Source: Labrys wisconsinensis
GTDB lineage: Bacteria > Pseudomonadota > Alphaproteobacteria > Rhizobiales > Labraceae
Length of the DNA stretch: 64,000 nt
Reading direction: 5' to 3'
Assembly (NCBI RefSeq): GCF_030814995.1
Contig: NZ_JAUSVX010000001.1
Coordinates: 806,001 to 870,000, forward strand
The translations under genes and the position numbers were made by a program. The notes beneath the pieces were generated by a model. It had not been told where the DNA came from and did not search any database. It saw only the letters and a list, made by a program, of their open reading frames with translations. Below are positions 1 to 64,000 of the stretch, one piece after another (within the stretch, counting starts at the first letter, position 1; each line of letters begins with the position of its first letter).

Positions 1-702
1 GCGTGCGTCATCGCCGAGCCGGTCATGACCAACTCGGCCATGGTCCTGCCGCGGCCGGGCTTCCACCAGGCCCTGCGCCGGCTGACCCGCGAGACCGGCA
101 CGCTGCTCCTGATCGACGAGACCCACACCATCTCCACCGGACCCGGCGGCTATACCGGCCGGCACGGGCTCGAGCCGGACCTGTTCGTGCTCGGCAAGCC
201 GATCGCCGGCGGCGTGCCGGCTTCGGTCTGGGGCTTCACCGATGACGTCGCCAGGCGCTTCGACGCGGCCCGGGCCGCCTCGCCGGGCCATTCCGGCATG
301 GGCACGACGCTCTCGGCCAATGCCCTCGCCCTCGCCGCCATGCACGCGACGCTGACCGAGGTGATGACGGAGCGCGCCTATGCCCATATGGAGCGCCTGG
401 CCGAAGCCCTCGATGCCGGCCTCGCCGCGGCGATCCGGCGCGCCGGCCTGCCCTGGCACGTGGCGCGGATCGGGGCGCGGGTGGAGATCGTCTTCGCCCC
501 GCAGCCGCTGGTGAACGGCAGCGAGGCCGAGGCCACCCATATTGCGCCGCTGGAGCGGGCGCTGCACCTCGCCTTGCTGAACCGCGGCGTCCTGATCGCG
601 CCCTTCCACAACATGATGCTGGTCTCGCCGGCGACGAGCGAGGCGGACGTGGACGCCCTGGTGCGGGCGTTCGGGGAGGTGACCGGAGCCCTGGTAGCCT
701 AA
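1..702 (+). CDS. Class III aminotransferase, C-terminal part (5' truncated by window edge)
   Basis: The reading frame is open from base 1, so the N-terminus lies outside the window; 233 residues remain. The fragment has the second half of a PLP-dependent fold-type I, class III aminotransferase: an acidic motif LLIDETHT that would hold the pyridine nitrogen of PLP, then LGKPIAGG with the lysine that forms the Schiff base. The small C-terminal domain follows and ends normally. Among class III enzymes it looks closest to glutamate-1-semialdehyde-aminomutase-like enzymes of unassigned substrate rather than to ornithine or acetylornithine transaminases. It transfers an amino group between an amine or amino acid and a keto acid; the substrate cannot be read from this piece. 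Its stop is followed by a visible drop in GC, so it marks the left edge of the islet at 703-4089. Confidence 0.85.
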   Translation, partial: ACVIAEPVMTNSAMVLPRPGFHQALRRLTRETGTLLLIDETHTISTGPGGYTGRHGLEPDLFVLGKPIAGGVPASVWGFTDDVARRFDAARAASPGHSGMGTTLSANALALAAMHATLTEVMTERAYAHMERLAEALDAGLAAAIRRAGLPWHVARIGARVEIVFAPQPLVNGSEAEATHIAPLERALHLALLNRGVLIAPFHNMMLVSPATSEADVDALVRAFGEVTGALVA

Positions 703-770
703 GTCCGGGCCATTGTTGACACGACAGATGGCCATGCCCAGAAAAATCCTCGGGCAGGGGAGGGTACTTT

Positions 771-2117
771 ATGCATGGCTTGGTTTTGGCCGCTTTGGCA
801 GTCCTGGTTTCATTGACCGCTGCCGCAAGCTTGAATGCTGCGACGATCGGCAAAGCGAATTCGACGAACTGTGTAATGCTCATCGGTGGAGAAATCGTTC
901 AAGGGGACTTCGAGAAATTCGTAACCATCGGCAAACTGTTGCTGCCAGGCGATGATGGAGAATCCACGAGAAGGAATACCGTTTGCCTGGCTAGCTCTGG
1001 CGGAAGCCTTTCGGAAGGCGTGAAATTTGCCAAGTATTTCTACGACAACGGAATCGGAACGGTCATCGACGACGGTCAGGAATGCTACTCGGCGTGCGCC
1101 ATCATGTTCATGATGGGAACGGCCACTGGTGCCGAGGTCTCTTTTGCCAATCGCAAGCTCCACGTTGGAGGAAAGCTCGGGTTCCATCGACCCTATTTGC
1201 GCATTTCACCAGGGGAGTCGATCGACAGCAGCGCCATGCAAATCGCTTACGATGCGGCGTTCTCATCGGCCCTTGATCTAATCGCCGTCGCAAACTCCAA
1301 ATCGCCATGGAGCAGCCAGCCCATGATGAAGTCCGATCTTGTACAGCGGATGCTGCAACACGTCGGAAACGACATGTTCATGATCGACACCGTGGACAAG
1401 GTGGGACGATGGGACATCGAGGTATTCGGTTCATCCGAGCCATCTCTCCTGTCGGAAGAGCAGGCATTTTATGCCTGCGAGAATTCTCTGCAGTGGCAGA
1501 ATGGCCTGACAAAGGGAGACATAACGTATTCCAATGTTAGCGACGGACCGAACGGCAAGAGACGCTCGCAGTCGCTTTCGAAAGAAACGAGACAGGCGGT
1601 CTACCAAGTTGAAGGTCTGGCCTCCGGGTATGCGATGGAAAGCTGCGTTATATCGAGGAAGAAAGGCACGATCTTCGGCTGCGGTATCGATGAGTACTCC
1701 GATGCGAGACTCGGACAGGGTGATTGCGACCACTCGAATTTCGCTGACAGAAGTTCCTCTCTCAAGGCGATATCGGTCTTCAATCCGGCCACGAAACTTG
1801 AAGACCTTCGCACGGGCCAAGCCGTTGTCGCGGTTCAATCGGGGGCGGCTCGCTGCTTTGTCATTAAAGGCAGTCAAATTACTGACAACGAGCCCTGTCT
1901 TGTTATCCACGTCGGCGACGCAAAGGTGAGAGGGCGAGCATCAACGATCACCCATTTCGTCTGGCCGTCCGGCAGCAAAACGGTCCTTGTACAATCCGGC
2001 ACTTCGTTCGAGATAAATGGCGTGTCGACGGGGAAGAGGACGGTGGCCGAACGTGGGGATTGCTACTTGAACAGTGCCACGCTAAACGATTTCTGTGTTC
2101 TTACATCACCAAACTAA
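771..2117 (+). CDS. Secreted ClpP/crotonase-like protein of unknown function (COG3904-like)
   Basis: 448 residues, preceded by a good ribosome site (GGGGAGGG about 5 bases before ATG). Residues 1-23 form a typical Sec signal peptide ending in LNAA. Residues about 65-115 carry the pattern of periplasmic ClpP-like proteins: SSGGSLSEG, then after some 25 residues CYSACAIMFMMG, where the serine in YSAC would be the nucleophile position. The second half has many cysteines and no domain I recognise. The likely place of action is the periplasm; a protease or scaffold role is inferred from the fold only. Base composition is clearly lower in GC than the neighbours, which suggests transfer. The TAA stop (2115-2117) touches an IS-type terminal sequence and may itself be the insertion target. 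Confidence 0.7.
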   Translation: MHGLVLAALAVLVSLTAAASLNAATIGKANSTNCVMLIGGEIVQGDFEKFVTIGKLLLPGDDGESTRRNTVCLASSGGSLSEGVKFAKYFYDNGIGTVIDDGQECYSACAIMFMMGTATGAEVSFANRKLHVGGKLGFHRPYLRISPGESIDSSAMQIAYDAAFSSALDLIAVANSKSPWSSQPMMKSDLVQRMLQHVGNDMFMIDTVDKVGRWDIEVFGSSEPSLLSEEQAFYACENSLQWQNGLTKGDITYSNVSDGPNGKRRSQSLSKETRQAVYQVEGLASGYAMESCVISRKKGTIFGCGIDEYSDARLGQGDCDHSNFADRSSSLKAISVFNPATKLEDLRTGQAVVAVQSGAARCFVIKGSQITDNEPCLVIHVGDAKVRGRASTITHFVWPSGSKTVLVQSGTSFEINGVSTGKRTVAERGDCYLNSATLNDFCVLTSPN

Positions 2118-2147
2118 GAGTCCGTCTCGAAAGTCATGAATTTTGCT
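2118..2147. repeat. Second copy of the left end of the IS5-type element
   Basis: These 30 bases match the left end of the intact IS (3101-3130) at 24 of 30 positions by eye, including GTCTCGAAA and GAATTT. Read on the minus strand it even retains the last codons and stop of a related transposase (N-S-stop). It is followed by the TPR gene and then by the full IS, so 2118-4086 could be one transposable unit. The outer flanks are TAA at 2115-2117 and TAA at 4087-4089, which fits a TNA target duplication; the flank of the inner left end is TGA and does not match. Confidence 0.65.
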
Positions 2148-2243
2148 CAACGGGCAGGATGAAGGCTATGACAGCCGTTGTGGATTCGAATTAAGTTCGC
2201 CGGCGCAACGGTAGTGCGCTTGGCGAAGAGCGAGGGAGGATCA

Positions 2244-3095
2244 GTGAGGCAGCGTCTGCTCTTCATTACAGTCGCTATTGGCTTGGGGGTGTTGAACCTC
2301 AACCGATGGGCCCGCGCCGCGGCGGAAGGGAACTGGGGCGAACCGCTTGGCGAAATCCTGACATCCGTGTCGGTGCTCTATGGCCTATACGCGCTATCCA
2401 TGTCCTTCAAGCGGCGCGCAACTAAACGAAGGTCAGACGAATCGAAGCTATCCATCATTGCGCTGGCGGTTTTCGTCACGACATTTGCCGCTTGGAGCGA
2501 CCGTGCGATAGCGCAATCTCAGCCCGCGCCTGCGGCGGATGAGGTGACCTGTCGACAGCCCTTGGGGGGCACACGGTCGATCGAGGCCTGCGATAGACTG
2601 GTTTCGTCGAAGCGCTTCAACGGGCATGCACTGGCGGTAATCCTGAATGATCGCGGCCTGCTCTATTTCAGGAATGGAGATGCCCAGCGCGCTCTTGTCG
2701 ATTACGATTCGGCGATCGCAGCTGACCCCGGGCTCGGCACAGCTCATTACAATCGCGGTCTCGCGCTCGCCCGGCTCGACCGCCTGGGGCAGGCGATCGA
2801 CAGCTTTGGAGAAGCAGGAAAGCTCGTGCCCGATCGGGCGGTGATCTGGCACAGTCGCGGGATGGCCCAGACGATGACGGGCAACTTTGCCGCTGCAATG
2901 GCAGATTTCGATCGCGCCATCGGTTTGGATCCGAAGATGGCGTTGGCCTGGGGCTACCGAGGCATCGCGCATGTGCGTCTTGGCGAGGTTGAGAAAGGTA
3001 TCGCCGACCTGAAGGAAGCACTTCGTCTCGATCCTAAAAATCCAACGATCGCGGGGGCATTGGAAGATGCGGAAACTGCGCTCGCCAAGCGATAG
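2244..3095 (+). CDS. Membrane-anchored or secreted tetratricopeptide-repeat protein
   Basis: GTG at 2244 is chosen because GGGAGGA lies about 5 bases upstream; this gives 283 residues. The N-terminal part has two hydrophobic stretches (residues about 6-20 and 38-55) and then a third one (about 72-90) ending in AIAQ, which looks like a signal peptide. An internal ATG at 2400 would start directly before this signal but has no ribosome site. Residues about 125-270 hold four TPR units with the usual pattern, for example YNRGLALARL and YRGIAHVRLG, ending in DP or VP turns. TPRs bind protein partners; no enzymatic domain is present. The gene has lower GC than the flanking genome and lies between two IS ends, so it is a likely passenger gene. 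Confidence 0.7.
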   Translation: MRQRLLFITVAIGLGVLNLNRWARAAAEGNWGEPLGEILTSVSVLYGLYALSMSFKRRATKRRSDESKLSIIALAVFVTTFAAWSDRAIAQSQPAPAADEVTCRQPLGGTRSIEACDRLVSSKRFNGHALAVILNDRGLLYFRNGDAQRALVDYDSAIAADPGLGTAHYNRGLALARLDRLGQAIDSFGEAGKLVPDRAVIWHSRGMAQTMTGNFAAAMADFDRAIGLDPKMALAWGYRGIAHVRLGEVEKGIADLKEALRLDPKNPTIAGALEDAETALAKR

Positions 3096-3100
3096 CCTGA

Positions 3101-4086
3101 GAGCCGGTCTCGAAATTCACGAATTTCGCGCGATGCGGCGGATGAGGACCATTGCGGCCGCCGCATGGAGGAAAGCTGTCGCCGATGCGATTGTCGCTTC
3201 GGCATCCTTCCAGAGGCGCCGATTTCGATTGATCCAGGCGAAGAAGCGCTCGACGACCCATCTGCGCGGCTGGACGGCAAAGCCGATCTGATCAGGCTTG
3301 CGGCGGACGATCTCGACGGCGATGCGTGTTGCGGTCGCGACACGCGGTCCCTGATAGCCTGCGTCGGCAAAGACTTTTTCGATGAACGGGAACTGCCTCC
3401 GCGAGGCTGCGAGCAACGGAACTGCGCCATCTCGATCCTGCACGCTGGCAGGATGGGCGAACAGGACGAGACCACGCCCATCGGTGTCGACGAGGGCGTG
3501 GCGCTTGCGGCCCATGACCTTCTTGCCGGCGTCGTAGCCGCGCGGTCCTCCCGCCTCGCTGGTCTTCACGCTCTGGCTGTCGATGATGCAGGCGCTCGGC
3601 GAGGCCGACCGCCCGCTGCGTTCCCGATCGATCATCAGCAGTGCGTGGTTCAGCGCCTCGAACACGCCCTTGTCTCGCCAGGCTGCAAACCAGCGATAGG
3701 CCGTGCTCTTCGGTGGAAGGTCGCTAGGGAGAAGCCGCCAAGCTACGCCCCCGCGCATCACGTAGAAGATCGCGTTGACGATCTCGCGCAGAGGCCAGGA
3801 CAGGGGACGTCCCGTCTGTTTCGGGGCCGGCAACAGCGGCACGACCAGCCGCCACTCCGCATCCGTCAAATCCGTTTCGTATCGAAGCCCCGCGCGACTA
3901 TGCTGCCAGCGAGTGGCTGGGGTCCACATCGCTCGCTTCCCTAGATGGCCTGAACTGTGTTTCGGCGTGCAAGTTTGACCCCGTGAGGCGGAGGATCGGG
4001 GGGCAACCTTGCGAGCCGTTTGACAGCCTGAACAACCCCTTGGAATCACGAGCGCTCCAGCCGCTCAACCCTTTCGAGACAGGCTC
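3101..4086 (-). mobile_element. IS5-family insertion sequence (IS1031/IS427-like)
   Basis: The element spans 986 bases with imperfect terminal inverted repeats: GAGCCGGTCTCGAAA at 3101-3115 and, read inward from the right, GAGCCTGTCTCGAAA at 4072-4086. One transposase gene fills most of it on the minus strand. The flanks are TGA on the left and TAA on the right, so a clean target duplication is not seen for this copy taken alone. About 140 bases separate the transposase start from the right end, more than is usual for compact members of this family, so the exact right boundary is less certain than the left. Confidence 0.8.
3117..3929 (-). CDS. IS5-family DDE transposase
   Basis: 270 residues from the ATG at 3929, the usual length of the family; an upstream ATG at 4049 adds 40 residues unlike the family and was not used. 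The N-terminal domain (ETDLTDAEW, about residues 17-25) is the DUF4096-like part. The catalytic acids can be placed: D in CIIDSQSVKT, D in VFADAGYQG, and E in RRWVVERFFAW, together with the Y-2-R-3-E type C-terminus. The reading frame is intact from start to stop, and the stop codon lies just inside the left terminal repeat. It cuts and joins the ends of its own element. Nothing suggests that it is inactive, but no second full copy is present in the window. Confidence 0.9.
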   Translation of the reverse strand: MWTPATRWQHSRAGLRYETDLTDAEWRLVVPLLPAPKQTGRPLSWPLREIVNAIFYVMRGGVAWRLLPSDLPPKSTAYRWFAAWRDKGVFEALNHALLMIDRERSGRSASPSACIIDSQSVKTSEAGGPRGYDAGKKVMGRKRHALVDTDGRGLVLFAHPASVQDRDGAVPLLAASRRQFPFIEKVFADAGYQGPRVATATRIAVEIVRRKPDQIGFAVQPRRWVVERFFAWINRNRRLWKDAEATIASATAFLHAAAAMVLIRRIARNS

Positions 4087-4139
4087 TAAGGTCGACAATC
4101 ACGCGACCGAGCGCCGGTTCGCAGGAATATGCTCTTGCC

Positions 4140-5165
4140 TCAGCCCGCCGATACTCGCACCAGCAGCTTGCCGAAATTGCGCCCCTCCAGCATGCCGATG
4201 AAGGCCTGCGGCGCCGCCTCGAGCCCGTCGACCACGTCCTCGCGGTAGCGCACCCGCCCGTCGGCGATCCAGCCGGCCATATCGCGGTAGAAGGCCGGGC
4301 GCTGGTCGGCGAATTCGCGCTGGATGAAGCCGCGCAGGGTGAAGCTCTTGGTCAGGACCTGGCGCATCATGAGCGGCAGCCGATCCGGGCCCGGGAACGG
4401 TCCGGCCTCGCTGTACTGGGCGATCAGGCCGCAGACCGGGATGCGGGCGAAGGTGTTGAGCAGCGGGAACACCGCGTCCCACACCGCCCCGCCGACATTC
4501 TCGAAATAGATGTCGATCCCCTCCGGGCAGGCCCCGTGCAGCTGGCCCGGCAGGTCGGGCGCGCGGTGGTCGACCACCGCGTCGAAGCCGAGCTCGTCGC
4601 GCACGAAGGCGAGCTTGTCCGCTCCACCGACGATGCCGACGGCGCGGGCGCCCTTGATGCGGGCGATCTGCCCCACCGCCGAGCCGACCGGCCCGCTCGC
4701 CGCCGCCACGACCACGGTCTCGCCGGGCTTCGGCCGGCCGATGGCGAGGAGGCCGGCATAGGCGGTAAAGCCGGGCATGCCGAGCACGCCGAGCGCGGTG
4801 GAGACCGGCGCCTGCGCCGGATCGAGCTTGCGCAGGCCGGTGCCGTCGGAGAGCGCATAGGTCTGCCAGCCGGAATGGGACAGGACGATCTCGCCGGGCG
4901 CGAAGCCGGGATGGCGCGAGGCGACCACCTTCGCCACGGTGCCGCCTTCCATCACGCCGCCGACCTCGACCGGAGCGGCATAGGATTTCGCCGCGTCCAT
5001 GCGCCCGCGCATATAGGGATCCAGCGAGAGAGTGAGCACCTGGAGGAGGATCTCGCCCTCGCGCGGCGTCGGCGCCGGCACCTCCTCGATGCGGAAATCG
5101 GACGGCACCGGCCGCCCCTGCGGCCTCGCCGCCAGCACGATCCGCCGATTGCGCACGTCATCCAT
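4140..5165 (-). CDS. NADP-dependent medium-chain oxidoreductase (CurA / leukotriene B4 dehydrogenase-like)
   Basis: 341 residues from the ATG at 5165. The N-terminal half is a GroES-like domain with LDPYMRGRM at about residue 45, a hallmark of the zinc-independent leukotriene B4 12-hydroxydehydrogenase / curcumin reductase group. The Rossmann part has AASGPVGSAVGQIA at about residues 145-158 for NADP(H) binding, and YFENVGG at about residue 216. Members reduce the double bond of alpha,beta-unsaturated ketones and aldehydes. No zinc ligands of classical alcohol dehydrogenases are seen. It lies 82 bases downstream of recF on the same strand and may be co-transcribed with dnaN-recF, although a functional link is not obvious. 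Confidence 0.88.
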   Translation of the reverse strand: MDDVRNRRIVLAARPQGRPVPSDFRIEEVPAPTPREGEILLQVLTLSLDPYMRGRMDAAKSYAAPVEVGGVMEGGTVAKVVASRHPGFAPGEIVLSHSGWQTYALSDGTGLRKLDPAQAPVSTALGVLGMPGFTAYAGLLAIGRPKPGETVVVAAASGPVGSAVGQIARIKGARAVGIVGGADKLAFVRDELGFDAVVDHRAPDLPGQLHGACPEGIDIYFENVGGAVWDAVFPLLNTFARIPVCGLIAQYSEAGPFPGPDRLPLMMRQVLTKSFTLRGFIQREFADQRPAFYRDMAGWIADGRVRYREDVVDGLEAAPQAFIGMLEGRNFGKLLVRVSAG

Positions 5166-5247
5166 GGTCCGGTCTCCCGATGCGCCCTTGTCGGGCAGTG
5201 AAGCCCCTTGGCCCGCTCTTGTCGAGCGTCGCGGCCGGGCCCTCGGC

Positions 5248-6387
5248 TCAGTCCGCCACGGGCCTGAGGCGGCCCTCGCCGACCTCGAACAGCGCCGCCC
5301 GTCCCCTGATCGCGGCAAAGGCCTGGGGATCGGCGCCGGTCAGCCAGACCTGGGCGCCGAAGGCCTCCAGCCGGTCGTAGAGCGCCGCGCGCCGCATGGG
5401 GTCGAGATGGGCCGCGACCTCGTCGAGCAGGATCACCGGCGTCTGGCCGGCGAGGCGCGCCACCAGCCGGGCATGGGCCAGCACCAGCCCGAGCAGCAGC
5501 GCCTTCTGCTCGCCGGTCGAGGCGCGCCCGGCGGCGATGGCCTTGGGCCCGTGCTCGACCAGGAGGTCGGTGAGATGCGGGCCTTCGAGCGTGCGGCCGG
5601 CGGCGCGGTCGCGCGGGCGGGCCTCGCGCAGCCGGCCGCGATAGCGCTCCTCCACCGCCAGCGCCGGCTCGTCGAGCACGGCGTTCTCGATCGCCCCGTC
5701 CAGCGCCAGGCGGGCGAAGGGGAACGGCGAGGCCGGGTCCGCCTCCTCCGCGATCAGCCCGGCCAGGCGCCGCACCGTGTCGGCCCGCGCCGCGGCGACG
5801 GCGATGGCGAGCTCGGCCACTTCCCGCTCGGCGGCATCGAGCCAGCGCGCATCGCCGGCGCGCTCCTCCAGGAGGCGGTTGCGGCCGCGCAACGCCTTCT
5901 CCAGGGCGTTGACCCGGCTGCCATGGCCGGCATCGACCGCCAGGACCAGTCGGTCGAGGAAGCGCCGGCGCTCCCCCGCCGAGCCGGCGAACAGGCCGTC
6001 CATCGCCGGCGTCAGCCAGACCACGCGCAGATGGTCGGCGAAGGCGGCGGGGGACGAGGCCGGCTGGCGCTCGATCCGGATCTTGCGCGGTCCGGGCTCC
6101 GGCCCGGCGTCGAGGCCGGTGCCCAGATGCACCGGCCCGAGCGCCCCGTCGACCTCGACCGCCACGGCGAAGGAGCCGTCGCCGGCGGCATGGGCCATGT
6201 CGCTGAGATCGGCCCGGCGCAGGCCGCGGCCGGGGGTGAGCAGCGACAGGGCTTCGAGCAGGTTGGTCTTGCCGGCGCCGTTCGGCCCGGTCAGCGCCAC
6301 CAGCTTCGCCTCGACGGCGAAATCGAGCGCGGCGTAGGAGCGAAAGCGCGTCAGGATCAGGCGCGTGATGCGGGCGGCCCGGGTCAT
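5248..6387 (-). CDS. recF: DNA replication and repair protein RecF
   Basis: 379 residues, normal for RecF. The Walker A motif GPNGAGKT is at residues 34-41, the signature motif STGEQKALLLG at about residue 300, and the Walker B segment VILLDEVAAHLD follows near residue 325. RecF is an SMC-like ATPase that binds gapped DNA and helps RecO-RecR load RecA. It lies 48 bases downstream of dnaN in the same direction, the classical arrangement. In many bacteria dnaA, dnaN, recF and gyrB are together; here dnaA and gyrB are not adjacent, which is common in alphaproteobacteria. Confidence 0.96.
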   Translation of the reverse strand: MTRAARITRLILTRFRSYAALDFAVEAKLVALTGPNGAGKTNLLEALSLLTPGRGLRRADLSDMAHAAGDGSFAVAVEVDGALGPVHLGTGLDAGPEPGPRKIRIERQPASSPAAFADHLRVVWLTPAMDGLFAGSAGERRRFLDRLVLAVDAGHGSRVNALEKALRGRNRLLEERAGDARWLDAAEREVAELAIAVAAARADTVRRLAGLIAEEADPASPFPFARLALDGAIENAVLDEPALAVEERYRGRLREARPRDRAAGRTLEGPHLTDLLVEHGPKAIAAGRASTGEQKALLLGLVLAHARLVARLAGQTPVILLDEVAAHLDPMRRAALYDRLEAFGAQVWLTGADPQAFAAIRGRAALFEVGEGRLRPVAD

Positions 6388-6435
6388 GGTCGAGGGCGTC
6401 GGTCCTGAGCGGCTGAGCGGCCGCGGCGCGCCGGC

Positions 6436-7554
6436 TCAGACCCGCATCGGCATCAGCACGTAGAGCGCCGCCGCGCCCTCGCGGTCCTGCACCAGGGTCG
6501 GCGAGCCGGGATCGGCGAACTTGAGCAGGGCCGTGTCGCCGTCGAGCTGGGCGGCGATGTCGAGGAGATAGCGGGAGTTGAAGCCGATATCGAGCGGATC
6601 GGCGTCGTAGTCGACCTCGATCTCCTCGGTGGCGGTGCCGCTGTCCGGATTGACCACGGTCAGCACCAGCCGCCGGTCGGACAGGGAGAGCTTCACGGCG
6701 CGGCCGCGCTCGGAGGAGATGGTCGAGACGCGGTCGACGGCGGCGGCGAAGTCGCCGCGCTCGACGGTCAGACGGCGATCGTTGGCAACCGGGATGACGC
6801 GGGCATAGTCCGGGAAGGTGCCGTCGATCAGCTTGGAGGTCAGCACCACCGGGCCGACGGTGAAGCGCACCTTGGCCGGCGACAGCTCCACCGATACCAG
6901 GGCCTCCGGATCCTCCATCAGCTTCAGGATCTCGCCGACGGTCTTGCGCGGCAGGATCACGCCGGGCATGCCGGCCGAGCCGGCCGGGGCGGGCAGCTCG
7001 ACCCTGGCGAGGCGGTGGCCGTCGGTGGCGACGGCGCGCAGGCGTGCCTCGCCCTCCACCTCCAGCGTGTGGAGATAGATGCCGTTGAGATAATAACGCG
7101 TCTCCTCGGTGGAGATGGCGAACTGGGTCTTTTCGATCAGCTTCTGCAGGTCGGCGGCCTTGAGCTCGAAGCGGTGCGGGAAGTCGCCGGCGGCGAGGTC
7201 TGGAAAGTCGGAAGGCGGCAGCGTCTGCAGGGTGAAGCGCGAGCGTCCCGAGCGCACCACCAGCTGTGTCGCCTCGCCCCCGCCTTCCAGCGACACCTGC
7301 GCCCCGTCGGGCAGCTTGCGCACGATGTCGTAGAGCGTATGGGCCGGCACGGTGGTGGCGCCCTCCATGCCGACATCGGCGGGCGAGGATTCGACGATCT
7401 CGAGGTCGAGGTCGGTCGCCTTGAGGCGCAGCGCGCTGCTCTCGACCGCCAGGAGGACGTTGGACAGGATCGGGATGGTGTTGCGGCGCTCGACGACGCG
7501 GTGCACGTGTCCCAGCGTCTTCAGCAGCGCAGCTCGCTCGAGCGTGACCTTCAT
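6436..7554 (-). CDS. dnaN: DNA polymerase III subunit beta (sliding clamp)
   Basis: 372 residues from the ATG at 7554 (MKVTLERAALL), the usual N-terminus in this group; an ATG three codons upstream (7563) is also possible. Three repeated clamp domains are expected over this length, and RNTIPILSNVLL at about residues 25-36 and the conserved C-terminal end LMPMRV are both present. The protein dimerises into a ring that tethers DNA polymerase III and other DNA enzymes. It heads the dnaN-recF pair. A strong GC-rich hairpin (7578-7603) sits just upstream in the leader. Confidence 0.97.
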   Translation of the reverse strand: MKVTLERAALLKTLGHVHRVVERRNTIPILSNVLLAVESSALRLKATDLDLEIVESSPADVGMEGATTVPAHTLYDIVRKLPDGAQVSLEGGGEATQLVVRSGRSRFTLQTLPPSDFPDLAAGDFPHRFELKAADLQKLIEKTQFAISTEETRYYLNGIYLHTLEVEGEARLRAVATDGHRLARVELPAPAGSAGMPGVILPRKTVGEILKLMEDPEALVSVELSPAKVRFTVGPVVLTSKLIDGTFPDYARVIPVANDRRLTVERGDFAAAVDRVSTISSERGRAVKLSLSDRRLVLTVVNPDSGTATEEIEVDYDADPLDIGFNSRYLLDIAAQLDGDTALLKFADPGSPTLVQDREGAAALYVLMPMRV

Positions 7555-7875
7555 GGAGAACATCCCGGATAGTGTGCGGCCGCGCGCTGTGAGGCGCGCG
7601 GCCGGGAAAGGGCGAAGACCATGCCGCCCCGTGGACGGAAACGCAAGGGAGCGCCGAGCCGCGCCAGGGCTCATCGGGCTGGTTCGAGGCAAAACGACGC
7701 CGCTTGATCTTCCCGCCGATTAGCCCGATGTTCACCTCTTTCCGGTCTCGGCGGGAAAACGCGGACTGGAACGGGTTCCGGCCGACAGGTCCTGCCGAGC
7801 CATGAGGTTGGCCGGACGTCCGCGCCGCCCGGCGGCGGACCCGGCGACCGGCTTGGGTTGGTGAGGCTTCGTCCC
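7555..7875. promoter_or_regulatory. Divergent dnaN / pncB intergenic region with a leader hairpin
   Basis: About 320 bases without a gene separate divergent dnaN and pncB, so two promoters must lie here. The clearest structure is a perfect 10-base inverted repeat, GGCCGCGCGC (7578-7587) and GCGCGCGGCC (7594-7603), with a 6-base loop; in the dnaN transcript it would end about 24 bases before the start codon. I found no DnaA box of the TTATCCACA type and no convincing -35/-10 pair. Confidence 0.45.
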
Positions 7876-9183
7876 GTGTTGAACATCGATATCGCAAAGC
7901 GCGTCTACGACCGCACCTGGAAGCTCGACCCGATCGTCCGCAGCCTGCTCGACACGGATTTCTACAAGCTCCTGATGCTGCAGCCGATCCATGCGCGGAA
8001 CCAGTCCGTGCGCACCCGCTTCTCCGTCATCAACCGGACCAGGTCGGTCAACCTCGCCTCGATCATCGACGAGGCCGAGCTGCGCGACCAGCTCGACCAT
8101 GCCCGCACGCTGCGCTTCACCAAGCGCGAATTGATCTGGCTCGCCGGCAACACGTTCTACGGCCGGCGCCACATCTTCCGGCCCGACTTCCTGACCTGGC
8201 TGGAGAGCTTCCGCCTGCCCGACTACGAGCTGCGCATCGAGAACGGCGACTATGTGCTGGAGTTCGACGCGCCCTGGGCCGAGGCCACCATGTGGGAGGT
8301 GCCGGCGCTCGCCATCATCAACGAATTGAAGTCGCGCGCGGCGACGCGGGCGCTCGGGCGCTTCGAGCTCGACATCCTCTATGCCCGGGCCAAGGCCAAG
8401 CTCTGGTCCAAGATCGAGCGGCTGAAGAAGCTGCCCGGCCTGCGCATCTCCGATTTCGGCACGCGCCGGCGCCACGGCTTCATCTGGCAGAGCTGGTGCG
8501 TGGAGGCGATGAAGGAGGGCCTGGGCAGCGCCTTCGTCGGCACCTCCAACGTGCTGCTCGCCATGAACAACGACCTGGAATCGATCGGCACCAACGCCCA
8601 CGAGCTGCCGATGGTCTATGCCGCCCTCGCCGGCGCGGACGACAAGGCGCTGCGCGCCTCGCCCTACAAGGTGCTGGAGATGTGGAAGGATTTCTACGAC
8701 GGCAACCTGCTGATCGTGCTGCCCGACACGTTCGGCACCGCCGCCTTCCTCGAGCGCGCCCCCGACTGGGTGTCCGACTGGACCGGCATGCGGCCCGACT
8801 CCAAGCCGATCCTGCCGGCTGGCGAGGAGATCATCGCCTGGTACCGCGCCCGCGGCCGCGACCCGCGCGACAAGCTGATCATCTTCTCCGACGGTCTCGA
8901 CATCGACAGCATCGAGACCGCCCACAAGGCCTTCGCCGGGCGCATCCGCATCAGCTACGGCTGGGGCACCAACCTCACCAACGATTTCCGCAACTGCGCC
9001 TCGCGCCCCAACCCGCTGCTCGACCCGATCTCGCTGGTCTGCAAGATCACTGAGGTCGACGGCATGCCGGCGGTCAAGCTCTCCGACAACCTCGCCAAGG
9101 CCACGGGCGATCCGGCGGCGATCGAGCGCTATCTGCGCGTCTTCGGGCAGGAAGGCCGCAGCGAGCAGGCGGTGGCGGTCTGA
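7876..9183 (+). CDS. pncB: Nicotinate phosphoribosyltransferase
   Basis: The enzyme joins nicotinate and PRPP to nicotinate mononucleotide with ATP hydrolysis, the key step of NAD salvage. Seen in the sequence: TDFYKLLML near residue 28, the segment [10 protein letters not shown] whose histidine corresponds to the one phosphorylated in this family, and the phosphate-binding GWGTNLTND near residue 365. Start choice is uncertain: GTG at 7876 (435 residues) or TTG at 7879 follow a GTGAGG about 9 bases upstream and fit the usual rhizobial length of about 434; TTG at 7858 would add six residues. The stop is only 15 bases from the convergent ABC permease gene. Confidence 0.95.
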
Positions 9184-9198
9184 GGGCCCGGCTGCGCC

Positions 9199-10149
9199 TC
9201 ACCGGCGCCGCGTCTTGCGGCCGCCGGCGACGGTGATCACCGCGATGATGACGAGGCCGGTCACGATCAGCCGCATGCCGGCGCTGGCGCCGAAGGTGTT
9301 GAGCATGATCTGCAGGAACACCAGGAACAGCGAGGCGCCCCACAGGCCCGCGGCGCTGGCCTGGCCGCCGGCGACCGAGGTGCCGCCGATCACCACCACG
9401 GCGATCGAGGCGAGCAGGTACTCGTTGCCGAGATCGACCGAGGCGCCGCGGAAATAGCCGGCCAGCAGCGCGCCGCTGAGGCCGCCGAGCGCGCCGCACA
9501 GCATGTAGGTGAGGCAGCGCGTGCGCGCCACCGCGATGCCGGCGAGGTGCGCGGCGCGCATGTTCTGGCCGATGGCGGTGACCGAGCGGCCGAACACCAT
9601 GCGGTGCAGCAGCAGGGCGAACAACGCCGTCATGACCAGGGCCGCGAGCGCCAGGACGGGAAAGCCGAGGATGGTCGCATTGGCAAAGTCGGCAAAGCCG
9701 GGCGGCGGCTTGATCTGCAGGCCGCGGCCATAGGCGATGTCGATCGACTGGATGATGAAGCTCGCCGACAAGGTGGCGATGATCGGCGGGATGCGCAGCG
9801 CCGCGATCAGGAGATAATTGGCGGCGCCGACCGCGATGCCGCTGCCGAGCGCGGCGGCGACGCCGAGCGCGATCATGGCGTCGCTGCCGCCCATCACCTT
9901 CATCGCCACCGCGCTGGCGAGGCCGATATTGGCCGGCAGCGACAGGTCGACATTGCCGGGCCCGAGCGTGATGACGAACATCTGGCCGATGCCGACCACC
10001 ACCATGAACACGGCGAGCGACAGCGCCGCCGTCGCCATGCCGCCGGCGCCGTGGCCGCCGGTGAAGCCGATGGTGGCGAGGAACACCGCCCCGGCCCCGG
10101 CGAAGGACCAGATCCAGGGCTTGGACAGGAGCCTGGCCGCGCGGTCCAT
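9199..10149 (-). CDS. Ribose-type ABC transporter permease (second)
   Basis: 316 residues with about eight to nine hydrophobic segments and the conserved permease loop around GQNMRAAHLAGI, typical of RbsC-like (BPD_transp_2, CUT2) permeases. It forms the membrane channel with the permease encoded 3 bases upstream. It is the last gene of a four-gene operon on the minus strand: binding protein (13624), ATPase (12581), permease (11118), this permease. The substrate is not visible from the sequence; CUT2 systems import pentoses, hexoses, polyols or autoinducer-2. Confidence 0.88.
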   Translation of the reverse strand: MDRAARLLSKPWIWSFAGAGAVFLATIGFTGGHGAGGMATAALSLAVFMVVVGIGQMFVITLGPGNVDLSLPANIGLASAVAMKVMGGSDAMIALGVAAALGSGIAVGAANYLLIAALRIPPIIATLSASFIIQSIDIAYGRGLQIKPPPGFADFANATILGFPVLALAALVMTALFALLLHRMVFGRSVTAIGQNMRAAHLAGIAVARTRCLTYMLCGALGGLSGALLAGYFRGASVDLGNEYLLASIAVVVIGGTSVAGGQASAAGLWGASLFLVFLQIMLNTFGASAGMRLIVTGLVIIAVITVAGGRKTRRR

Positions 10150-10152
10150 GGC

Positions 10153-11118
10153 TCAGGCCTCCGTCCGGCTGATCAGCACCCGCGCCGCCAGGATGACGAT
10201 CAGGATGGCGCCGTTGGCGCCGACCTGCCAGTCCGGCGGCAGGTGCAGGAAGGAGAGCAGCGAGGATGAGGCGACGGCCAGGGTGAGCGCGCCGATGACA
10301 GCGCCGACCGGCGAGATACGCCCGCCGACGAACTCGCCGCCGCCGAGGATGACGCCGGCGATCGAGAGCAGGGTGTAGCCGTTGCCGATATTGGCGTCCG
10401 CGGCGGTGGAGAGGCCGATCAGCGCCAGGCCGGAGAGCACGCCGAACAGGCCGGCGAGGGCGAAGGCGATGATGCGGATGGCGAGCAGCGACCGGCCGGC
10501 CCGCTGGATCGACTGGGGATTGCCGCCGGCGCCGCGCAGGATGGCGCCCCAGGAGGTGCGCATCAGCGCCAGGTGCGTGACGAGGGCGATCACCACGGCC
10601 GCGACGATCGGGAACGGCACGTAGGGCACGTGCACGCCCATGAAGGCGCGCAGCCATTCCGGCGCCTTGCCGCCGGGCTGCGGCAGCATGAGGATGGCGG
10701 CGCCCTGCCACACGAAGCTCATGCCGAGCGTCACCACGATCGAAGGCAGGTCGCGCAGGTGGATGAGGGCGCCGACCAGGGCATAGACCGCGATCGAGCC
10801 GAGGATCACCATGACGCCGAGGGCCGGCTCCTGCACCAGCCAGGTGGCGCCGACGCAGCCCACGAAGCTGACGAAGAAGCCGATGGAGAGGTCGAGATCG
10901 TTGATGGCGATGACGAACATCTGGGCGATCGTCGCCAGGGCGATCGGGATCGCCAGGTTCAGCATCAGGTTGAAGCCGAGATAGCTGATGGCGCGCGGGT
11001 TCAGCCAGCCGATCGCGGCGAGCACCATCAGGAAGGACAGGGCCGGCAGCGCCGCGCGCAGCGTGCGGCGCGGCGCCGCGAGGAAGGGCAGGCGCTGGCT
11101 CGCCGTCACCACGCTCAT
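10153..11118 (-). CDS. Ribose-type ABC transporter permease (first)
   Basis: 321 residues with many membrane segments and the CUT2 signature region ([14 protein letters not shown], near residue 72) that follows the third membrane span in RbsC relatives. Its ATG overlaps the stop of the ATPase gene by four bases (ATGA), so translation is coupled. Two different permeases rather than a homodimer imply a heterodimeric channel. It works with the binding protein at 12611-13624 and the ATPase at 11115-12581. Confidence 0.88.
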
Positions 11119-12581
11119 GCCTGCGAGGCCTCCAGGAAGGACGACTGGATCACCTTCTCCTCCGTCAGCTCCTCACGGCCGAGATCGGCGACGACGGCGC
11201 CGCCGCGGAACACGTAGACATGGTCGCAATGATCGAGCTCCTCGATCTCGGTCGTGTACCAGACGAAGGTGCGGCCCTTGCGCGCCTCCGCCCGGATCAG
11301 GTCGTAGACCTCCAGCTTGGTGCCGACGTCGACGCCGCGCATCGGATCGTCCATCAGGATGATCGGCGCGTCGCAGGCCAGCGCCCGGGCGAACAGCGCC
11401 TTCTGCTGGTTGCCGCCGGACAGGGTCAGGATGTTGTTGGCCATATCGGGCGTGCGGATGCCGATCGCCCGCCGCCACTGCTCGGCCAGCGCCTCCTCGC
11501 GCCGGCGCGAGATCAGCAGGCCCCGGCGCAGCGCCGCGATCGAGCCGACGGCGATGTTGTCGGCGATCGACCAGAGCGGGAACACGCCGTCGCGCTGCCG
11601 GTCGCCGGCCACCAGGGCCACCCGGCCGCGGACCTCGACGCCCGGGATGCGCCGGCGCGCTCCATCGAAGATGCGCAGCAGCATCTCGGTCTGCCCGTGC
11701 CCGGCGAGGCCGGCAAGGCCGATGACCTCGCCGGCACGGGCGAGGAGCCCGGCCCCGCCCTGCGGCGTCGCGGCCCGCACCCGCTCCGGCGCGGCGCCGC
11801 GCGCCTTGCCGGACGCAGCCGGCGGAGCGGCGCGGCGATGGTCGGCGCCCATGGCGGCGACCAGCCGGCCACGGTCATAGTCCGCCGCCGGGCCGCCGGC
11901 GACCACCGCGCCGTCGCGCATGATCAGCACCCGGTCGGCATTGTCGAGGATCTCGCCGAGCACGTGCGAGATCAGGATGCAGCTCACGCCGCCCGCCACC
12001 GCGCGCCGGACATGGGCGAGGAGCTGGCCGGCGGTATGGGCGTCGAGCGAGGAGGTCGGCTCGTCGAGGATGACGAGATGCAGCGGCTCGTCCGTCACCG
12101 TGAAGGCGCGGGCGACCTCGACCATCTGGCGCCGGCCGATCGAGAGGTCCTGCACCACGTCGGCGGGATCGATGCCGTGCCCGGGAAAGATCTCGTCGAG
12201 CTTGCGGCCGATGAGCGCGCCGGCCCGCCGGCGCCAGCCGATGCCGGTCAGCCCGGCATGGATCACCCGCGTGTTCTCCGCCACGGTCAGGTTGGGGCAG
12301 AGCGACAATTCCTGGAAGACGCAGCGCAGGCCCAGCGCCTGCGCGGTGGCGACGGAATAGTCCGGCCGCACCGTGCCGCCGATCACGATGCGCCCCGCGC
12401 TGGGCGCGAGCGTGCCGGCGAGGATATGCATCAGCGTCGACTTGCCGGCGCCGTTATGGCCGACGAGCCCGATCAGCTCGCCGGCATCGACGGTGAAGTC
12501 GACGCCTGCAAGGGCCTTGACGCTGCCGAAGCTCTTGGCGACCGCCTCGAGCCGCACCACGCCTGCCGCTTCGCCGGTCAT
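11115..12581 (-). CDS. Ribose-type ABC transporter ATP-binding protein (two fused NBDs)
   Basis: 488 residues from the ATG at 12581, the RbsA/MglA length. First nucleotide-binding domain: Walker [10 protein letters not shown] at about residue 40, signature [10 protein letters not shown], Walker [13 protein letters not shown] and H-loop LISHV, all intact. Second domain: the Walker A position reads GLAGHGQTE, the signature [10 protein letters not shown] is intact, Walker B is [10 protein letters not shown], and the H-loop histidine is absent (YTTEIEEL), so this half is degenerate, as is common in the family. It powers the permeases at 9199-11118. The same frame stays open far upstream through the binding-protein gene, but that stretch is a shadow and not part of this protein. 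Confidence 0.92.
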
Positions 12582-12610
12582 GTCCGCCCTGGCCCGGGGG
12601 ATCGCGGCCG

Positions 12611-13624
12611 TCACTTGGCCGCGGCGATCGCTTTGATCACCTCGGCCTGCGAATATTCCACATTGGCCACCCCGCCGACAGGCGTGCCGGCCAGATATTT
12701 GTCGAGCTCGGCGCTGTCGATCGTCAGGATGCCCATCGGCACCTGCTTGGGCACCTCCTTGCCGTCGAGCACCTGCTGGGCCACCCAGAAGGCGAAGGTC
12801 ACCATGCCCGGCGCCTCGGAGGCGGACCAGGTGTCGTAGCCGCCGGGGGCGGCGCGCTGCTCCTTCCACCAGGCGAGCTCGTCCTGGCGGTTGCCGAGCA
12901 TGATCAGCGGCAGCGTGCGCCCGGCGGCCTTGAAGGCCTGCGCCGTGCCGTAGCCGTCGCCGCCCTGGTCGATCACGCCGGCGATCTCGGGCAGCGAGGG
13001 CAGCACGGTGGCGACCGCCTTCTGCGCCGTGGTCTGGTCCCAGTTGCCGTTGACCGAGGAGACGATCTTCAGGTTCGGGTGCTTGGCGATCTCGGCCATC
13101 ACGCCCCTGGTGATGTCGTCGTCGATCGAGGTGCCGGCGAGGCCGCGGACATAGAGCAGGTTGCCGCCGCCCGGCAGGCGCTTGGCGACCTGGCGCACCT
13201 GCTCGGCGCCGTAGGTCTCGGCGAGGTCGACCGTGACCTTGTAGGCGCAGGGCTCGGTCACCAGCCCGTCGAAGGCGACCACCACGATGCCGGCGTCGCA
13301 GGCCTGCTTCACCGCGCCGTTGAGCGCCTCGGGCGAGGCCGCGTCGACGACGATGGCGTCGTAGCCCTGCAGGATCAGGTTCTGGATCTGGGCCGCCTGG
13401 GTCGGCGCCTCCTTGTCGGCGGTGGTGAACGGATCGGCCGCCGCGATGGTCTTGTCGGCCACGGCCTGCTTGCCGACCTTGTCCCAGCTCTGGAGCATGG
13501 CCTGGCGCCAGGAGTTGCCGGCGTAGTTGTTGGAGAGTGCGACCTTCTTGCCTGACGTGTCCGCCAGGGCTGACGTGGCGAGCGGCAGCGCCACCAGGGC
13601 GGCGAGTGCGATGGATGGTTTCAC
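12611..13624 (-). CDS. Sugar ABC transporter periplasmic binding protein
   Basis: 337 residues starting with GTG at 13624 behind a perfect AAGGAGG. Residues 1-21 are a Sec signal peptide ending SALA. The mature part has the type I periplasmic-binding fold of ribose/LacI-like binders: [16 protein letters not shown] near residue 90, VVAFDGLV near residue 125, and [16 protein letters not shown] near residue 220. It captures the substrate in the periplasm and delivers it to the permeases of the same operon. It is the promoter-proximal gene and faces the cupin gene divergently. Confidence 0.9.
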
Positions 13625-13879
13625 GGCGATCCTCCTTCTTGTCTGTTTTTTCCGGCCGCATTGGCGGCGCCTGCTCCGCTGATGCGGGGTCTTCGTCGGC
13701 CTTGCGGTGTCGTATTCGGAATGTTGAACCTAAGGTACATTGTGCCAGGACATCGCGCAAGACGGAAGCCGCCGCGTGCAGGACATGGCGGGCATGATCT
13801 CGCCCCGCGACTCGTGCTAGGCCGGCCGTGCGCCGGCCACGACGCGCGAGACCGGACGCGGATCACCGGGACCATCGTC
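13625..13879. promoter_or_regulatory. Divergent promoter region, ABC operon / cupin
   Basis: 255 bases between the binding-protein gene (minus) and the cupin gene (plus). The central part is AT-richer than the surroundings. ACCTAAGGT at 13728-13736 is a 4-base palindrome around one base, followed by GTAC; it might be an operator for the nearby GntR regulator, whose own promoter region also has a GTAC-based palindrome, but the likeness is weak. No clear promoter boxes were seen. Confidence 0.3.
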
Positions 13880-14383
13880 ATGCCCAAGATCGACATCGCC
13901 GCCGTCCCGCAACGCAGGGGCTCGGGCTATCCGGCGCCGTTCGACGCTCCCTGCGCCGACCGTGTGCGCCAGCGGCTCGGCAATGCCGGCGGGCTCACCG
14001 ATTTCGGCGTCAATCTCATGCGCCTGCCGCCGGGCAACTGGTCGAGCCAGCGCCACTGGCATTCGCACGAGGACGAGTTCGTCCATGTGCTCGAAGGCGA
14101 GGTGACGCTGGTCGAGGACGGCGGCGAGACGGTGCTGCGTGCCGGCGATTGCGCCGCCTTTCCGAAAGGCTCGGGCAACGGCCATCACATGATCAACCGC
14201 TCGGGTGCCATGGCGGTCTATCTCGAGGTCGGCACGCGCTCGCCCGCCGATGTCATCACCTGCTCCGACATCGACATGATGAGCGCCAACGCCGACGGCC
14301 GCTTCGTGCACAAGGACGGCACGCCCTATCCCGAACCGCGGGGCTCGCGGAGCTCGCCGGGCTCGCCAAGCTCGCGGGGCTGA
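13880..14383 (+). CDS. Cupin-domain protein
   Basis: 167 residues from ATG 13880. The first cupin motif is clear at about residues 53-75: HWHSHEDEFVHVLEGEV gives the two histidines and the glutamate that bind a metal, and PKGSGNGHH a short distance downstream is the second-motif region. The fold is a single small beta-barrel; related proteins are isomerases, dioxygenases or sugar-binding proteins of sugar metabolism, so the reaction cannot be named. The last 13 residues (rich in G, S, P, R) come from an imperfect tandem repeat of GCTCGC-type units at about 14340-14384 and probably were added recently. It is divergent from the ABC operon and convergent with the GntR gene. Confidence 0.8.
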   Translation: MPKIDIAAVPQRRGSGYPAPFDAPCADRVRQRLGNAGGLTDFGVNLMRLPPGNWSSQRHWHSHEDEFVHVLEGEVTLVEDGGETVLRAGDCAAFPKGSGNGHHMINRSGAMAVYLEVGTRSPADVITCSDIDMMSANADGRFVHKDGTPYPEPRGSRSSPGSPSSRG

Positions 14384-14424
14384 GGCGCGGCGCTGGCCGT
14401 GCCCCGCTCCCGCCCGCCAACAAC

Positions 14425-14444
14425 ACGGCGCCCATGGGCGCCGT
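14425..14444. terminator. Perfect 20-base palindrome at a convergent junction
   Basis: ACGGCGCCCATGGGCGCCGT reads the same on both strands. It lies between the convergent stops of the cupin gene (14383) and the GntR gene (14491). It could fold into a hairpin in either transcript, so a bidirectional terminator is likely. No T-run follows on either side. Confidence 0.5.
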
Positions 14445-14490
14445 CGGCGGCGGCGGGATCGCCGGGCTCGATGAGGACCGGGGCTGTCTC

Positions 14491-15192
14491 TCACTCGCCT
14501 GGCCGGCTGGCGATGATTCCCTGCTGCAGCGCCCGGACATAGGATTCGCGGGTGCCGAGGATGTGGCGCACCAGGATCGATTCGATCGCCACCACGTCGC
14601 CGCGGGCAAACCCCTCGGCGATCTCCTGGTGCTCGACATAGGAGCGGTCCTGGACGCCGGCGAGCGGCACGGAGAGATGGGTGCGCAGCGTCGCGATGGG
14701 TCCGGCGGCGAGGGCGTAGCCCTCCTCGAGGTAGCGATTGCGGCAATTGCGGATGAAGGCCTCGTGGAACAGCGTGTCGGCCCGGGAATAGGCGACGGGA
14801 TCGCCACGCCCGCGCGCTGCCGTCATGGCGGCGAGGGCCTCGTGCAGCATGGCGAGCGTCGCCTCGCGCCGCCGCGCCAGGGAGAAGCTCACCGCCCTGA
14901 GCTCGATGACGATGCGATATTCGCACAGATCGAGAATGTCCTGCTCGGTTGGGAAGAAGACGTAGCTGCCCTTCTGCGGCACGATGTTGACCATGCCCTG
15001 CAGCTGCAGCATCGAGAGGGCCTCGCGCACCGGGGTGCGGCTGACGCCGAGCTTCGCCGCCAGGCCGACCTCCGACAATTCGCTGCCGAGCGGCAGCTCC
15101 GAATCGATGATCGCCTGCCGCAGCCGCTCCGCCACGGTGGCGGTCAGCGAGCGAGGGCGGTCGATGGACAGGGCGCCGGAAGAGGCCGTCAT
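14491..15192 (-). CDS. GntR-family regulator, FCD (FadR) subfamily
   Basis: 233 residues from the ATG at 15192. Residues about 15-75 are the winged helix-turn-helix, with LAAKLGVSRTPVREAL as the recognition part. The rest is the all-helical FCD ligand domain; its metal-binding histidines can be placed in the segments ADTLFHEAF and VRHILGTRE. Such regulators usually bind short organic acids or sugar acids. It lies between the cupin gene and the aldolase gene, and the AAGTAC palindrome at 15399-15411 in the divergent promoter is a fitting operator. It most likely controls the aldolase/flavoprotein pair and possibly the ABC operon. Confidence 0.9.
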   Translation of the reverse strand: MTASSGALSIDRPRSLTATVAERLRQAIIDSELPLGSELSEVGLAAKLGVSRTPVREALSMLQLQGMVNIVPQKGSYVFFPTEQDILDLCEYRIVIELRAVSFSLARRREATLAMLHEALAAMTAARGRGDPVAYSRADTLFHEAFIRNCRNRYLEEGYALAAGPIATLRTHLSVPLAGVQDRSYVEHQEIAEGFARGDVVAIESILVRHILGTRESYVRALQQGIIASRPGE

Positions 15193-15398
15193 CGGTCGCA
15201 AGCTTGCCTTCTTGGGTTCGATCGTGCGAGGTCGGCCCGATTGTGGAACCTGCCGCAATGGCAGCCCGCCGAGGTTGCATCGGGTGCTTCTTGCATACCA
15301 CATGGCAGTTTTCCCATCAATCCTGCAGCGGAAGCGACGGAGCGAGCCGCTGCGGCCAGCCACCCGGGCCGGAAACCGCGCCGGTGCGGGCGCATTAA

Positions 15399-15411
15399 AA
15401 GTACTGTACTT
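15399..15411. promoter_or_regulatory. Candidate GntR operator
   Basis: AAGTACTGTACTT is a perfect 6-base inverted repeat around a single base, placed in the 359-base region between the divergent GntR gene and the aldolase gene. Size and GTAC core resemble operators of FCD-type GntR regulators. The surrounding 20 bases are AT-rich, as expected for a promoter. The rest of 15193-15551 shows no other clear structure. Confidence 0.5.
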
Positions 15412-15551
15412 CAGATTTTCAGGCTGATATCCATCCAGACCGACTGGATTGATCCGCCCCGGGTCGCTTCCGCCACACACGGGGGTCAAATCCCTGGGGG
15501 CCCAATCTTCGGCGCGGCCGGAGGCCGGCACGGGACTGTGAGGAGACGAGG

Positions 15552-16334
15552 ATGGTCAAGCCGAATCTGCTGAAGCGGCGCCTGGCGCAGGGCGAGGCGC
15601 TGTTCGGCGCCTGGATCGGGACGGGCAGCGCCGTCAATGCCGAGATCCTCGCCCACCAGGGTTTCGACTTCCTGATCCTCGACCTCGAGCATGGCCCGGG
15701 CGATGTGAAGGACGCGGCCGACATGCTGCGCGCCGTCGGTCCGGCGACGCCCTGCATCGTGCGCGTGCCCTGGAACGACCCGGTCTTCCTCAAGCGCATC
15801 CTCGACGCCGGCGCCGACTCGCTGATGATCCCCTCGGTGGAGACGGCGGAGGAGGCCCGTGCCGCCGTGCAGGCCTGCCGCTATCCCCCGCAGGGCCGGC
15901 GCGGCTATGCCGCCCCACTGGTGCGCGCCTCGACCTATGGCAAGGCCAAGGACTATATGCGCGGCGCCAATGACGAGCTCCTCCTAATCGTGCAGATCGA
16001 ATCGGCCGAGGCGGTCGGCCGCGCCGCCGAGATCGCCGCGGTGGACGGAGTCGACGTCCCCTTTCTCGGCGTCAACGACATGGCCGGGTCGATCGGCCGG
16101 CTGGAGGAGCTCGACCATCCCGACGTCCGCGCGCTGGTCGCCCGGGCCGAGGCGGCGATGCGCGCCAGCGGCAAGCCGATGGGCACGGTGCCGAGCGCCG
16201 GCGCCACCTGGCAGAGCCTGTTCGAAGCCGGCTACCAGCTCGTGCCGGTGGCAAGCGACGTCGGCCTGATGCGCGATGCGGCGCTGGCCTGCGTCGACCA
16301 GCAGCTGCGCTTCCGCGCCGGGCGAGGCGCCTGA
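15552..16334 (+). CDS. HpcH/HpaI-family aldolase
   Basis: 260 residues, the normal size. Class II (metal-dependent) pyruvate aldolase of the HpcH/HpaI/GarL family. Visible motifs: LDLEHGPGD (residues about 44-52), RVPWND (about 74-79), the metal ligand region QIESAEAV, and FLGVNDMAGSIG, which in this family holds the second acidic metal ligand. Members cleave 2-keto-3-deoxy sugar acids, 4-hydroxy-2-oxo-heptanedioate and similar compounds into pyruvate and an aldehyde. With the neighbouring flavoprotein 25 bases downstream and the GntR regulator upstream it forms a small sugar-acid degradation unit. Confidence 0.9.
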   Translation: MVKPNLLKRRLAQGEALFGAWIGTGSAVNAEILAHQGFDFLILDLEHGPGDVKDAADMLRAVGPATPCIVRVPWNDPVFLKRILDAGADSLMIPSVETAEEARAAVQACRYPPQGRRGYAAPLVRASTYGKAKDYMRGANDELLLIVQIESAEAVGRAAEIAAVDGVDVPFLGVNDMAGSIGRLEELDHPDVRALVARAEAAMRASGKPMGTVPSAGATWQSLFEAGYQLVPVASDVGLMRDAALACVDQQLRFRAGRGA

Positions 16335-16359
16335 GCCGCCCACGAGCAGAGGGAACACG

Positions 16360-17751
16360 ATGAGCACTGCCGAAGCCGATCTGATCGACCGCCTCAGGGC
16401 GACGCTCGGTCCGCAGGCCGTGCTGTCCGGCGCCGATCTGCCCGCCCGCAACCAGCAGGACTGGAGCACCCTCGGCCCGGTGCGGCCGCTGGCGGTGGTG
16501 CGTCCCGCCGACCCGCAGGGCGTGGCGACGGCGCTCGGCGCCGCCGTCGCGGCCGGCATCGCCGTGGTCCCGCAGGGCGGCCTCACCGGCCTCGCCGGCG
16601 GCGCCCGGCCGATCGAGGGCGCCATCGCGCTCTCGCTGGAGCGCCTCACCGGCATCGAGGAGATCGACCCGGCGGCGGCCACCATGACGGTGCGTGCCGG
16701 CACGACGCTGGAGGCGGTGCAGCGCGCCGCCGAGGACGCCGGCTTCTTCTTCGCCCTCGACCTCGGGGCCCGCGGCTCCTGCACCATCGGCGGCAATCTC
16801 TCCACCAATGCCGGCGGCAACCGGGTGCTGCGCTACGGCATGGCCCGCGACATGGTGCTCGGCCTCGAGGCGGCGCTGCCCGACGGCACGCTCGTCACCA
16901 GCCTCAACAAGATGCTGAAGAACAATGCCGGCTACGACCTGAAGCAGCTTTTCGTCGGCAGCGAGGGCACGCTCGGCATCATCACCCGGGCGGTGCTGCG
17001 CCTCCATCCCGCGCCGGCCTGCACCATGGCGGCGCTCTGCGGCCTCGCCAGCTATGACGCGGTGCTCGCCTTCCTCGCCGCGGCGCGGCGCGGCCTCGGC
17101 CCGATCCTCTCGGCCTTCGAGGTGATGTGGCCGGACTATTGGCAGGTCGCGACCGAGCGCGTCGCCGGCGTGCGCAGCCCGATCGGTCGCGGCCATGCCT
17201 TCTACGTGCTGGTCGAGGCCCAGGGCAGCGACTCCGCCGACGCCGGGCGCTTCGACGCCTGGCTGGAGAGTGAAGCCGAAGCCGGCCTGATCGAGGACGC
17301 CGCGGTCGCCCAGTCGCTCGCCGACGTCAAGGCGTTCTGGGGCGTGCGCGATGCGGCCGCCGAGCTCAAGCTCGTCCTCGGCCCGCACGCCTCCTTCGAC
17401 ATCGGCCTGCCGGTCGCCGGCATGGACGCCTATGCCCGCGCCTGCCGCGAGGCCCTGGCGGCCGAGCTCCCCGGCTGCCTCGGCCTGTTCTACGGCCATA
17501 TCGCCGACGGCAACATGCACATCGTCGCCTGCGTGCCCGGCGCCGATCCGCAGCCCTATGCCCCCATCGACGCCGTGGTCTACCGCCTCGTGCGCCAGCA
17601 CGGCGGCACCATCTCGGCCGAGCACGGCATCGGGCTGAAGAAGAAGCCCTACCTGCCCTACACCCGCACGCCGGAGGAGCTGGCGCTGATGCGGGTGGTC
17701 AAGCAGGCGATCGACCCGAAGGGGCTGCTGAACCCGGGCAAGGTGCTGTGA
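16360..17751 (+). CDS. FAD-linked oxidase of the glycolate oxidase GlcD / D-2-hydroxyacid dehydrogenase type
   Basis: 463 residues from the ATG at 16360, behind AGAGGGAAC. FAD_binding_4 domain: PQGGLTGLAGG at about residue 70 and GNLSTNAGGNRVLRYG at about residue 145. FAD-oxidase C-terminal domain: YGHIADGNMHI near residue 385 and EHGIGLKKK near residue 425, the usual substrate and metal site of D-lactate, D-2-hydroxyglutarate and glycolate dehydrogenases. It oxidises a 2-hydroxyacid to the 2-oxoacid and passes electrons to the respiratory chain. No GlcE or GlcF subunit is nearby, so it may work alone like D-lactate dehydrogenases. It probably shares the promoter of the aldolase gene. Confidence 0.9.
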   Translation: MSTAEADLIDRLRATLGPQAVLSGADLPARNQQDWSTLGPVRPLAVVRPADPQGVATALGAAVAAGIAVVPQGGLTGLAGGARPIEGAIALSLERLTGIEEIDPAAATMTVRAGTTLEAVQRAAEDAGFFFALDLGARGSCTIGGNLSTNAGGNRVLRYGMARDMVLGLEAALPDGTLVTSLNKMLKNNAGYDLKQLFVGSEGTLGIITRAVLRLHPAPACTMAALCGLASYDAVLAFLAAARRGLGPILSAFEVMWPDYWQVATERVAGVRSPIGRGHAFYVLVEAQGSDSADAGRFDAWLESEAEAGLIEDAAVAQSLADVKAFWGVRDAAAELKLVLGPHASFDIGLPVAGMDAYARACREALAAELPGCLGLFYGHIADGNMHIVACVPGADPQPYAPIDAVVYRLVRQHGGTISAEHGIGLKKKPYLPYTRTPEELALMRVVKQAIDPKGLLNPGKVL

Positions 17752-17782
17752 GCGAATTCCGCGCAGGCGCGACGCCTGCAAG

Positions 17783-17934
17783 TCCCCTCCCCCTTGCGGG
17801 GAGGGGTACGGGGTGGGGGTCGTGACGCCCGCCACGGCGGATCGAGAATTGGGCAGGCCCTGCGACCGGCGGGACACCTCATCCTGATCGCCCCCCAGCC
17901 CCTCACCCCTCCCCGCAAGGGGGCGTCGCGCCTC
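17783..17934. repeat. Intergenic palindromic repeat, family 1, copy A
   Basis: Left part has TCCCCTCCCCCTTGCGGGG followed by AGGGGTACGGGGTGGGGG; the right part is its inverted counterpart with CACCCCTCCCCGCAAGGGGG, and ATCCTGAT lies between them. The element fills the gap between the convergent stops of the flavoprotein (17751) and the PfkB kinase (17970). Four more copies occur in the window (27753, 32822, 51374, 59118). Confidence 0.85.
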
Positions 17935-17969
17935 CCCTGTTCGCGATGTTTCCGGCGACGCCGCCGCCC

Positions 17970-18914
17970 CTACCCCTTCACCCGCCAGCGCCGCATCTGC
18001 TCCTGCGTGTGCTCGAAGGAGACGATGCCCGCGTCCGAGCCGAGGCCGGTGGCGACCAGGCCGGCGGCGGCCTGGGCGAAGCGCACCGCCGCCTCCGGGT
18101 CCATGCGGTGGTGCAGCGCCGTGATGAAGCCGGCGTCGAAGGCGTCGCCGCAGCCGGTCGTGTCGACCACGGCGATGTCGTAGGCCGGCACCGCAAGGCG
18201 GGTGCCGTCGCGATGGGCGTAGTAGGCGCCCTCGCCGCCGAGGGTGAAGACGCAGCAGGCCGCGCCGGCATCGAGATAGAAGGCGGCGCAGTCCTCGACC
18301 GTCGAGCGGCCGGACATGTCGCGCGCCTCCTCGATCGAGGGCATGAAATAGTCGATATGCGGCAGCAGCGGCAGGACGAGGCCGGCGGTTTCGCGGCTCG
18401 CCGCGATCAGGTCGAAGGTGACGGTCCGGCCGCGCCGCTTGGCCTCCTGCAGCAGGATCCGGCTTCTTTCGCCGTCCAGCGTCTTCAGGAGGCCGGTGCC
18501 GCCGAGATGCACGATCGGCGCGTCGAACACCTGGTCGTAGAGGCTCTCGGGCACGTCGAAATGGTCGGACGCGCCGCGCACGTGCAGGGCCGGGCGCTCG
18601 CCGTTCGGCCGCACGTTGAGGATGGTGGCCGAGGTCGGCACGCCGGGAAGGCGCTGCATGGCCGAGGTGTCGACCCCGAACTTGGCCAGCGTCGCCAGCA
18701 CGAAATCGGCCTTCTCGTCGTTGCCGACCGCGCCAACCGCCAGGCTCCTGAGGCCGAGCTTGGCGGTGTCGACCACCGTGCCGCCGGCGGTGCCGGCCAC
18801 GGTGAGGCGGATTTCGTCGATGAACTCGACATTGCCGCGCTCGGGGATGCGGCTCACCGGCCGGCCGAGGACGTCGAGGATATAGAGGCCGATGACGGAG
18901 ACGTCGTAGCGCAT
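17970..18914 (-). CDS. PfkB-family carbohydrate kinase
   Basis: 314 residues from the ATG at 18914, preceded by CAGGGGGCAG. An alternative GTG at 18947 overlaps the upstream stop as GTGA and would add 11 residues. Ribokinase-like fold: a glycine pair AGTAGGTVVDTAKLG near residue 40 and the anion-hole and catalytic base DTTGCGDAFDAGF near residue 255, where the aspartate in GDAF removes the proton. It phosphorylates a sugar or sugar derivative with ATP; which one is not visible. Last gene of the importer operon that starts at 24849, so it probably acts on the imported compound or on a product of it. Confidence 0.9.
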   Translation of the reverse strand: MRYDVSVIGLYILDVLGRPVSRIPERGNVEFIDEIRLTVAGTAGGTVVDTAKLGLRSLAVGAVGNDEKADFVLATLAKFGVDTSAMQRLPGVPTSATILNVRPNGERPALHVRGASDHFDVPESLYDQVFDAPIVHLGGTGLLKTLDGERSRILLQEAKRRGRTVTFDLIAASRETAGLVLPLLPHIDYFMPSIEEARDMSGRSTVEDCAAFYLDAGAACCVFTLGGEGAYYAHRDGTRLAVPAYDIAVVDTTGCGDAFDAGFITALHHRMDPEAAVRFAQAAAGLVATGLGSDAGIVSFEHTQEQMRRWRVKG

Positions 18915-18943
18915 GGCTGCCCCCTGGAGATTGTTCTTGTGGA

Positions 18944-20011
18944 TCACGTCGCCACCCGCACGCCGTCGGCGAACACCATCAGCCGCGCCCGCGGCGCGCA
19001 GAGATGGACGGTGCCGCCGAGCCGCGACGGCGGCACGCCTTCGGTGTTGACCTTGATCACGACGTCGCCGATCCGCGCCTTGGTGAGGTAGCGTCCGGCA
19101 ATGCCGATGGCCTGGTCGGTGAGGATGGCCGGCACGGTGCCGGGACCCGCCTCGCCCTGCATCCTGACCAGCTCCGGCCGGATGCCGAGCGTGACGGCGG
19201 CGCCCGGCTTCAGACCGGCCGGGGCCGGCAGCGCCTCGGTCAGGATCGGCGCGGTGATGCGTCCGCCGGCCACCGCCGCCGGGATGAAGTTCATGCCGGG
19301 ATTGCCGAGGAACCAGCCGCCGAACTCGGTGGTGGGGTTGTTGTAGAGCTCCTGCGGCTGGTCGTATTGCACGATCTTGCCGCTCTGCATCAGCGCGATG
19401 CGGTCGGCCAGGGTCATCGCCTCGGTCTGGTCGTGGGTGACGTAGACGATGGTCTGGCGCAGGCGCTGCGTCACCGCCTTGAAGGCGCGAATCAGCGCCA
19501 GCTTGGCATTGACCTCGACATTGGTGGTCGGCTCGTCGAACAGCACGATCTCCGACTGGCGCGCCACCGCGCGTCCGACCGCCACCTTCTGGCGATTGCC
19601 GGCGTTGAGCTCCTCGATATAGGCGCCTGCGAGGTCGCGGATGTCGAGCACGTCGAGCACCGCCTCGACCCGCTTCTGCCGCTCCGCCGCCGAGACCGAG
19701 CGGTCATAGTGCAGCGGCAGGGCGATGTTCTCGGCCACGGACAGGGTCGGGTACATCACCGGATATTGGAACACCATGCCGACATTGCGTTGGCGCGGCG
19801 CGAGGCCGGTGACGTCGCGCCCGCCGAACAGCACGCGCCCCGAGGTCGGCCGCTCCAGCCCGGCGATGATGCGCATCAGCGTGGTCTTGCCGCAGCCCGA
19901 GGGCCCGAGCAGGCAGGCGACCTCGCCGTCGGCGAAGCGCATGGCGATGTCGTCGACGGCATTGAAGCTGCCGAAGCGCTTGACGACGCGGTCGATGACG
20001 ATCTCGGCCAT
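18944..20011 (-). CDS. ABC transporter ATPase, GlpT-like (canonical Walker B, altered signature)
   Basis: 355 residues; one NBD plus a C-terminal regulatory OB-type domain, as in MalK/UgpC. Walker A GPSGCGKTT at about residue 36, Q-loop VFQYPVMYP, Walker B IVLFDEPT and H-loop YVTHDQTEA are intact. The signature is LNAGNRQKV in place of LSGGQ, so the composite ATP site it completes in the partner subunit is expected to be weak. The partner is the ATPase at 20082-21206, which shows the reciprocal defects. This asymmetric pair is what I know from the GlpS/GlpT ATPases of the rhizobial glycerol importer GlpSTPQUV. It energises the permeases at 21489-23239. Confidence 0.9.
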   Translation of the reverse strand: MAEIVIDRVVKRFGSFNAVDDIAMRFADGEVACLLGPSGCGKTTLMRIIAGLERPTSGRVLFGGRDVTGLAPRQRNVGMVFQYPVMYPTLSVAENIALPLHYDRSVSAAERQKRVEAVLDVLDIRDLAGAYIEELNAGNRQKVAVGRAVARQSEIVLFDEPTTNVEVNAKLALIRAFKAVTQRLRQTIVYVTHDQTEAMTLADRIALMQSGKIVQYDQPQELYNNPTTEFGGWFLGNPGMNFIPAAVAGGRITAPILTEALPAPAGLKPGAAVTLGIRPELVRMQGEAGPGTVPAILTDQAIGIAGRYLTKARIGDVVIKVNTEGVPPSRLGGTVHLCAPRARLMVFADGVRVAT

Positions 20012-20024
20012 GGCCCCTCCTCAA

Positions 20025-20134
20025 GCAGAATTTTCGAACTCCGCCCACGGGGGGCTCGGAAATTCTGCAGAATCTCAAAGTCTAAGCAGAGTTTCGCGGG
20101 CCGGAATCGCATTCCGATCCGCGAAGCTCTGCTT
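20025..20134. repeat. Two tandem REP-like hairpins, the second inside the ATPase gene
   Basis: Hairpin one, about 20025-20068, runs from GCAGAATTTTCGA to CGGAAATTCTGC. Hairpin two, 20084-20134, has 24-base arms with three mismatches around a 3-base loop: AAGCAGAGTTTCGCGGG... and ...GCGAAGCTCTGCTT. Both start with AAGCAGA and end with TCTGC, so they look like two units of one element. Hairpin two encodes the last 17 residues and the stop of the ATPase at 20082-21206. Placed between two genes of one operon, the pair could stabilise or attenuate the transcript. Confidence 0.7.
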
Positions 20135-21206
20135 GGGCCGCCCGGAAGGTGAGCCGCCGGCCGCTCGCCGCGTCGAACAGCATCAGCGTCCCGGGATCGA
20201 CGGTCAGCGCCACGGCGGCGTCGAAGTCCGGCGGCGGCTCGCCGGAGAGCGGCAGGCTGAGCGTCAGGTCCTGCCCGCCCGCCTGCGCATAGACCACGGC
20301 CTCGCCGCCGAGGTTCTCGACCAGTCGCACCCGGCCCTGGAAGTCGATGCCGGCGCCGGTGCCGAGCTTCAGCGCTTCCGGCCGGAGCCCGACCAGCACC
20401 TCTGCCGCAGGCAGGGGTTCGGCCAGGCCGAACGTCAGCGGCCCGGCCGTGAGGCGAGTGCCTTCGGCCCGGCCTTTGAGGAGATTGGCATGGGGAAAGC
20501 CGATCAGGTCGAGCGACCGGGCATGGCCGGGATCGTGATAGATGCGCGTCGCCTCGTCGTGCTCGACGAGGCGCCCGGCGTCGAGCACGACGAGGCGCTG
20601 GGCCATGGTCAGCGCCTCGAGCGAATCGGAGGTGGCATAGAGGAAGGTCGCCTTCAGCTCCTCGCGCAGGCCCTTGAGCTCGTCCATCAGCCGCTCGCGC
20701 AGCTTGTAGTCGAGGCCGACCAGCGGGTCGTCGAGCACGAAGACGTCGGCGTTCTTGAGCAGGCCGCGCGCCACCGCGACGCGCTGCTTCTCCCCGCCCG
20801 AGAGCTGGTCGGGCGTCTTGGCGAGGAGATGGGCGATCGAGAGAATCCCGGCGGCCCGGTCGACGCGCCGGGCGATCTCCGCCTGCGGCGCCCGGGCCAG
20901 CGTCAGGGGATAGGCGATGTTCTGGCGCACGGTGAGGTGCGGATAGAGCGCGAAGCTCTGCGGGACATAGCCGATCGCCCGCTGCGCGGCGGAAAGGCGG
21001 GTGATGTCCTCGCCGGCGAGCATGATGCAGCCGGCATCGGGCTGCTCCAGGCCGACCAGCAGGCGAAACAGCACCGACTTGCCCGCCTTGGGCGGGCCGC
21101 AGATCACCGTGAAGCTCTGCGGCTCGACGTCGAAGCTGAGGGCTTCGAGCGCCGGGCGGCCGCGATAGGCCTTCGAGATCGACTGGAAGGAAAGCGCCGG
21201 CATCAC
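20082..21206 (-). CDS. ABC transporter ATPase, GlpS-like (intact signature, altered Walker B and H-loop)
   Basis: 374 residues. Walker A is GPPKAGKSV at about residue 38, the signature LSGGEKQRVA is intact, but Walker B reads VFVLDDPLVG with aspartate in place of the catalytic glutamate, and the H-loop reads LYATSDSLEA with serine in place of histidine. With the partner at 18944-20011 it should form one working and one degenerate ATP site. A TOBE-like C-terminal domain follows. The last 17 residues are encoded by a palindromic repeat and are unlikely to belong to the original protein. Its start overlaps the stop of the small membrane protein gene by four bases. Confidence 0.9.
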   Translation of the reverse strand: MMPALSFQSISKAYRGRPALEALSFDVEPQSFTVICGPPKAGKSVLFRLLVGLEQPDAGCIMLAGEDITRLSAAQRAIGYVPQSFALYPHLTVRQNIAYPLTLARAPQAEIARRVDRAAGILSIAHLLAKTPDQLSGGEKQRVAVARGLLKNADVFVLDDPLVGLDYKLRERLMDELKGLREELKATFLYATSDSLEALTMAQRLVVLDAGRLVEHDEATRIYHDPGHARSLDLIGFPHANLLKGRAEGTRLTAGPLTFGLAEPLPAAEVLVGLRPEALKLGTGAGIDFQGRVRLVENLGGEAVVYAQAGGQDLTLSLPLSGEPPPDFDAAVALTVDPGTLMLFDAASGRRLTFRAAQAELRGSECDSGPRNSA

Positions 21207-21487
21207 CGCCCCATCTGCGACAGCACGGGGACGAGCACGATGCCGATGGCGAACACCGCGGCGACGATCGCCAGGATCACGGCGATCAGCACGAGGCTGC
21301 GCCCGAGCGAGGCCTCCTTGGGCAGGTTGCCGACCGCGATCTGAAGAAACGTGGCGACCACCAGCACGCCGAGGCCGGTCTTGAACAGCACGATGTTGAT
21401 GCGCTGGGCGATCAGCGCGATGCCGACCAGCAGCGCGGCGATCAGCACGCGCTCGGCGCGCTCGGGGAAGGAGCGGGCATGCTTCAT
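21203..21487 (-). CDS. Small membrane protein of the ABC operon (GlpU position)
   Basis: 94 residues with three hydrophobic segments at about 13-29, 33-52 and 64-87 and basic residues before the first. It has no motif I know. It lies between the second permease gene (1 base away) and the GlpS-like ATPase gene (4-base overlap), so translation is coupled. In the rhizobial glycerol importer operon a small membrane protein, GlpU, lies next to the transporter genes; position and size suggest the same kind of accessory subunit, without proof of homology. Confidence 0.7.
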   Translation of the reverse strand: MKHARSFPERAERVLIAALLVGIALIAQRINIVLFKTGLGVLVVATFLQIAVGNLPKEASLGRSLVLIAVILAIVAAVFAIGIVLVPVLSQMGR

Positions 21488-21488
21488 C

Positions 21489-22316
21489 TCAGACCTCGCC
21501 GCGCACCGTGCCGAAGGTCATGCCGACCAGCAGGTATTTCTGGAACACGTAGATGAACAGGATCGGCGGGATGACGTAGATGGTCGTCAGGGCCGAGATG
21601 AAGGTCCAGTTCAGGCCGCCGTCCGAATAGGTGCCGACCGCCAGGGCATAGGGAATGTTCTGGGTCGACACGCCGCCGATGATGAAGTTGAACAGGAACT
21701 CGTTCCAGACGAAGATCAGGTTGAAGATGAAGGCCGCGATCAATCCCGGCTTCACCTGCGGCAGAACCACCTTGAAGATGACGTGGAACCAGGAGCCGCC
21801 ATTGACGATGCCGGTCTCGTCGAACCGGATCGAGACGCCGTCCAGAAAGCCCTTCAGGATCCAGACGGAGAAGGGGATCGAGAACATGGCGTAGAACAGC
21901 GCCAGCCAGAGGTGGTTGTCCTTCCAGCCGAAGCCCGCATACATCAGGTAGACCGGCAGGATCACCGCCGGTCCGGGCAGCATGCGGATCGAGAGCAGCA
22001 GGAACATCAGGAAGTCGGTGCCCCTGGGCTTGAAGCGCGAGAAGCAGAACGCGGCCAGGAACGAGACGACCACGGCCAGCACCACCGCCGCCAGCGACAG
22101 GAACACCGAATTGGCCATCTGCAGCAGCAGCGACTGGCGGCCGAACAGGTCGACATAGTTCTGCAGCGTCGGCACGAAGACGAGCTTGGGCGGCACGGCC
22201 AGGATGTCGTCGCGCGTCTTGAACGAGGACAGGACGATCCAGCCGATCGGCGCGGCGAAGAACAGCGAGACCAGCCAGAGCAGGCCGTAATAGACGGTGT
22301 CGCGGAGCCGGCTCAT
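21489..22316 (-). CDS. Carbohydrate/polyol ABC transporter permease (MalG-type)
   Basis: 275 residues from the ATG at 22316, which overlaps the stop of the first permease gene (ATGA). Six membrane spans and the EAA-like loop DETGIVNGGSWFHVIFKVVLPQ near residue 190, where the usual EAA--DG is altered to ETGIVNG. It is the MalG/UgpE-type partner of the permease at 22313-23239. The pair probably imports a polyol or small sugar delivered by the binding protein encoded at 23359-24849. Confidence 0.9.
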   Translation of the reverse strand: MSRLRDTVYYGLLWLVSLFFAAPIGWIVLSSFKTRDDILAVPPKLVFVPTLQNYVDLFGRQSLLLQMANSVFLSLAAVVLAVVVSFLAAFCFSRFKPRGTDFLMFLLLSIRMLPGPAVILPVYLMYAGFGWKDNHLWLALFYAMFSIPFSVWILKGFLDGVSIRFDETGIVNGGSWFHVIFKVVLPQVKPGLIAAFIFNLIFVWNEFLFNFIIGGVSTQNIPYALAVGTYSDGGLNWTFISALTTIYVIPPILFIYVFQKYLLVGMTFGTVRGEV

Positions 22317-23239
22317 GCCTGCCTCCGCCGGCGCAGGTTGAGCACGAAGATGAACACAGAGGTCATGGCGATGGAGATGAGCAGCAGCAGCACCGAGTAG
22401 GCCGAGGACCAGCCCATGTTGAAGCTTTCGAAGGCCTGCTTGTTGAGCTCCAGCGCCACCAGCCGGGTCTGCTGGCCCGGGCCGCCCTTGGTCATCGGGA
22501 TGATCAGGTCGAGCGTCTTGAAGCTGTCGATGGTGCGCAGGAGCACGCCGAGCATCAGGATGAACTTGCCGTGGTGCCAGATCACCAGGGTCAGCCGGCG
22601 CGGCCAGGGGATGCGGTCGATCTCCGCCGCCTCCAGCTCGGCCGTCGGCACCGAGCCGAGGGCCGCGAGCGTCATCAGCGTCATGAACGGCGTCCACATC
22701 CAGCAATCGACCGCCAGCACCGCCCAGTAGGCGGTGGCGGGATCGCCGATGAAGTTGATCGGCTGCGTGCCGAACAGGCCGTGCAGGATGGCATTGAGCA
22801 CGCCGAAGGTCGGGTCGTAGATGAAGCGGAAGAAGGTGCCGGTCGCCACCGGCGTCAGCACCATCGGCGCGAACAGCAGCGTCAGGGCGAGGCGCCGGCC
22901 GGGCATCGCCTTGGAGCCCCAGAAGAGGAAGCCGAGCAGGGCGCCGAGCACGGTCTGGATGCCGACGCCGAAGCCGACGAAGACGAAGGTGCGCGACAGG
23001 TCGAACCAGATGCCGTTGCGGTTGCCGAAGATCTGCACGAAATTGCGCAGGCCGATGAATTCGGGCGGCGCGCCGCTGGTCAGCGAGTAGTTGTAGAAGG
23101 ACAGCCCGAGCAGCCACAGCGTCGGGATGGTGTTGAACACGACGAAGAAGGTCAGCACCGGCGCGAGCAGCACCAGGACCAGCATGCGCCGGTCATCCAG
23201 GAGGCGCGGGCGGCCGGCCGCGCGGGACGGTTTGGACAT
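22313..23239 (-). CDS. Carbohydrate/polyol ABC transporter permease (MalF-type)
   Basis: 308 residues with about six membrane spans. The EAA-like loop is AELEAAEIDRIPWPRRLTLV near residue 205, where the coupling helix touches the ATPases. It lies 119 bases downstream of the binding-protein gene, and a strong hairpin stands between them. It forms the channel with the MalG-type permease at 21489-22316. Confidence 0.9.
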   Translation of the reverse strand: MSKPSRAAGRPRLLDDRRMLVLVLLAPVLTFFVVFNTIPTLWLLGLSFYNYSLTSGAPPEFIGLRNFVQIFGNRNGIWFDLSRTFVFVGFGVGIQTVLGALLGFLFWGSKAMPGRRLALTLLFAPMVLTPVATGTFFRFIYDPTFGVLNAILHGLFGTQPINFIGDPATAYWAVLAVDCWMWTPFMTLMTLAALGSVPTAELEAAEIDRIPWPRRLTLVIWHHGKFILMLGVLLRTIDSFKTLDLIIPMTKGGPGQQTRLVALELNKQAFESFNMGWSSAYSVLLLLISIAMTSVFIFVLNLRRRRQA

Positions 23240-23308
23240 GACGAGCCTTCTTCTCCTCGGCGCTCCGGCGCCGTCTCACGCCCGCGCGGCGCATCGAGCC
23301 GGAGGGGC

Positions 23309-23339
23309 GCCGCCCGGCACCGTCGGGGTGCCGGGCGGC
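23309..23339 (-). terminator. Intercistronic hairpin after the binding-protein gene
   Basis: GCCGCCCGGCACC (23309-23321) and GGTGCCGGGCGGC (23327-23339) form a perfect 13-base stem with a 5-base loop, 20 bases after the stop of the binding-protein gene. No T-run follows. Such stems after binding-protein genes usually protect the upstream message and reduce read-through, giving more binding protein than permease. Confidence 0.65.
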
Positions 23340-23358
23340 AGGTCGCGGTCGGGCGGCC

Positions 23359-24849
<1,491 letters not shown>

Positions 24850-24964
24850 GACGTCCCTCCTGAGCAGCGGTCTTGCTTGCGTTTCCCAAGGCCGTTCCGG
24901 CCTTCTGCTGGCTCCGGTACCCCCTCGGCGCCCCGCCGACGATGCCCGTCCCAGTTCGTATTGC

Positions 24965-24997
24965 GACATAATTCAAATCATGTACAACAAATGTCAA
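24965..24997. promoter_or_regulatory. Divergent promoter and candidate SorC operator
   Basis: On the minus strand TTGACA (24992-24997) is followed after 18 bases by AATTAT (24968-24973), a fair sigma-70 promoter for the importer operon. GACAT (24965-24969) and ATGTC (24991-24995) form an inverted repeat across it. The 10-base word TTGACATTTG (24988-24997, minus strand) occurs again at 46419-46428 upstream of the other SorC-type regulator. Confidence 0.5.
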
Positions 24998-25027
24998 GAT
25001 GCCGGCGCGGCACGAAGCGAGGAAGCG

Positions 25028-27061
25028 ATGAGAGAGAGGGCCGAGGCCATCCCGCTGCAGTTCCGGGACGACCTGCTGCTCTGGGCCGGCTGGCTCTATG
25101 TCCATGACGGCCTGACCCAGAACGACATCGCCAAGGTGATGGGCATCTCCCGCGCCACGGTGAACGGCTACCTCGCCGAGGCGCGCACCCGCGGCATCGT
25201 CAGCCTCAACATCGAGCCCTCGCGCCTCGGCGCCCTCGGCATCGCCCAAGCGCTGAAACAGCGCTTCAGGCTCGCCGAATGCATCGTCGTGCCCGAGGAC
25301 GACGGCAGCCGGCCGCTGGTCAAGCGCCTGGGCGAGGCCGGCGCCGGCGTGCTGCGCAGCCTGCTCCGGCCGGGCGACACCCTCGGCGTCGCCTGGGGCC
25401 GCACGGTGATGGCGATCGCCGACAGCATGAGCCACGTCGCCATCCCCGACCTCTCGGTGATCCAGGTGACGGGGGGCACCACGGCGACCTTCGACTTCGC
25501 GCCCGAGCGCTGCGCCTCGCGCCTCGCCGAGCCCCTGGGAGCGCGCTGCATCAGCCTCACCGCGCCGGCGGTGGTCTCCTCGGCGGCGGCGCGCGACATG
25601 CTGATGGCCGAGCCGATCTTGCGCGAGCAGTTCGACCTCCTCAGGCGGGCCGACAAGATCCTGTTCGGCATCTGCTCCACCCGCCCCGACAGCCTGATCT
25701 ACACCAGCGGCCTGATCGGGCAGGCGGCGATGACGCAGTATCATGCCCTGCGCGCCACCGCCGTGGTGGCCGGGCGCTTCATGGACGATCACGGCCGGCC
25801 GGTGCAGGGCGAGCTCGATGCGCGCATGATCGGCCTGTCGCTGGAGGAGATCGGCCGGATCAAGACGCGCATCGCCGTCGCCGGCGGGCCGGACAAGGTG
25901 CCGGCGGTGCTGGCCTGCCTGCGCGGCGGCCACGCCACCATCCTGGTGACGGACGCCGCCACCGGCCGCAGCGTGCTCAAGGCGGACGAGGCGCCGGAGG
26001 TCAGCGAGCCGCAGCGCAGCAGCCGCAAGATTCAGGACATGGGAGGAAAGGTCGTGCGGACCAAGAAACTGATCAACGACCCCAAGAACATCATCGAGGA
26101 GATGCTGGAGGGCGTCGTCGGCGCCCATCCCCGGCATCTCAGGCAGGTGACGGGCAGCCCGCGCTCGGTCGTCGCGGTCGACGGGCCGCGGCCCGGCAAG
26201 GTCGGCCTGGTGATCGGCGGCGGCTCCGGGCACGAGCCGACCTTCCTCGGCTTCGTCGGCCGGGGCCTGGCCGATGCCTGCGCCGTCGGCAACGTCTTCG
26301 CCTCGCCCCCGCCCGACCCGATCCTCGAATGCGCCAAGGCGGCCAGCGGCGGCGCCGGCGTGCTGTTCATGTACGGCAACTACACCGGCGACGTCATGAA
26401 CTTCGACATGGCCGCCGAGATGGCGGCGATGGACGACATCGAGGTGCGCACCGTGCTGACCACCGACGACGTCGCCTCGGCGCCGGCGGACCAGAAGGGA
26501 AAGCGGCGCGGCGTCGCCGGCAATTTCTTCATCTTCAAGATCGCCGGTGCCGCCTGCGACCGGATGTGGTCGCTGGAGGACTGCGAGCGCGCCGCCCGCA
26601 AGGCCAATGCCAGCACGTTCACCATGGGCGTCGCCCTGTCGCCCTGCTCGCTGCCGCACACGCTGCGCCACAATTTCGAGATCGGCGAGAACGACATGGA
26701 GATCGGCATGGGCATCCATGGCGAGCCCGGCATCGCCCGCGAGCCGCTGCGCAGCGCCGACGAGGTGACGGACGAGATCCTGGAGCGCATCTTCGCCGAG
26801 CTGCCTTCGCGCAAGGGCGACAAGGTGGCGGTGCTGGTCAACTCGCTCGGCTCGACCCCGCTGATGGAGCTCTACGTCATCAGCCGGCGCGTGCACCAGC
26901 GCCTGGCCCGCAAGGGCATCGGCGTGCACGCCACCTGGGTCGGCAATTACTGCACCTCGCTGGAGATGGCCGGCGCCTCGATCAGCATCCTCGCCCTCGA
27001 CGACGAGCTGACCGAGCTGCTCGACCATCCCTGCGACTGCGCGTCCTTCCGGGCCGGCTGA
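25028..27061 (+). CDS. Fusion of a SorC-type sugar-binding regulator with dihydroxyacetone kinase subunit DhaK
   Basis: 677 residues from the ATG at 25028 behind GAGGAA. Residues about 1-325 are a SorC/DeoR-like regulator: helix-turn-helix with LTQNDIAKVMGISRATVNGYL near residue 25 and a sugar-isomerase-like effector domain with AGGPDKVPAVLACLRGGHATILVTD near its end. Residues about 345-677 are DhaK: GGGSGHEPTFLGF and, near residue 565, IGMGIHGEPG, whose histidine would bind dihydroxyacetone covalently. No stop codon separates the halves. An internal GTG (26054) with a perfect GGAGG could also give free DhaK. I recall this domain pairing as an annotated bifunctional family. It is divergent from the importer operon and followed by dhaL. 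Confidence 0.9.
   Translation: MRERAEAIPLQFRDDLLLWAGWLYVHDGLTQNDIAKVMGISRATVNGYLAEARTRGIVSLNIEPSRLGALGIAQALKQRFRLAECIVVPEDDGSRPLVKRLGEAGAGVLRSLLRPGDTLGVAWGRTVMAIADSMSHVAIPDLSVIQVTGGTTATFDFAPERCASRLAEPLGARCISLTAPAVVSSAAARDMLMAEPILREQFDLLRRADKILFGICSTRPDSLIYTSGLIGQAAMTQYHALRATAVVAGRFMDDHGRPVQGELDARMIGLSLEEIGRIKTRIAVAGGPDKVPAVLACLRGGHATILVTDAATGRSVLKADEAPEVSEPQRSSRKIQDMGGKVVRTKKLINDPKNIIEEMLEGVVGAHPRHLRQVTGSPRSVVAVDGPRPGKVGLVIGGGSGHEPTFLGFVGRGLADACAVGNVFASPPPDPILECAKAASGGAGVLFMYGNYTGDVMNFDMAAEMAAMDDIEVRTVLTTDDVASAPADQKGKRRGVAGNFFIFKIAGAACDRMWSLEDCERAARKANASTFTMGVALSPCSLPHTLRHNFEIGENDMEIGMGIHGEPGIAREPLRSADEVTDEILERIFAELPSRKGDKVAVLVNSLGSTPLMELYVISRRVHQRLARKGIGVHATWVGNYCTSLEMAGASISILALDDELTELLDHPCDCASFRAG
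26039..26056 (+). promoter_or_regulatory. Internal ribosome site and GTG start for free DhaK
   Basis: Inside the fusion gene, GGGAGGAAAGG is followed after a short spacer by GTG CGG ACC AAG at 26054, which matches the natural N-terminus of DhaK proteins (RTKKLIND). The site lies exactly at the domain boundary, so it is probably a remnant of, or still serves as, a separate dhaK start. Confidence 0.6.
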
Positions 27062-27096
27062 GCCGCGCCGCCCCTCACGCCTTCCGGAGCAAGGCC

Positions 27097-27735
27097 ATGA
27101 CCGAACTCAGCGCCGCCGACCTCGTCGGCATGTTCAACGCCATCGCCGCGGCGATCGAAGCCGACCGGGACCGGCTCTCCGAGCTCGACGGCGTCATCGG
27201 CGACGCCGACCACGGCGTCACCATGGGCATCGGCTTCGGCGCGGTGAACGAGGCCCTGGCCGGCCTCGATCCCGCCTCGGCCGACCCGACGGCGGTGTTC
27301 AACACCGCGGCCAAGACCTTCCTCAACGCCGTCGGCGCCTCCACCGGCCCGCTCTACGGCACGGCGTTCATGCGCGCCGGCGCGGCGCTGAAGGGCCGCA
27401 GGACGGTCGACCGCGACGGCATGGTCGCCGCGGTCGTCGCCATGGCGAAGGGCATGCAGGATCGCGGCAAGGCCGAGCGCGGCGACAAGACCATGATGGA
27501 CGCCTGGCTGCCGGCAGCCGAGGCGATCGAGGCCGCGGCGGCTGCGGGCGCGCCCCTCGCCGGCTGCCTGCAGGCCGCCGTCGCCGCCGCGGCCGAAGGC
27601 GCCGAGGCCACCAAGACCATGATCGCCTCCAAGGGCCGCGCCTCGCGCCTGGGCGAGCGCGCCCTCGGCCACATGGACCCCGGCGCCGCCTCGGCGGTGG
27701 TGATCCTGCAGGCGATGGCGGCGAGCGTGGGGTGA
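27097..27735 (+). CDS. dhaL: Dihydroxyacetone kinase subunit DhaL
   Basis: 212 residues from ATG 27097, behind CCGGAGC. All-helical DhaL domain: DGVIGDADHGVTMG near residue 30 holds the aspartates that bind the Mg-nucleotide, and GASTGPLYGTAFMRAG near residue 80 closes the site. DhaL transfers phosphate to the substrate held by DhaK. No DhaM phosphotransferase gene follows, so the donor is probably ATP and not PEP. It lies 35 bases after the regulator-DhaK fusion gene in the same direction. Besides dihydroxyacetone, erythrulose is phosphorylated by some relatives. Confidence 0.92.
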   Translation: MTELSAADLVGMFNAIAAAIEADRDRLSELDGVIGDADHGVTMGIGFGAVNEALAGLDPASADPTAVFNTAAKTFLNAVGASTGPLYGTAFMRAGAALKGRRTVDRDGMVAAVVAMAKGMQDRGKAERGDKTMMDAWLPAAEAIEAAAAAGAPLAGCLQAAVAAAAEGAEATKTMIASKGRASRLGERALGHMDPGAASAVVILQAMAASVG

Positions 27736-27752
27736 GACAGGACGGGAGGCCG

Positions 27753-27921
27753 CGACGCTGGCCAATCCCCTCCCCCTTGCGGGGAGGGGTACGGGGTGGG
27801 GGTCCCGCAGGATGAAGCGGGTCGGTTCGCAAAAGGCGCCCTGGACAACGTTCTGCACCTTATCCTGATGGACCCCCATCCCTTACCCCTCCCCGCAAGG
27901 GGGAAGGGATTGGCTGGCGTT
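27753..27921. repeat. Intergenic palindromic repeat, family 1, copy B
   Basis: Full copy with arms extending to GACGCTGGCCAATCCC on the left and its inverse GGGATTGGCTGGCG on the right. It includes CCCCTTGCGGGGAGGGG, CTGATGGACCCCCATCCC and CCCGCAAGGGGGAAGGG. It sits between the convergent stops of dhaL (27735) and otnI (27950). Confidence 0.85.
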
Positions 27922-27949
27922 GAGCCCGAAACTGTCGGCCCCCCGCCCC

Positions 27950-28726
27950 CTACCGTCGCGGCGCCCGCACGAACCAGGCGAGCCCCTCCAGCGTGCCCGC
28001 CCGCGGCCGGTACTCGCAGCCGACGAAGCCGGCATAGTCGAGCTCGTCCAGGGTGGCGAACAGGCGCGCGTCGTCGAGCTCGCCGGTGCCGGGCTCCTGG
28101 CGCAGCGGCACCGAGGCGATCTGGATGTGGCCGGTGATCGGCAGCAGCGCCTCCAGGCCGCGCGTCACGTCGCCATGCAGGATCTGGCGGTGATAGATGT
28201 CGAACTGCAGCTTGAGGTTGGGCAGGCCGAGCTCGGCGATGATGTCGGCCGCCATGCCGAAATCGTCGAGGAAATAGCCGGGCATGTCGCGCTTGTTCAG
28301 CGGCTCGATCAGGATGTCGATGCCGTGCGGCGCGGCGGCGGCGCAGGCATGGCGCAGCGCCTCGCGATAGGCGGCGCCCGCTTCGGCCGAACCGCTCGGC
28401 GCCAGGCCCGCCATCACGTGCAGACGCCTGGCCTTGGTCGCCAGGGCATAGTCGAGCGCCCGGGCGACGCTGTCGCGGAACTCGGCTGCGCGCTCCGGCA
28501 GCGCCGCGAGGCCGCGCTCGCCCGCCGCCCAGTCGCCGGGCGGCAGGTTGAACAGGGCCTGCTCGAGCCCGTTGCGCTCCAGCCGGTCGGCGATCTCGGC
28601 CGGCTGGTGCTCATAGGGGAACAGGAACTCCACGGCGGTGAAGCCGGCCTCGGCGGCCTCGGCGAAGCGGTCGAGGAAGGACCATTCGCCGAACATCATG
28701 GTCAGGTTGGCGGCAAAGCGCGGCAT
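27950..28726 (-). CDS. otnI: 2-oxo-tetronate isomerase (hydroxypyruvate isomerase-like TIM barrel)
   Basis: 258 residues, the usual length. Xylose-isomerase-like TIM barrel with FAANLTMMFGEWSFLDRF at the N-terminus, ILIEPLNKRDMPGYFL near residue 138 and LQFDIYHRQI near residue 175, the acidic and histidine metal-site residues of the Hyi/OtnI family. Annotated relatives are often called hydroxypyruvate isomerase; the neighbours LtnD, OtnK and OtnC make the tetronate role (2-oxo- to 3-oxo-tetronate) more likely. It lies 3 bases downstream of the dehydrogenase gene and is co-transcribed with it. Confidence 0.87.
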   Translation of the reverse strand: MPRFAANLTMMFGEWSFLDRFAEAAEAGFTAVEFLFPYEHQPAEIADRLERNGLEQALFNLPPGDWAAGERGLAALPERAAEFRDSVARALDYALATKARRLHVMAGLAPSGSAEAGAAYREALRHACAAAAPHGIDILIEPLNKRDMPGYFLDDFGMAADIIAELGLPNLKLQFDIYHRQILHGDVTRGLEALLPITGHIQIASVPLRQEPGTGELDDARLFATLDELDYAGFVGCEYRPRAGTLEGLAWFVRAPRR

Positions 28727-28729
28727 GGC

Positions 28730-29662
28730 TCACTCCTTGGCGGCGGGAAGCTCGAGGCTCGCGATCCGGGCATAGAGGCGGGCGACGGAGGCGTCGTCGT
28801 CGCCGCCCATGCCGGCCGCGGCCGTCATCAGGAACATCTGCAGGGCCGAGGACGCAATCGGCGTCGCGAATTTCTCCGAGCGCGAGATGTCGGCGACGAT
28901 GCCGAGGTCCTTGGTGAAGATCTCCACCGCGCTGCGCGGTGAGTAATCGCCCTCGAGCACGTGCGGTATCCGGTTCTCGAACATCCAGGAATTGCCGGCC
29001 GAGGCGGTGATCACCTCATAGACCCTGGCGATGTCGAGGCCGAGGCGCCTGGCGAAGACGATGGCCTCGCAGGCGGCGGCGATGTGCACGCCGGCGAGAA
29101 GCTGGTTGACGATCTTGAACGAGGCGCCGATGCCCGGCTCGTCGCCGAGGACGTAGAGCTTGGCCGCCATCGCCTCGAGCGCCGGCCGCGCCTTGGCCAG
29201 CGCCGCCGGCGTGCCCGAGGCGAGGATGGTCAGCGCCCCCTCGGCAGCGCGGACGGCACCGCCGCTGATCGGCGCGTCGACATAGAGCCGGCCGGCCGCC
29301 TCGACCGCCCGGGCGAATTCGCGCGCCCGCTCCGGCGCCATGGTGGCGCAGGACACCACGGCCGCGCCGGGCTTCATCGCCGCGAGCAGGCCGCCCTCGC
29401 CGAGCAGCACCTGGCGGGTCTGGTCGGCATTGACCACCACGACCACCACCACGTCAGCCTCGGCGGCGGCCTCGGCCGCCGAGGCGGCGCCGGCGCCGTG
29501 CTCGGCGGCGAAGCGCGCCACCACGGCCGGACGCGTGTCGAAGCCGGTCACGGCGAACCCGGCCCGGGCGAGCGACCCGGCCATGCCGTAGCCCATCGAT
29601 CCCAGGCCGACGACGCCGACCGTCAGCGCCGCGGCGCCCGGCCCTTGCTTCGATGACGTCAT
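28730..29662 (-). CDS. ltnD: L-threonate dehydrogenase (beta-hydroxyacid dehydrogenase family)
   Basis: 310 residues from the ATG at 29662, behind AGGTGGGATC. NAD-binding GLGSMGYGMAG at residues about 20-30; DAPISGGAVRAAEG near residue 130 for the substrate; KIVNQLLAGVHIA near residue 185 with the catalytic lysine. This K-NQLLAGVH variant is typical for LtnD-like and tartronate-semialdehyde-reductase-like members. In the known pathway LtnD oxidises L-threonate to 2-oxo-tetronate. First gene of the ltnD-otnI operon, divergent from the LacI regulator and the otnK-otnC genes, which supports the assignment. Confidence 0.85.
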   Translation of the reverse strand: MTSSKQGPGAAALTVGVVGLGSMGYGMAGSLARAGFAVTGFDTRPAVVARFAAEHGAGAASAAEAAAEADVVVVVVVNADQTRQVLLGEGGLLAAMKPGAAVVSCATMAPERAREFARAVEAAGRLYVDAPISGGAVRAAEGALTILASGTPAALAKARPALEAMAAKLYVLGDEPGIGASFKIVNQLLAGVHIAAACEAIVFARRLGLDIARVYEVITASAGNSWMFENRIPHVLEGDYSPRSAVEIFTKDLGIVADISRSEKFATPIASSALQMFLMTAAAGMGGDDDASVARLYARIASLELPAAKE

Positions 29663-29718
29663 GATCCCACCTCTTTTGCCGCAGCCGGGACGGCGCCGCC
29701 CGAAAATCACGATTGCAA

Positions 29719-29732
29719 TGACAGCGCTAACA
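29719..29732. promoter_or_regulatory. Candidate LacI-family operator of the tetronate cluster
   Basis: TGACAGCGCTAACA is a near-perfect palindrome around AGCGCT (12 of 14 positions), very close to the TGTTAGCGCTAACA type bound by LacI-family regulators. It lies in the only shared promoter region of the cluster, between ltnD (minus) and the lacI-type gene (plus). Confidence 0.65.
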
Positions 29733-29812
29733 CTCCATTCTTGCCGACAGGACGCGGGGCTCGTCAAGCCGTCGGGCCGGGAAATCGTCGCCGCGTCGAA
29801 CAGGAGTCTGCC

Positions 29813-30832
29813 TTGAAGGGACGGCGGGGGTTCCAGCAATCGGCGTTCACGCTCACCGACGTGGCGCGGGAGGCCGGGGTCAGCGAGATCACCGTGTCGC
29901 GCGTCATCCGCGCCAAGGGGGCGATCGCCGAGGAGACGCGCCGGCGGGTCGAGGCCGCCATCCGCAAGGTCGGCTACGTCCCGAACCGCATCGCCGGCTC
30001 GCTCGCCTCGGCCGGCTCGGACCTCATCGGCATCATCATTCCCTCGCTCGGCAACATCGTCTTCCCCGACGTGCTGCGCGGCCTGCACGACGCCATTTCC
30101 GGCAGGGGTTTCCGGGCCGTCGTCAGCGTCACGGATTACCGGCTGGACGCCGAGCGCGATCTCGTCCGCGCGCTCCTGTCCTGGCGCCCGGCCGCCCTCA
30201 TCGTCACCGGCTGCGAGCACGAGCCCGACAGCCGCCACATGCTGGCCCATGCCGGCCTGACCGTGGTGGAGGTGATGGACATCGACGGCGATCCCATCGA
30301 CATCGCCGTCGGCATGTCGCATGCCCGGGCCGGCCGCGAGACGGCCGCCTTCCTGCTCGGGCGCGGCTATCGGCGCTTCGGCTATGTCGGGCACGACCTC
30401 GAGCGCGACCTGCGTGCCCGCAGGCGGCGCGAGGCCTTCCTCGCCACCATCCGCCAGGCCGGGGCGAGTCTCGCCGGCGAGGTGATCGTGCCGGGCCCCT
30501 CCTCGGTGCCGGCCGGGCGCACGGCGCTCGCCGCGCTGCGCGACGCGCATGGCGGCATCGACGCGGTCTATTTCTCCAACGACGACATGGCGATCGGCGG
30601 CGTGTTCCACTGCATGGCCGCGGGCATCGCCGTGCCCGCCAGCCTCGCCATCGCCGGCTTCAACGGCCTCGACATGGGCCAGGCGCTGCCCCAGCCGCTC
30701 ACCACGGTGCTGACCCGGCGCTACGAGATCGGCCGCTGCGCCGGCCAGGCGGTGCTCGACCGCTTCGACGGGCTCGCCGTGCCAGCCGCCACCGATGTCG
30801 GCTTCGAGCTCCTGCCCGGCGCCACCGCCTGA
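29813..30832 (+). CDS. LacI-family regulator of the tetronate cluster
   Basis: 339 residues if it starts at TTG 29813, which follows CAGGAG by about 7 bases; a longer in-frame start at 29741 lacks a ribosome site and would add 24 residues unlike the family. Helix-turn-helix: LTDVAREAGVSEITVSRVI near residue 13, with the hinge helix GYVPNRIAGSLAS. The effector domain is a periplasmic-binding-like fold with AVYFSNDDMAIGG near residue 250. It probably represses ltnD-otnI and otnK-otnC and releases the operator at 29719-29732 on binding a pathway intermediate. otnK starts 17 bases after its stop. Confidence 0.9.
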   Translation: MKGRRGFQQSAFTLTDVAREAGVSEITVSRVIRAKGAIAEETRRRVEAAIRKVGYVPNRIAGSLASAGSDLIGIIIPSLGNIVFPDVLRGLHDAISGRGFRAVVSVTDYRLDAERDLVRALLSWRPAALIVTGCEHEPDSRHMLAHAGLTVVEVMDIDGDPIDIAVGMSHARAGRETAAFLLGRGYRRFGYVGHDLERDLRARRRREAFLATIRQAGASLAGEVIVPGPSSVPAGRTALAALRDAHGGIDAVYFSNDDMAIGGVFHCMAAGIAVPASLAIAGFNGLDMGQALPQPLTTVLTRRYEIGRCAGQAVLDRFDGLAVPAATDVGFELLPGATA

Positions 30833-30849
30833 CCTTGCAAGGACATTCC

Positions 30850-32118
30850 ATGCTGCTTGGATGCATCGCCGACGACCTCACCGGCGCCACCGACCTGTCC
30901 CTGATGCTGTCGCGCGAAGGCCTGCGCACGGTGCAGACCACCGGCCTGCCGCCCGACGGCCTCGACCTCGGTCAGGCCGATGCCGTGGTCGTCGCCCTCA
31001 AATCGCGCACGATTCCCGCGGCCGAGGCCGTCGCCCAGTCGCTCGCCGCCGCCGACTGGCTGCTCGGGGCCGGCGCCCGGCGCCTGTTCTTCAAATATTG
31101 CTCGACCTTCGATTCCACCGATGCGGGCAATATCGGCCCCGTGGCCGAGGCCCTGCTGCGGCGGCTCGGCGCCGACTTCACCCTCGCCTGCCCGGCCTTC
31201 CCCGCCAACGGGCGCTCGATCTACCAGGGCCATCTCTTCGTCAACGGCGTGCCGCTCGCCGAGAGCAGCATGCGCGACCATCCGCTGACGCCGATGCGCG
31301 ATTCCGACCTGCGCCGCGTGCTGCAGCGCCAGACCGGCCTCGCGGTCGGCCATGTCGCCTTCGCCGATGTCGAGGCTGGCTCCGCGGCCATCGCCCGGGC
31401 CTTCGACCGCGAGCGCCGGGCGGGCCGTGCCATCGCCATCGTCGACGCCATCACCGATGCGCATCTGCGATCGATCGGCGCGGCTGCGGCCGATCTGGCG
31501 CTCGTCACCGGCGGTTCCGGTGTCGCCATCGGCCTGCCCGCCGCCTATCGCGACGCTGGCCTGATCGCGGCGCTGACCCCGCCGGCGCCGGCGATCGCCG
31601 CCCCGCCCGGCCGCGCCGCCATCCTCGCCGGGTCCTGCTCGGCGGCCACGCGCGGGCAGGTGGAGGCCGCGATCGCCGCCGGCGTGCCCGCCTTCCGCGT
31701 CGACCCGCTCGCCATCGCCGACGGCGCCCTGACGCCGGCCGCCGTCACCGCCTGGCTCGCCGCCCAGCCTGCGGCCACGACGCCGCTGGTCTATTCCAGC
31801 GACGCGCCGGAGGCGGTGCATGCCGTGCAGGCGCGGCTCGGCCGCGACAAGGCCGGCCATCTCGTCGAGGACCTCCTCGCCGCCGTGGCCGCCGCCCTGC
31901 CGGATGCGGGCTTCCGCCGCCTCCTCGTCGCCGGCGGCGAGACCTCGGGCGCGGTGGTCGCCGCCCTCGGCGTCCGGGCGCTCGCCATCGGCCCGGAGAT
32001 CGACCCCGGCGTGCCCTGGACCCTCAGCCTGTCGGGGCCGGCCGTGGCCCTCGCCCTCAAGTCCGGCAATTTCGGCACGCCCGACTTCTTCCTCAAGGCC
32101 TGGAGGTTCCTCACGTGA
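30850..32118 (+). CDS. otnK: 3-oxo-tetronate kinase (four-carbon acid sugar kinase, DUF1537)
   Basis: 422 residues from ATG 30850, behind CAAGGACA. The N-terminal domain starts with IADDLTGATDL, the substrate-binding motif of this kinase family; the C-terminal nucleotide-binding domain has VAGGETSGAVVAALG near residue 365 and ends with ALKSGNFGTPDFF, both diagnostic. It phosphorylates 3-oxo-tetronate at C4. Its stop overlaps the GTG start of otnC (GTGA). Order and direction fit a lacI-otnK-otnC operon. Confidence 0.92.
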   Translation: MLLGCIADDLTGATDLSLMLSREGLRTVQTTGLPPDGLDLGQADAVVVALKSRTIPAAEAVAQSLAAADWLLGAGARRLFFKYCSTFDSTDAGNIGPVAEALLRRLGADFTLACPAFPANGRSIYQGHLFVNGVPLAESSMRDHPLTPMRDSDLRRVLQRQTGLAVGHVAFADVEAGSAAIARAFDRERRAGRAIAIVDAITDAHLRSIGAAAADLALVTGGSGVAIGLPAAYRDAGLIAALTPPAPAIAAPPGRAAILAGSCSAATRGQVEAAIAAGVPAFRVDPLAIADGALTPAAVTAWLAAQPAATTPLVYSSDAPEAVHAVQARLGRDKAGHLVEDLLAAVAAALPDAGFRRLLVAGGETSGAVVAALGVRALAIGPEIDPGVPWTLSLSGPAVALALKSGNFGTPDFFLKAWRFLT

Positions 32119-32762
32119 GCGCCACCACGGAATCCGCCCTGCGCGAGCGCATCTGCGCCTGCGGCGCCTCGCTGTTCCGCCGCGGCCTGACCTTCGGGTC
32201 GACCGGCAACATCTCGGCGCGCCTGCCCGACGGCGGCTGGCTGATGACGCCGACCAACGCCTCGCTCGGCGAGCTCGACCCGGCCGGCCTGTCGAAGCTC
32301 GACGCCGAAGGCAGGCATGTGGCTGGGGGCAAGCCGACCAAGGAGGCCTTCCTGCACCGGGTGATGTACGCCAAGCGGCCGAGCTGCGAGGCCGTCGTGC
32401 ATCTCCACTCCACCCATTCGGTGGCGGTGTCCTGCCTGCACGGCATCGACGCGCACGACTGCCTACCGCCGATCACGGCTTATTACGTCATGCGCGTCGG
32501 GCGCCTGCCGCTGGTGCCCTACCATCCGCCGGGCGACGAGACCCTCGCGAGGGCGGTGGAGAAGCTCGCCGGCGAGCACCACGCGGTGCTGCTCGCCAAT
32601 CATGGCCCGGTGGTGTCGGGCACCAGCCTGGACAATGCCATGTACGCGACGGAGGAGCTGGAGGAGACGGCCAAGCTTTTCCTGCTGCTGCGCGGCTCGG
32701 CCATCAGGCCGCTCACGGGCGAGCAGGTGGAGGAGCTGCGGCAGCGGTTCGGGGGAGCTTGA
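32115..32762 (+). CDS. otnC: 3-oxo-tetronate 4-phosphate decarboxylase (class II aldolase family)
   Basis: 215 residues starting with GTG 32115, about 9 bases after GGAGG. Class II aldolase/adducin fold: STGNISARLPDGG near residue 30, the metal-binding HLHSTHSVAVS near residue 96 and LANHGPVV near residue 160. In the pathway it decarboxylates 3-oxo-tetronate 4-phosphate to dihydroxyacetone phosphate. Overlap with otnK secures the functional call over the fuculose-phosphate aldolase alternative. Confidence 0.9.
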   Translation: MSATTESALRERICACGASLFRRGLTFGSTGNISARLPDGGWLMTPTNASLGELDPAGLSKLDAEGRHVAGGKPTKEAFLHRVMYAKRPSCEAVVHLHSTHSVAVSCLHGIDAHDCLPPITAYYVMRVGRLPLVPYHPPGDETLARAVEKLAGEHHAVLLANHGPVVSGTSLDNAMYATEELEETAKLFLLLRGSAIRPLTGEQVEELRQRFGGA

Positions 32763-32821
32763 GGACAACCGATATCCTGACGTGCGAGACGCACCGTCAG
32801 GGAATGAGGCTCGACGCCTGT

Positions 32822-32982
32822 GCCTTCCCTCCCCCCTGTGGGGAGGGATAAAGGGTGGGGGTCGTACAGAATGAGGCGGATCTGCCTGCAAAGGGCGCGC
32901 TGCGACACACGCCGCGCTCTGTCCTGATGGACCCCCATCCCTGACCCTTCCCCACAAGGGGGAAGGGAACGGCTAACGTCGC
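32822..32982. repeat. Intergenic palindromic repeat, family 1, copy C
   Basis: Variant copy with CCCCCCTGTGGGGAGGG on the left and CCTTCCCCACAAGGGGGAAG on the right; GTCCTGATGGACCCCCATCC is conserved in the middle. It fills the gap between the convergent stops of otnC (32762) and the binding-protein gene (33004). Confidence 0.85.
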
Positions 32983-33003
32983 GGGTGAGGCTCTCGGCGG
33001 CCC

Positions 33004-33990
33004 CTACTTCCCCGCCATCTGCTTGGCGTTCTCCGGCGTGATCGCTGTCGTCGCCACCGTCACCACCGTATCGACCGACGGGGCGCAGTCGAGCAGGATA
33101 GCCTTCGCCATGTCGATCGCCTCCTTGGCGCCGGTGGGATAGGTGAAGGTCGCCGCCCATTCGCCGCGGACCACCGCCTCGATGCCGCCGGCCGGGCCGG
33201 GCAGCCCGTCGGTGCCGATGATCTTCACCTCCTTGCCCGCGCCCTTGGCGGCGAGGCGGGCGCCCGCCGCCATCATGTCGTTGCTGGCATAGACCATCTT
33301 GATGTCGGGATGGGCCTGCAGCATGGCCGAGAAGGCGGTCTGGGCCTTGTCCGGCAGCCAGTCGGCGGCCTGCTCGGCCACCACCTCGATCTTGCCGTTG
33401 TCCTTGACGCCGTCCTTGAAGCCGTTCAGCCGCTCGACCGCCGGGGTCGAGCTCGGCAGGCCCTCCAGCACCGCGACCTGGCCGCCGTCGGGCAGCAGCG
33501 TCTTGGCGGTGTAGTGGCCCGCCTCGAGCGCGATCTTGTAGTTGTCGCCGCCGATGAAGGCCGTGTAGTCCTTGCCGGGATCGCCCACCGTCTTGCGGTC
33601 GAGCTCGATCACCGGGATGCCGGCCTCCATCGCCCGCTTCACCGCCGGGGTCAGCGGCGCCGCCTCGAAGGGCGAGATCAGGAGAAGGTCGACCTTCTGG
33701 GTGATGAAGTTGTCGACCTGCGAGGTCTGCGTGTTGACGTTGCCGGCGCCGTCGGCGATCTGCAGCGTGAACTGCGGCACCGCCTTGGCCGCGGCGGTCA
33801 ATTCGTCGTTGACGTGCTGGCGGTAGGGCTCGGCATTGTTGGCCTGCGAGAAGCCGATGACGAACTCGCCGGTCTTCGAGCAAGCCTTGACCAGCGGATC
33901 GGCGGCGAGCGCCGGTCCGGCTGTCGCCAGGATCGTGCCGGCGAGCAGCGCGGCGGGGATGGCCCGCCGTCCTCTTGTGATCGCGTCCAT
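33004..33990 (-). CDS. Sugar ABC transporter periplasmic binding protein (ribose/LacI-like)
   Basis: 328 residues from the ATG at 33990, directly behind AAGGAGG. Signal peptide of about 30 residues ending GPALA. The mature protein has FVIGFSQANNAEPYRQHVN, the typical first strand of CUT2 binders, LLLISPFEAAPLTPAV, VIELDRKTVGDPGKDYTAFIG and VYASNDMMAAGA. It is the last gene of the operon that starts with the LacI regulator at 37644. Its substrate is unknown; DRK near residue 132 and the aspartates are the usual sugar contacts. Confidence 0.9.
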   Translation of the reverse strand: MDAITRGRRAIPAALLAGTILATAGPALAADPLVKACSKTGEFVIGFSQANNAEPYRQHVNDELTAAAKAVPQFTLQIADGAGNVNTQTSQVDNFITQKVDLLLISPFEAAPLTPAVKRAMEAGIPVIELDRKTVGDPGKDYTAFIGGDNYKIALEAGHYTAKTLLPDGGQVAVLEGLPSSTPAVERLNGFKDGVKDNGKIEVVAEQAADWLPDKAQTAFSAMLQAHPDIKMVYASNDMMAAGARLAAKGAGKEVKIIGTDGLPGPAGGIEAVVRGEWAATFTYPTGAKEAIDMAKAILLDCAPSVDTVVTVATTAITPENAKQMAGK

Positions 33991-34086
33991 GATGCGTCCT
34001 CCTTGTCGATGCGCGAGCGCTCGACTCTTGCTTGTCATGGCCCCCGGCAGCCGGCGGCGCCGGCTCCGGGAGGTCGGGGGCGCCGC

Positions 34087-35119
34087 CTAACGGATCAGGC
34101 CCTCGCGGCGGCGGACGAGGGATTGCAGCACCGCCGCCAGCACGATGATCGCCGCGGTGGCGAGCAGTTGCAGGGCGGGGGTGATGTTGTTGAGCTGCAG
34201 CACGTTGGCGAGCGCGCCGAGCATGATGGTGCCGGCGACGGTGCCGACCATCGAGCCGGCGCCGCCGAACAGGCTGGTGCCGCCGATCACCACGGCGGCG
34301 ATGGCGGTCAGCTCGTAGCCGGCGCCGTCATTGGCGCTGCCGAAATTGAACTGGCCGGCATGGACGATGCCGGCGAGCGCCGCGGCAAAGCCGGTGATGG
34401 CGTAGACGCTGATCTTCACCGCCGAGACCGGCACGCCCGAGAGCCGCGCCGCCCGCTCGTTGCCGCCGACGGCGAAGACGTAGCGGCCGAAGCGCGTGGT
34501 GTTGAGCACGATCGTGGCGATGGCGGCGAAGACGACGAACACGATGGTGGCCACCGGGACGGTGTTGTTGAACAGCCGGTCGCCGAGATGGGCGAAGATC
34601 GGCGGCGCCAGGCCAGGGCCCTCGCCGTAGGAGATGTTGATGTACTGGTTGCCCGAGACCACCAGGGCGAGGCCGCGGGCGGCCTGCAGCCCGGCCAGGG
34701 TGACGATGAAGGGCTCGAGGCGGAAGCGGGTCGAGATCGAGCCCTGCACCACGCCGAAGGCGACGCCGGCGGCGAGCACGGCGAGCAGGGTCGGCACCAG
34801 CCCCCAGCCGGCCGAGATCATCATCGTCGCCGTCACCACGCTGGACAGGCCCAGCAGCGCGCCGACCGAGAGGTCGATGCCGGCGGTGATGATGACGAAG
34901 GTCATGCCGATGGCGATGATGCCGGTCTCCGACACGGCGCGGACGATGTTGGCGATGTTGTCGGGCGCCAGGAACAGGATCACGCCGTGCCGGCGCGGCG
35001 AGAACAGGATGCCGCCGATCACCACCAGCACCAGGCCGATCAGGCTCTGGAACCGCACCACCAGGGCGAGCGGATCGCGGCGCTTGACCGGCGCGACCGG
35101 GCTCGGGCGGGCGGAGGCG

Positions 35120-35133
<14 letters not shown>
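34087..35133 (-). CDS. Ribose-type ABC transporter permease
   Basis: 348 residues from the ATG at 35133, 14 bases inside the ATPase gene. About nine membrane spans; ITAGIDLSVGALLGL near residue 85 and VGGNERAARLSGVPV near residue 235 are CUT2 permease hallmarks. One permease gene here means a homodimeric channel, unlike the 9-11 kb system with two permeases. Confidence 0.9.
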
Positions 35134-36645
<1,512 letters not shown>

Positions 36646-36649
<4 letters not shown>

Positions 36650-37644
36650 GCCGGGCTCCCGCACGAGGCGCGCGGCCGCAGCGCCGGCGGCAGGCGCACC
36701 GTCTGGCGCGGCCCGTCGGGACGGGCGATGCGCTCGACCAGCAGGGCGGCCGCCTGGCGGCCGATCTCCTCGCAGGGCTGGGCCACCAGGGTGAGGCGCG
36801 GCTCGAAGCAGTCGGCCCATTCGAAATCGTCGAGCCCGACCAGGGACAGGTCGGCCGGCACGGCGAGCCCGCGCTCGCGGATGGCGCGCATCGCGCCGAT
36901 GGTGGCGAGATTGTTGCCGGTGACGATCAGGCTGGGCGGCGACGGCAGCGACAGCAGCGCGTGGGCGGCGGCGGCCGCCGCCGCGGTGGTGGCGCTGCCC
37001 GTCGCCACGGTGGCGGGATCGAAGGCGAGGCCGTGCGCCGCCAGCGCGGCTCGAAACCCTTCGATGCGCTCCAGCGTGGTGGCAAAGCCGGGATGGCCGG
37101 CGACGAAGCCGATGCGCCGGTGCCCGAAAGCGACGGCATGGTCGACGAGCAGCCGCATGGCGCCGGCATTGTCGACGCCGACCTGGTCGAAGCGCGCATC
37201 GGGCAGGCGGTCGATCAGCACGCAGGGCACGCGGCTGGCGTGGAGATGGTCGAGGGTGCGCTGCGGCGCGGCCGAGGGCGCCAGGATGACGCCGTCGACG
37301 CGGCGCCGATGCAGCGCCTGCACCACGGCGAGCTCGGTGTCGGGGTCGTCCTGGGTGTCGGAGAGGAAGACCATCAGGCCGAGCCGGGCGCATTCGGCCT
37401 CCACGGCGCAGATGATGTCGCTGAAATAGGGGTTGGAGATCGCCGAGATGGCGAGGCCGACGCTGCTGGTCGAGGCCGTCTTCAGCGAGCGGGCGATGGT
37501 GTTGGGCTGGTAGCCGATGTCGGCGATGGCCTCGGTCACCAGCCGTGCCGTCGCCGGCGCCACGTAGCGCGTCCGGTTCACGACGTGCGACACCGTCGAG
37601 ACCGAGACACCCGCGAGGCGGGCGACCTCAACGATCGTCGCCAT
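36646..37644 (-). CDS. LacI-family regulator heading the ABC operon
   Basis: 332 residues. The helix-turn-helix IVEVARLAGVSVSTVSHVV starts at residue 4, with hinge helix YQPNTIARSLKT; the rest is the sugar-binding domain. It is the first gene of a four-gene operon (regulator, ATPase, permease, binding protein) with overlapping ends, so it probably controls its own transport operon. A candidate operator, GAAACGTTTGC, lies 120 bases upstream at 37765-37775. Confidence 0.92.
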
Positions 37645-37762
37645 GGCGACAAGACATCCTGCTCAGGGCCGCTGCGCGCACGCACCCCTCCCGATCGGCG
37701 TTTCCCGGACGGCACTCTCGATCCACGGCGTGGCGGGTGCCTTGCCGTGGAGAGTAGGACCA

Positions 37763-37776
37763 TCGAAACGTTTGCG
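37763..37776. promoter_or_regulatory. Candidate LacI-family operator upstream of the ABC operon
   Basis: The core AAACGTTT (37766-37773) is a perfect palindrome inside TCGAAACGTTTGCG, the usual form of LacI-family sites with a central CG. It lies in the 206-base gap between the anmK stop and the regulator gene. The rest of that gap shows nothing I can name. Confidence 0.5.
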
Positions 37777-37850
37777 CAACCCATCCCTTTCGGGTGCGCG
37801 GGCGCTGCGGTCGTCCGGCTCGCGCCCGCTCGCCGCCGGGGCCGCGCGGC

Positions 37851-39059
37851 TCAGACGCCCCGGGCGAGGCGCGGCGGCAGCGCGATCTTGCCGAGGATGC
37901 CGAAGCGGCTGGCGCCGCTGGCCGCGGGGATGTTGTTGCCGAGGTGGTTGACCGTGGCGTGGGCCAGGGTGGCGAACTTGATCGCCTCCTTGTAGGCGGC
38001 GGGGATGCCGAACTCGTCGGACCTCGCCAGGCGCAGCGAGGACGGCAGGTGTGCCGCCAGGCGCTGCATCAGGAAGCCGTTGCGGGTGCCGCCGCCGCTG
38101 GCCAGCAGCGCGTCGATCCGGCCGAGGCCTTCGACGTGGTCGCGGATCGAGCGGCTGATGGCGATCGCCGTGAACTCGGTGAAGGTGGCCAGCAGGTCCT
38201 CGGCCGAAAGATGCGGGTGCTCGGCCATGCGCGCGTCGGCATAGCCGGCGCCGAAGTCGAGGCGCCAGGCGCTGCGCGGCGGCGGCCGGTGGAAAAAGGG
38301 GTGGGCGAGCAGCGTGTCGAGCAGGCCCTGGTCGATGCGCCCCAGCGCCGCGGCGGCGCCATCGGCATCGTAGGGCTTGCCGAGCCGGGCCCTGGCGACA
38401 TGGTCGAGCATGACGTTGCCGGGGCCGGTGTCGAAGGCCATCATCCGGCCGCGGTCGCGGTCGGCGAGCTGGCAATTGGCGATGCCGCCGATGTTGAGCG
38501 TCAGCACCGGGCCGACGTCGCGGAAGGCGACATAGTCGAGATATTGCATCAGCGGCGCGCCGGTGCCCCCCAGCGCGTGGTCCATCGGCCGGAACTGGGT
38601 GACCACGATGGTCTCGCAGGCCGCCGCCACGATGGCGGGCTCGCCGATCTGCAGGCCGCAGGGATAGGGGCCGTCGAGCCAGCGCGCCACCAGGTTCTCC
38701 TCGTCCCGGAACGCGGCCATGCGGGTGTGGTCCGGCGGCTCCTGGTAGATGGTCTGGCCGTCATAGCCGATGACCTCCAGCTGCTCGGGCCGGATCGAGA
38801 GCTCGCGCATCAGCGCGCGCGCCGATTCCGCATAGACCGCGCCGGCAAGGTAGTTGAGCCGGCAAAGCTCGAACAGGCTCAGCGTGTTGTCGAAGGCGCG
38901 CAGCACCTTCTCGGCCACGGCGTCCGGCCAGGCATAGCTGTTGCCGGCGATGAATTTCGGCCGTGCGGGATAGCCGTCCGCGCCGTTCTCGATCTCGACC
39001 AGGACGGCGTCGATGCCGTCGAAGGACGATCCGCTGTTCAGTCCCAGGACCAGGGCCAT
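37851..39059 (-). CDS. anmK: Anhydro-N-acetylmuramic acid kinase
   Basis: 402 residues from the ATG at 39059 (a GTG two codons upstream is possible), with GGGAGGAAG upstream. N-terminal ATP-binding motif GLNSGSSFDGID at residues about 6-17, where the family usually has SGTS; the catalytic region AFDTGPGNVMLDH near residue 195; and LASGGGTRNGFLM near residue 320. AnmK opens and phosphorylates 1,6-anhydro-MurNAc from cell-wall turnover to MurNAc-6-phosphate. No MurQ or MurNAc transporter is adjacent. The change from GTSxD to GSSxD and the LacI partner leave room for a related anhydrosugar as substrate, for example levoglucosan-like compounds. Confidence 0.85.
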   Translation of the reverse strand: MALVLGLNSGSSFDGIDAVLVEIENGADGYPARPKFIAGNSYAWPDAVAEKVLRAFDNTLSLFELCRLNYLAGAVYAESARALMRELSIRPEQLEVIGYDGQTIYQEPPDHTRMAAFRDEENLVARWLDGPYPCGLQIGEPAIVAAACETIVVTQFRPMDHALGGTGAPLMQYLDYVAFRDVGPVLTLNIGGIANCQLADRDRGRMMAFDTGPGNVMLDHVARARLGKPYDADGAAAALGRIDQGLLDTLLAHPFFHRPPPRSAWRLDFGAGYADARMAEHPHLSAEDLLATFTEFTAIAISRSIRDHVEGLGRIDALLASGGGTRNGFLMQRLAAHLPSSLRLARSDEFGIPAAYKEAIKFATLAHATVNHLGNNIPAASGASRFGILGKIALPPRLARGV

Positions 39060-39100
39060 GTCCACTTCCTCCCTTTTCGCGCCTGCCGCGGCAGGCCGTT

Positions 39101-39116
39101 TCCTAAACGTTTAGGA
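39101..39116. promoter_or_regulatory. Perfect 16-base LacI-type operator upstream of anmK
   Basis: TCCTAAACGTTTAGGA is a perfect palindrome in the 84-base gap between the LacI gene and anmK. Thirteen bases of it (TCCTAAACGTTTA) recur at 40211-40223, upstream of the LacI gene itself. The right half also contains the AGGAG-like sequence, so repressor binding would be close to the start of anmK. Confidence 0.75.
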
Positions 39117-39143
39117 GAACGCACGGACACCTCCCCGTGCCGC

Positions 39144-40202
39144 TCACCCCGCCGACACCGCGGCACCGGCGACCGGGCCGCCGCAGGAGGCGCGGATGCG
39201 CAGCACCGGCGCGGCGAGCAGGCGCAGCGCCCCCTCGTCCGGGACGCCCTCCAGCGCGGCGAGCATCCTGCTGCCGGCGAGGCGGCCGAGCTCGTCGATC
39301 TGCTGGTCCACCACCGTCTGCGGCGGATCGAGCAGGTCGGCCCAGGGGAAGTCGTCGAAGCCGACGATCGCCATCTCCTCGGGAATGCGCACGCGCTGCT
39401 CGCGCAGCGCCCGCAGGGCGCCGTTGAGCAGCGGCTCGTTGGAGGCGTAGACGGCGCGCGGCCAGTCGGCCCGCGACCGCGCGCCCAGGAAGGCGCGCAT
39501 CGCCGCGCAAGCCGTGCGGCTGTCGTTGCCGCCCTCGATCACGGCAAGCTCCGCCCCGCAGTCCGCCGCGGCCTCGCGCAGCCCCGCCTCGCGCGCAAAG
39601 CGGCTGGTCCAGGTCGGGGTATGGCCGACGAAGGCCCAGGAGCGATAGCCGTGAGCGGCGAAGTGGCGGCCGACGGCATGGCTGCCGAGCCGGCTGTCGG
39701 TGGCGATCGAGGGGAAGCGTTCGAAGCCCTCGGGCGGCAGGCAGTCGACGAAGACCAGCGGCATGCGCCAGTCCGACAGGGTGCGCATGTTCTGCGCCGT
39801 CGGCACATAGGTGAGCACGATGCCCGCCGCGCGCTGCTCGAGGAGCGCGGCGACGAACCGGGTCTCCCGCGCCGCGTCGTAGACCCCGTCCTCGAAGGCG
39901 TCGGCGACGAAGCAGTCATAGCCCTGCGGCTGCACCGCCTTCTCCACGCCCTTGACCAGGCTCGCATAGAACAGGTTGGCGTTGTTGGCGGTCAGCACGC
40001 CGAGGGTGTGGCTGTCGGCATGCTTGAGGCTGCGCGCCAGGCGATTGGGGACGTAGCCGAGGTCCTCGGCGGTCTTCAGCACGGTCCGCCGCGTCTCTTC
40101 CGCCACGCCGGCATGGGCGCCGAGCGCACGCGAGGCGGTGTAGAGCGACACCTTCGCCGCCGCCGAGACCTCCCGCAGTGTCGGACGACGCGGTGCCGGC
40201 AC
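39144..40202 (-). CDS. LacI-family regulator linked to anmK
   Basis: 352 residues starting with GTG at 40202. Helix-turn-helix PTLREVSAAAKVSLYTASRAL, hinge YVPNRLARSLKH, then the effector domain with GVLTANNANLFYASLVKG and AVYASNEPLLNGALRAL. The serine-leucine-tyrosine in the recognition helix differs from the usual VSxxTVSR. Both its own promoter and the anmK promoter hold the TAAACGTTTA palindrome, so it very likely regulates itself and anmK, which follows in the same direction. Confidence 0.9.
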   Translation of the reverse strand: MPAPRRPTLREVSAAAKVSLYTASRALGAHAGVAEETRRTVLKTAEDLGYVPNRLARSLKHADSHTLGVLTANNANLFYASLVKGVEKAVQPQGYDCFVADAFEDGVYDAARETRFVAALLEQRAAGIVLTYVPTAQNMRTLSDWRMPLVFVDCLPPEGFERFPSIATDSRLGSHAVGRHFAAHGYRSWAFVGHTPTWTSRFAREAGLREAAADCGAELAVIEGGNDSRTACAAMRAFLGARSRADWPRAVYASNEPLLNGALRALREQRVRIPEEMAIVGFDDFPWADLLDPPQTVVDQQIDELGRLAGSRMLAALEGVPDEGALRLLAAPVLRIRASCGGPVAGAAVSAG

Positions 40203-40210
40203 AAATCCTC

Positions 40211-40224
40211 TCCTAAACGTTTAT
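40211..40224. promoter_or_regulatory. LacI-type operator in the promoter of the anmK-linked regulator
   Basis: TCCTAAACGTTTAT contains the perfect palindrome TAAACGTTTA (40214-40223), 12 bases before the GTG start. It matches the operator at 39101-39116, which supports autoregulation. Confidence 0.7.
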
Positions 40225-40352
40225 GATACTCTATTCAGAGAATGGGAGCGGCGGGTGACTGTCAAGCGGATTCCGGACCTGCGGGCGCAGCAATACCGTG
40301 GCAGCTTGGGCCGTCGCCTGTCGAGGTCTTGCCTGCTCGCTCAGCTGTTCGC

Positions 40353-40452
40353 CCGGATGGGCGGAACAACAAGTCCGCCCATGACGGCCGCGGTCGGTGC
40401 AACCATGAGCAATCCTCCCGCAACCGTTCCGTCATGGCCGGGCTCGACCCCA
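40353..40452. repeat. Intergenic repeat, family 2, degenerate copy
   Basis: It has GGATGGGCGGA, AAGTCCGCCCATGACGG, CGCAACCGTTCCGTCATGG and CCGGGCTCGACCC in the same order as the full copy at 47519-47634, but the last arm is truncated. A further fragment, CTCGACCCGGCCATCCACGC, lies at about 40839-40858. Confidence 0.75.
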
Positions 40453-40516
40453 TACGCGCTAAGATACCAGCAAGGACGTGGCAGAGGGCTCAAGGCGTGC
40501 AGAACGAGGCGCGACC

Positions 40517-40770
40517 CAAGCCTTCCCCACGCAAGTCGGATACATCCGACTTGCTCGTTAGAGGGCCCATCTCGGGAACACCCGAGATGGGTGGCTGGGG
40601 AAGGTACCGGCCGAAGGCCGGCGGATGGGGTGTGGCGCGCAAGTCTGAGGCGGTGTTCGGCTTGCACATCCTGTTGGTGCAAGGGTTTGCAGGTGGCGAG
40701 CCCTGCCGACCACACCCCATCCGACCCGACTTCGTCGGGCCACCTTCCCCAGCTTCGTGGGGAAGGCTTG
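40517..40770. repeat. Nested inverted-repeat element in a 744-base gap
   Basis: Outer arms CAAGCCTTCCCCACG (40517-40531) and its inverse (40756-40770) are perfect over 15 bases; inner arms CGGATGGGGTGTGG (40622-40635) and its inverse (40709-40722) over 14. Inside lie tight hairpins: 11-base stems at 40531-40554 and 40566-40591, a 6-base stem at 40608-40622, one at 40726-40740 and a 9-base stem at 40743-40766. Open frames across this gap are broken up by repeats and show no protein motif, so 40225-40946 is judged non-coding. Confidence 0.8.
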
Positions 40771-40946
40771 TTGCGCCTCCCTCCGCCCCGTCTCCGCTCT
40801 TCGATACCGCTCCTCAGCTTATCTCAGCGCCTATGGGGCTCGACCCGGCCATCCACGCGACCTTAGCCGGGTGACAGGAAATGGCCGACCTTCGTCGACA
40901 CTATTCCTGCGACAATCGGGCCTGGAGCCGTGCTGGTATCCCGCCC

Positions 40947-42551
40947 TCACCCCATCATCAGCGACACCGCCCGGTCGGCGATCGCCATCGCCGGGGCGTT
41001 GGTGTTGCCGGAGGTGATGCTCGGCATCATCGAGAGGTCGAACACCCTGAGCTTCTCCACCCCCCGCACCCTCAGCCTGGTGTCGAGCACCGCGCCGGCA
41101 TCCTCGTCCGCGCCCATGCGGCAGGTGCCGACGGGGTGGTAGGTGGTCTTGACCATGCGCTTGCAATGGGACGCGAGCTCGGCGTCCGAGACCTTGTCCG
41201 GGCCGGGGAAGAGCTCGCCCGTGAGCATCTCGCGCATCGGCGAGGCCGCCATGATCCGGCGGGCGAAGCGCAGGCCCGCCACCTGCAGCTTGAGGTCGTC
41301 GGGATGGCCGAAGAAGTTGCAGTCGACCAGGGGCGGCGCCGCCGGATCGGCCGAGCGCAGCCTGACCGAGCCGCGCGCCTTCGGCCGCATCACCCCCGGC
41401 GTCAGCGTCACGCCCTCGCGGGGGGCGATGCCGGAAATGTCGCGGTCGAGATAGACGGTCGGCACGCAATAGAGCTGCACCGTGCCCTCCTCGCCGCTCT
41501 CCTCGGGGTCGATGAAGGCGCAGGCCTCGACGCCGGTGGTGGTCACCGGGCCTGACTTGAACAGGAGATATTGCAGGCCGTTGCGCAGCATCTTCAGCCC
41601 GCGGTCCTGGCCGAAATAGCCATAGGGCCCGTTCGCGGCGGCGATGACCGGCACCTCGTGGTGGTCCTGCAGGTTCTGCCCGACACCCGGCAGGTCAACC
41701 TTCACCGCGATGCCGTGCTGCTTCAGATGGTCGGCCGGGCCGAGGCCGGAGAGCATCAGGAGCTTGGGCGTGATGTAGGAGCCGGATGTGAGGATCACCT
41801 CGGCCGCGGCATGGGCCGTCTTCTCCTGGCCGGCCTGGACATAGCGCACGCCCTGCGCCCGGCCGTTCTCGACGATCACCCCGGTGACGCTGGCCCCGGT
41901 GAGCACGGTGAGGCGCGGATCGCCCATGAGCGGGGCGATGAAGGCGTCGCGGGCGCTGCAGCGCCGGCGGGTGGCGCCGTCGATCGTGTGCTGCATGAAG
42001 CCGACGCCGCGTTGCTGCGCCCCGTTGAAGTCGGGGTTGTGGGGGTAACCCAGCCCCTGCACCGTCTTCACGAAGGCCCGGCTCATGGCGCAGTGATGGC
42101 CGAGATGGGACACTTTCAGCGGGCCGCCGACGCCGTGGAAGTCGCCGGCGAGATGGTCGTTGTCCTCCTGGCGCTTGAAATGCGGCAGGAGGTCGCGATA
42201 GCTCCAGCCCGAGCCCTGGCCGATGCCGCGGTCCCAGCGGTCATAATCGGCGGCCTGGCCGCGCATATAGACCATGGCGTTGACGGCGCTGCCCCCGCCC
42301 AGCACCCGGCCCTGCGGGATGATCGGGGCGCGGCCGTCGAGCTGGGGCTGCGGCACGGATTTGTGCATGGTGAGATAGGCGTCGCTCGCCAGGAACTTCA
42401 TGTAGCCGGCCGGCATGGCCAGGATCGGGCTGGAGCGCTCCGGCCCGGCCTCGATCAGCAGCACCCGCGCGCCGAAATCGCGCACCAGCCGGCTGGCGGT
42501 GACGCAGCCCGAGCTGCCGCCGCCGGCGACGATGTAATCGTAGTCCTGCAT
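40947..42551 (-). CDS. GMC-family FAD-dependent alcohol oxidoreductase (choline dehydrogenase-like)
   Basis: 534 residues. N-terminal FAD-binding YIVAGGGSSGCVTASRL, then GRVLGGGSAVNAMVYMRG near residue 82, and the C-terminal catalytic region TTYHPVGTCRMG near residue 470, in which the histidine is the proposed base, followed by SITSGNTNAPAMAIADRA. GMC enzymes oxidise primary alcohols and polyols to aldehydes or acids. It is the last gene of the ABC operon starting at 46093, so it probably oxidises the imported compound. Its 3' side is the repeat-filled 744-base gap. Confidence 0.92.
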   Translation of the reverse strand: MQDYDYIVAGGGSSGCVTASRLVRDFGARVLLIEAGPERSSPILAMPAGYMKFLASDAYLTMHKSVPQPQLDGRAPIIPQGRVLGGGSAVNAMVYMRGQAADYDRWDRGIGQGSGWSYRDLLPHFKRQEDNDHLAGDFHGVGGPLKVSHLGHHCAMSRAFVKTVQGLGYPHNPDFNGAQQRGVGFMQHTIDGATRRRCSARDAFIAPLMGDPRLTVLTGASVTGVIVENGRAQGVRYVQAGQEKTAHAAAEVILTSGSYITPKLLMLSGLGPADHLKQHGIAVKVDLPGVGQNLQDHHEVPVIAAANGPYGYFGQDRGLKMLRNGLQYLLFKSGPVTTTGVEACAFIDPEESGEEGTVQLYCVPTVYLDRDISGIAPREGVTLTPGVMRPKARGSVRLRSADPAAPPLVDCNFFGHPDDLKLQVAGLRFARRIMAASPMREMLTGELFPGPDKVSDAELASHCKRMVKTTYHPVGTCRMGADEDAGAVLDTRLRVRGVEKLRVFDLSMMPSITSGNTNAPAMAIADRAVSLMMG

Positions 42552-42576
42552 GGGGACCTTCCGTTTTCAGCAACTC

Positions 42577-42789
42577 TCAGCCGCGCGCGACGATCAGGAC
42601 GCCGATGGCGACCGACAGGACGGTCGCGACGGTGAGCGGAATCGACGCTTCGAGGAAGCGCATCCAGAACAGATGCAGCGCCACGAACGCCACCACCGCG
42701 ATGAACACCCGGTCGAACGCATTGGTGCGGATCGGCAGGAAGCCCGTCCTGGCGGGCTCCGCGCCCGGCTCGTGGTCGCTGTCGCTCAT
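42577..42789 (-). CDS. Small two-span membrane protein of the ABC operon
   Basis: 70 residues with hydrophobic segments at about 28-44 and 49-67 after an acidic, soluble N-terminus. It lies 4 bases after the second permease gene and 25 bases before the GMC gene. Its position matches the small protein at 21203-21487 in the other importer operon; the sequences show only weak likeness. It may be an accessory transporter subunit. Confidence 0.7.
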   Translation of the reverse strand: MSDSDHEPGAEPARTGFLPIRTNAFDRVFIAVVAFVALHLFWMRFLEASIPLTVATVLSVAIGVLIVARG

Positions 42790-42793
42790 GACG

Positions 42794-44514
<1,721 letters not shown>

Positions 44515-44584
44515 GTCGTCGCTGCCTGATCGCCTGAGCGAGGCCGAAACCTCGGGCGCCGCGCCGGGGCGCGGCCGGGAAGGG

Positions 44585-44654
44585 GGGACCGGGGCGGTGG
44601 GCGCGCCCCGGTCCCGCTGCGGCGGGGACGGCGGGAGGAACCGCCCCGCCGCAG
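44585..44654 (-). terminator. Two intercistronic hairpins after the binding-protein gene
   Basis: Stem one: GGGACCGGGGCG (44585-44596) with CGCCCCGGTCCC (44604-44615). Stem two: CTGCGGCGGGG (44617-44627) with CCCCGCCGCAG (44644-44654). Both are perfect. Stem two starts two bases after the stop codon region. They should reduce read-through into the permeases and protect the binding-protein message, as with the hairpin at 23309-23339. Confidence 0.6.
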
Positions 44655-44656
44655 GC

Positions 44657-46093
44657 CTATTTGCGGTAGCCGAGCTTGCCGAGCTCGGCCTCGGCCGCCG
44701 CGGCGGCCTTGTCGAGGGCGTCGCCGGCGGTGATCTGGCCGGTGATCGCCTCGTAGAAGAAGGGCGAGATCGCCTCGCGCACCTGGGCGTGGAATGGGTA
44801 GGGCGGAGCGCCGGCGAACAGGTTCCCGGTCTGCTTCATCAGGGTGTAGTAGCCGTTGAGCTTCTTGTCCTGCTCCTGCACCGCCGGGTCGTCATAGGTC
44901 GAGGTCAGCGTGATGCGGGCGCTCTTCACCGCCCAGTCCGGCTGCACCGAGGCCTGGCCGATGAACTGCAGGAAGAGCAGCGCCGCCTCCTTGTTCTTGG
45001 AGGTGACCGGGATGCCGTAGGCGCCGCCGTCGAAATAGCCGACATAGCCCTTGCCGGCCTCGGCCTCGGCCTTGACGCCCTCGGCGAGCGGCGGCAGGGC
45101 GACGCCGACCTTGCCGACCACCTTGGAGCGGCTGTCGTCGGTGGCGATCCAGGCGGTGTTCTCGCCATAGACCAGGCCCTGGGCGGCGCGGCCGGCGGCG
45201 AAGGTGGCGGCGACCTCGTCCCAGGTCGAGGAGGTGGATTCCGGCGGGGCGTATTTGAGGTTGTCGAGCCACCATTGCAGCCCGGCCTTGGCCTTGTCGC
45301 TGTTCATGGTGCCGCCATTGGCGACGCTGGCGGCATAGTTCTTCGAGGCGTCGATGCCCCAGTTGTAGACGCCGAAGGTCGGCCAGACGCTCTCCAGCAC
45401 CTCGTAGACCGAGGCGGGATGGCCCGAGGAGGCCTGCACCGTGGTGCCCCACAGCTCCTCGTCATTATCCCGGCCCCACTGGGTGAAGAACTCGGCGATG
45501 TCGCGATACTGCTGGTGCGTCGTGGCCGGCGCCAGGTCGTAGGTGTACTTGGCCTTGAACGCGGCCTGCACCTTCGGGTCGTCGAACAGGTCCTTGCGGT
45601 AGAGATAGGGCTTGATGAAGGCTTCCATCGGCACGCCGTAGAGGTGCTCGTTCGACGGATCCTTGAAATAGTTGATGAAGCTGGTGAAGCTCTTGGTGTC
45701 GAAGTCCGGCGCGGCCAGCTTCGGATTGTCGGCCAGCGTCTTGGTCAGGTCGACGAGGAAGCTGCGCGAGAGATAGCTGTAGATGATGTCCTGCTCGATA
45801 TAGACCAGATCATAGATGCCGGTCTTGGCCTCCATGTCCTTGATGGACTTGTCGAACATCTGGTCCCAGGACGTGGTCTCGAAATCGACCTTGATGCCGG
45901 TCGCCTTCTCGAAGGCGGCGGCGAGCTCCTCCTTGGCATAGTTCGAGGAGGGCGTGCGTTCGGTGATGCCGTGCAGGACGAGGCCCTTGTAGGGCGCGCC
46001 CGCGTCCGACCAGAAGTCGGCCTTGGCGATGGTGAGGCTCGCCAGCATCGAAGCGGCGGCCAGCGTGACGGTCAGCCCGAGCCTTGCTCGCAT
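44657..46093 (-). CDS. Extracellular substrate-binding protein of the ABC importer
   Basis: 478 residues from the ATG at 46093. Sec signal peptide of about 25 residues ending IAKA. SBP_bac_1-type mature protein: [58 protein letters not shown] and [16 protein letters not shown]. The likely ligand is a sugar or polyol. It is the first gene of the operon (binding protein, two permeases, small membrane protein, GMC oxidoreductase) and is divergent from a SorC-type regulator. Confidence 0.9.
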
Positions 46094-46393
46094 GGTTCGT
46101 GTCTCCCCAGATGTCTTTGTTGTTGGGATCGTCGGGTCTTCGGCAGAAGAGGATGTCCCTCCGTCCTTCGCAGGCGCCATGGCGGCCGGACGCAAAGCGC
46201 CGGCCCTGTCGCGGCGCACCGGAACGGCCGGCGCGGCGCGGACTTTTCTGAAGCGGGATTCGTCGATTGCCCCGTGCGTACGGGACCGGCGCGGCATGCC
46301 GCGCCGCCGGCCCTCCCAACCAACCAGGGCCGCAGCGTCGCCGCAGGCCTTGGGCATCCCCCGGGACGAAGCCTCTCACGGGGTTGCGAGCGC

Positions 46394-46428
46394 TGTCAAT
46401 GGCATTTGCAAACCGCGTTTGACATTTG
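46394..46428. promoter_or_regulatory. Candidate operator and promoter region of the second SorC regulator
   Basis: TGTCAA (46394-46399) and TTGACA (46419-46424) form an inverted repeat 25 bases apart. CATTTGC occurs twice (46403-46409 and 46423-46429), 20 bases apart, i.e. two helical turns. The word TTGACATTTG (46419-46428) is shared with 24988-24997. The remaining 370-base gap up to 46093 holds no gene. Confidence 0.5.
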
Positions 46429-46465
46429 CCAAGCGGCGCCGCACCGTGCCGGCCTGGAGACTGCC

Positions 46466-47476
46466 ATGACCGTGCGAAGGGGCCGCCAAGGTCCGGATGT
46501 CGCGCCCGGGGACCCCGGCGCGCCTGCGCCGCTCAGCGGCCTGGGCTTCGATCCCGTGGTCGCCGCCGCCTGGCTCTACTACCAGGACGACCTGACCCAG
46601 AGCGAGATCGCCGGCCTCCTCGGCGTGTCGCGCGCCACGGTGGTCAACCTGCTCGGCGAGGCCAGGCGACGCGGCGTGGTGCATGTCGCGCTCGATCCCG
46701 GCGCCGCCGGGCGCGTCGCCCTCGCCCGGGGGCTTGCGGCGCGATACGGCCTCGCCGACTGCGTGCTGGTGCCCGACGACGGCGGGGCGAGCCATCCCGC
46801 CGAACGGATCGGCACGGCCGGCGCCCAGCTCCTCGCCCGCGAGCTGCGCTCCGGCGACCGGCTCGGCGTCTCCTTCGGCCGCACCGTGCTGGCGCTCTCC
46901 AAGGCGCTGCCGGCGCCCTCCCCGCCGCTCCGCGACATCGAGGTGGTGCAGATCACCGGCAGCCTCACCGCCAAGGACGCCTTCTCGCCGGAGCTGTGCA
47001 CGCTCAACGTCGCCACCCGGCTGCAGGCCCATTGCAACCACCTGCACGCGCCGATGTTCGTCTCCAGCCCGACGATGCGGGCGATGCTGACTGCCGAGCC
47101 GCCGATAGCGGGCCACCTGGCGCTAGCCCGCAGCTGCAACCGCGTGGTGTTCGGCGTCGCCGACCTCACCATAGACGGCACGATCTTCCAGAGCGGCATG
47201 TTCACCCCGGCCGAGATCGCGCCCTATGTCGCGCGGGGCGCCATCGCCATCATCGCCAGCCATTTCGTCGATATCGACGGCCGGCCGGTCGACGGCGCCC
47301 ATCACGAGCGGCTGGTCGGCATCACCCTCGCCGAGCTCGCCGCCATCCCCCAGCGTATCTGCGTCTCCGGCGGCCCCGACAAGGTCAACGCCCTGCACGC
47401 CTGCCTCGCCGGCGGCTACGTCACCCACCTCGTCACCGACGAGCGCACGGCCCGGGAGCTGCTGCAGCAGGGGTGA
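46466..47476 (+). CDS. SorC-family sugar-binding transcriptional regulator
   Basis: 336 residues from the ATG at 46466. Helix-turn-helix DLTQSEIAGLLGVSRATVVNLL near residue 42; effector domain with LGVSFGRTVLALSKAL, VVQITGSLTAKDAF, VVFGVADL and, near the end, CVSGGPDKVNALHACLAGG. It has the same architecture as the regulator half of the fusion at 25028 but ends after the effector domain. It most likely controls the divergent operon at 40947-46093. Confidence 0.92.
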   Translation: MTVRRGRQGPDVAPGDPGAPAPLSGLGFDPVVAAAWLYYQDDLTQSEIAGLLGVSRATVVNLLGEARRRGVVHVALDPGAAGRVALARGLAARYGLADCVLVPDDGGASHPAERIGTAGAQLLARELRSGDRLGVSFGRTVLALSKALPAPSPPLRDIEVVQITGSLTAKDAFSPELCTLNVATRLQAHCNHLHAPMFVSSPTMRAMLTAEPPIAGHLALARSCNRVVFGVADLTIDGTIFQSGMFTPAEIAPYVARGAIAIIASHFVDIDGRPVDGAHHERLVGITLAELAAIPQRICVSGGPDKVNALHACLAGGYVTHLVTDERTARELLQQG

Positions 47477-47518
47477 AGAGAGCCGGACATTTGCCGCACC
47501 AAGGTCTGCAATGTCGCG

Positions 47519-47634
47519 TTCGCGTGGATGGGCGGATCAAGTCCGCCCATGACGGTCGCGGGTGGCGCAACCGTCAGTGTTCTTTCCGCAACCGTTCCGT
47601 CATGGCCGGACTTGATCCGGCCATCCACGCGAAC
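47519..47634. repeat. Intergenic repeat, family 2, full copy
   Basis: Two hairpin units in inverted order: GCGTGGATGGGCGGA-TCAAG-TCCGCCCATGACGG and CCGTCATGGCCGGA-CTTGA-TCCGGCCATCCACGC, about 45 bases apart. It lies between the convergent stops of the SorC regulator (47476) and the dehydrogenase gene (47701). Other copies are at 40353 and 63543. Confidence 0.85.
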
Positions 47635-47700
47635 ACTATCCGTACCGGAGGAGGCACATTTCTCCTTCCACTCTGAACCAAGCCCCGCTGAGCTCCCCCC

Positions 47701-48582
47701 TCAACCCCTCTCCCCCACCCAGCTTTCCAGCAGCTTCATCACCGCGGTGATGTCCTCGCCGGCGCCGAGCCTGTCGCGGGCCTCGCGCCAGTTGGCGGCG
47801 GCGGCGGCGAGCGCCGGGGCGGTCACGCCGGCCTCCTCGGCCAGGGCGACGGCGATGCCGATGTCCTTGCAGAACAGCTCCAGGCTCTGGCCGAAGTCGA
47901 AGCTGCGCGGCAGCACGTGGCGGGGCAGCTTGACGTCGACGGCGTGGCTGCGGCCGGAGCCGCGGCTCCACACCTCCAGCATCGCTTCGGGGTCGAGGCC
48001 GAGCCGCGTGCCGACCAGCAGCGCCTCGCAGGACGACCACAGCGTCACCGCCGAGAGATAGTTGTTGAGGGCCTTCAGCGTGTGGCCGGCCCCGAGCGGC
48101 CCGACCAGGCGCGCGCTGGCGCACATCGGCGCCAGCAGCGCGCGGTGGCGCTCGAACAGGACGGCGTCCCCGCCGACCATGGCCGTCAGCGAGCCGCCCT
48201 TCGCGCCGGCCATGCCGCCGCTCACCGGCGCGTCCATCAGGCCGATGCCGAGCGCCTCGAGCTCGCGCCCGAGCGCCACGGTTGCCGCCGGCGTGGCGCT
48301 GGTCATGTCGATCACCGCCCGCCGGGACACGGCGCCGCGGCAGGCCCCGGCCGGCCCGAGCAGGGCCTCGCGCACATCGGCCGCGGTCGGCAGCATCGAG
48401 ATGACGACATCGCCCGGCAGGTCGCGCCCGGCGGCGGCAGCCGGCAGGCCGAGGCCGCGGAACGGCGCCAGCGCCGCGTCCGACAGGTCGGCGACGGCCA
48501 GCGGCACGCCGGCCTGGTGCAGGCGCAGCGCCATCAGCCCGCCCATGCGCCCGACGCCGATGAAGAGCACGCTCCCGCTCAT
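47701..48582 (-). CDS. NAD-dependent beta-hydroxyacid dehydrogenase
   Basis: 293 residues. NAD-binding IGVGRMGGLMALRL at residue 8, substrate loop DAPVSGGMAGAKGGSLT near residue 117, and catalytic lysine in HTLKALNNYLSA near residue 165. It belongs to the 3-hydroxyisobutyrate / tartronate-semialdehyde family but shows no subfamily mark that fixes the substrate. It lies 8 bases downstream of the enoyl-CoA hydratase gene, so the pair is one operon, divergent from the hydrolase-GntR-CMD genes. Confidence 0.88.
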   Translation of the reverse strand: MSGSVLFIGVGRMGGLMALRLHQAGVPLAVADLSDAALAPFRGLGLPAAAAGRDLPGDVVISMLPTAADVREALLGPAGACRGAVSRRAVIDMTSATPAATVALGRELEALGIGLMDAPVSGGMAGAKGGSLTAMVGGDAVLFERHRALLAPMCASARLVGPLGAGHTLKALNNYLSAVTLWSSCEALLVGTRLGLDPEAMLEVWSRGSGRSHAVDVKLPRHVLPRSFDFGQSLELFCKDIGIAVALAEEAGVTAPALAAAAANWREARDRLGAGEDITAVMKLLESWVGERG

Positions 48583-48590
48583 GGCCGCCT

Positions 48591-49304
48591 CTATCGGCGC
48601 AGGGCGCGGGCCGACAGCGACAGCGCCATGGTGTTGACGCCGGTGCGGGCCATGTGGTCGTCGGTCATGCCGTCCATGCGCCGGCAGAAGGTCCTGAGCA
48701 GGCGCACCGAATCCGCGTCCATCGCGGCGATGGAGGCGGCGAGCTCACGCGCCCGCGCCAGCGCCCCGCCCGGCGCCGTCACCTCGTTGACGATGCCGAG
48801 CGCCTGCGCCTCCTCGGCGCCGAACTCCCGGCTGGTCAGCGCCAGCTCGAAGGCCTTCTTGGACGGCACGAACTTGCCGAAATAGGACAGCACGATCAGC
48901 GGCGGCAGGCCGTGGCTCATCTCCGGCAGGGCGAATCGCGCGTTGGCAGCAGCAATGGTGAGGTCGCACTGGGTGGCGAAACCGCAGCCGAAGCCGAAGG
49001 CCCGGCCCTCCACCGCGGCGATGACCGGCACGTCGAGGCCGTTGAGACGCCGGTTGACCGCCAGGATCAGCTCGAGGTCGTCGCGGATGTCGCTCGCGGC
49101 CGTCAGCCCCTTGGCGCCGATGCGCCCGCAGCAGAAATCCGCGCCCTCCCCGGCGACGATGACCGCGCGCAGACCAGGCTCCGCGGCCACGGCGTCGAAG
49201 GTCCCGGCCAGCGTCACCAGGTCCGCCGAGCGGATGTGGTTGCCGTCCTCGGCGCGGGTGATCTCGATCACCGTCACGCCGGCTGCGTCGTTCTCGACCT
49301 TCAT
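48591..49304 (-). CDS. Enoyl-CoA hydratase/isomerase-family protein
   Basis: 237 residues, slightly short for the family. Crotonase fold: the oxyanion-hole segments ADFCCGR (near residue 55) and EGRAFGFGCGFATQCDLTIA (near residue 100) are present. The usual catalytic glutamates are not clear, since the segment reads LPEMSHGLPP. It may hydrate, isomerise or hydrolyse a CoA thioester. First gene of its two-gene operon. Confidence 0.88.
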   Translation of the reverse strand: MKVENDAAGVTVIEITRAEDGNHIRSADLVTLAGTFDAVAAEPGLRAVIVAGEGADFCCGRIGAKGLTAASDIRDDLELILAVNRRLNGLDVPVIAAVEGRAFGFGCGFATQCDLTIAAANARFALPEMSHGLPPLIVLSYFGKFVPSKKAFELALTSREFGAEEAQALGIVNEVTAPGGALARARELAASIAAMDADSVRLLRTFCRRMDGMTDDHMARTGVNTMALSLSARALRR

Positions 49305-49378
49305 GATGCGTGTCCTCGTCTGTCGCCGGCCTGCGGGCTCCGTCGGGGCCCTTGCACGGCTGCTTTAAGCAAACTAGC

Positions 49379-49409
49379 GTATGACAGAACTATCGTCATA
49401 CTGTCATAC
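49379..49409. promoter_or_regulatory. Three-part candidate GntR operator
   Basis: GTATGAC (49379-49385), then GTCATAC (49395-49401) and again GTCATAC (49403-49409): one forward and two inverted copies of a 7-base word in 31 bases. GTATGACAG with CTGTCATAC (49401-49409) is a 9-base perfect inverted repeat. It lies in the shared promoter of the divergent operons 48591- and 49433+, the latter encoding a GntR regulator. Confidence 0.6.
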
Positions 49410-49432
49410 ATTGTCGAACGGGAGGGCCGGCC

Positions 49433-50215
49433 ATGCAGACGATCGAGGTCCGCGGCGAGACGCTGCACTACGAGCGTGCCGGCAGCGGCCCGCCCCTCCT
49501 CCTGGTCCACAGCCTCGGCACGGGCGCCTGGCTGTGGCGGGACGAGATCCGCCGCTGGTCGTCCCTCTTCGACGTGATCGCCGTCGACGCGCGCGGCCAT
49601 GGCCGCTCCACCGCGCGCGGCGCCCCGACCGTGCCGGAGATCGCCGCCGACCTCGCGGCTGTCATCGCCGCGCTCGGCCTCGCACCGGCGCATGTCGTCG
49701 CCATCTCCATGGGCGGGCCGATCAGCGCCCATCTGATCGCGCAGGCGCCCGGCAGCGTCGCCAGCCTGGTCATCGCCGACAGCTTCGCCAACCAGGGCGA
49801 AGCGGGCGCCAAGCGGGCCGAGACCATCGCCGCTGTCGTGCGCGACGTCGGCATGGCCGAGTTCGGCCGGCGCTATGCGCAGGACACGCTGCTGCCCGCC
49901 ACCCCGCGCCCCGTGTTCGACGAGCTCGCCGCCAGCCTCGGCGCCATGGATGCGCAGACCTATATCGCCTGCGCGACGTCCGTGTTCACCAGCGATGTGC
50001 GCGACCTCATGGCCGCCATCCGCGTGCCCGTGCGCATCGTCGTCGGCGAGCGCGACAACCGCACGCCGCCGGCCCTGTCCGAGGCGATCGCCGCGCTGAT
50101 TCCGGGCGCCGGGCTCCACCACATTGCCGACGCCGCCCATCTCGCCAATCTCGACCAGCCCGAGCGCTTCGAGGCGGCTGTGCTGTCCTTCCTCACCGCG
50201 CAAGCGGGCCTCTAG
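49433..50215 (+). CDS. Alpha/beta hydrolase (PcaD/NicD-like)
   Basis: 260 residues behind GGGAGGG. Alpha/beta-hydrolase fold: LLLVHSLGTGAWLW holds the oxyanion part, the nucleophile is S92 in AISMGG, the acid is in ERDNRTPP, and the base is the histidine in DAAHLAN near residue 238. It resembles 3-oxoadipate enol-lactonase; N-formylmaleamate deformylase (NicD) of nicotinate degradation has the same fold. Two facts speak for a degradative role: the CMD-family gene downstream and NicX further on. The substrate is not proven. Confidence 0.88.
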   Translation: MQTIEVRGETLHYERAGSGPPLLLVHSLGTGAWLWRDEIRRWSSLFDVIAVDARGHGRSTARGAPTVPEIAADLAAVIAALGLAPAHVVAISMGGPISAHLIAQAPGSVASLVIADSFANQGEAGAKRAETIAAVVRDVGMAEFGRRYAQDTLLPATPRPVFDELAASLGAMDAQTYIACATSVFTSDVRDLMAAIRVPVRIVVGERDNRTPPALSEAIAALIPGAGLHHIADAAHLANLDQPERFEAAVLSFLTAQAGL

Positions 50216-50218
50216 CCC

Positions 50219-50911
50219 ATGGCGGAGGCCGCCACCTTCGCCGGGCTCGGCCTGGCGCCGCTGCGCCAGGAGGCGGCGCCGCTGCGCCGCAAGATCGCGG
50301 CGACGCTGCGGAGCCTGATCGAGACCGGCGCCCTGCCGGCCGGCACGCGCCTGATCGAGAAGGAACTCTGCGCCGAGCTCGCCGTCAGCCGCACCGCCCT
50401 GCGCGAGGCGCTGCGCGAGCTGGAGAGCGAGGGCCTGCTCGTCGCCGGCGCCCGCGGCCTCGCCGTGGGCGGCCTCAGCCCGGCCGAAGCCGCCGACATC
50501 TATGCCGTGCGCGCCGCCCTGGAAGGCCAGGTGGCCGAGCAGTTCGTCGCCCGCGCCGATGCCGCCGCCCTGGCCCGGCTCGAAGCGGCGGCCGACGCCC
50601 TGCGCCGCGCCTATGAGGGCGGCCCCATCGAGCCGATCCTGGCGGCCAAGCGCGACTTCTACGACTGCCTCTGCGCCGGCGCCGCCAACACCGTGGTCCC
50701 GGAGCTGCTGGCGCGGCTCAATTCGCGCATCAGCCGGCTGCGCGTCCGCTCCCTCGCCGATCCCGGCCGCAGCGCCGCCTCGCTCGCCGAGATCGAGGCC
50801 CTGCTCGCCGCCCTCTGGGCCGGCGACGCCGCCGCGGCGCGCGCCGCGGCGATCCGCCATGTCGAGCGCGCCGCCGCGGCCGCGCTCGGCGCCGCCCTTC
50901 CAGCCCCCTGA
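50219..50911 (+). CDS. GntR-family regulator, FCD subfamily
   Basis: 230 residues, starting 3 bases after the hydrolase stop. Winged helix-turn-helix with LCAELAVSRTALREALRELESEGL near residue 55; the C-terminal helical FCD domain has AKRDFYDCL and IRHVERAAAAA. It probably binds the operator array at 49379-49409 and controls both divergent operons. Confidence 0.9.
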   Translation: MAEAATFAGLGLAPLRQEAAPLRRKIAATLRSLIETGALPAGTRLIEKELCAELAVSRTALREALRELESEGLLVAGARGLAVGGLSPAEAADIYAVRAALEGQVAEQFVARADAAALARLEAAADALRRAYEGGPIEPILAAKRDFYDCLCAGAANTVVPELLARLNSRISRLRVRSLADPGRSAASLAEIEALLAALWAGDAAAARAAAIRHVERAAAAALGAALPAP

Positions 50912-50923
50912 ACGGAGACAGCC

Positions 50924-51307
50924 ATGAGCGACGACCTCTTCGACAAAGGCCTGCAAATCCGCCGCGACGTGGTCGGCAAGGACTATGTCGACCGCTCGCT
51001 GGCCGAGGCCGACGACTTCACCCGCCCGATGCAGGAGCTGGTCACCCGCTTCTGCTGGGGCGAGGTCTGGAGCCGCCCGGGCCTGGAGCGGCGCGAGCGC
51101 TCGATGATCAACCTCGGCATGATCGCGGCGCTCAACCGCCCGCACGAGCTCAAGCTGCACGTGCGCGGCGCCCTCAACAACGGCCTGACCCGCGACGAGA
51201 TCCGCGAGATCTTCCTGCAGGTCGCGGTCTATTGCGGCATGCCCGCCGCCCTCGACAGCTTCCGCATCGCACGGGAGGTGTTCAAGGAGGTGGACGCGGG
51301 GAAGTAG
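50924..51307 (+). CDS. Carboxymuconolactone decarboxylase (CMD) family protein
   Basis: 127 residues, behind CGGAGAC. All-helical CMD fold of the PcaC type: FCWGEVWSRPGL, LGMIAALNRPHELKLHVRGA and GLTRDEIREIFLQVAVYCGMPAA. The CxxC peroxidase motif of AhpD is absent, so an antioxidant role is unlikely. In the beta-ketoadipate route PcaC and PcaD work together; here a PcaD-like hydrolase lies in the same operon, but the other pca genes are missing, so an analogous pathway is more likely. Confidence 0.88.
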   Translation: MSDDLFDKGLQIRRDVVGKDYVDRSLAEADDFTRPMQELVTRFCWGEVWSRPGLERRERSMINLGMIAALNRPHELKLHVRGALNNGLTRDEIREIFLQVAVYCGMPAALDSFRIAREVFKEVDAGK

Positions 51308-51373
51308 GGGAGCGGGGCGGGGCTGACGGCGGGGCGAGATGGACGCGTGTCGAACAAGGCGCGCCGCCTGCGT

Positions 51374-51574
51374 CTCCCCTCCCCCTTGCGGGGAGGGGTA
51401 AGGGGCTGGGGGGCGTTGGCATAGGGCTCGACCTATCCTGATGGCCCTCCATCCCTCGGCTTTCCATGAATACGGATGGAGGGTGGGGCGCGATGGCGTG
51501 GGTCCCGCCTCATCCTGTACGACCCCCACCCCGTACCCCTCCCCGCAAGGGGGAGGGGATCGGCTGGCGTCGCG
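51374..51574. repeat. Intergenic palindromic repeat, family 1, copy D (enlarged)
   Basis: Left CCCCTCCCCCTTGCGGGG and right CCCCGCAAGGGGGAGGGG with flanking ATCGGCTGGCGTCGCG; about 200 bases, longer than the other copies because of an inserted middle part with a second TCCATCC/GGATGGA inverted pair. It lies between the convergent stops of the CMD gene (51307) and the permease gene (51597). Confidence 0.8.
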
Positions 51575-51596
51575 TCTCGTACCGGTCGTCGCCATC

Positions 51597-52529
51597 TCAC
51601 CGCGCGCCACGGACATAGGGCACGCCGAGCGCCGCCGGCAGGCTGGCTCGCCGGCCGAACAGCACCAGCACCAGGGTCACCGCGGCGAAGGGCAGCATCT
51701 GGATCACGTCGGTGGGGATGTCGACGCCGGCGACCTGCAGCGCCGTGGTCATCGACAGGCACGCCCCGAACAGGAGCGCCCCGCCGAGGACCCAGAGCGG
51801 GCGCCCGCGCGCCAGCATGGCGAGGACGATGCCGATGAAGCCGGCGCCGTTGGTCATGAACGGGATGAAGATGCCGGCGCCGATCTCGGCCATGAAGGCG
51901 CCGCCGAGCCCGGCCAGGGCCCCGGTGGTCAGAACCGCCACCGTCCGGGTGCGAGCCACGTCGACCCCGGCCGAATCGAGCGCTGCCGGCTTGTCGCCCG
52001 CCGCCTGCAGCGCCACGCCGAGATGGGTGGAGCGGTAGAGGACGCTCAGCACCGCCACCGCCGCGAGCGCGAGATAGACGATGGCCGGCCGGTCGAACAG
52101 CGCCGGCCCGATCACCGGGATCTTCGACAGCAGCGGGATCGGCAGGGTCTCGGCCGCCGGCAGGCGCGGATAGGTCTGGCTGAACTGCACGTGGTGCAGC
52201 AGCGCGGTGATGCCTTCTGCCCCGAGCGTCAGGGCGATGCCGATGACGATCTGGCTGAGCCCCAGCCGGACGCAGAACAGCGCCATCAGCGCCGCCACCA
52301 GCATGCCGCCGGCGATGCCGCCGAGAAAGCCGAGCCAGATCGAGCCGCTGTCATAGGCGACGAGGAAGCCGCAATAGGCCCCCGTCAGCATCATGCCCTC
52401 GATGCCGACATTGAGCACGCCGGCCTTCTCCGACATCTGCTCGCCCAGGCCCGCCAGCAGCAGCGGCAGGCCGGCGGTGATCGCGCCGAGCACCAGCGAG
52501 GTGAGGAAGGCTTCGGTGAGCAGGCCCAT
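51597..52529 (-). CDS. BMP-type ABC transporter permease (second)
   Basis: 310 residues with about nine spans. KAGVLNVGIEGMMLTGAYCG near residue 35 is the signature of the nucleoside-type permeases (YufQ/NupC-like in BPD_transp_2), and VVIG-type helix DSAGVDVARTRTVAV follows near residue 185. It lies 9 bases after the first permease gene. Last gene of the four-gene operon starting at 56307. Confidence 0.9.
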   Translation of the reverse strand: MGLLTEAFLTSLVLGAITAGLPLLLAGLGEQMSEKAGVLNVGIEGMMLTGAYCGFLVAYDSGSIWLGFLGGIAGGMLVAALMALFCVRLGLSQIVIGIALTLGAEGITALLHHVQFSQTYPRLPAAETLPIPLLSKIPVIGPALFDRPAIVYLALAAVAVLSVLYRSTHLGVALQAAGDKPAALDSAGVDVARTRTVAVLTTGALAGLGGAFMAEIGAGIFIPFMTNGAGFIGIVLAMLARGRPLWVLGGALLFGACLSMTTALQVAGVDIPTDVIQMLPFAAVTLVLVLFGRRASLPAALGVPYVRGAR

Positions 52530-52538
52530 GGCGCGCCT

Positions 52539-53626
52539 TCAGCTCCGGATCCGCTCGCGCCGGCGCTGGTCGAGATATTCGGCCAGGGCCAGCACGATCA
52601 GCAGGATGGCGACGATCGCCAGGGTGAAGAAGTTCGGCACGCCGAGCCGCCGCGCCGCGCTCTCGCCGCCGATCGACAGGACCGAGAACAGGAAGACGAA
52701 GACGATGGCGGCAAAGCCGTTGAAGCGCGCCAGGAACACCAGCGGCACCACGGTGAGGCTGTAGGCCGGGTTCCAGTCGGCGCGGACATTGCCCTGCACG
52801 CCGAGGATCTCCACCGCCCCCGCCATCCCCGCCAGCCCGGCCGAGATGGCGAACACCGCCACGGTGAGGCGCGGCACGTTGAGGCCGGCATGGATGGCGG
52901 CCGTGGCATTGGCGCCGACGACCCTGAGCTTCAGGCCGAAAGCGGTGCGCGTCATGACCAGGTGCACCGCGACGATGGCGACGAGGCCGATGATCACCCC
53001 GCTGGAGATCGTCGTGCCGAACAGCCGCGGCAGCCGGTCGTCGACCACCAGCGTGCGGGTCTGCGGCACCGTCGTGGCGGGATCGCGAAAGGCGAGCTTG
53101 ACCAGCACATTGGCGAAGGACACGCCGAGGAAGGTCATCATCAGCGTGGTGATGATCTCGTTGACGCCCTGATAGGCGCGCAGCAGCGCCGGCAGCAGCG
53201 ACCAGGCCGCGCCGACGGCGGCCCCGAGCACCAGGCACAGCACCAGCGTCAGCCAGACCGGCGCCACCGTGGCGAGCAGCGGCCCGGCCGCGGCCACGGT
53301 CACCGCGCCGAGCAGGAACTGGCCGTCGCCGCCGAGGTTCCAGATGCCGGCCCGGAAGGCGACGATCAGGCTGGCGGCGAGCAGCAGCAGCGGCGCCATC
53401 CGCGTCACCGTCGCCTGCAGGCCGTAGGGCGAGAGCAGCCCGCGCTCCAGCACCGTGGCGTAATAGGCCAGGGGATCGACGCCGAGCGTGAGCAGGATCG
53501 CCCCCGAGAGCACCAGCGCCGCGGCGATCGGGCCGAGCGTCATGGCGATGACGCGGATCCAGGCGCCGCGCTCGGCGGAACCGCCGGGTGCCGGCTCGGC
53601 GGCGCTCGTCTCCAGGGTCTCCAGGC

Positions 53627-53630
<4 letters not shown>
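52539..53630 (-). CDS. BMP-type ABC transporter permease (first)
   Basis: 363 residues. ASLIVAFRAGIWNLGGDGQFLLGA near residue 84 is the YufP-type permease signature, followed by LRAYQGVNEIITTLMM. About nine to ten spans. It overlaps the ATPase stop by four bases (ATGA). With the permease at 51597 it forms a heterodimeric channel. Confidence 0.9.
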
Positions 53631-55210
<1,580 letters not shown>

Positions 55211-55269
55211 GGACACCTGGGATCTCGAAACCACGGCGGACGGGGAACGCCCCCGTCCGCCGCGGGCGG

Positions 55270-56307
55270 TCACTGGGCCGTGGCGAGCTGCGTCACCAGG
55301 GCGTGCACGGCGCCGGCGTCGAACTGCGGCTCGACCTTGATCTTGCCGCTGATGATGTCGGCGCGAATGCCCTCGATCTGCTTCCAGACGTCGTCGGGGA
55401 TGTGGCTGGTCTTGAGCAGCGACACCGAATCGTCCGCCAGCTTGATGCCGTAGCCGTGGGTGCCGAACTTGTCGGTCTTGAGGTCCTCGATCATCGCGGT
55501 GAACACCGGCGTCAGGTTCCAGACCACCGAGGAGAGCAGGTTGCCCTTGTCGAGGCTGGACTTGTCGCCGATCACGTCGATGAAATAGACCTTGCCGCCG
55601 TCGGTGGCCTTGGTGGTCTCCACCGCCTGCAGCATGCCGAAGCTCGAGCCGTTGCCCTGGCCGAAGATGATGTCGGCGCCGGCGGCGATCACCGATTCCG
55701 TCACGCGCTTGCCGCCGGCCGCGTCGCTGTAGGCGGCCGGGCCGATCACGGCGTAGCGGATGGTGGTGCCCGGCTTCTCCGCCTTGACGCCCTCGGCGAA
55801 GGCGGCGGACTGGGTGTTCCAGCCCGGAGGCTCGCCGGAGACGACGATGCCGACCGTGCCGGTGCGCGTCATCTTGGCGGCGAGGCGGCCGGCGAGATAG
55901 GCGCCCTCGTGGCCGCTCATGGTGTAATCGGCCACCGCGCCGGGCTTGGCGGCGCTCGGCATGTCGGTGATGGCGACCGGCACCTTCATCTCGGCGCCGA
56001 TCTCGGGCGCCGCGGTGTTGTAGCCGCTGGCATGGGCGATGATCAGGCCGGCGCCGTCCTCGGCGAGCTCGCGCAGGGTCGGGCGCACGTCGCCATAGCC
56101 GAGATTCTCGGCCACGACAGCCTTGATGCCTTCCTTCTCGGCAGCGGCCTTGGCGGCCGCGATGCCCTGCTGGTTCCAGCCGAAATCCGTTCCTTGCTCA
56201 GGCGTCAATATAGCGATGGATTTGACGTCGGCCGCAAAGGAAACCGACGAGAAGGCCACAGACAACGCCAATGCAGCCAAGCCAAGACGCACACGTCCGG
56301 CACTCAT
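55270..56307 (-). CDS. BMP-family ABC transporter substrate-binding protein
   Basis: 345 residues from the ATG at 56307, behind AAGAGGAGA. Signal peptide ending SFAA at about residue 26. Basic-membrane-protein/PnrA-like fold: EQGTDFGWNQQGIAAAKAA near residue 37, GAGLIIAHASGYNTA, VSGEPPGWNTQSAAFAEG and FGQGNGSSFGML. Characterised relatives bind nucleosides; others in proteobacteria bind diverse ring compounds. Next to hydroxylase, amidases and NicX a heterocyclic substrate is plausible. First gene of the importer operon. Confidence 0.9.
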   Translation of the reverse strand: MSAGRVRLGLAALALSVAFSSVSFAADVKSIAILTPEQGTDFGWNQQGIAAAKAAAEKEGIKAVVAENLGYGDVRPTLRELAEDGAGLIIAHASGYNTAAPEIGAEMKVPVAITDMPSAAKPGAVADYTMSGHEGAYLAGRLAAKMTRTGTVGIVVSGEPPGWNTQSAAFAEGVKAEKPGTTIRYAVIGPAAYSDAAGGKRVTESVIAAGADIIFGQGNGSSFGMLQAVETTKATDGGKVYFIDVIGDKSSLDKGNLLSSVVWNLTPVFTAMIEDLKTDKFGTHGYGIKLADDSVSLLKTSHIPDDVWKQIEGIRADIISGKIKVEPQFDAGAVHALVTQLATAQ

Positions 56308-56416
56308 GATCCGTTCTCCTCTTGTCATGGTTCGATGGTTTACTTTTTTAACTTGTGATCTTGCTTTATCGTAATAGGATCATCGCGCCTCGCAAGCCCA
56401 AATATCGGAGACGACG

Positions 56417-56857
56417 ATGTCGATGCCCCGCCGGTCCGCCGCGCTCGCGCTGCTCGCCGGCCTCCTCTTCGCCCCGGCCCCGCTGGCGGCCGAGGAAGCC
56501 CTGGTGGTGGTGCGCGGCACGGACGGCCTGACGCCGGTGCCCTTCACCGCGGTCAATGCCGGCGGGCGGCCCATCGCCTGCACGGCGGCGACCGCGCATT
56601 GGTATTCGGTGGAGCTCGGCACGGCCGCGCCCGGCGCCAGCATCCGCACGACGCTGTGGGCGTCGAAGGCCAATGGCGAGGTGTTCGTGCTCAACGCCAG
56701 GCAGGACCGCATGCCGCTGATCGACCTGTGGTGCGGCCTTGCCGGCCGCTCCTGGGCGACGCGCAGCCCGGTGCCGCTCGCCCGCGCCGCCGGCGCGGTG
56801 CCCGGGGACATCGCCCTCACCTGCCGCGACGGCGACGATACGCTGGTCTGCCGCTGA
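56417..56857 (+). CDS. Small secreted protein of unknown function
   Basis: 146 residues (a second ATG lies two codons downstream). Signal peptide of about 25 residues ending PLAA. The mature part of about 120 residues is rich in beta-strand-like segments and has four cysteines (in IACTA, LWCGL, LTCRD and VCR), enough for two disulfides. No family recognised. It is divergent from the BMP importer operon, 109 bases away, and is followed by a 724-base gap. Confidence 0.6.
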   Translation: MSMPRRSAALALLAGLLFAPAPLAAEEALVVVRGTDGLTPVPFTAVNAGGRPIACTAATAHWYSVELGTAAPGASIRTTLWASKANGEVFVLNARQDRMPLIDLWCGLAGRSWATRSPVPLARAAGAVPGDIALTCRDGDDTLVCR

Positions 56858-57581
56858 GCCCGCCGCGGCGGAGCCGGCCTGTCCGGCGTCCCGGCACGCC
56901 CTGGGACGAGCCCGTCGCGGCACCTGTCCTGCATGACCTTCACCCTACGGCCCCGGCGGCGGCCGGCCGGGAGCGGACCGGGCGGCGGAGCGCCCGCGAA
57001 GGCCGCTCCACCCGCCACGACAACCACTCAACCATAAGCGATTTTATTGGTCAATCCGGCCGGCCGGAGCCGCCCGATACCTCCGCGCCGAGGCGCCCTG
57101 CCTCGCCGCCCGGATGGAATTCGCAAGCCGCTGAATGCGGTCAGCATATTCCGACGATTTCGTGGCACTCATCGCAATCGATGCACGATCCTCATGCCGG
57201 AAAATCATACTCCGAAATAGAGTCTGATGCCCTGTTGTCACCTCTGCACGTGATAAGCTGCATCAATTCCCTGTACATAGTTTCGCAGTGAGACAATGAA
57301 CCGGAAATACGGACGATCAAGTCCATATGTTAAGCTTCCATTGCGGAGCTTGACGTTTCCGCCTGCACGCCGGGATCGATGCCTCACCGCATCACGACCG
57401 GCCGGTCGGGCCGAAAAAAAGCGGCAACCGGTCTTGACCATTTTTCCGAATGAATGGTTGTATGGCGTCAAAGGGGCGCCGCGTCGCACGGCCGGCCCCA
57501 AGCGGATTCCAGAAGGGTCGCTGCATCCGCCGGATGCTCCGGCCAGACACGTTTTGGCACTGTTCGAGGGAGGATTCCATC
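56858..57581 (+). promoter_or_regulatory. 724-base gap, AT-rich upstream region of the HpaB-type gene
   Basis: About 57040-57440 is visibly AT-richer than the rest of the window. A fair promoter, TTGACC (57434-57439), 18 bases, TTGTAT (57458-57463), lies about 120 bases before the hydroxylase start. CGACCGGCCGGTCG at 57395-57408 is a perfect palindrome just upstream and could be an operator. A 65-codon frame on the minus strand (57044-57241) has no ribosome site or recognisable motif and is not called. The AT-rich part could be a decayed gene or transferred DNA. Confidence 0.4.
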
Positions 57582-59075
57582 ATGGAATCGGCAGCGGGGA
57601 AACTGCGGTCGGTCGCCGACCGCCCGGTCAAGCTGAAGACCGGCGCCGAGTTCAAGGCTTCGCTCGACGACGGGCGCCAGATCTGGGTGGGCGGGCGCAA
57701 GCTCGACAAGGTCACCGACGACCCGGCGCTGAGCGCCGGCATCGACCTCATCGCCTCCATGTTCGACGACCAGTTCACCGAGGAATTCGCCGACGCCACC
57801 ACCTATGAGGATCCGCAGACGGGGGCCATCGTCAGCCGCGCCTGGCAGGTGCCGCGCACGCTGAAGGACCTGGAGGACCGCCGCAAGATCATCGAATATT
57901 CCAGCCTGAAGACGGCGGGCACCTTCGGCCGCCCGCCGGATCTGGCGCCGGCCATCGCCGTCGGCCTGCTCGCCTATCTCCCGACCTTCAGGGCGAAGAA
58001 ATCCCTGATCGAGGGCTGCTCGCCGGACTTCGCCGAGAACATCCAGAACTACATCGCCTTCGGCCGCGACAACAACCTCACGGCGTCCGAGAGCCTCACC
58101 GGCCCGCAGAACGACCGCTCCTCGCCCAAGGGCGTCGAAGCCTCGCTGCTGCGCGTCAAGAGCGTGGAGAAGGGCGGCATCCGCGTCTCCGGCGCCAAGA
58201 CCGTCGGCTCGATCTCGGCCCAGGCCAACGAGATCTTCTTCACCAATCTCGGCGGCATCCGCGAGACGCCAGCCGAGGCCTGCATCTGGGCCTCGGTGCC
58301 GATCAACGCCGACGGCATCCGGATGATCTCGCGCGAGACGGTCTCCCATCCCGGCGCCGATCCCTTCGATCACCCGGTGGCGAGCCTCGGCGAGGAGGCC
58401 GACCAGCTCATCATCTTCGACAACGTCTTCGTGCCGACCGAGCGGATCTTCAACCTCGGCGACCCGACGGCCATGCAATATTACGGCCCGGTCTGCACCT
58501 TCGCCCATTGGCACGTGCTGACGCGCCTCGCCGTCAAGGCGGAGCTGTTCGTCGGCGCCGGCCAGCTGGTGCTCGACGTGCTCGGCACCAGCCATATTCC
58601 GGCGGTGCAGGGCATGCTCGGCGAGATCATCGAATATGCCCAGACCCTGCGCGCCTTCGTCTACGCCGCCGAGGCCAAGGCGAAGCCGACCGAGGGCGAG
58701 GTGATGGCGCCCGACGTCGGCATGCTCACCGCCGGCCGGCTCTATTCGATCCAGCACTATCCGCGCATCATCCACACCCTGCAGGAGCTGTGCGGCCAGG
58801 GCCTGGTGATGCGCTTCGGCAAGGCGGCGTTCGAGAACCCGGAGATCGGCCACTATCTCCGCGACCTCCTGCCGGGCAAGGGCGTCAGCGCCATGGCCAA
58901 GGAGCAGCTGATGAACTTCGTCTGGGACATGACCTCCGGCTCGCTCGCCGGCCGCGTCGCCCTGTTCGAGAACGTCAACGCCAGCCCGGCCCCGCGCCTG
59001 CGCGAGCGCCTCTACAACGAGGTCAAGCGCGACGGCTTCATGGCGCAGGTGAAGAAGCTGGCGGGAATGGAGTGA
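57582..59075 (+). CDS. HpaB-family FADH2-dependent aromatic hydroxylase
   Basis: 497 residues from the ATG at 57582, behind GGGAGGA; an upstream ATG at 57450 has no ribosome site. 4-hydroxyphenylacetate 3-monooxygenase family: LTGPQNDRS near residue 170 is the flavin/substrate loop, and the C-terminal helical domain includes CTFAHWHVLTRLAVKAELFVGA near residue 305 and the segment FENVNASPAPRLRERLY at the end. These enzymes use reduced FAD from a separate reductase (HpaC type), which is not in the window. With NicX downstream the substrate may be a hydroxypyridine and not a phenol. It could share regulation with the amidase genes. Confidence 0.9.
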   Translation: MESAAGKLRSVADRPVKLKTGAEFKASLDDGRQIWVGGRKLDKVTDDPALSAGIDLIASMFDDQFTEEFADATTYEDPQTGAIVSRAWQVPRTLKDLEDRRKIIEYSSLKTAGTFGRPPDLAPAIAVGLLAYLPTFRAKKSLIEGCSPDFAENIQNYIAFGRDNNLTASESLTGPQNDRSSPKGVEASLLRVKSVEKGGIRVSGAKTVGSISAQANEIFFTNLGGIRETPAEACIWASVPINADGIRMISRETVSHPGADPFDHPVASLGEEADQLIIFDNVFVPTERIFNLGDPTAMQYYGPVCTFAHWHVLTRLAVKAELFVGAGQLVLDVLGTSHIPAVQGMLGEIIEYAQTLRAFVYAAEAKAKPTEGEVMAPDVGMLTAGRLYSIQHYPRIIHTLQELCGQGLVMRFGKAAFENPEIGHYLRDLLPGKGVSAMAKEQLMNFVWDMTSGSLAGRVALFENVNASPAPRLRERLYNEVKRDGFMAQVKKLAGME

Positions 59076-59117
59076 GGGGGAGGCCTTCGAGGATATCGAC
59101 GCTTATCGCGAAGACCT

Positions 59118-59254
59118 CGACGCCGACCGATCCCCTCCCCCCTGTGGGGAGGGGCTAGGGGTGGGGGTGGTTGACACGGGGCTCGCCCTGTCCTGATGGA
59201 CCCCCATCCCTCACCCTTCCCCACAAGGGGGAAGGGAAAAACCTTGCGTCGCGT
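59118..59254. repeat. Intergenic palindromic repeat, family 1, copy E
   Basis: CCCCTCCCCCCTGTGGGGAG on the left, TGTCCTGATGGACCCCCATC in the middle, CCTTCCCCACAAGGGGGAAG on the right. It is the only family 1 copy between genes of the same direction (hydroxylase and SnoaL-like gene), where it may partly terminate or process the message. Confidence 0.85.
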
Positions 59255-59276
59255 TCAAAAGGCGTCAGGACAAGCC

Positions 59277-59684
59277 ATGGCGGACGACACGATCGAAGCC
59301 TTCTATGCCGCCTATAACGGGCACGACGCCGAGGCGGCGGCGGGGCTGCATGCGCCGGACGGCTGGCTGGAGGAAGCGGCGACCGGGCGGCGGCGCCAGG
59401 GGCGCGCCGCGCTCGCCGACGGCCTGCAGCGCCTGTTCGCCATGCTGCCCGACGTCGCTTGGACGGTGCGGGAGCCGGTGCGCGCCGGCGCCAGCGTCGT
59501 CGTCCCCTACATCATGAGCGGCCGCCTCGCCCGCGATCTCGGCCCGATCCGCGGCGTCGGCCAGCCGATCGTCCTGCCGGGCGTGCATGTCTTCGAGCTC
59601 GCCGGCGGCGCCATCGCCGGGCTCCGGGATTACTGGGACGCGGCCGAGTTCCAGCGCCAGGCGCGCGCGGGAGCACCGGCATGA
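59277..59684 (+). CDS. SnoaL-like (NTF2-fold) protein
   Basis: 135 residues from ATG 59277. Pattern of the SnoaL/NTF2-like alpha+beta cone: IEAFYAAYNGHDAEAAAGLHAPDG at the N-terminus, then four strands with VVVPYIMSGRLARDLGPIRG and LPGVHVFELAGGAIAGLRDYWD at the C-terminus. Members are small isomerases, cyclases or hydrolases or have no enzymatic role. Its stop overlaps the ATG of the first amidase (ATGA), so it is translated together with it. Confidence 0.82.
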   Translation: MADDTIEAFYAAYNGHDAEAAAGLHAPDGWLEEAATGRRRQGRAALADGLQRLFAMLPDVAWTVREPVRAGASVVVPYIMSGRLARDLGPIRGVGQPIVLPGVHVFELAGGAIAGLRDYWDAAEFQRQARAGAPA

Positions 59685-61129
59685 GCGCCATCGCCGAGTA
59701 CGGACGGCTCGATGCCACGGCCCTCGCCGAGCTCGTGCGCCGCCGCGAGGTCACGCCGCTGGAGCTCCTGGAGGAGGCGGTGCGGCGCATCGAGGCGCTG
59801 AACCCGCTCCTCAACGCCGTCGTCCATCCCTTCTTCGAGCTCGGCCGCCGGACGATCGAGGCCGGCCTGCCGGCGGGGCCGTTCCGCGGCGTGCCCTTCC
59901 TGATCAAGAACACCGGCTTCGAGATGGCGGGAACGCCGCTCTCCACGGGCTCGCGCCTGTTCCAGGGCGTGGTCTCGCCGACGGACAGCACGCTGGTCCA
60001 GCGCTACAAGAATGCCGGGCTGGTGCCGATCGGCAAGAGCAACACCCCGGAATTCGCGCTGAGCTTCACCACCGAGCCCTTGGCCTTCGGCCCCTCGCGC
60101 AATCCCTGGAATCCCGGCCGCAGCCCGGGCGGCTCCTCCGGCGGCTCGGCCGCCGCCGTGGCGGCCGGCCTGGTTCCCCTCGCCAATGCCTCGGACGGGG
60201 CCGGCTCCACCCGCCTGCCCGCCTCCCATTGCGGCCTGTTCGGCTTCAAGCCGAGCCGGATGCGCAACCCGCTCGGCCCGGTGGTGGTCGAGGGCATCGC
60301 CGGCATGTCGACGCCGCACTGCGTCAGCTGGAGCGTGCGCGACAGCGCCGCCCTGCTCGACGCCTCCGCCGGGCCGGACCAGGGCGATCCCTATGCCGCG
60401 CCCCAGCCCGAGCGCCCCTTCCTCGCCGAGCTCGACCGCGATCCCCCGCCGCTGCGCATCGGCCTCACCCTGCGCTCGCCGCTCGGCACGCCGGTCGATC
60501 CGCAATGCCTCGCCGCCGCCCGCGCCATCGGGCGGCTGTGCGAGGAGCTCGGCCACCATGTCGAGGAGACCGACACCGATTACGATGCGCCGGCGCTCAA
60601 GGCGGCCTGGCGCGTGATCGTCGGCGTCAACGTCGCGCCGGCGGTGGCGCTGCAGGGCGAGCGCCGCGGCCTCGCCGATCCCCTCGCCCTGGTCGAGCCG
60701 GTCAACGCCGCCTGGATCGAGGAGGCGCGCGGCAAGTCCGGCGTCGACTACCTCCGTGCCGTCAACCAGCTCCACGCCACGGCCCGGGCGCTCGGCCGCT
60801 TCTTTGCCCGCTACGACGTGCTGCTGTCGCCGGCCGTCGCCGAGCTGCCGCCGCTCCTCGGCCAGATGGCCGGCGCCGGCCAGTCGCTCGACGCCTTCTA
60901 CGACCAGTTCTGGCGGCACGGCCCCTTCACCTGCGCCTTCAACGCCTCGGGCTGCCCGGCGATGAGCGTGCCGGCCACCCTCTCGGCCGAGGGCCTGCCG
61001 ATCGGCGCGCAGCTCGGCGCCGGCTTCGGCAGGGACGGGCTGCTCTTCGCCCTGGCCGGCCAGCTCGAACGGGCTCGGCCCTGGGCCGGGCGCCGGCCGC
61101 CCTCCCCGTCACGGACGCCCCAGCCATGA
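59681..61129 (+). CDS. Amidase-signature-family amidohydrolase (first)
   Basis: 482 residues. Catalytic triad of the amidase signature family can be placed: K76 in PFLIKNTG, the cis-serine in GGSSGGSAAA (near 152) and the nucleophile S176 in DGAGSTRLPA. It hydrolyses an amide to acid and ammonia; the substrate is unknown. Its stop overlaps the start of the second amidase gene (ATGA). Two different amidases in a row are unusual and suggest two amide bonds or two intermediates in one pathway. Confidence 0.92.
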   Translation: MSAIAEYGRLDATALAELVRRREVTPLELLEEAVRRIEALNPLLNAVVHPFFELGRRTIEAGLPAGPFRGVPFLIKNTGFEMAGTPLSTGSRLFQGVVSPTDSTLVQRYKNAGLVPIGKSNTPEFALSFTTEPLAFGPSRNPWNPGRSPGGSSGGSAAAVAAGLVPLANASDGAGSTRLPASHCGLFGFKPSRMRNPLGPVVVEGIAGMSTPHCVSWSVRDSAALLDASAGPDQGDPYAAPQPERPFLAELDRDPPPLRIGLTLRSPLGTPVDPQCLAAARAIGRLCEELGHHVEETDTDYDAPALKAAWRVIVGVNVAPAVALQGERRGLADPLALVEPVNAAWIEEARGKSGVDYLRAVNQLHATARALGRFFARYDVLLSPAVAELPPLLGQMAGAGQSLDAFYDQFWRHGPFTCAFNASGCPAMSVPATLSAEGLPIGAQLGAGFGRDGLLFALAGQLERARPWAGRRPPSPSRTPQP

Positions 61130-62421
61130 GCCAGCGAGATTCCCAGGCAGATCGGATGCCGGGCGTGCGCAGCATCGCCGCCGCGGTGCAGGCCGGCACG
61201 CTGACCGCGGAGGCGGCGACGGCCGCCTGCCTCGCCCGCGTCGCCGCGCGCGAGGACGCCGTGCGGGCCTGGGCCTTCCTCGACCCCGAGCTCGCCCTGG
61301 CCGAGGCGCGCGAGCGCGACCGGACCGGCGCGCACGGGCCGCTCGCCGGCGTCGCAATCGGCGTCAAGGACATCATCGACACCGCCGACCAGCCGACCGC
61401 CTACGGCTCGGCCGCCTATGAGGGCTACCGGCCCGCCTGGGACGCGCCCTGCGTCGCCCTGTCGAGGCAGGCCGGCGCGGTGATGCTCGGCAAGACCGTG
61501 TCGACCGAGTTCGCCTTCGTCGCGCCCGGCAAGACGCGCAACCCCTTCGACCCCGGCCACACGCCCGGCGGCTCCTCCAGCGGCTCCTGCGCTGCGGTCG
61601 CCGACGGCATGGTGCCGCTCGCCTTCGGCACCCAGACCGCCGGCTCGATCGTGCGGCCGGCCTCGTTCTGCGGGGTCGTCGGCTACAAGCCGAGCTACGG
61701 CACGCTGGAGCGGGCCGGCATCAAGGTGCTGTCCGGCAGCCTCGACACGCTCGGCGTGATCACGCGCGACGTGCGCGACGCCGCCCATGCCGTCGCGGTG
61801 CTGGCCCGGCGCCCCGCGCTCGCCGTGCCGGACGTCGCCCTGCCGCCGCGCATCGGCCTGTTCCGCACCTCGCGCTGGGACATGGCGGAGGCGGCGACGC
61901 GGCAGGCGCTCGACCGGGCGGTCGCGGCGCTGGCCGCGCGCGGCGTCGCGGTGCGCGAGGTGGCGGTGCCCGGCTGGTTCGACGAGCTCTTCGCCATGCA
62001 GGACATCGTGATGGGCTGGGAGCTCATGCAGGCCCTCGCCCATGAGCGGCTGGTCCTCGCCGAACGCCTGGCGCCCAAGACCCTCGCCCTGATGGCGGAG
62101 AAGGAAGCGATCACGCTGGCCGATTACGACGCCGCCGTCGCGGCGCTGGCGCCGCTGCAGCAGCGCTTCCATGCCCTCATCGGCGATCTCGACGCGCTGC
62201 TGACCCCGGCCGCGCCCGGCGAGGCGCCGGCCGGCCTGGGCTCGACCGGCGACGCGGTCTTCAATCGCGCCTGGACCATGCTGCGCGTGCCCGGCATCGC
62301 CGTCCCGGCCGGGCTCGGGCCGGGCGGGCTGCCGGTCGGCGTGCAGCTGGTGGGACGGCTCGGCGACGATGCGCGGCTGCTCGCCGCCGCCGCCTTCGTC
62401 GAGGACTCGCTGGCGGCCTGA
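61126..62421 (+). CDS. Amidase-signature-family amidohydrolase (second)
   Basis: 431 residues. Triad: K81 in IGVKDIID, the cis-serine in GGSSSGSCAA (near 150) and nucleophile S174 in TAGSIVRPAS. It is shorter than its neighbour and only distantly similar, so it is not a recent duplicate. In a pyridine pathway it could serve as maleamate amidohydrolase, the step done by the unrelated NicF in Pseudomonas; this is inference. NicX starts 28 bases downstream. Confidence 0.92.
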   Translation: MSQRDSQADRMPGVRSIAAAVQAGTLTAEAATAACLARVAAREDAVRAWAFLDPELALAEARERDRTGAHGPLAGVAIGVKDIIDTADQPTAYGSAAYEGYRPAWDAPCVALSRQAGAVMLGKTVSTEFAFVAPGKTRNPFDPGHTPGGSSSGSCAAVADGMVPLAFGTQTAGSIVRPASFCGVVGYKPSYGTLERAGIKVLSGSLDTLGVITRDVRDAAHAVAVLARRPALAVPDVALPPRIGLFRTSRWDMAEAATRQALDRAVAALAARGVAVREVAVPGWFDELFAMQDIVMGWELMQALAHERLVLAERLAPKTLALMAEKEAITLADYDAAVAALAPLQQRFHALIGDLDALLTPAAPGEAPAGLGSTGDAVFNRAWTMLRVPGIAVPAGLGPGGLPVGVQLVGRLGDDARLLAAAAFVEDSLAA

Positions 62422-62449
62422 AGACGCAACGGCATGAAGGAGGCATGGG

Positions 62450-63493
62450 ATGGCGATCAGTGACCTGGCGCTCGTGGAGGCCTGGAAGGACGTCCTGACG
62501 CTGTCGAAGCTCAGGGCGGGCGAGCAGGTCTGCCTGCTGGTCAGCGACGACAGCAACCCGCAGCTGGTCTCGACGGCGCGCATCGCCGTCGGCCAGCTCG
62601 GCGGCATCCTCACCATCCTGACGCTGCCGCCGCTCAACGGCGACGTGGCGCTGTCCCGGGACAAGTCCGGCTATGTCGGCCACACCGCCCTCAAGGGCAA
62701 CCGCCCGGCGCTGGAGGCGATGAAGCACAGCGACTTCGTCATCGACACGATGATGCTGCTGTTCTCGCCGGAGCAGGAGGAGATCCTCAAGACCGGAGCG
62801 CGCATGCTGCTCGCCTGCGAGCCGCCGGAGGTGATGCTGCGCATGAAGCCGACGCCGGACGATGCCCGCCGGGCCACGGCGGCGGCGGCGCGGCTGGCCC
62901 GCGCCAAGACCCTGACCGTCACCTCCAAGGCCGGCACGGAGTTCTCCTGCGCGGTCGGCCAGTACCCCGTGCTGAAGCAGCAGGGCTTCGTCGACCAGCC
63001 CGGCGGCTGGGACCACTGGCCGAGCTGCTTCGTCGCCACCTGGCCGGACGAGGGCAGCTGCGAGGGCCGCATCGTCATCGACACCGGCGACATCCTGCTG
63101 CCCTTCAAGCGCTACGCCCGCGAGCCGATCGCCCTCACCATCGAGAAGGGCATCATCAGGCGCATCGAGGGCGGCTTCGAGGCCGAATATCTCAAGAGCT
63201 ACATGGAGACGTTCGACGACCCCGATGCCTACGCCATGGCCCATGTCGGCTGGGGCCTGCACAAGCGCGCCCACTGGACCACGCTCGGCCTCTACGACCC
63301 CGAGGCCGGCCTCAGCATGGACGCCCGCTCCTTCGCCGGCAACTTCCTGTTCTCCAGCGGCCCCAACACCGAGGCCGGCGGCACCCGCAACACCCCCTGC
63401 CACATGGACATCCCGCTGCGCGCCTGCTCACTCTCGCTGGATGGCGAGCCGATGACCATCGACGGCAGGGTGGTGCCGGAGGATCAGAGGTAG
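62450..63493 (+). CDS. nicX: 2,5-dihydroxypyridine 5,6-dioxygenase
   Basis: 347 residues behind AAGGAGG. The protein belongs to the M29-like fold often annotated as leucyl aminopeptidase, but its residues agree with NicX: H265 (AMAHVGWG), H318 and D320 (TPCHMDIP), the positions I recall as the iron ligands of the Pseudomonas putida enzyme, at identical numbering; H189 in WDHW is also kept. DTMMLLFSPEQEEILKTG and LACEPPEVMLRM are further family segments. It opens the ring of 2,5-dihydroxypyridine with O2 to N-formylmaleamate. It ends the hydroxylase-SnoaL-amidase-amidase-NicX group. Confidence 0.9.
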   Translation: MAISDLALVEAWKDVLTLSKLRAGEQVCLLVSDDSNPQLVSTARIAVGQLGGILTILTLPPLNGDVALSRDKSGYVGHTALKGNRPALEAMKHSDFVIDTMMLLFSPEQEEILKTGARMLLACEPPEVMLRMKPTPDDARRATAAAARLARAKTLTVTSKAGTEFSCAVGQYPVLKQQGFVDQPGGWDHWPSCFVATWPDEGSCEGRIVIDTGDILLPFKRYAREPIALTIEKGIIRRIEGGFEAEYLKSYMETFDDPDAYAMAHVGWGLHKRAHWTTLGLYDPEAGLSMDARSFAGNFLFSSGPNTEAGGTRNTPCHMDIPLRACSLSLDGEPMTIDGRVVPEDQR

Positions 63494-63542
63494 GGGGAGC
63501 GGGCGACGATAGGAGATGGCGGCGCGGACTCCCCACACGCAA

Positions 63543-63675
63543 CCGTCATGGCCGGGCTTGACCCGGCCATCCACGCGCACGCGCCGATAGCCCGTGTTTG
63601 TCGCGACCTCGGCAGCGCTTTTTACGACTCTCGTCCGTGGTCGCGTGGATGGCCGGGTCAAGCCCGGCCATGACG
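63543..63675. repeat. Intergenic repeat, family 2, full copy
   Basis: Two units, 63544-63577 and 63642-63675, are exact inverted copies over 34 bases; each is itself a hairpin (GGCCGGG-CTTGA-CCCGGCC type). The element lies between the convergent stops of nicX (63493) and the aminotransferase gene (63728). Confidence 0.88.
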
Positions 63676-63727
63676 CTACCGTGGCGGGTGAAGCAGGCCG
63701 GACCTTCCGCGCAGCCCGTTTCCCCCT

Positions 63728-64000
63728 TCACCCCTCCCCGTCGATCGCCGCCATCGCCGCTGCCGCGCCGGCCCCGACATCCACGCGCACGCCCTGCGCG
63801 GCGAGCGCACCGCCGAGGGCCATCACCGCCGTGGCGGCATGGATCGGCTGGGCCGTCGGGCCCATATGGCCGATGCGGGTGAGGCGGCCCAGCGTCTCGC
63901 CGCGGCCGGAGGAGAACACCACGCCGTAGCGGGCCCGCGCCGCCGCGCGCAGCGCCGCCTCGTCGACGCCCTCCGGCGTGCGCACCGCCGTGGCGGTCGG
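63728..64000 (-). CDS. Class V aminotransferase, C-terminal part; pyridoxamine-pyruvate transaminase-like
   Basis: 91 residues remain; the gene runs out of the window at its 5' side. The segment VRTPEGVDEAALRAAARARY, GVVFSSGRGETLGRLTRIGH and MGPTAQPI is very close to what I remember of the end of pyridoxamine-pyruvate transaminase from Mesorhizobium loti, an enzyme of vitamin B6 degradation; the arginine of LTRIGHMG binds the keto acid carboxylate. Alanine-glyoxylate and ureidoglycine-glyoxylate aminotransferases share RIGHMG, so the subfamily call rests on the other residues. The PLP lysine lies outside the window. Confidence 0.75.
   Translation of the reverse strand, partial: PTATAVRTPEGVDEAALRAAARARYGVVFSSGRGETLGRLTRIGHMGPTAQPIHAATAVMALGGALAAQGVRVDVGAGAAAAMAAIDGEG

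What the first reader, a model, noticed from the sequence alone, without database searches (positions are those of the whole stretch)
47701..64000. Candidate pyridine (N-heteroaromatic) degradation locus around nicX
NicX is supported by its exact iron-ligand positions (H265, H318, D320). Directly upstream are an HpaB-type hydroxylase, a SnoaL-like protein and two amidases, and within 16 kb a BMP-type importer, an alpha/beta hydrolase of the fold used by N-formylmaleamate deformylase, a CMD protein and a GntR regulator. The set could do hydroxylation, ring opening, deformylation and deamidation of a pyridine. It differs from the known nic cluster: there is no molybdenum hydroxylase, the first hydroxylation would be by an FADH2-type enzyme, and amidase-signature enzymes would replace NicF. 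No maleate isomerase or flavin reductase is seen. As far as I know this gene order is undescribed.
Basis: partly seen in the sequence, partly recalled or inferred. Interest (0 to 1): 0.75.

Follow-up and report, generated by a model that had tools for sequence, protein, structure and literature searches.

The report
New vitamin B6 breakdown gene cluster
This stretch of a bacterium's genome looks like the core of a previously undescribed way to take up vitamin B6 and break open its ring, using a different pair of ring-attacking enzymes from the two routes known so far.

Summary
All named genes are present, and the dioxygenase is a genuine NicX relative (PDB 7cn3, E 5e-120, iron ligands kept). 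But all four importer subunits in the window exceed NCBI's cut-offs for a 'putative B6 ABC transporter', and just past the window edge lie pyridoxamine-pyruvate transaminase (over its equivalog cut-off) and pyridoxine 4-oxidase (best PDB hit 4ha6). Of 50 NicX genomes searched, the oxidase is in 39 of 40 with this NicX type and 0 of 10 nic-type; the transaminase in 40 of 40 and 0 of 10. Orthologues of pyridoxal 4-dehydrogenase, 4-pyridoxolactonase and a presumed MHPC oxygenase of the known B6 pathway are in 0 of 20 such genomes. Best reading: a third vitamin B6 route. HpaB hydroxylates C6, the only free ring carbon and para to the 3-OH; NicX opens C2-C3; two amidases release acetate and ammonia; PcaC-like, lactonase-like, hydratase-like and HIBADH-like enzymes finish. 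All activities, the exact substrate (pyridoxal, lactone or pyridoxate) and the step order are inferred. Nine searches of an open-access library showed no description of it.

The parts
47701..48582 (-). HIBADH/2-hydroxy-3-oxopropionate-reductase-like dehydrogenase (beta-hydroxyacid dehydrogenase)
   Evidence: PF14833+PF03446; homologue (35% or more) within 10 kb in 28 of 40 loci of this type, 0 of 15 others
48591..49304 (-). enoyl-CoA hydratase/isomerase-fold protein
   Evidence: PF00378; 10 of 40 loci
49433..50215 (+). alpha/beta hydrolase nearest to 3-oxoadipate enol-lactonase PcaD
   Evidence: PF00561; TIGR02427 158 bits, below cut-off 256; 10 of 40 loci
50219..50911 (+). GntR/FCD-family regulator
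   Evidence: PF07729+PF00392; 11 of 40 loci
50924..51307 (+). 4-carboxymuconolactone-decarboxylase-type protein (PcaC-like)
   Evidence: PF02627; TIGR02425 160.2 bits, cut-off 155.7; 29 of 40 loci
51597..52529 (-). importer permease 1
   Evidence: NF047928 putative B6 ABC transporter permease subunit 1, 544.5 bits, cut-off 465
52539..53630 (-). importer permease 2
   Evidence: NF047929 putative B6 ABC transporter permease subunit 2, 545.5 bits, cut-off 400
53627..55273 (-). importer ATPase
   Evidence: NF047930 putative B6 ABC transporter ATP-binding protein, 782.8 bits, cut-off 670
55270..56328 (-). importer substrate-binding protein (BMP type)
   Evidence: NF047927 putative B6 ABC transporter substrate-binding protein, 487.3 bits, cut-off 400
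56417..56857 (+). small protein with a signal-like N-terminus, unknown function, divergent from the importer
   Evidence: no Pfam or NCBIfam hit; family found in 16 of the 29 loci clustered, in both locus kinds; 19-sequence alignment with invariant H61 W62, W105 C106 G107 and further Cys; mostly-beta AlphaFold model, pLDDT 87
57030..57052 (.). inverted repeat AACCA-N13-TGGTC, candidate operator of the HpaB operon
   Evidence: like sites in front of HpaB and between PPAT and GntR in related loci; found after looking, so a lead
57436..57459 (.). inverted repeat GACCA-N14-TGGTT, candidate operator of the HpaB operon
   Evidence: same caveat
57582..59075 (+). HpaB-type FADH2-dependent monooxygenase: proposed B6-ring C6 hydroxylase
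   Evidence: PF11794+PF03241; nearest solved structures are 4-HPA, nitrophenol and chlorophenol monooxygenases; R117 kept in 38 of 38 and H311 in 39 of 39 orthologues read
59277..59684 (+). SnoaL/NTF2-like small protein (ATG chosen by eye; longer reading 59196-59684)
   Evidence: PF12680; 37 of 40 loci
59681..61129 (+). amidase-signature enzyme 1
   Evidence: PF01425 E 2e-86 (on ORF 59459-61129); 37 of 40 loci
61126..62421 (+). amidase-signature enzyme 2
   Evidence: PF01425 E 5.4e-74; 37 of 40 loci
62450..63493 (+). NicX-type Fe(II) ring-cleavage dioxygenase, Gln177 variant
   Evidence: 7cn3 E 5.2e-120; H265/S302/H318/D320 kept, E177Q
63728..64000 (-). pyridoxamine-pyruvate transaminase, C-terminal part; whole gene is L002:5728-6909 and runs to 64909, past the window
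   Evidence: NF046070 653 bits, cut-off 600; PDB 2z9u E 8.2e-189

Best explanation
The locus encodes uptake and catabolism of vitamin B6 by a ring-opening route different from both described ones. Pyridoxine and pyridoxamine enter through the BMP-type importer and are converted to pyridoxal by pyridoxine 4-oxidase (PNOX) and pyridoxamine-pyruvate transaminase (PPAT), both just right of the window. The HpaB-type monooxygenase then hydroxylates C6 of the B6 ring, the only ring carbon without a substituent and para to the 3-hydroxyl, acting on pyridoxal itself or on its 4-oxidised form. This makes a substituted 2,5-dihydroxypyridine, the pattern NicX needs. NicX cleaves the bond that in B6 numbering is C3-C2(CH3), giving an N-acetyl amide rather than the N-formyl amide of the nicotinate pathway; hence two amidase-signature enzymes (acetate and ammonia released) in place of NicD and NicF. 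The resulting hydroxymethyl-substituted butenedioate or its lactone would be decarboxylated by the PcaC-like protein, opened by the PcaD-like lactonase and carried to central metabolism by the hydratase-like and HIBADH-like enzymes. Shown here: gene identities by sequence, conserved linkage, and absence of orthologues of three enzymes of the known pathway. Inferred: every reaction, the step order and the lower pathway.
For: The in-window importer passes all four NCBI B6-transporter cut-offs. PPAT passes its equivalog cut-off and matches 2z9u at E 8.2e-189. PNOX matches 4ha6 at E 2.7e-188, 630 bits; apart from the near-equal 3t37 ('Probable dehydrogenase') the next hit has 284 bits. In 297 genomes of the order HpaB (85% or more) is in 6, NicX (81% or more) in the same 6, and these 6 have PNOX and PPAT, all on one 20-kb stretch in each. 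Of 50 NicX genomes PNOX is in 39 of 40 vs 0 of 10 and PPAT in 40 of 40 vs 0 of 10; PNOX and PPAT are on one contig, starts 2.2-12.6 kb apart, in 38 of 39; PNOX lies within 10 kb of NicX in 21 of 40 loci and PPAT in 4 (flanks are cut there). Replacement: 4-pyridoxolactonase (68% or more) and pyridoxal 4-dehydrogenase (67% or more) are in 0 of 20 genomes with this NicX but in 8 of 8 with PNOX and no such NicX; the presumed MHPC oxygenase is in 0 of 20. Importer, PPAT and PNOX families are shared by both locus kinds. NicX Glu177, which binds N1 and O1 of DHP (passages of PMC7910607), is Gln in 41 of 41 (40 loci and the window) vs Glu in 15 of 15 nic-type (14 loci and P. putida). HadA, an HpaB relative, hydroxylates phenols para to the OH (passages of PMC6180312). 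A depositor annotated pyridoxine 4-oxidase directly beside 2,5-dihydroxypyridine dioxygenase in Rhizobium sp. ACO-34A.
Against: No activity has been measured. In the window's locus kind no gene for oxidising pyridoxal is visible, so the first ring-attack substrate is unsettled. NCBI's B6 transporter names are themselves 'putative'. PPAT alone is not diagnostic: four congeners without HpaB, NicX or PNOX hits carry a 61-63% relative, and the own genome has a second copy at 65%. The presumed MHPC oxygenase is a weak control: only 3 of the 8 control genomes have it, and 2 of the 20 have a 40% homologue. FHMPC dehydrogenase and the later enzymes were not searched genome-wide. Gln177 also occurs in NicX-like proteins of Thioclava and Terrarubrum loci without PNOX/PPAT in the 27 kb read, so it tracks the two-amidase set rather than B6. 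The loci L017 and L028 (Neorhizobium) have no amidase 1 or 2 within 10 kb, and L034 lacks HpaB, SnoaL and both amidases at the thresholds used. The lower pathway varies: CMD in 29 of 40, PcaD-like and ECH-like in 10 of 40.
Confidence: 0.74

Rival explanations
1. The cluster degrades B6, but an upper pathway runs through 4-pyridoxate using unrelated, trans-encoded dehydrogenases, and HpaB and NicX act only on a later, decarboxylated intermediate such as a 3-hydroxy-2-methylpyridine.
For: One locus kind (Brucella, Ciceribacter, Rhizobium) carries an SDR and a metallo-hydrolase that could oxidise pyridoxal and open the lactone; CMD-type proteins are decarboxylases.
Against: That SDR and hydrolase are only 33% and 27% identical to the pyridoxal 4-dehydrogenase and 4-pyridoxolactonase used here and are not among the conserved genes of the window's locus kind. 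The families of FHMPC dehydrogenase (k13) and of the aldolase-fold protein beside it (k32, HMPDC-decarboxylase-like by recall) have no member in the HpaB loci clustered; they were not searched genome-wide.
Confidence: 0.14
2. HpaB, SnoaL, the amidases and NicX degrade another hydroxypyridine; the B6 genes are neighbours only.
For: HpaB with a NicX-like gene but without PNOX/PPAT in the 27 kb read exists on Thioclava, Terrarubrum and Peribacillus plasmids, so HpaB-NicX coupling is broader than B6.
Against: PNOX and PPAT are in 39 and 40 of 40 genomes with this NicX and 0 of 10 nic-type. The PNOX genomes that lack this NicX hold 4-pyridoxolactonase and pyridoxal dehydrogenase instead (8 of 8). 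An inverted repeat recurs in front of both HpaB and PPAT/GntR in window-kind loci.
Confidence: 0.09
3. A nic-type nicotinate or hydroxypyridine pathway with substituted first and last steps.
For: NicX matches P. putida NicX at 5e-120 with the same iron ligands. Peribacillus shows HpaB with Asp/Glu racemases, isochorismatase-type hydrolases and an alpha/beta hydrolase beside a NicX-like gene.
Against: The six families conserved round nic-type NicX (Amdase-fold, alpha/beta hydrolase, FAD_binding_3, isochorismatase, [2Fe-2S] and molybdopterin-binding proteins) occur in 0 of 40 HpaB-type loci. Glu177, whose loss leaves 2.7% activity on DHP, is Gln in 41 of 41. B6 importer, PPAT and PNOX are unexplained by it.
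Confidence: 0.03

Closest known systems
Vitamin B6 degradation pathway I (Mesorhizobium loti MAFF303099, Pseudomonas sp. MA-1)
   Same: PNOX, PPAT and the same BMP-type importer family.
   Different: No pyridoxal 4-dehydrogenase or 4-pyridoxolactonase orthologue and no presumed MHPC oxygenase in any of 20 genomes tested; HpaB + NicX + two amidases instead of a single flavin oxygenase and a hydrolase.
Vitamin B6 degradation pathway II (Arthrobacter Cr-7, Pseudomonas sp. IA)
   Same: Breaks down the same vitamin.
   Different: Starts at C5 via isopyridoxal (recalled; both routes are named in passages of PMC3538738). Its genes were not available to compare.
nic cluster of nicotinate degradation (Pseudomonas putida KT2440)
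   Same: NicX-type ring-cleavage dioxygenase with the same four iron-binding residues.
   Different: No nic-type neighbour families; Gln177 for Glu177; flavin-type hydroxylase and amidase-signature enzymes; B6 importer.
HpaB/HadA/TcpA-type two-component flavin monooxygenases
   Same: HpaB_N + HpaB domains and, in relatives, a flavin reductase in the operon.
   Different: Proposed substrate is a pyridinol; orthologues read are 73-88% identical, and the next matches in the same order are at 31-33%, though plasmid relatives at 40-66% exist.

Membership tests
Vitamin B6 catabolic locus | B6 importer | tested here: met
   four subunits over NCBIfam cut-offs; the models say 'putative'
Vitamin B6 catabolic locus | pyridoxine 4-oxidase and pyridoxamine-pyruvate transaminase | tested here: met
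   PNOX wholly and PPAT mostly past the window edge; by sequence only
Vitamin B6 catabolic locus | growth on or turnover of B6 | not testable with these tools
   needs a strain and assays
B6 pathway I | pyridoxal 4-dehydrogenase orthologue | tested here: not met
   best listed match 42% in own genome, 46% in any of 20 (E 1e-45 or better)
B6 pathway I | 4-pyridoxolactonase orthologue | tested here: not met
   best 33% in own genome and in any of 20
B6 pathway I | MHPC oxygenase | tested here: not met
   0 of 20 at 86% or more, best 40%; the query's name is inferred from context and recall, not from a PDB hit
B6 pathway I | FHMPC dehydrogenase, HMPDC decarboxylase, acetamidomethylene-succinate hydrolase | tested here: inconclusive
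   no member of families k13, k32, k34 in the HpaB loci; not searched genome-wide
NicX dioxygenase | Fe(II) ligands H265, S302, H318, D320 | tested here: met
   41 of 41
NicX dioxygenase | Glu177 and His189 holding the substrate | tested here: not met
   His189 kept, Glu177 is Gln in 41 of 41
NicX dioxygenase | activity on 2,5-dihydroxypyridine | not testable with these tools
   assay needed
nic cluster | nic-type neighbour genes | tested here: not met
   families c15-c19 and c23 in 0 of 40 HpaB-type loci (Pfam)
HpaB two-component monooxygenase | HpaB_N and HpaB domains, catalytic His/Arg region | tested here: met
   the role of these two residues is recalled from HadA work
HpaB two-component monooxygenase | flavin reductase partner in the same operon | tested here: inconclusive
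   absent in the window, present between amidase 2 and NicX in 29 of 40 relatives; 12 matches elsewhere in the genome, best 48%

The most novel reading that the evidence does not exclude
A third, independent vitamin B6 catabolic pathway, found here in 40 genomes besides this one (mostly Alphaproteobacteria), that never makes 4-pyridoxate: a two-component flavin monooxygenase hydroxylates free pyridoxal at C6 and a Gln177 NicX cuts the substituted ring to an N-acetyl amide. To my knowledge pyridoxal would be the first B6 vitamer shown to be ring-hydroxylated directly, and NicX would gain a second substrate.
Probability: 0.4. Interest if true: 0.86.

Novelty: new variant of a known kind. Interest (0 to 1): 0.78.

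Why it matters
Vitamin B6 breakdown is called the best understood cofactor catabolic pathway, with two routes described (passages of PMC3538738). A third route with different ring chemistry, in dozens of rhizobia-related species, would correct annotation in many genomes: in the records read, these genes are labelled '4-hydroxyphenylacetate 3-monooxygenase', 'amidase' or 'hypothetical protein'. It would give NicX, for which activity on substrates other than 2,5-dihydroxypyridine had not been reported (passages of PMC7910607), a second natural substrate. It predicts a concrete set of assays and knock-outs.

Tried and rejected
Rejected: generic pyridine or nicotinate locus (importer, PPAT and PNOX say B6); PcaD-like hydrolase as NicD (closest to enol-lactonase); the Brucella-type SDR and metallo-hydrolase as plain orthologues of pyridoxal dehydrogenase and 4-pyridoxolactonase (33% and 27%). 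PF02073 (M29 peptidase) does not find this NicX (one search hit another gene). A first operator search by shared 12-mers gave only a weak word; the later inverted-repeat scan was shaped after looking at the sites, so it is suggestive, not an independent test. It found nothing in 3 of 6 other HpaB-type loci scanned (in a fourth, L022, both sites lie outside the two promoter regions) and nothing in 7 of 8 pathway-I-kind loci; its chance level is from simple base shuffles. The fold search of the small protein gave no match at E 0.001 or better. The Thioclava, Terrarubrum and Peribacillus loci were read only from plasmid records, 27 kb each; whether their chromosomes carry PNOX/PPAT was not tested. 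Nothing is corrected for relatedness of the genomes, so the Fisher values are not quoted. Of 15 nic-type loci, L057 (partial NicX, none of c15-c18) is placed there by its genus only; it was left out of the residue counts, and 5 of the 15 were left out.

Literature: 9 of 10 searches used, open-access PMC library only. Seen as passages: PMC7910607, PMC12393044 (reference list only), PMC3538738, PMC6180312; the rest only as search listings. No listing shows an HpaB/NicX route for B6; subscription papers are not covered.

Full report
What is there. The window's right end holds, left to right: HIBADH-like, ECH-like, PcaD-like hydrolase, GntR/FCD, PcaC-like CMD, two permeases, ATPase, BMP binding protein, a small protein with a signal-like N-terminus, HpaB, SnoaL, amidase 1, amidase 2 and NicX. 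NicX matches P. putida NicX over its whole length (7cn3, E 5.2e-120) and keeps H265, S302, H318 and D320.

The edge of the window hides the answer. On the own-genome stretch L002 the next genes are a class-V aminotransferase that passes NCBI's pyridoxamine-pyruvate transaminase cut-off (653 vs 600 bits) and matches 2z9u at 8.2e-189 (titled aspartate aminotransferase in that listing, PPAT by recall), a GntR/FCD regulator and a GMC oxidase matching pyridoxine 4-oxidase 4ha6 at 2.7e-188. Inside the window the four importer proteins each exceed the cut-offs of NCBI's 'putative B6 ABC transporter' models: binding protein 487/400, ATPase 783/670, permeases 546/400 and 545/465 bits.

Linkage. A scan of named genomes with NicX returned 55 loci. 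I sorted them by neighbours: 40 of the window's kind and 15 of the nic kind. Fourteen of the 15 have at least one of the families c15-c18, and these are an Amdase-fold, an alpha/beta hydrolase, an FAD_binding_3 and an isochorismatase protein, with [2Fe-2S] (c19) and molybdopterin-binding (c23) proteins in 11 and 10 loci; none of the six families is in any of the 40. Within 10 kb of NicX the 40 hold HpaB in 39, SnoaL in 37, amidase 1 in 37, amidase 2 in 37, CMD in 29, HIBADH in 28, BMP in 19, GntR in 11, PcaD-like and ECH-like in 10 each, PNOX in 21 and PPAT in 4; the 15 hold none of these (presence thresholds 35 to 52% identity by gene; flanks are cut at 10 kb or the contig end). Whole-genome searches of 50 of these 55 genomes (all 40 and 10 of 15) found PNOX in 39 of 40 and 0 of 10 and PPAT in 40 of 40 and 0 of 10. 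The one PNOX miss is a MAG whose 6-kb NicX contig ends in a PNOX-like piece (L023). PNOX and PPAT lie on one contig, starts 2.2 to 12.6 kb apart, in 38 of 39. In a draw of 297 genomes of the order, HpaB matches at 85-100% are in 6, with the next at 31-33%; NicX at 81% or more is in the same 6, with others at 37-54%; PNOX is in 14 and PPAT in 21 genomes at the limits used, including these 6. PPAT alone is not diagnostic: the four congeners have a 61-63% relative without HpaB, NicX or PNOX hits, and the own genome has a second copy at 65%.

Replacement of the known pathway. The 8 PNOX genomes without this NicX served as controls, with four more. Their loci carry 4-pyridoxolactonase (3aj3, 3e-182), pyridoxal 4-dehydrogenase (3ndr, 2.8e-108) and FHMPC dehydrogenase (4om8, 9.7e-181). 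Searching 32 genomes, the lactonase (68% or more) is in 9 whole and 1 in two pieces, the dehydrogenase (67% or more) in 9, and the presumed MHPC oxygenase (86% or more) in 4; in the 20 genomes with the window's NicX kind each is in 0 (best 33, 46 and 40%). The 8 controls with PNOX all have lactonase and dehydrogenase, but only 3 have the presumed MHPC oxygenase, so that third comparison is weak; five of the 8 may use another ring-opening enzyme (see Noticed in passing). FHMPC dehydrogenase was not searched genome-wide. Importer, PPAT, PNOX and the small protein's families occur in both locus kinds; the GntR family next to PNOX (k10) is shared with five control loci, while L127, L128 and L137 have a different GntR there. 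So one kind of uptake and entry module is joined to different ring-opening modules.

Mechanism. Vitamin B6 has one unsubstituted ring carbon, C6, para to the 3-hydroxyl (textbook chemistry). The nearest solved relatives of HpaB are 4-HPA, nitrophenol and chlorophenol monooxygenases, and HadA of that group hydroxylates phenols para to the OH (passages of PMC6180312). Para-hydroxylation of a B6 vitamer can only give a 3,6-dihydroxypyridine, which is the 2,5-dihydroxypyridine pattern of NicX. NicX cuts C5-C6 of DHP (PMC7910607); in B6 numbering that is C3-C2, and C2 bears the methyl, so the product is an N-acetyl amide. This accounts for two amidase-signature enzymes in place of a deformylase and NicF-type hydrolase. 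In NicX Glu177 hydrogen-bonds N1 and O1 of DHP, and E177A keeps 2.7% activity; the window kind has Gln in 41 of 41 (40 loci and the window), nic-type Glu in 15 of 15 (14 loci and P. putida). His105 is Phe in 41 of 41 but also in 7 of 15 nic-type, and H105F keeps activity, so it says nothing. Gln177 also occurs in two plasmid NicX-like proteins in loci with HpaB and both amidases but without PNOX/PPAT in the 27 kb read, and Glu in a Peribacillus one beside isochorismatases: Gln177 goes with the amidase set. The lower steps (CMD, PcaD-like, ECH-like, HIBADH-like; in Brucella/Rhizobium-kind loci MmgE/PrpD, SDR and a metallo-hydrolase with CMD and HIBADH) are inference.

Regulation. An inverted repeat RACCA-N10-16-TGGTY occurs 18 times in six window-kind loci, by my reading of the coordinates 15 of them in front of HpaB or between PPAT and GntR, against 0 to 0.27 expected per locus in base shuffles. 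It was found by looking first, and other loci give little, so it is a lead.

What is open. Whether HpaB takes pyridoxal, the lactone or pyridoxate; which flavin reductase serves it in this genome (12 matches); the functions of SnoaL and the small protein. Novelty rests on nine searches of an open-access library, none listing this route; PMC3538738 states that two routes are known (passages).

Noticed in passing
L126, L135, L136, L138: Another B6-locus variant: PPAT, 4-pyridoxolactonase, FHMPC dehydrogenase and PNOX (for L138 just outside the stretch), but a gentisate-1,2-dioxygenase-family cupin (TIGR02272 209 bits, cut-off 442), an LVIVD-repeat protein and in three of four a RidA protein where L127/L128/L137 have the presumed MHPC oxygenase; their four genomes have no match to that oxygenase above 32%. 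HMPDC is salicylate-like, so the cupin might cleave it directly.
   Followed up: partly
window 56417-56857: Conserved small protein with signal-like N-terminus in both kinds of B6 locus, no Pfam or NCBIfam family; mostly-beta AlphaFold model (pLDDT 87), no fold match at E 0.001 or better.
   Followed up: partly
L271 (Peribacillus plasmid NZ_OY970401.1): Two HpaB copies (51% to the window's) with Asp/Glu racemases, isochorismatase-type hydrolases, flavin reductase, alpha/beta hydrolase and a NicX-like gene (43%) labelled leucyl aminopeptidase: looks like an HpaB-fed nic-type lower pathway in a Firmicute.
   Followed up: partly
L269, L270 (Thioclava and Terrarubrum plasmids): HpaB 64-66%, both amidases, flavin reductase and a 37-40% NicX-like gene labelled leucyl aminopeptidase, without PNOX/PPAT in the 27 kb read; Thioclava also has a 58% BMP importer. 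Possibly related pyridine routes.
   Followed up: partly
L034 (Brucella grignonensis): NicX, PNOX, PPAT and MmgE/PrpD remain, but HpaB and amidase 1 are missing within 10 kb and only a 38% amidase 2 match is seen: a decayed or rearranged locus.
   Followed up: no
G137 C1:3238842-3239308: 4-pyridoxolactonase present only as two separate pieces beside PPAT in a genome without a PNOX hit at the limit used.
   Followed up: no
G000 C10:22522-23670 (L091, L144) and G001-G004: A second PPAT-like gene in the own genome (65%) and single ones in four congeners (61-63%) without the HpaB/NicX cluster; their role is unknown.
   Followed up: no
L002:9201-13959: Right of PNOX: a DAO-family oxidase and an NMT1-type ABC importer, not conserved with the cluster in the loci compared.
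   Followed up: no
window 63546-63690 and 59120-59240: Palindromic, repeat-like intergenic sequence downstream of NicX and between HpaB and SnoaL, seen by eye.
   Followed up: no
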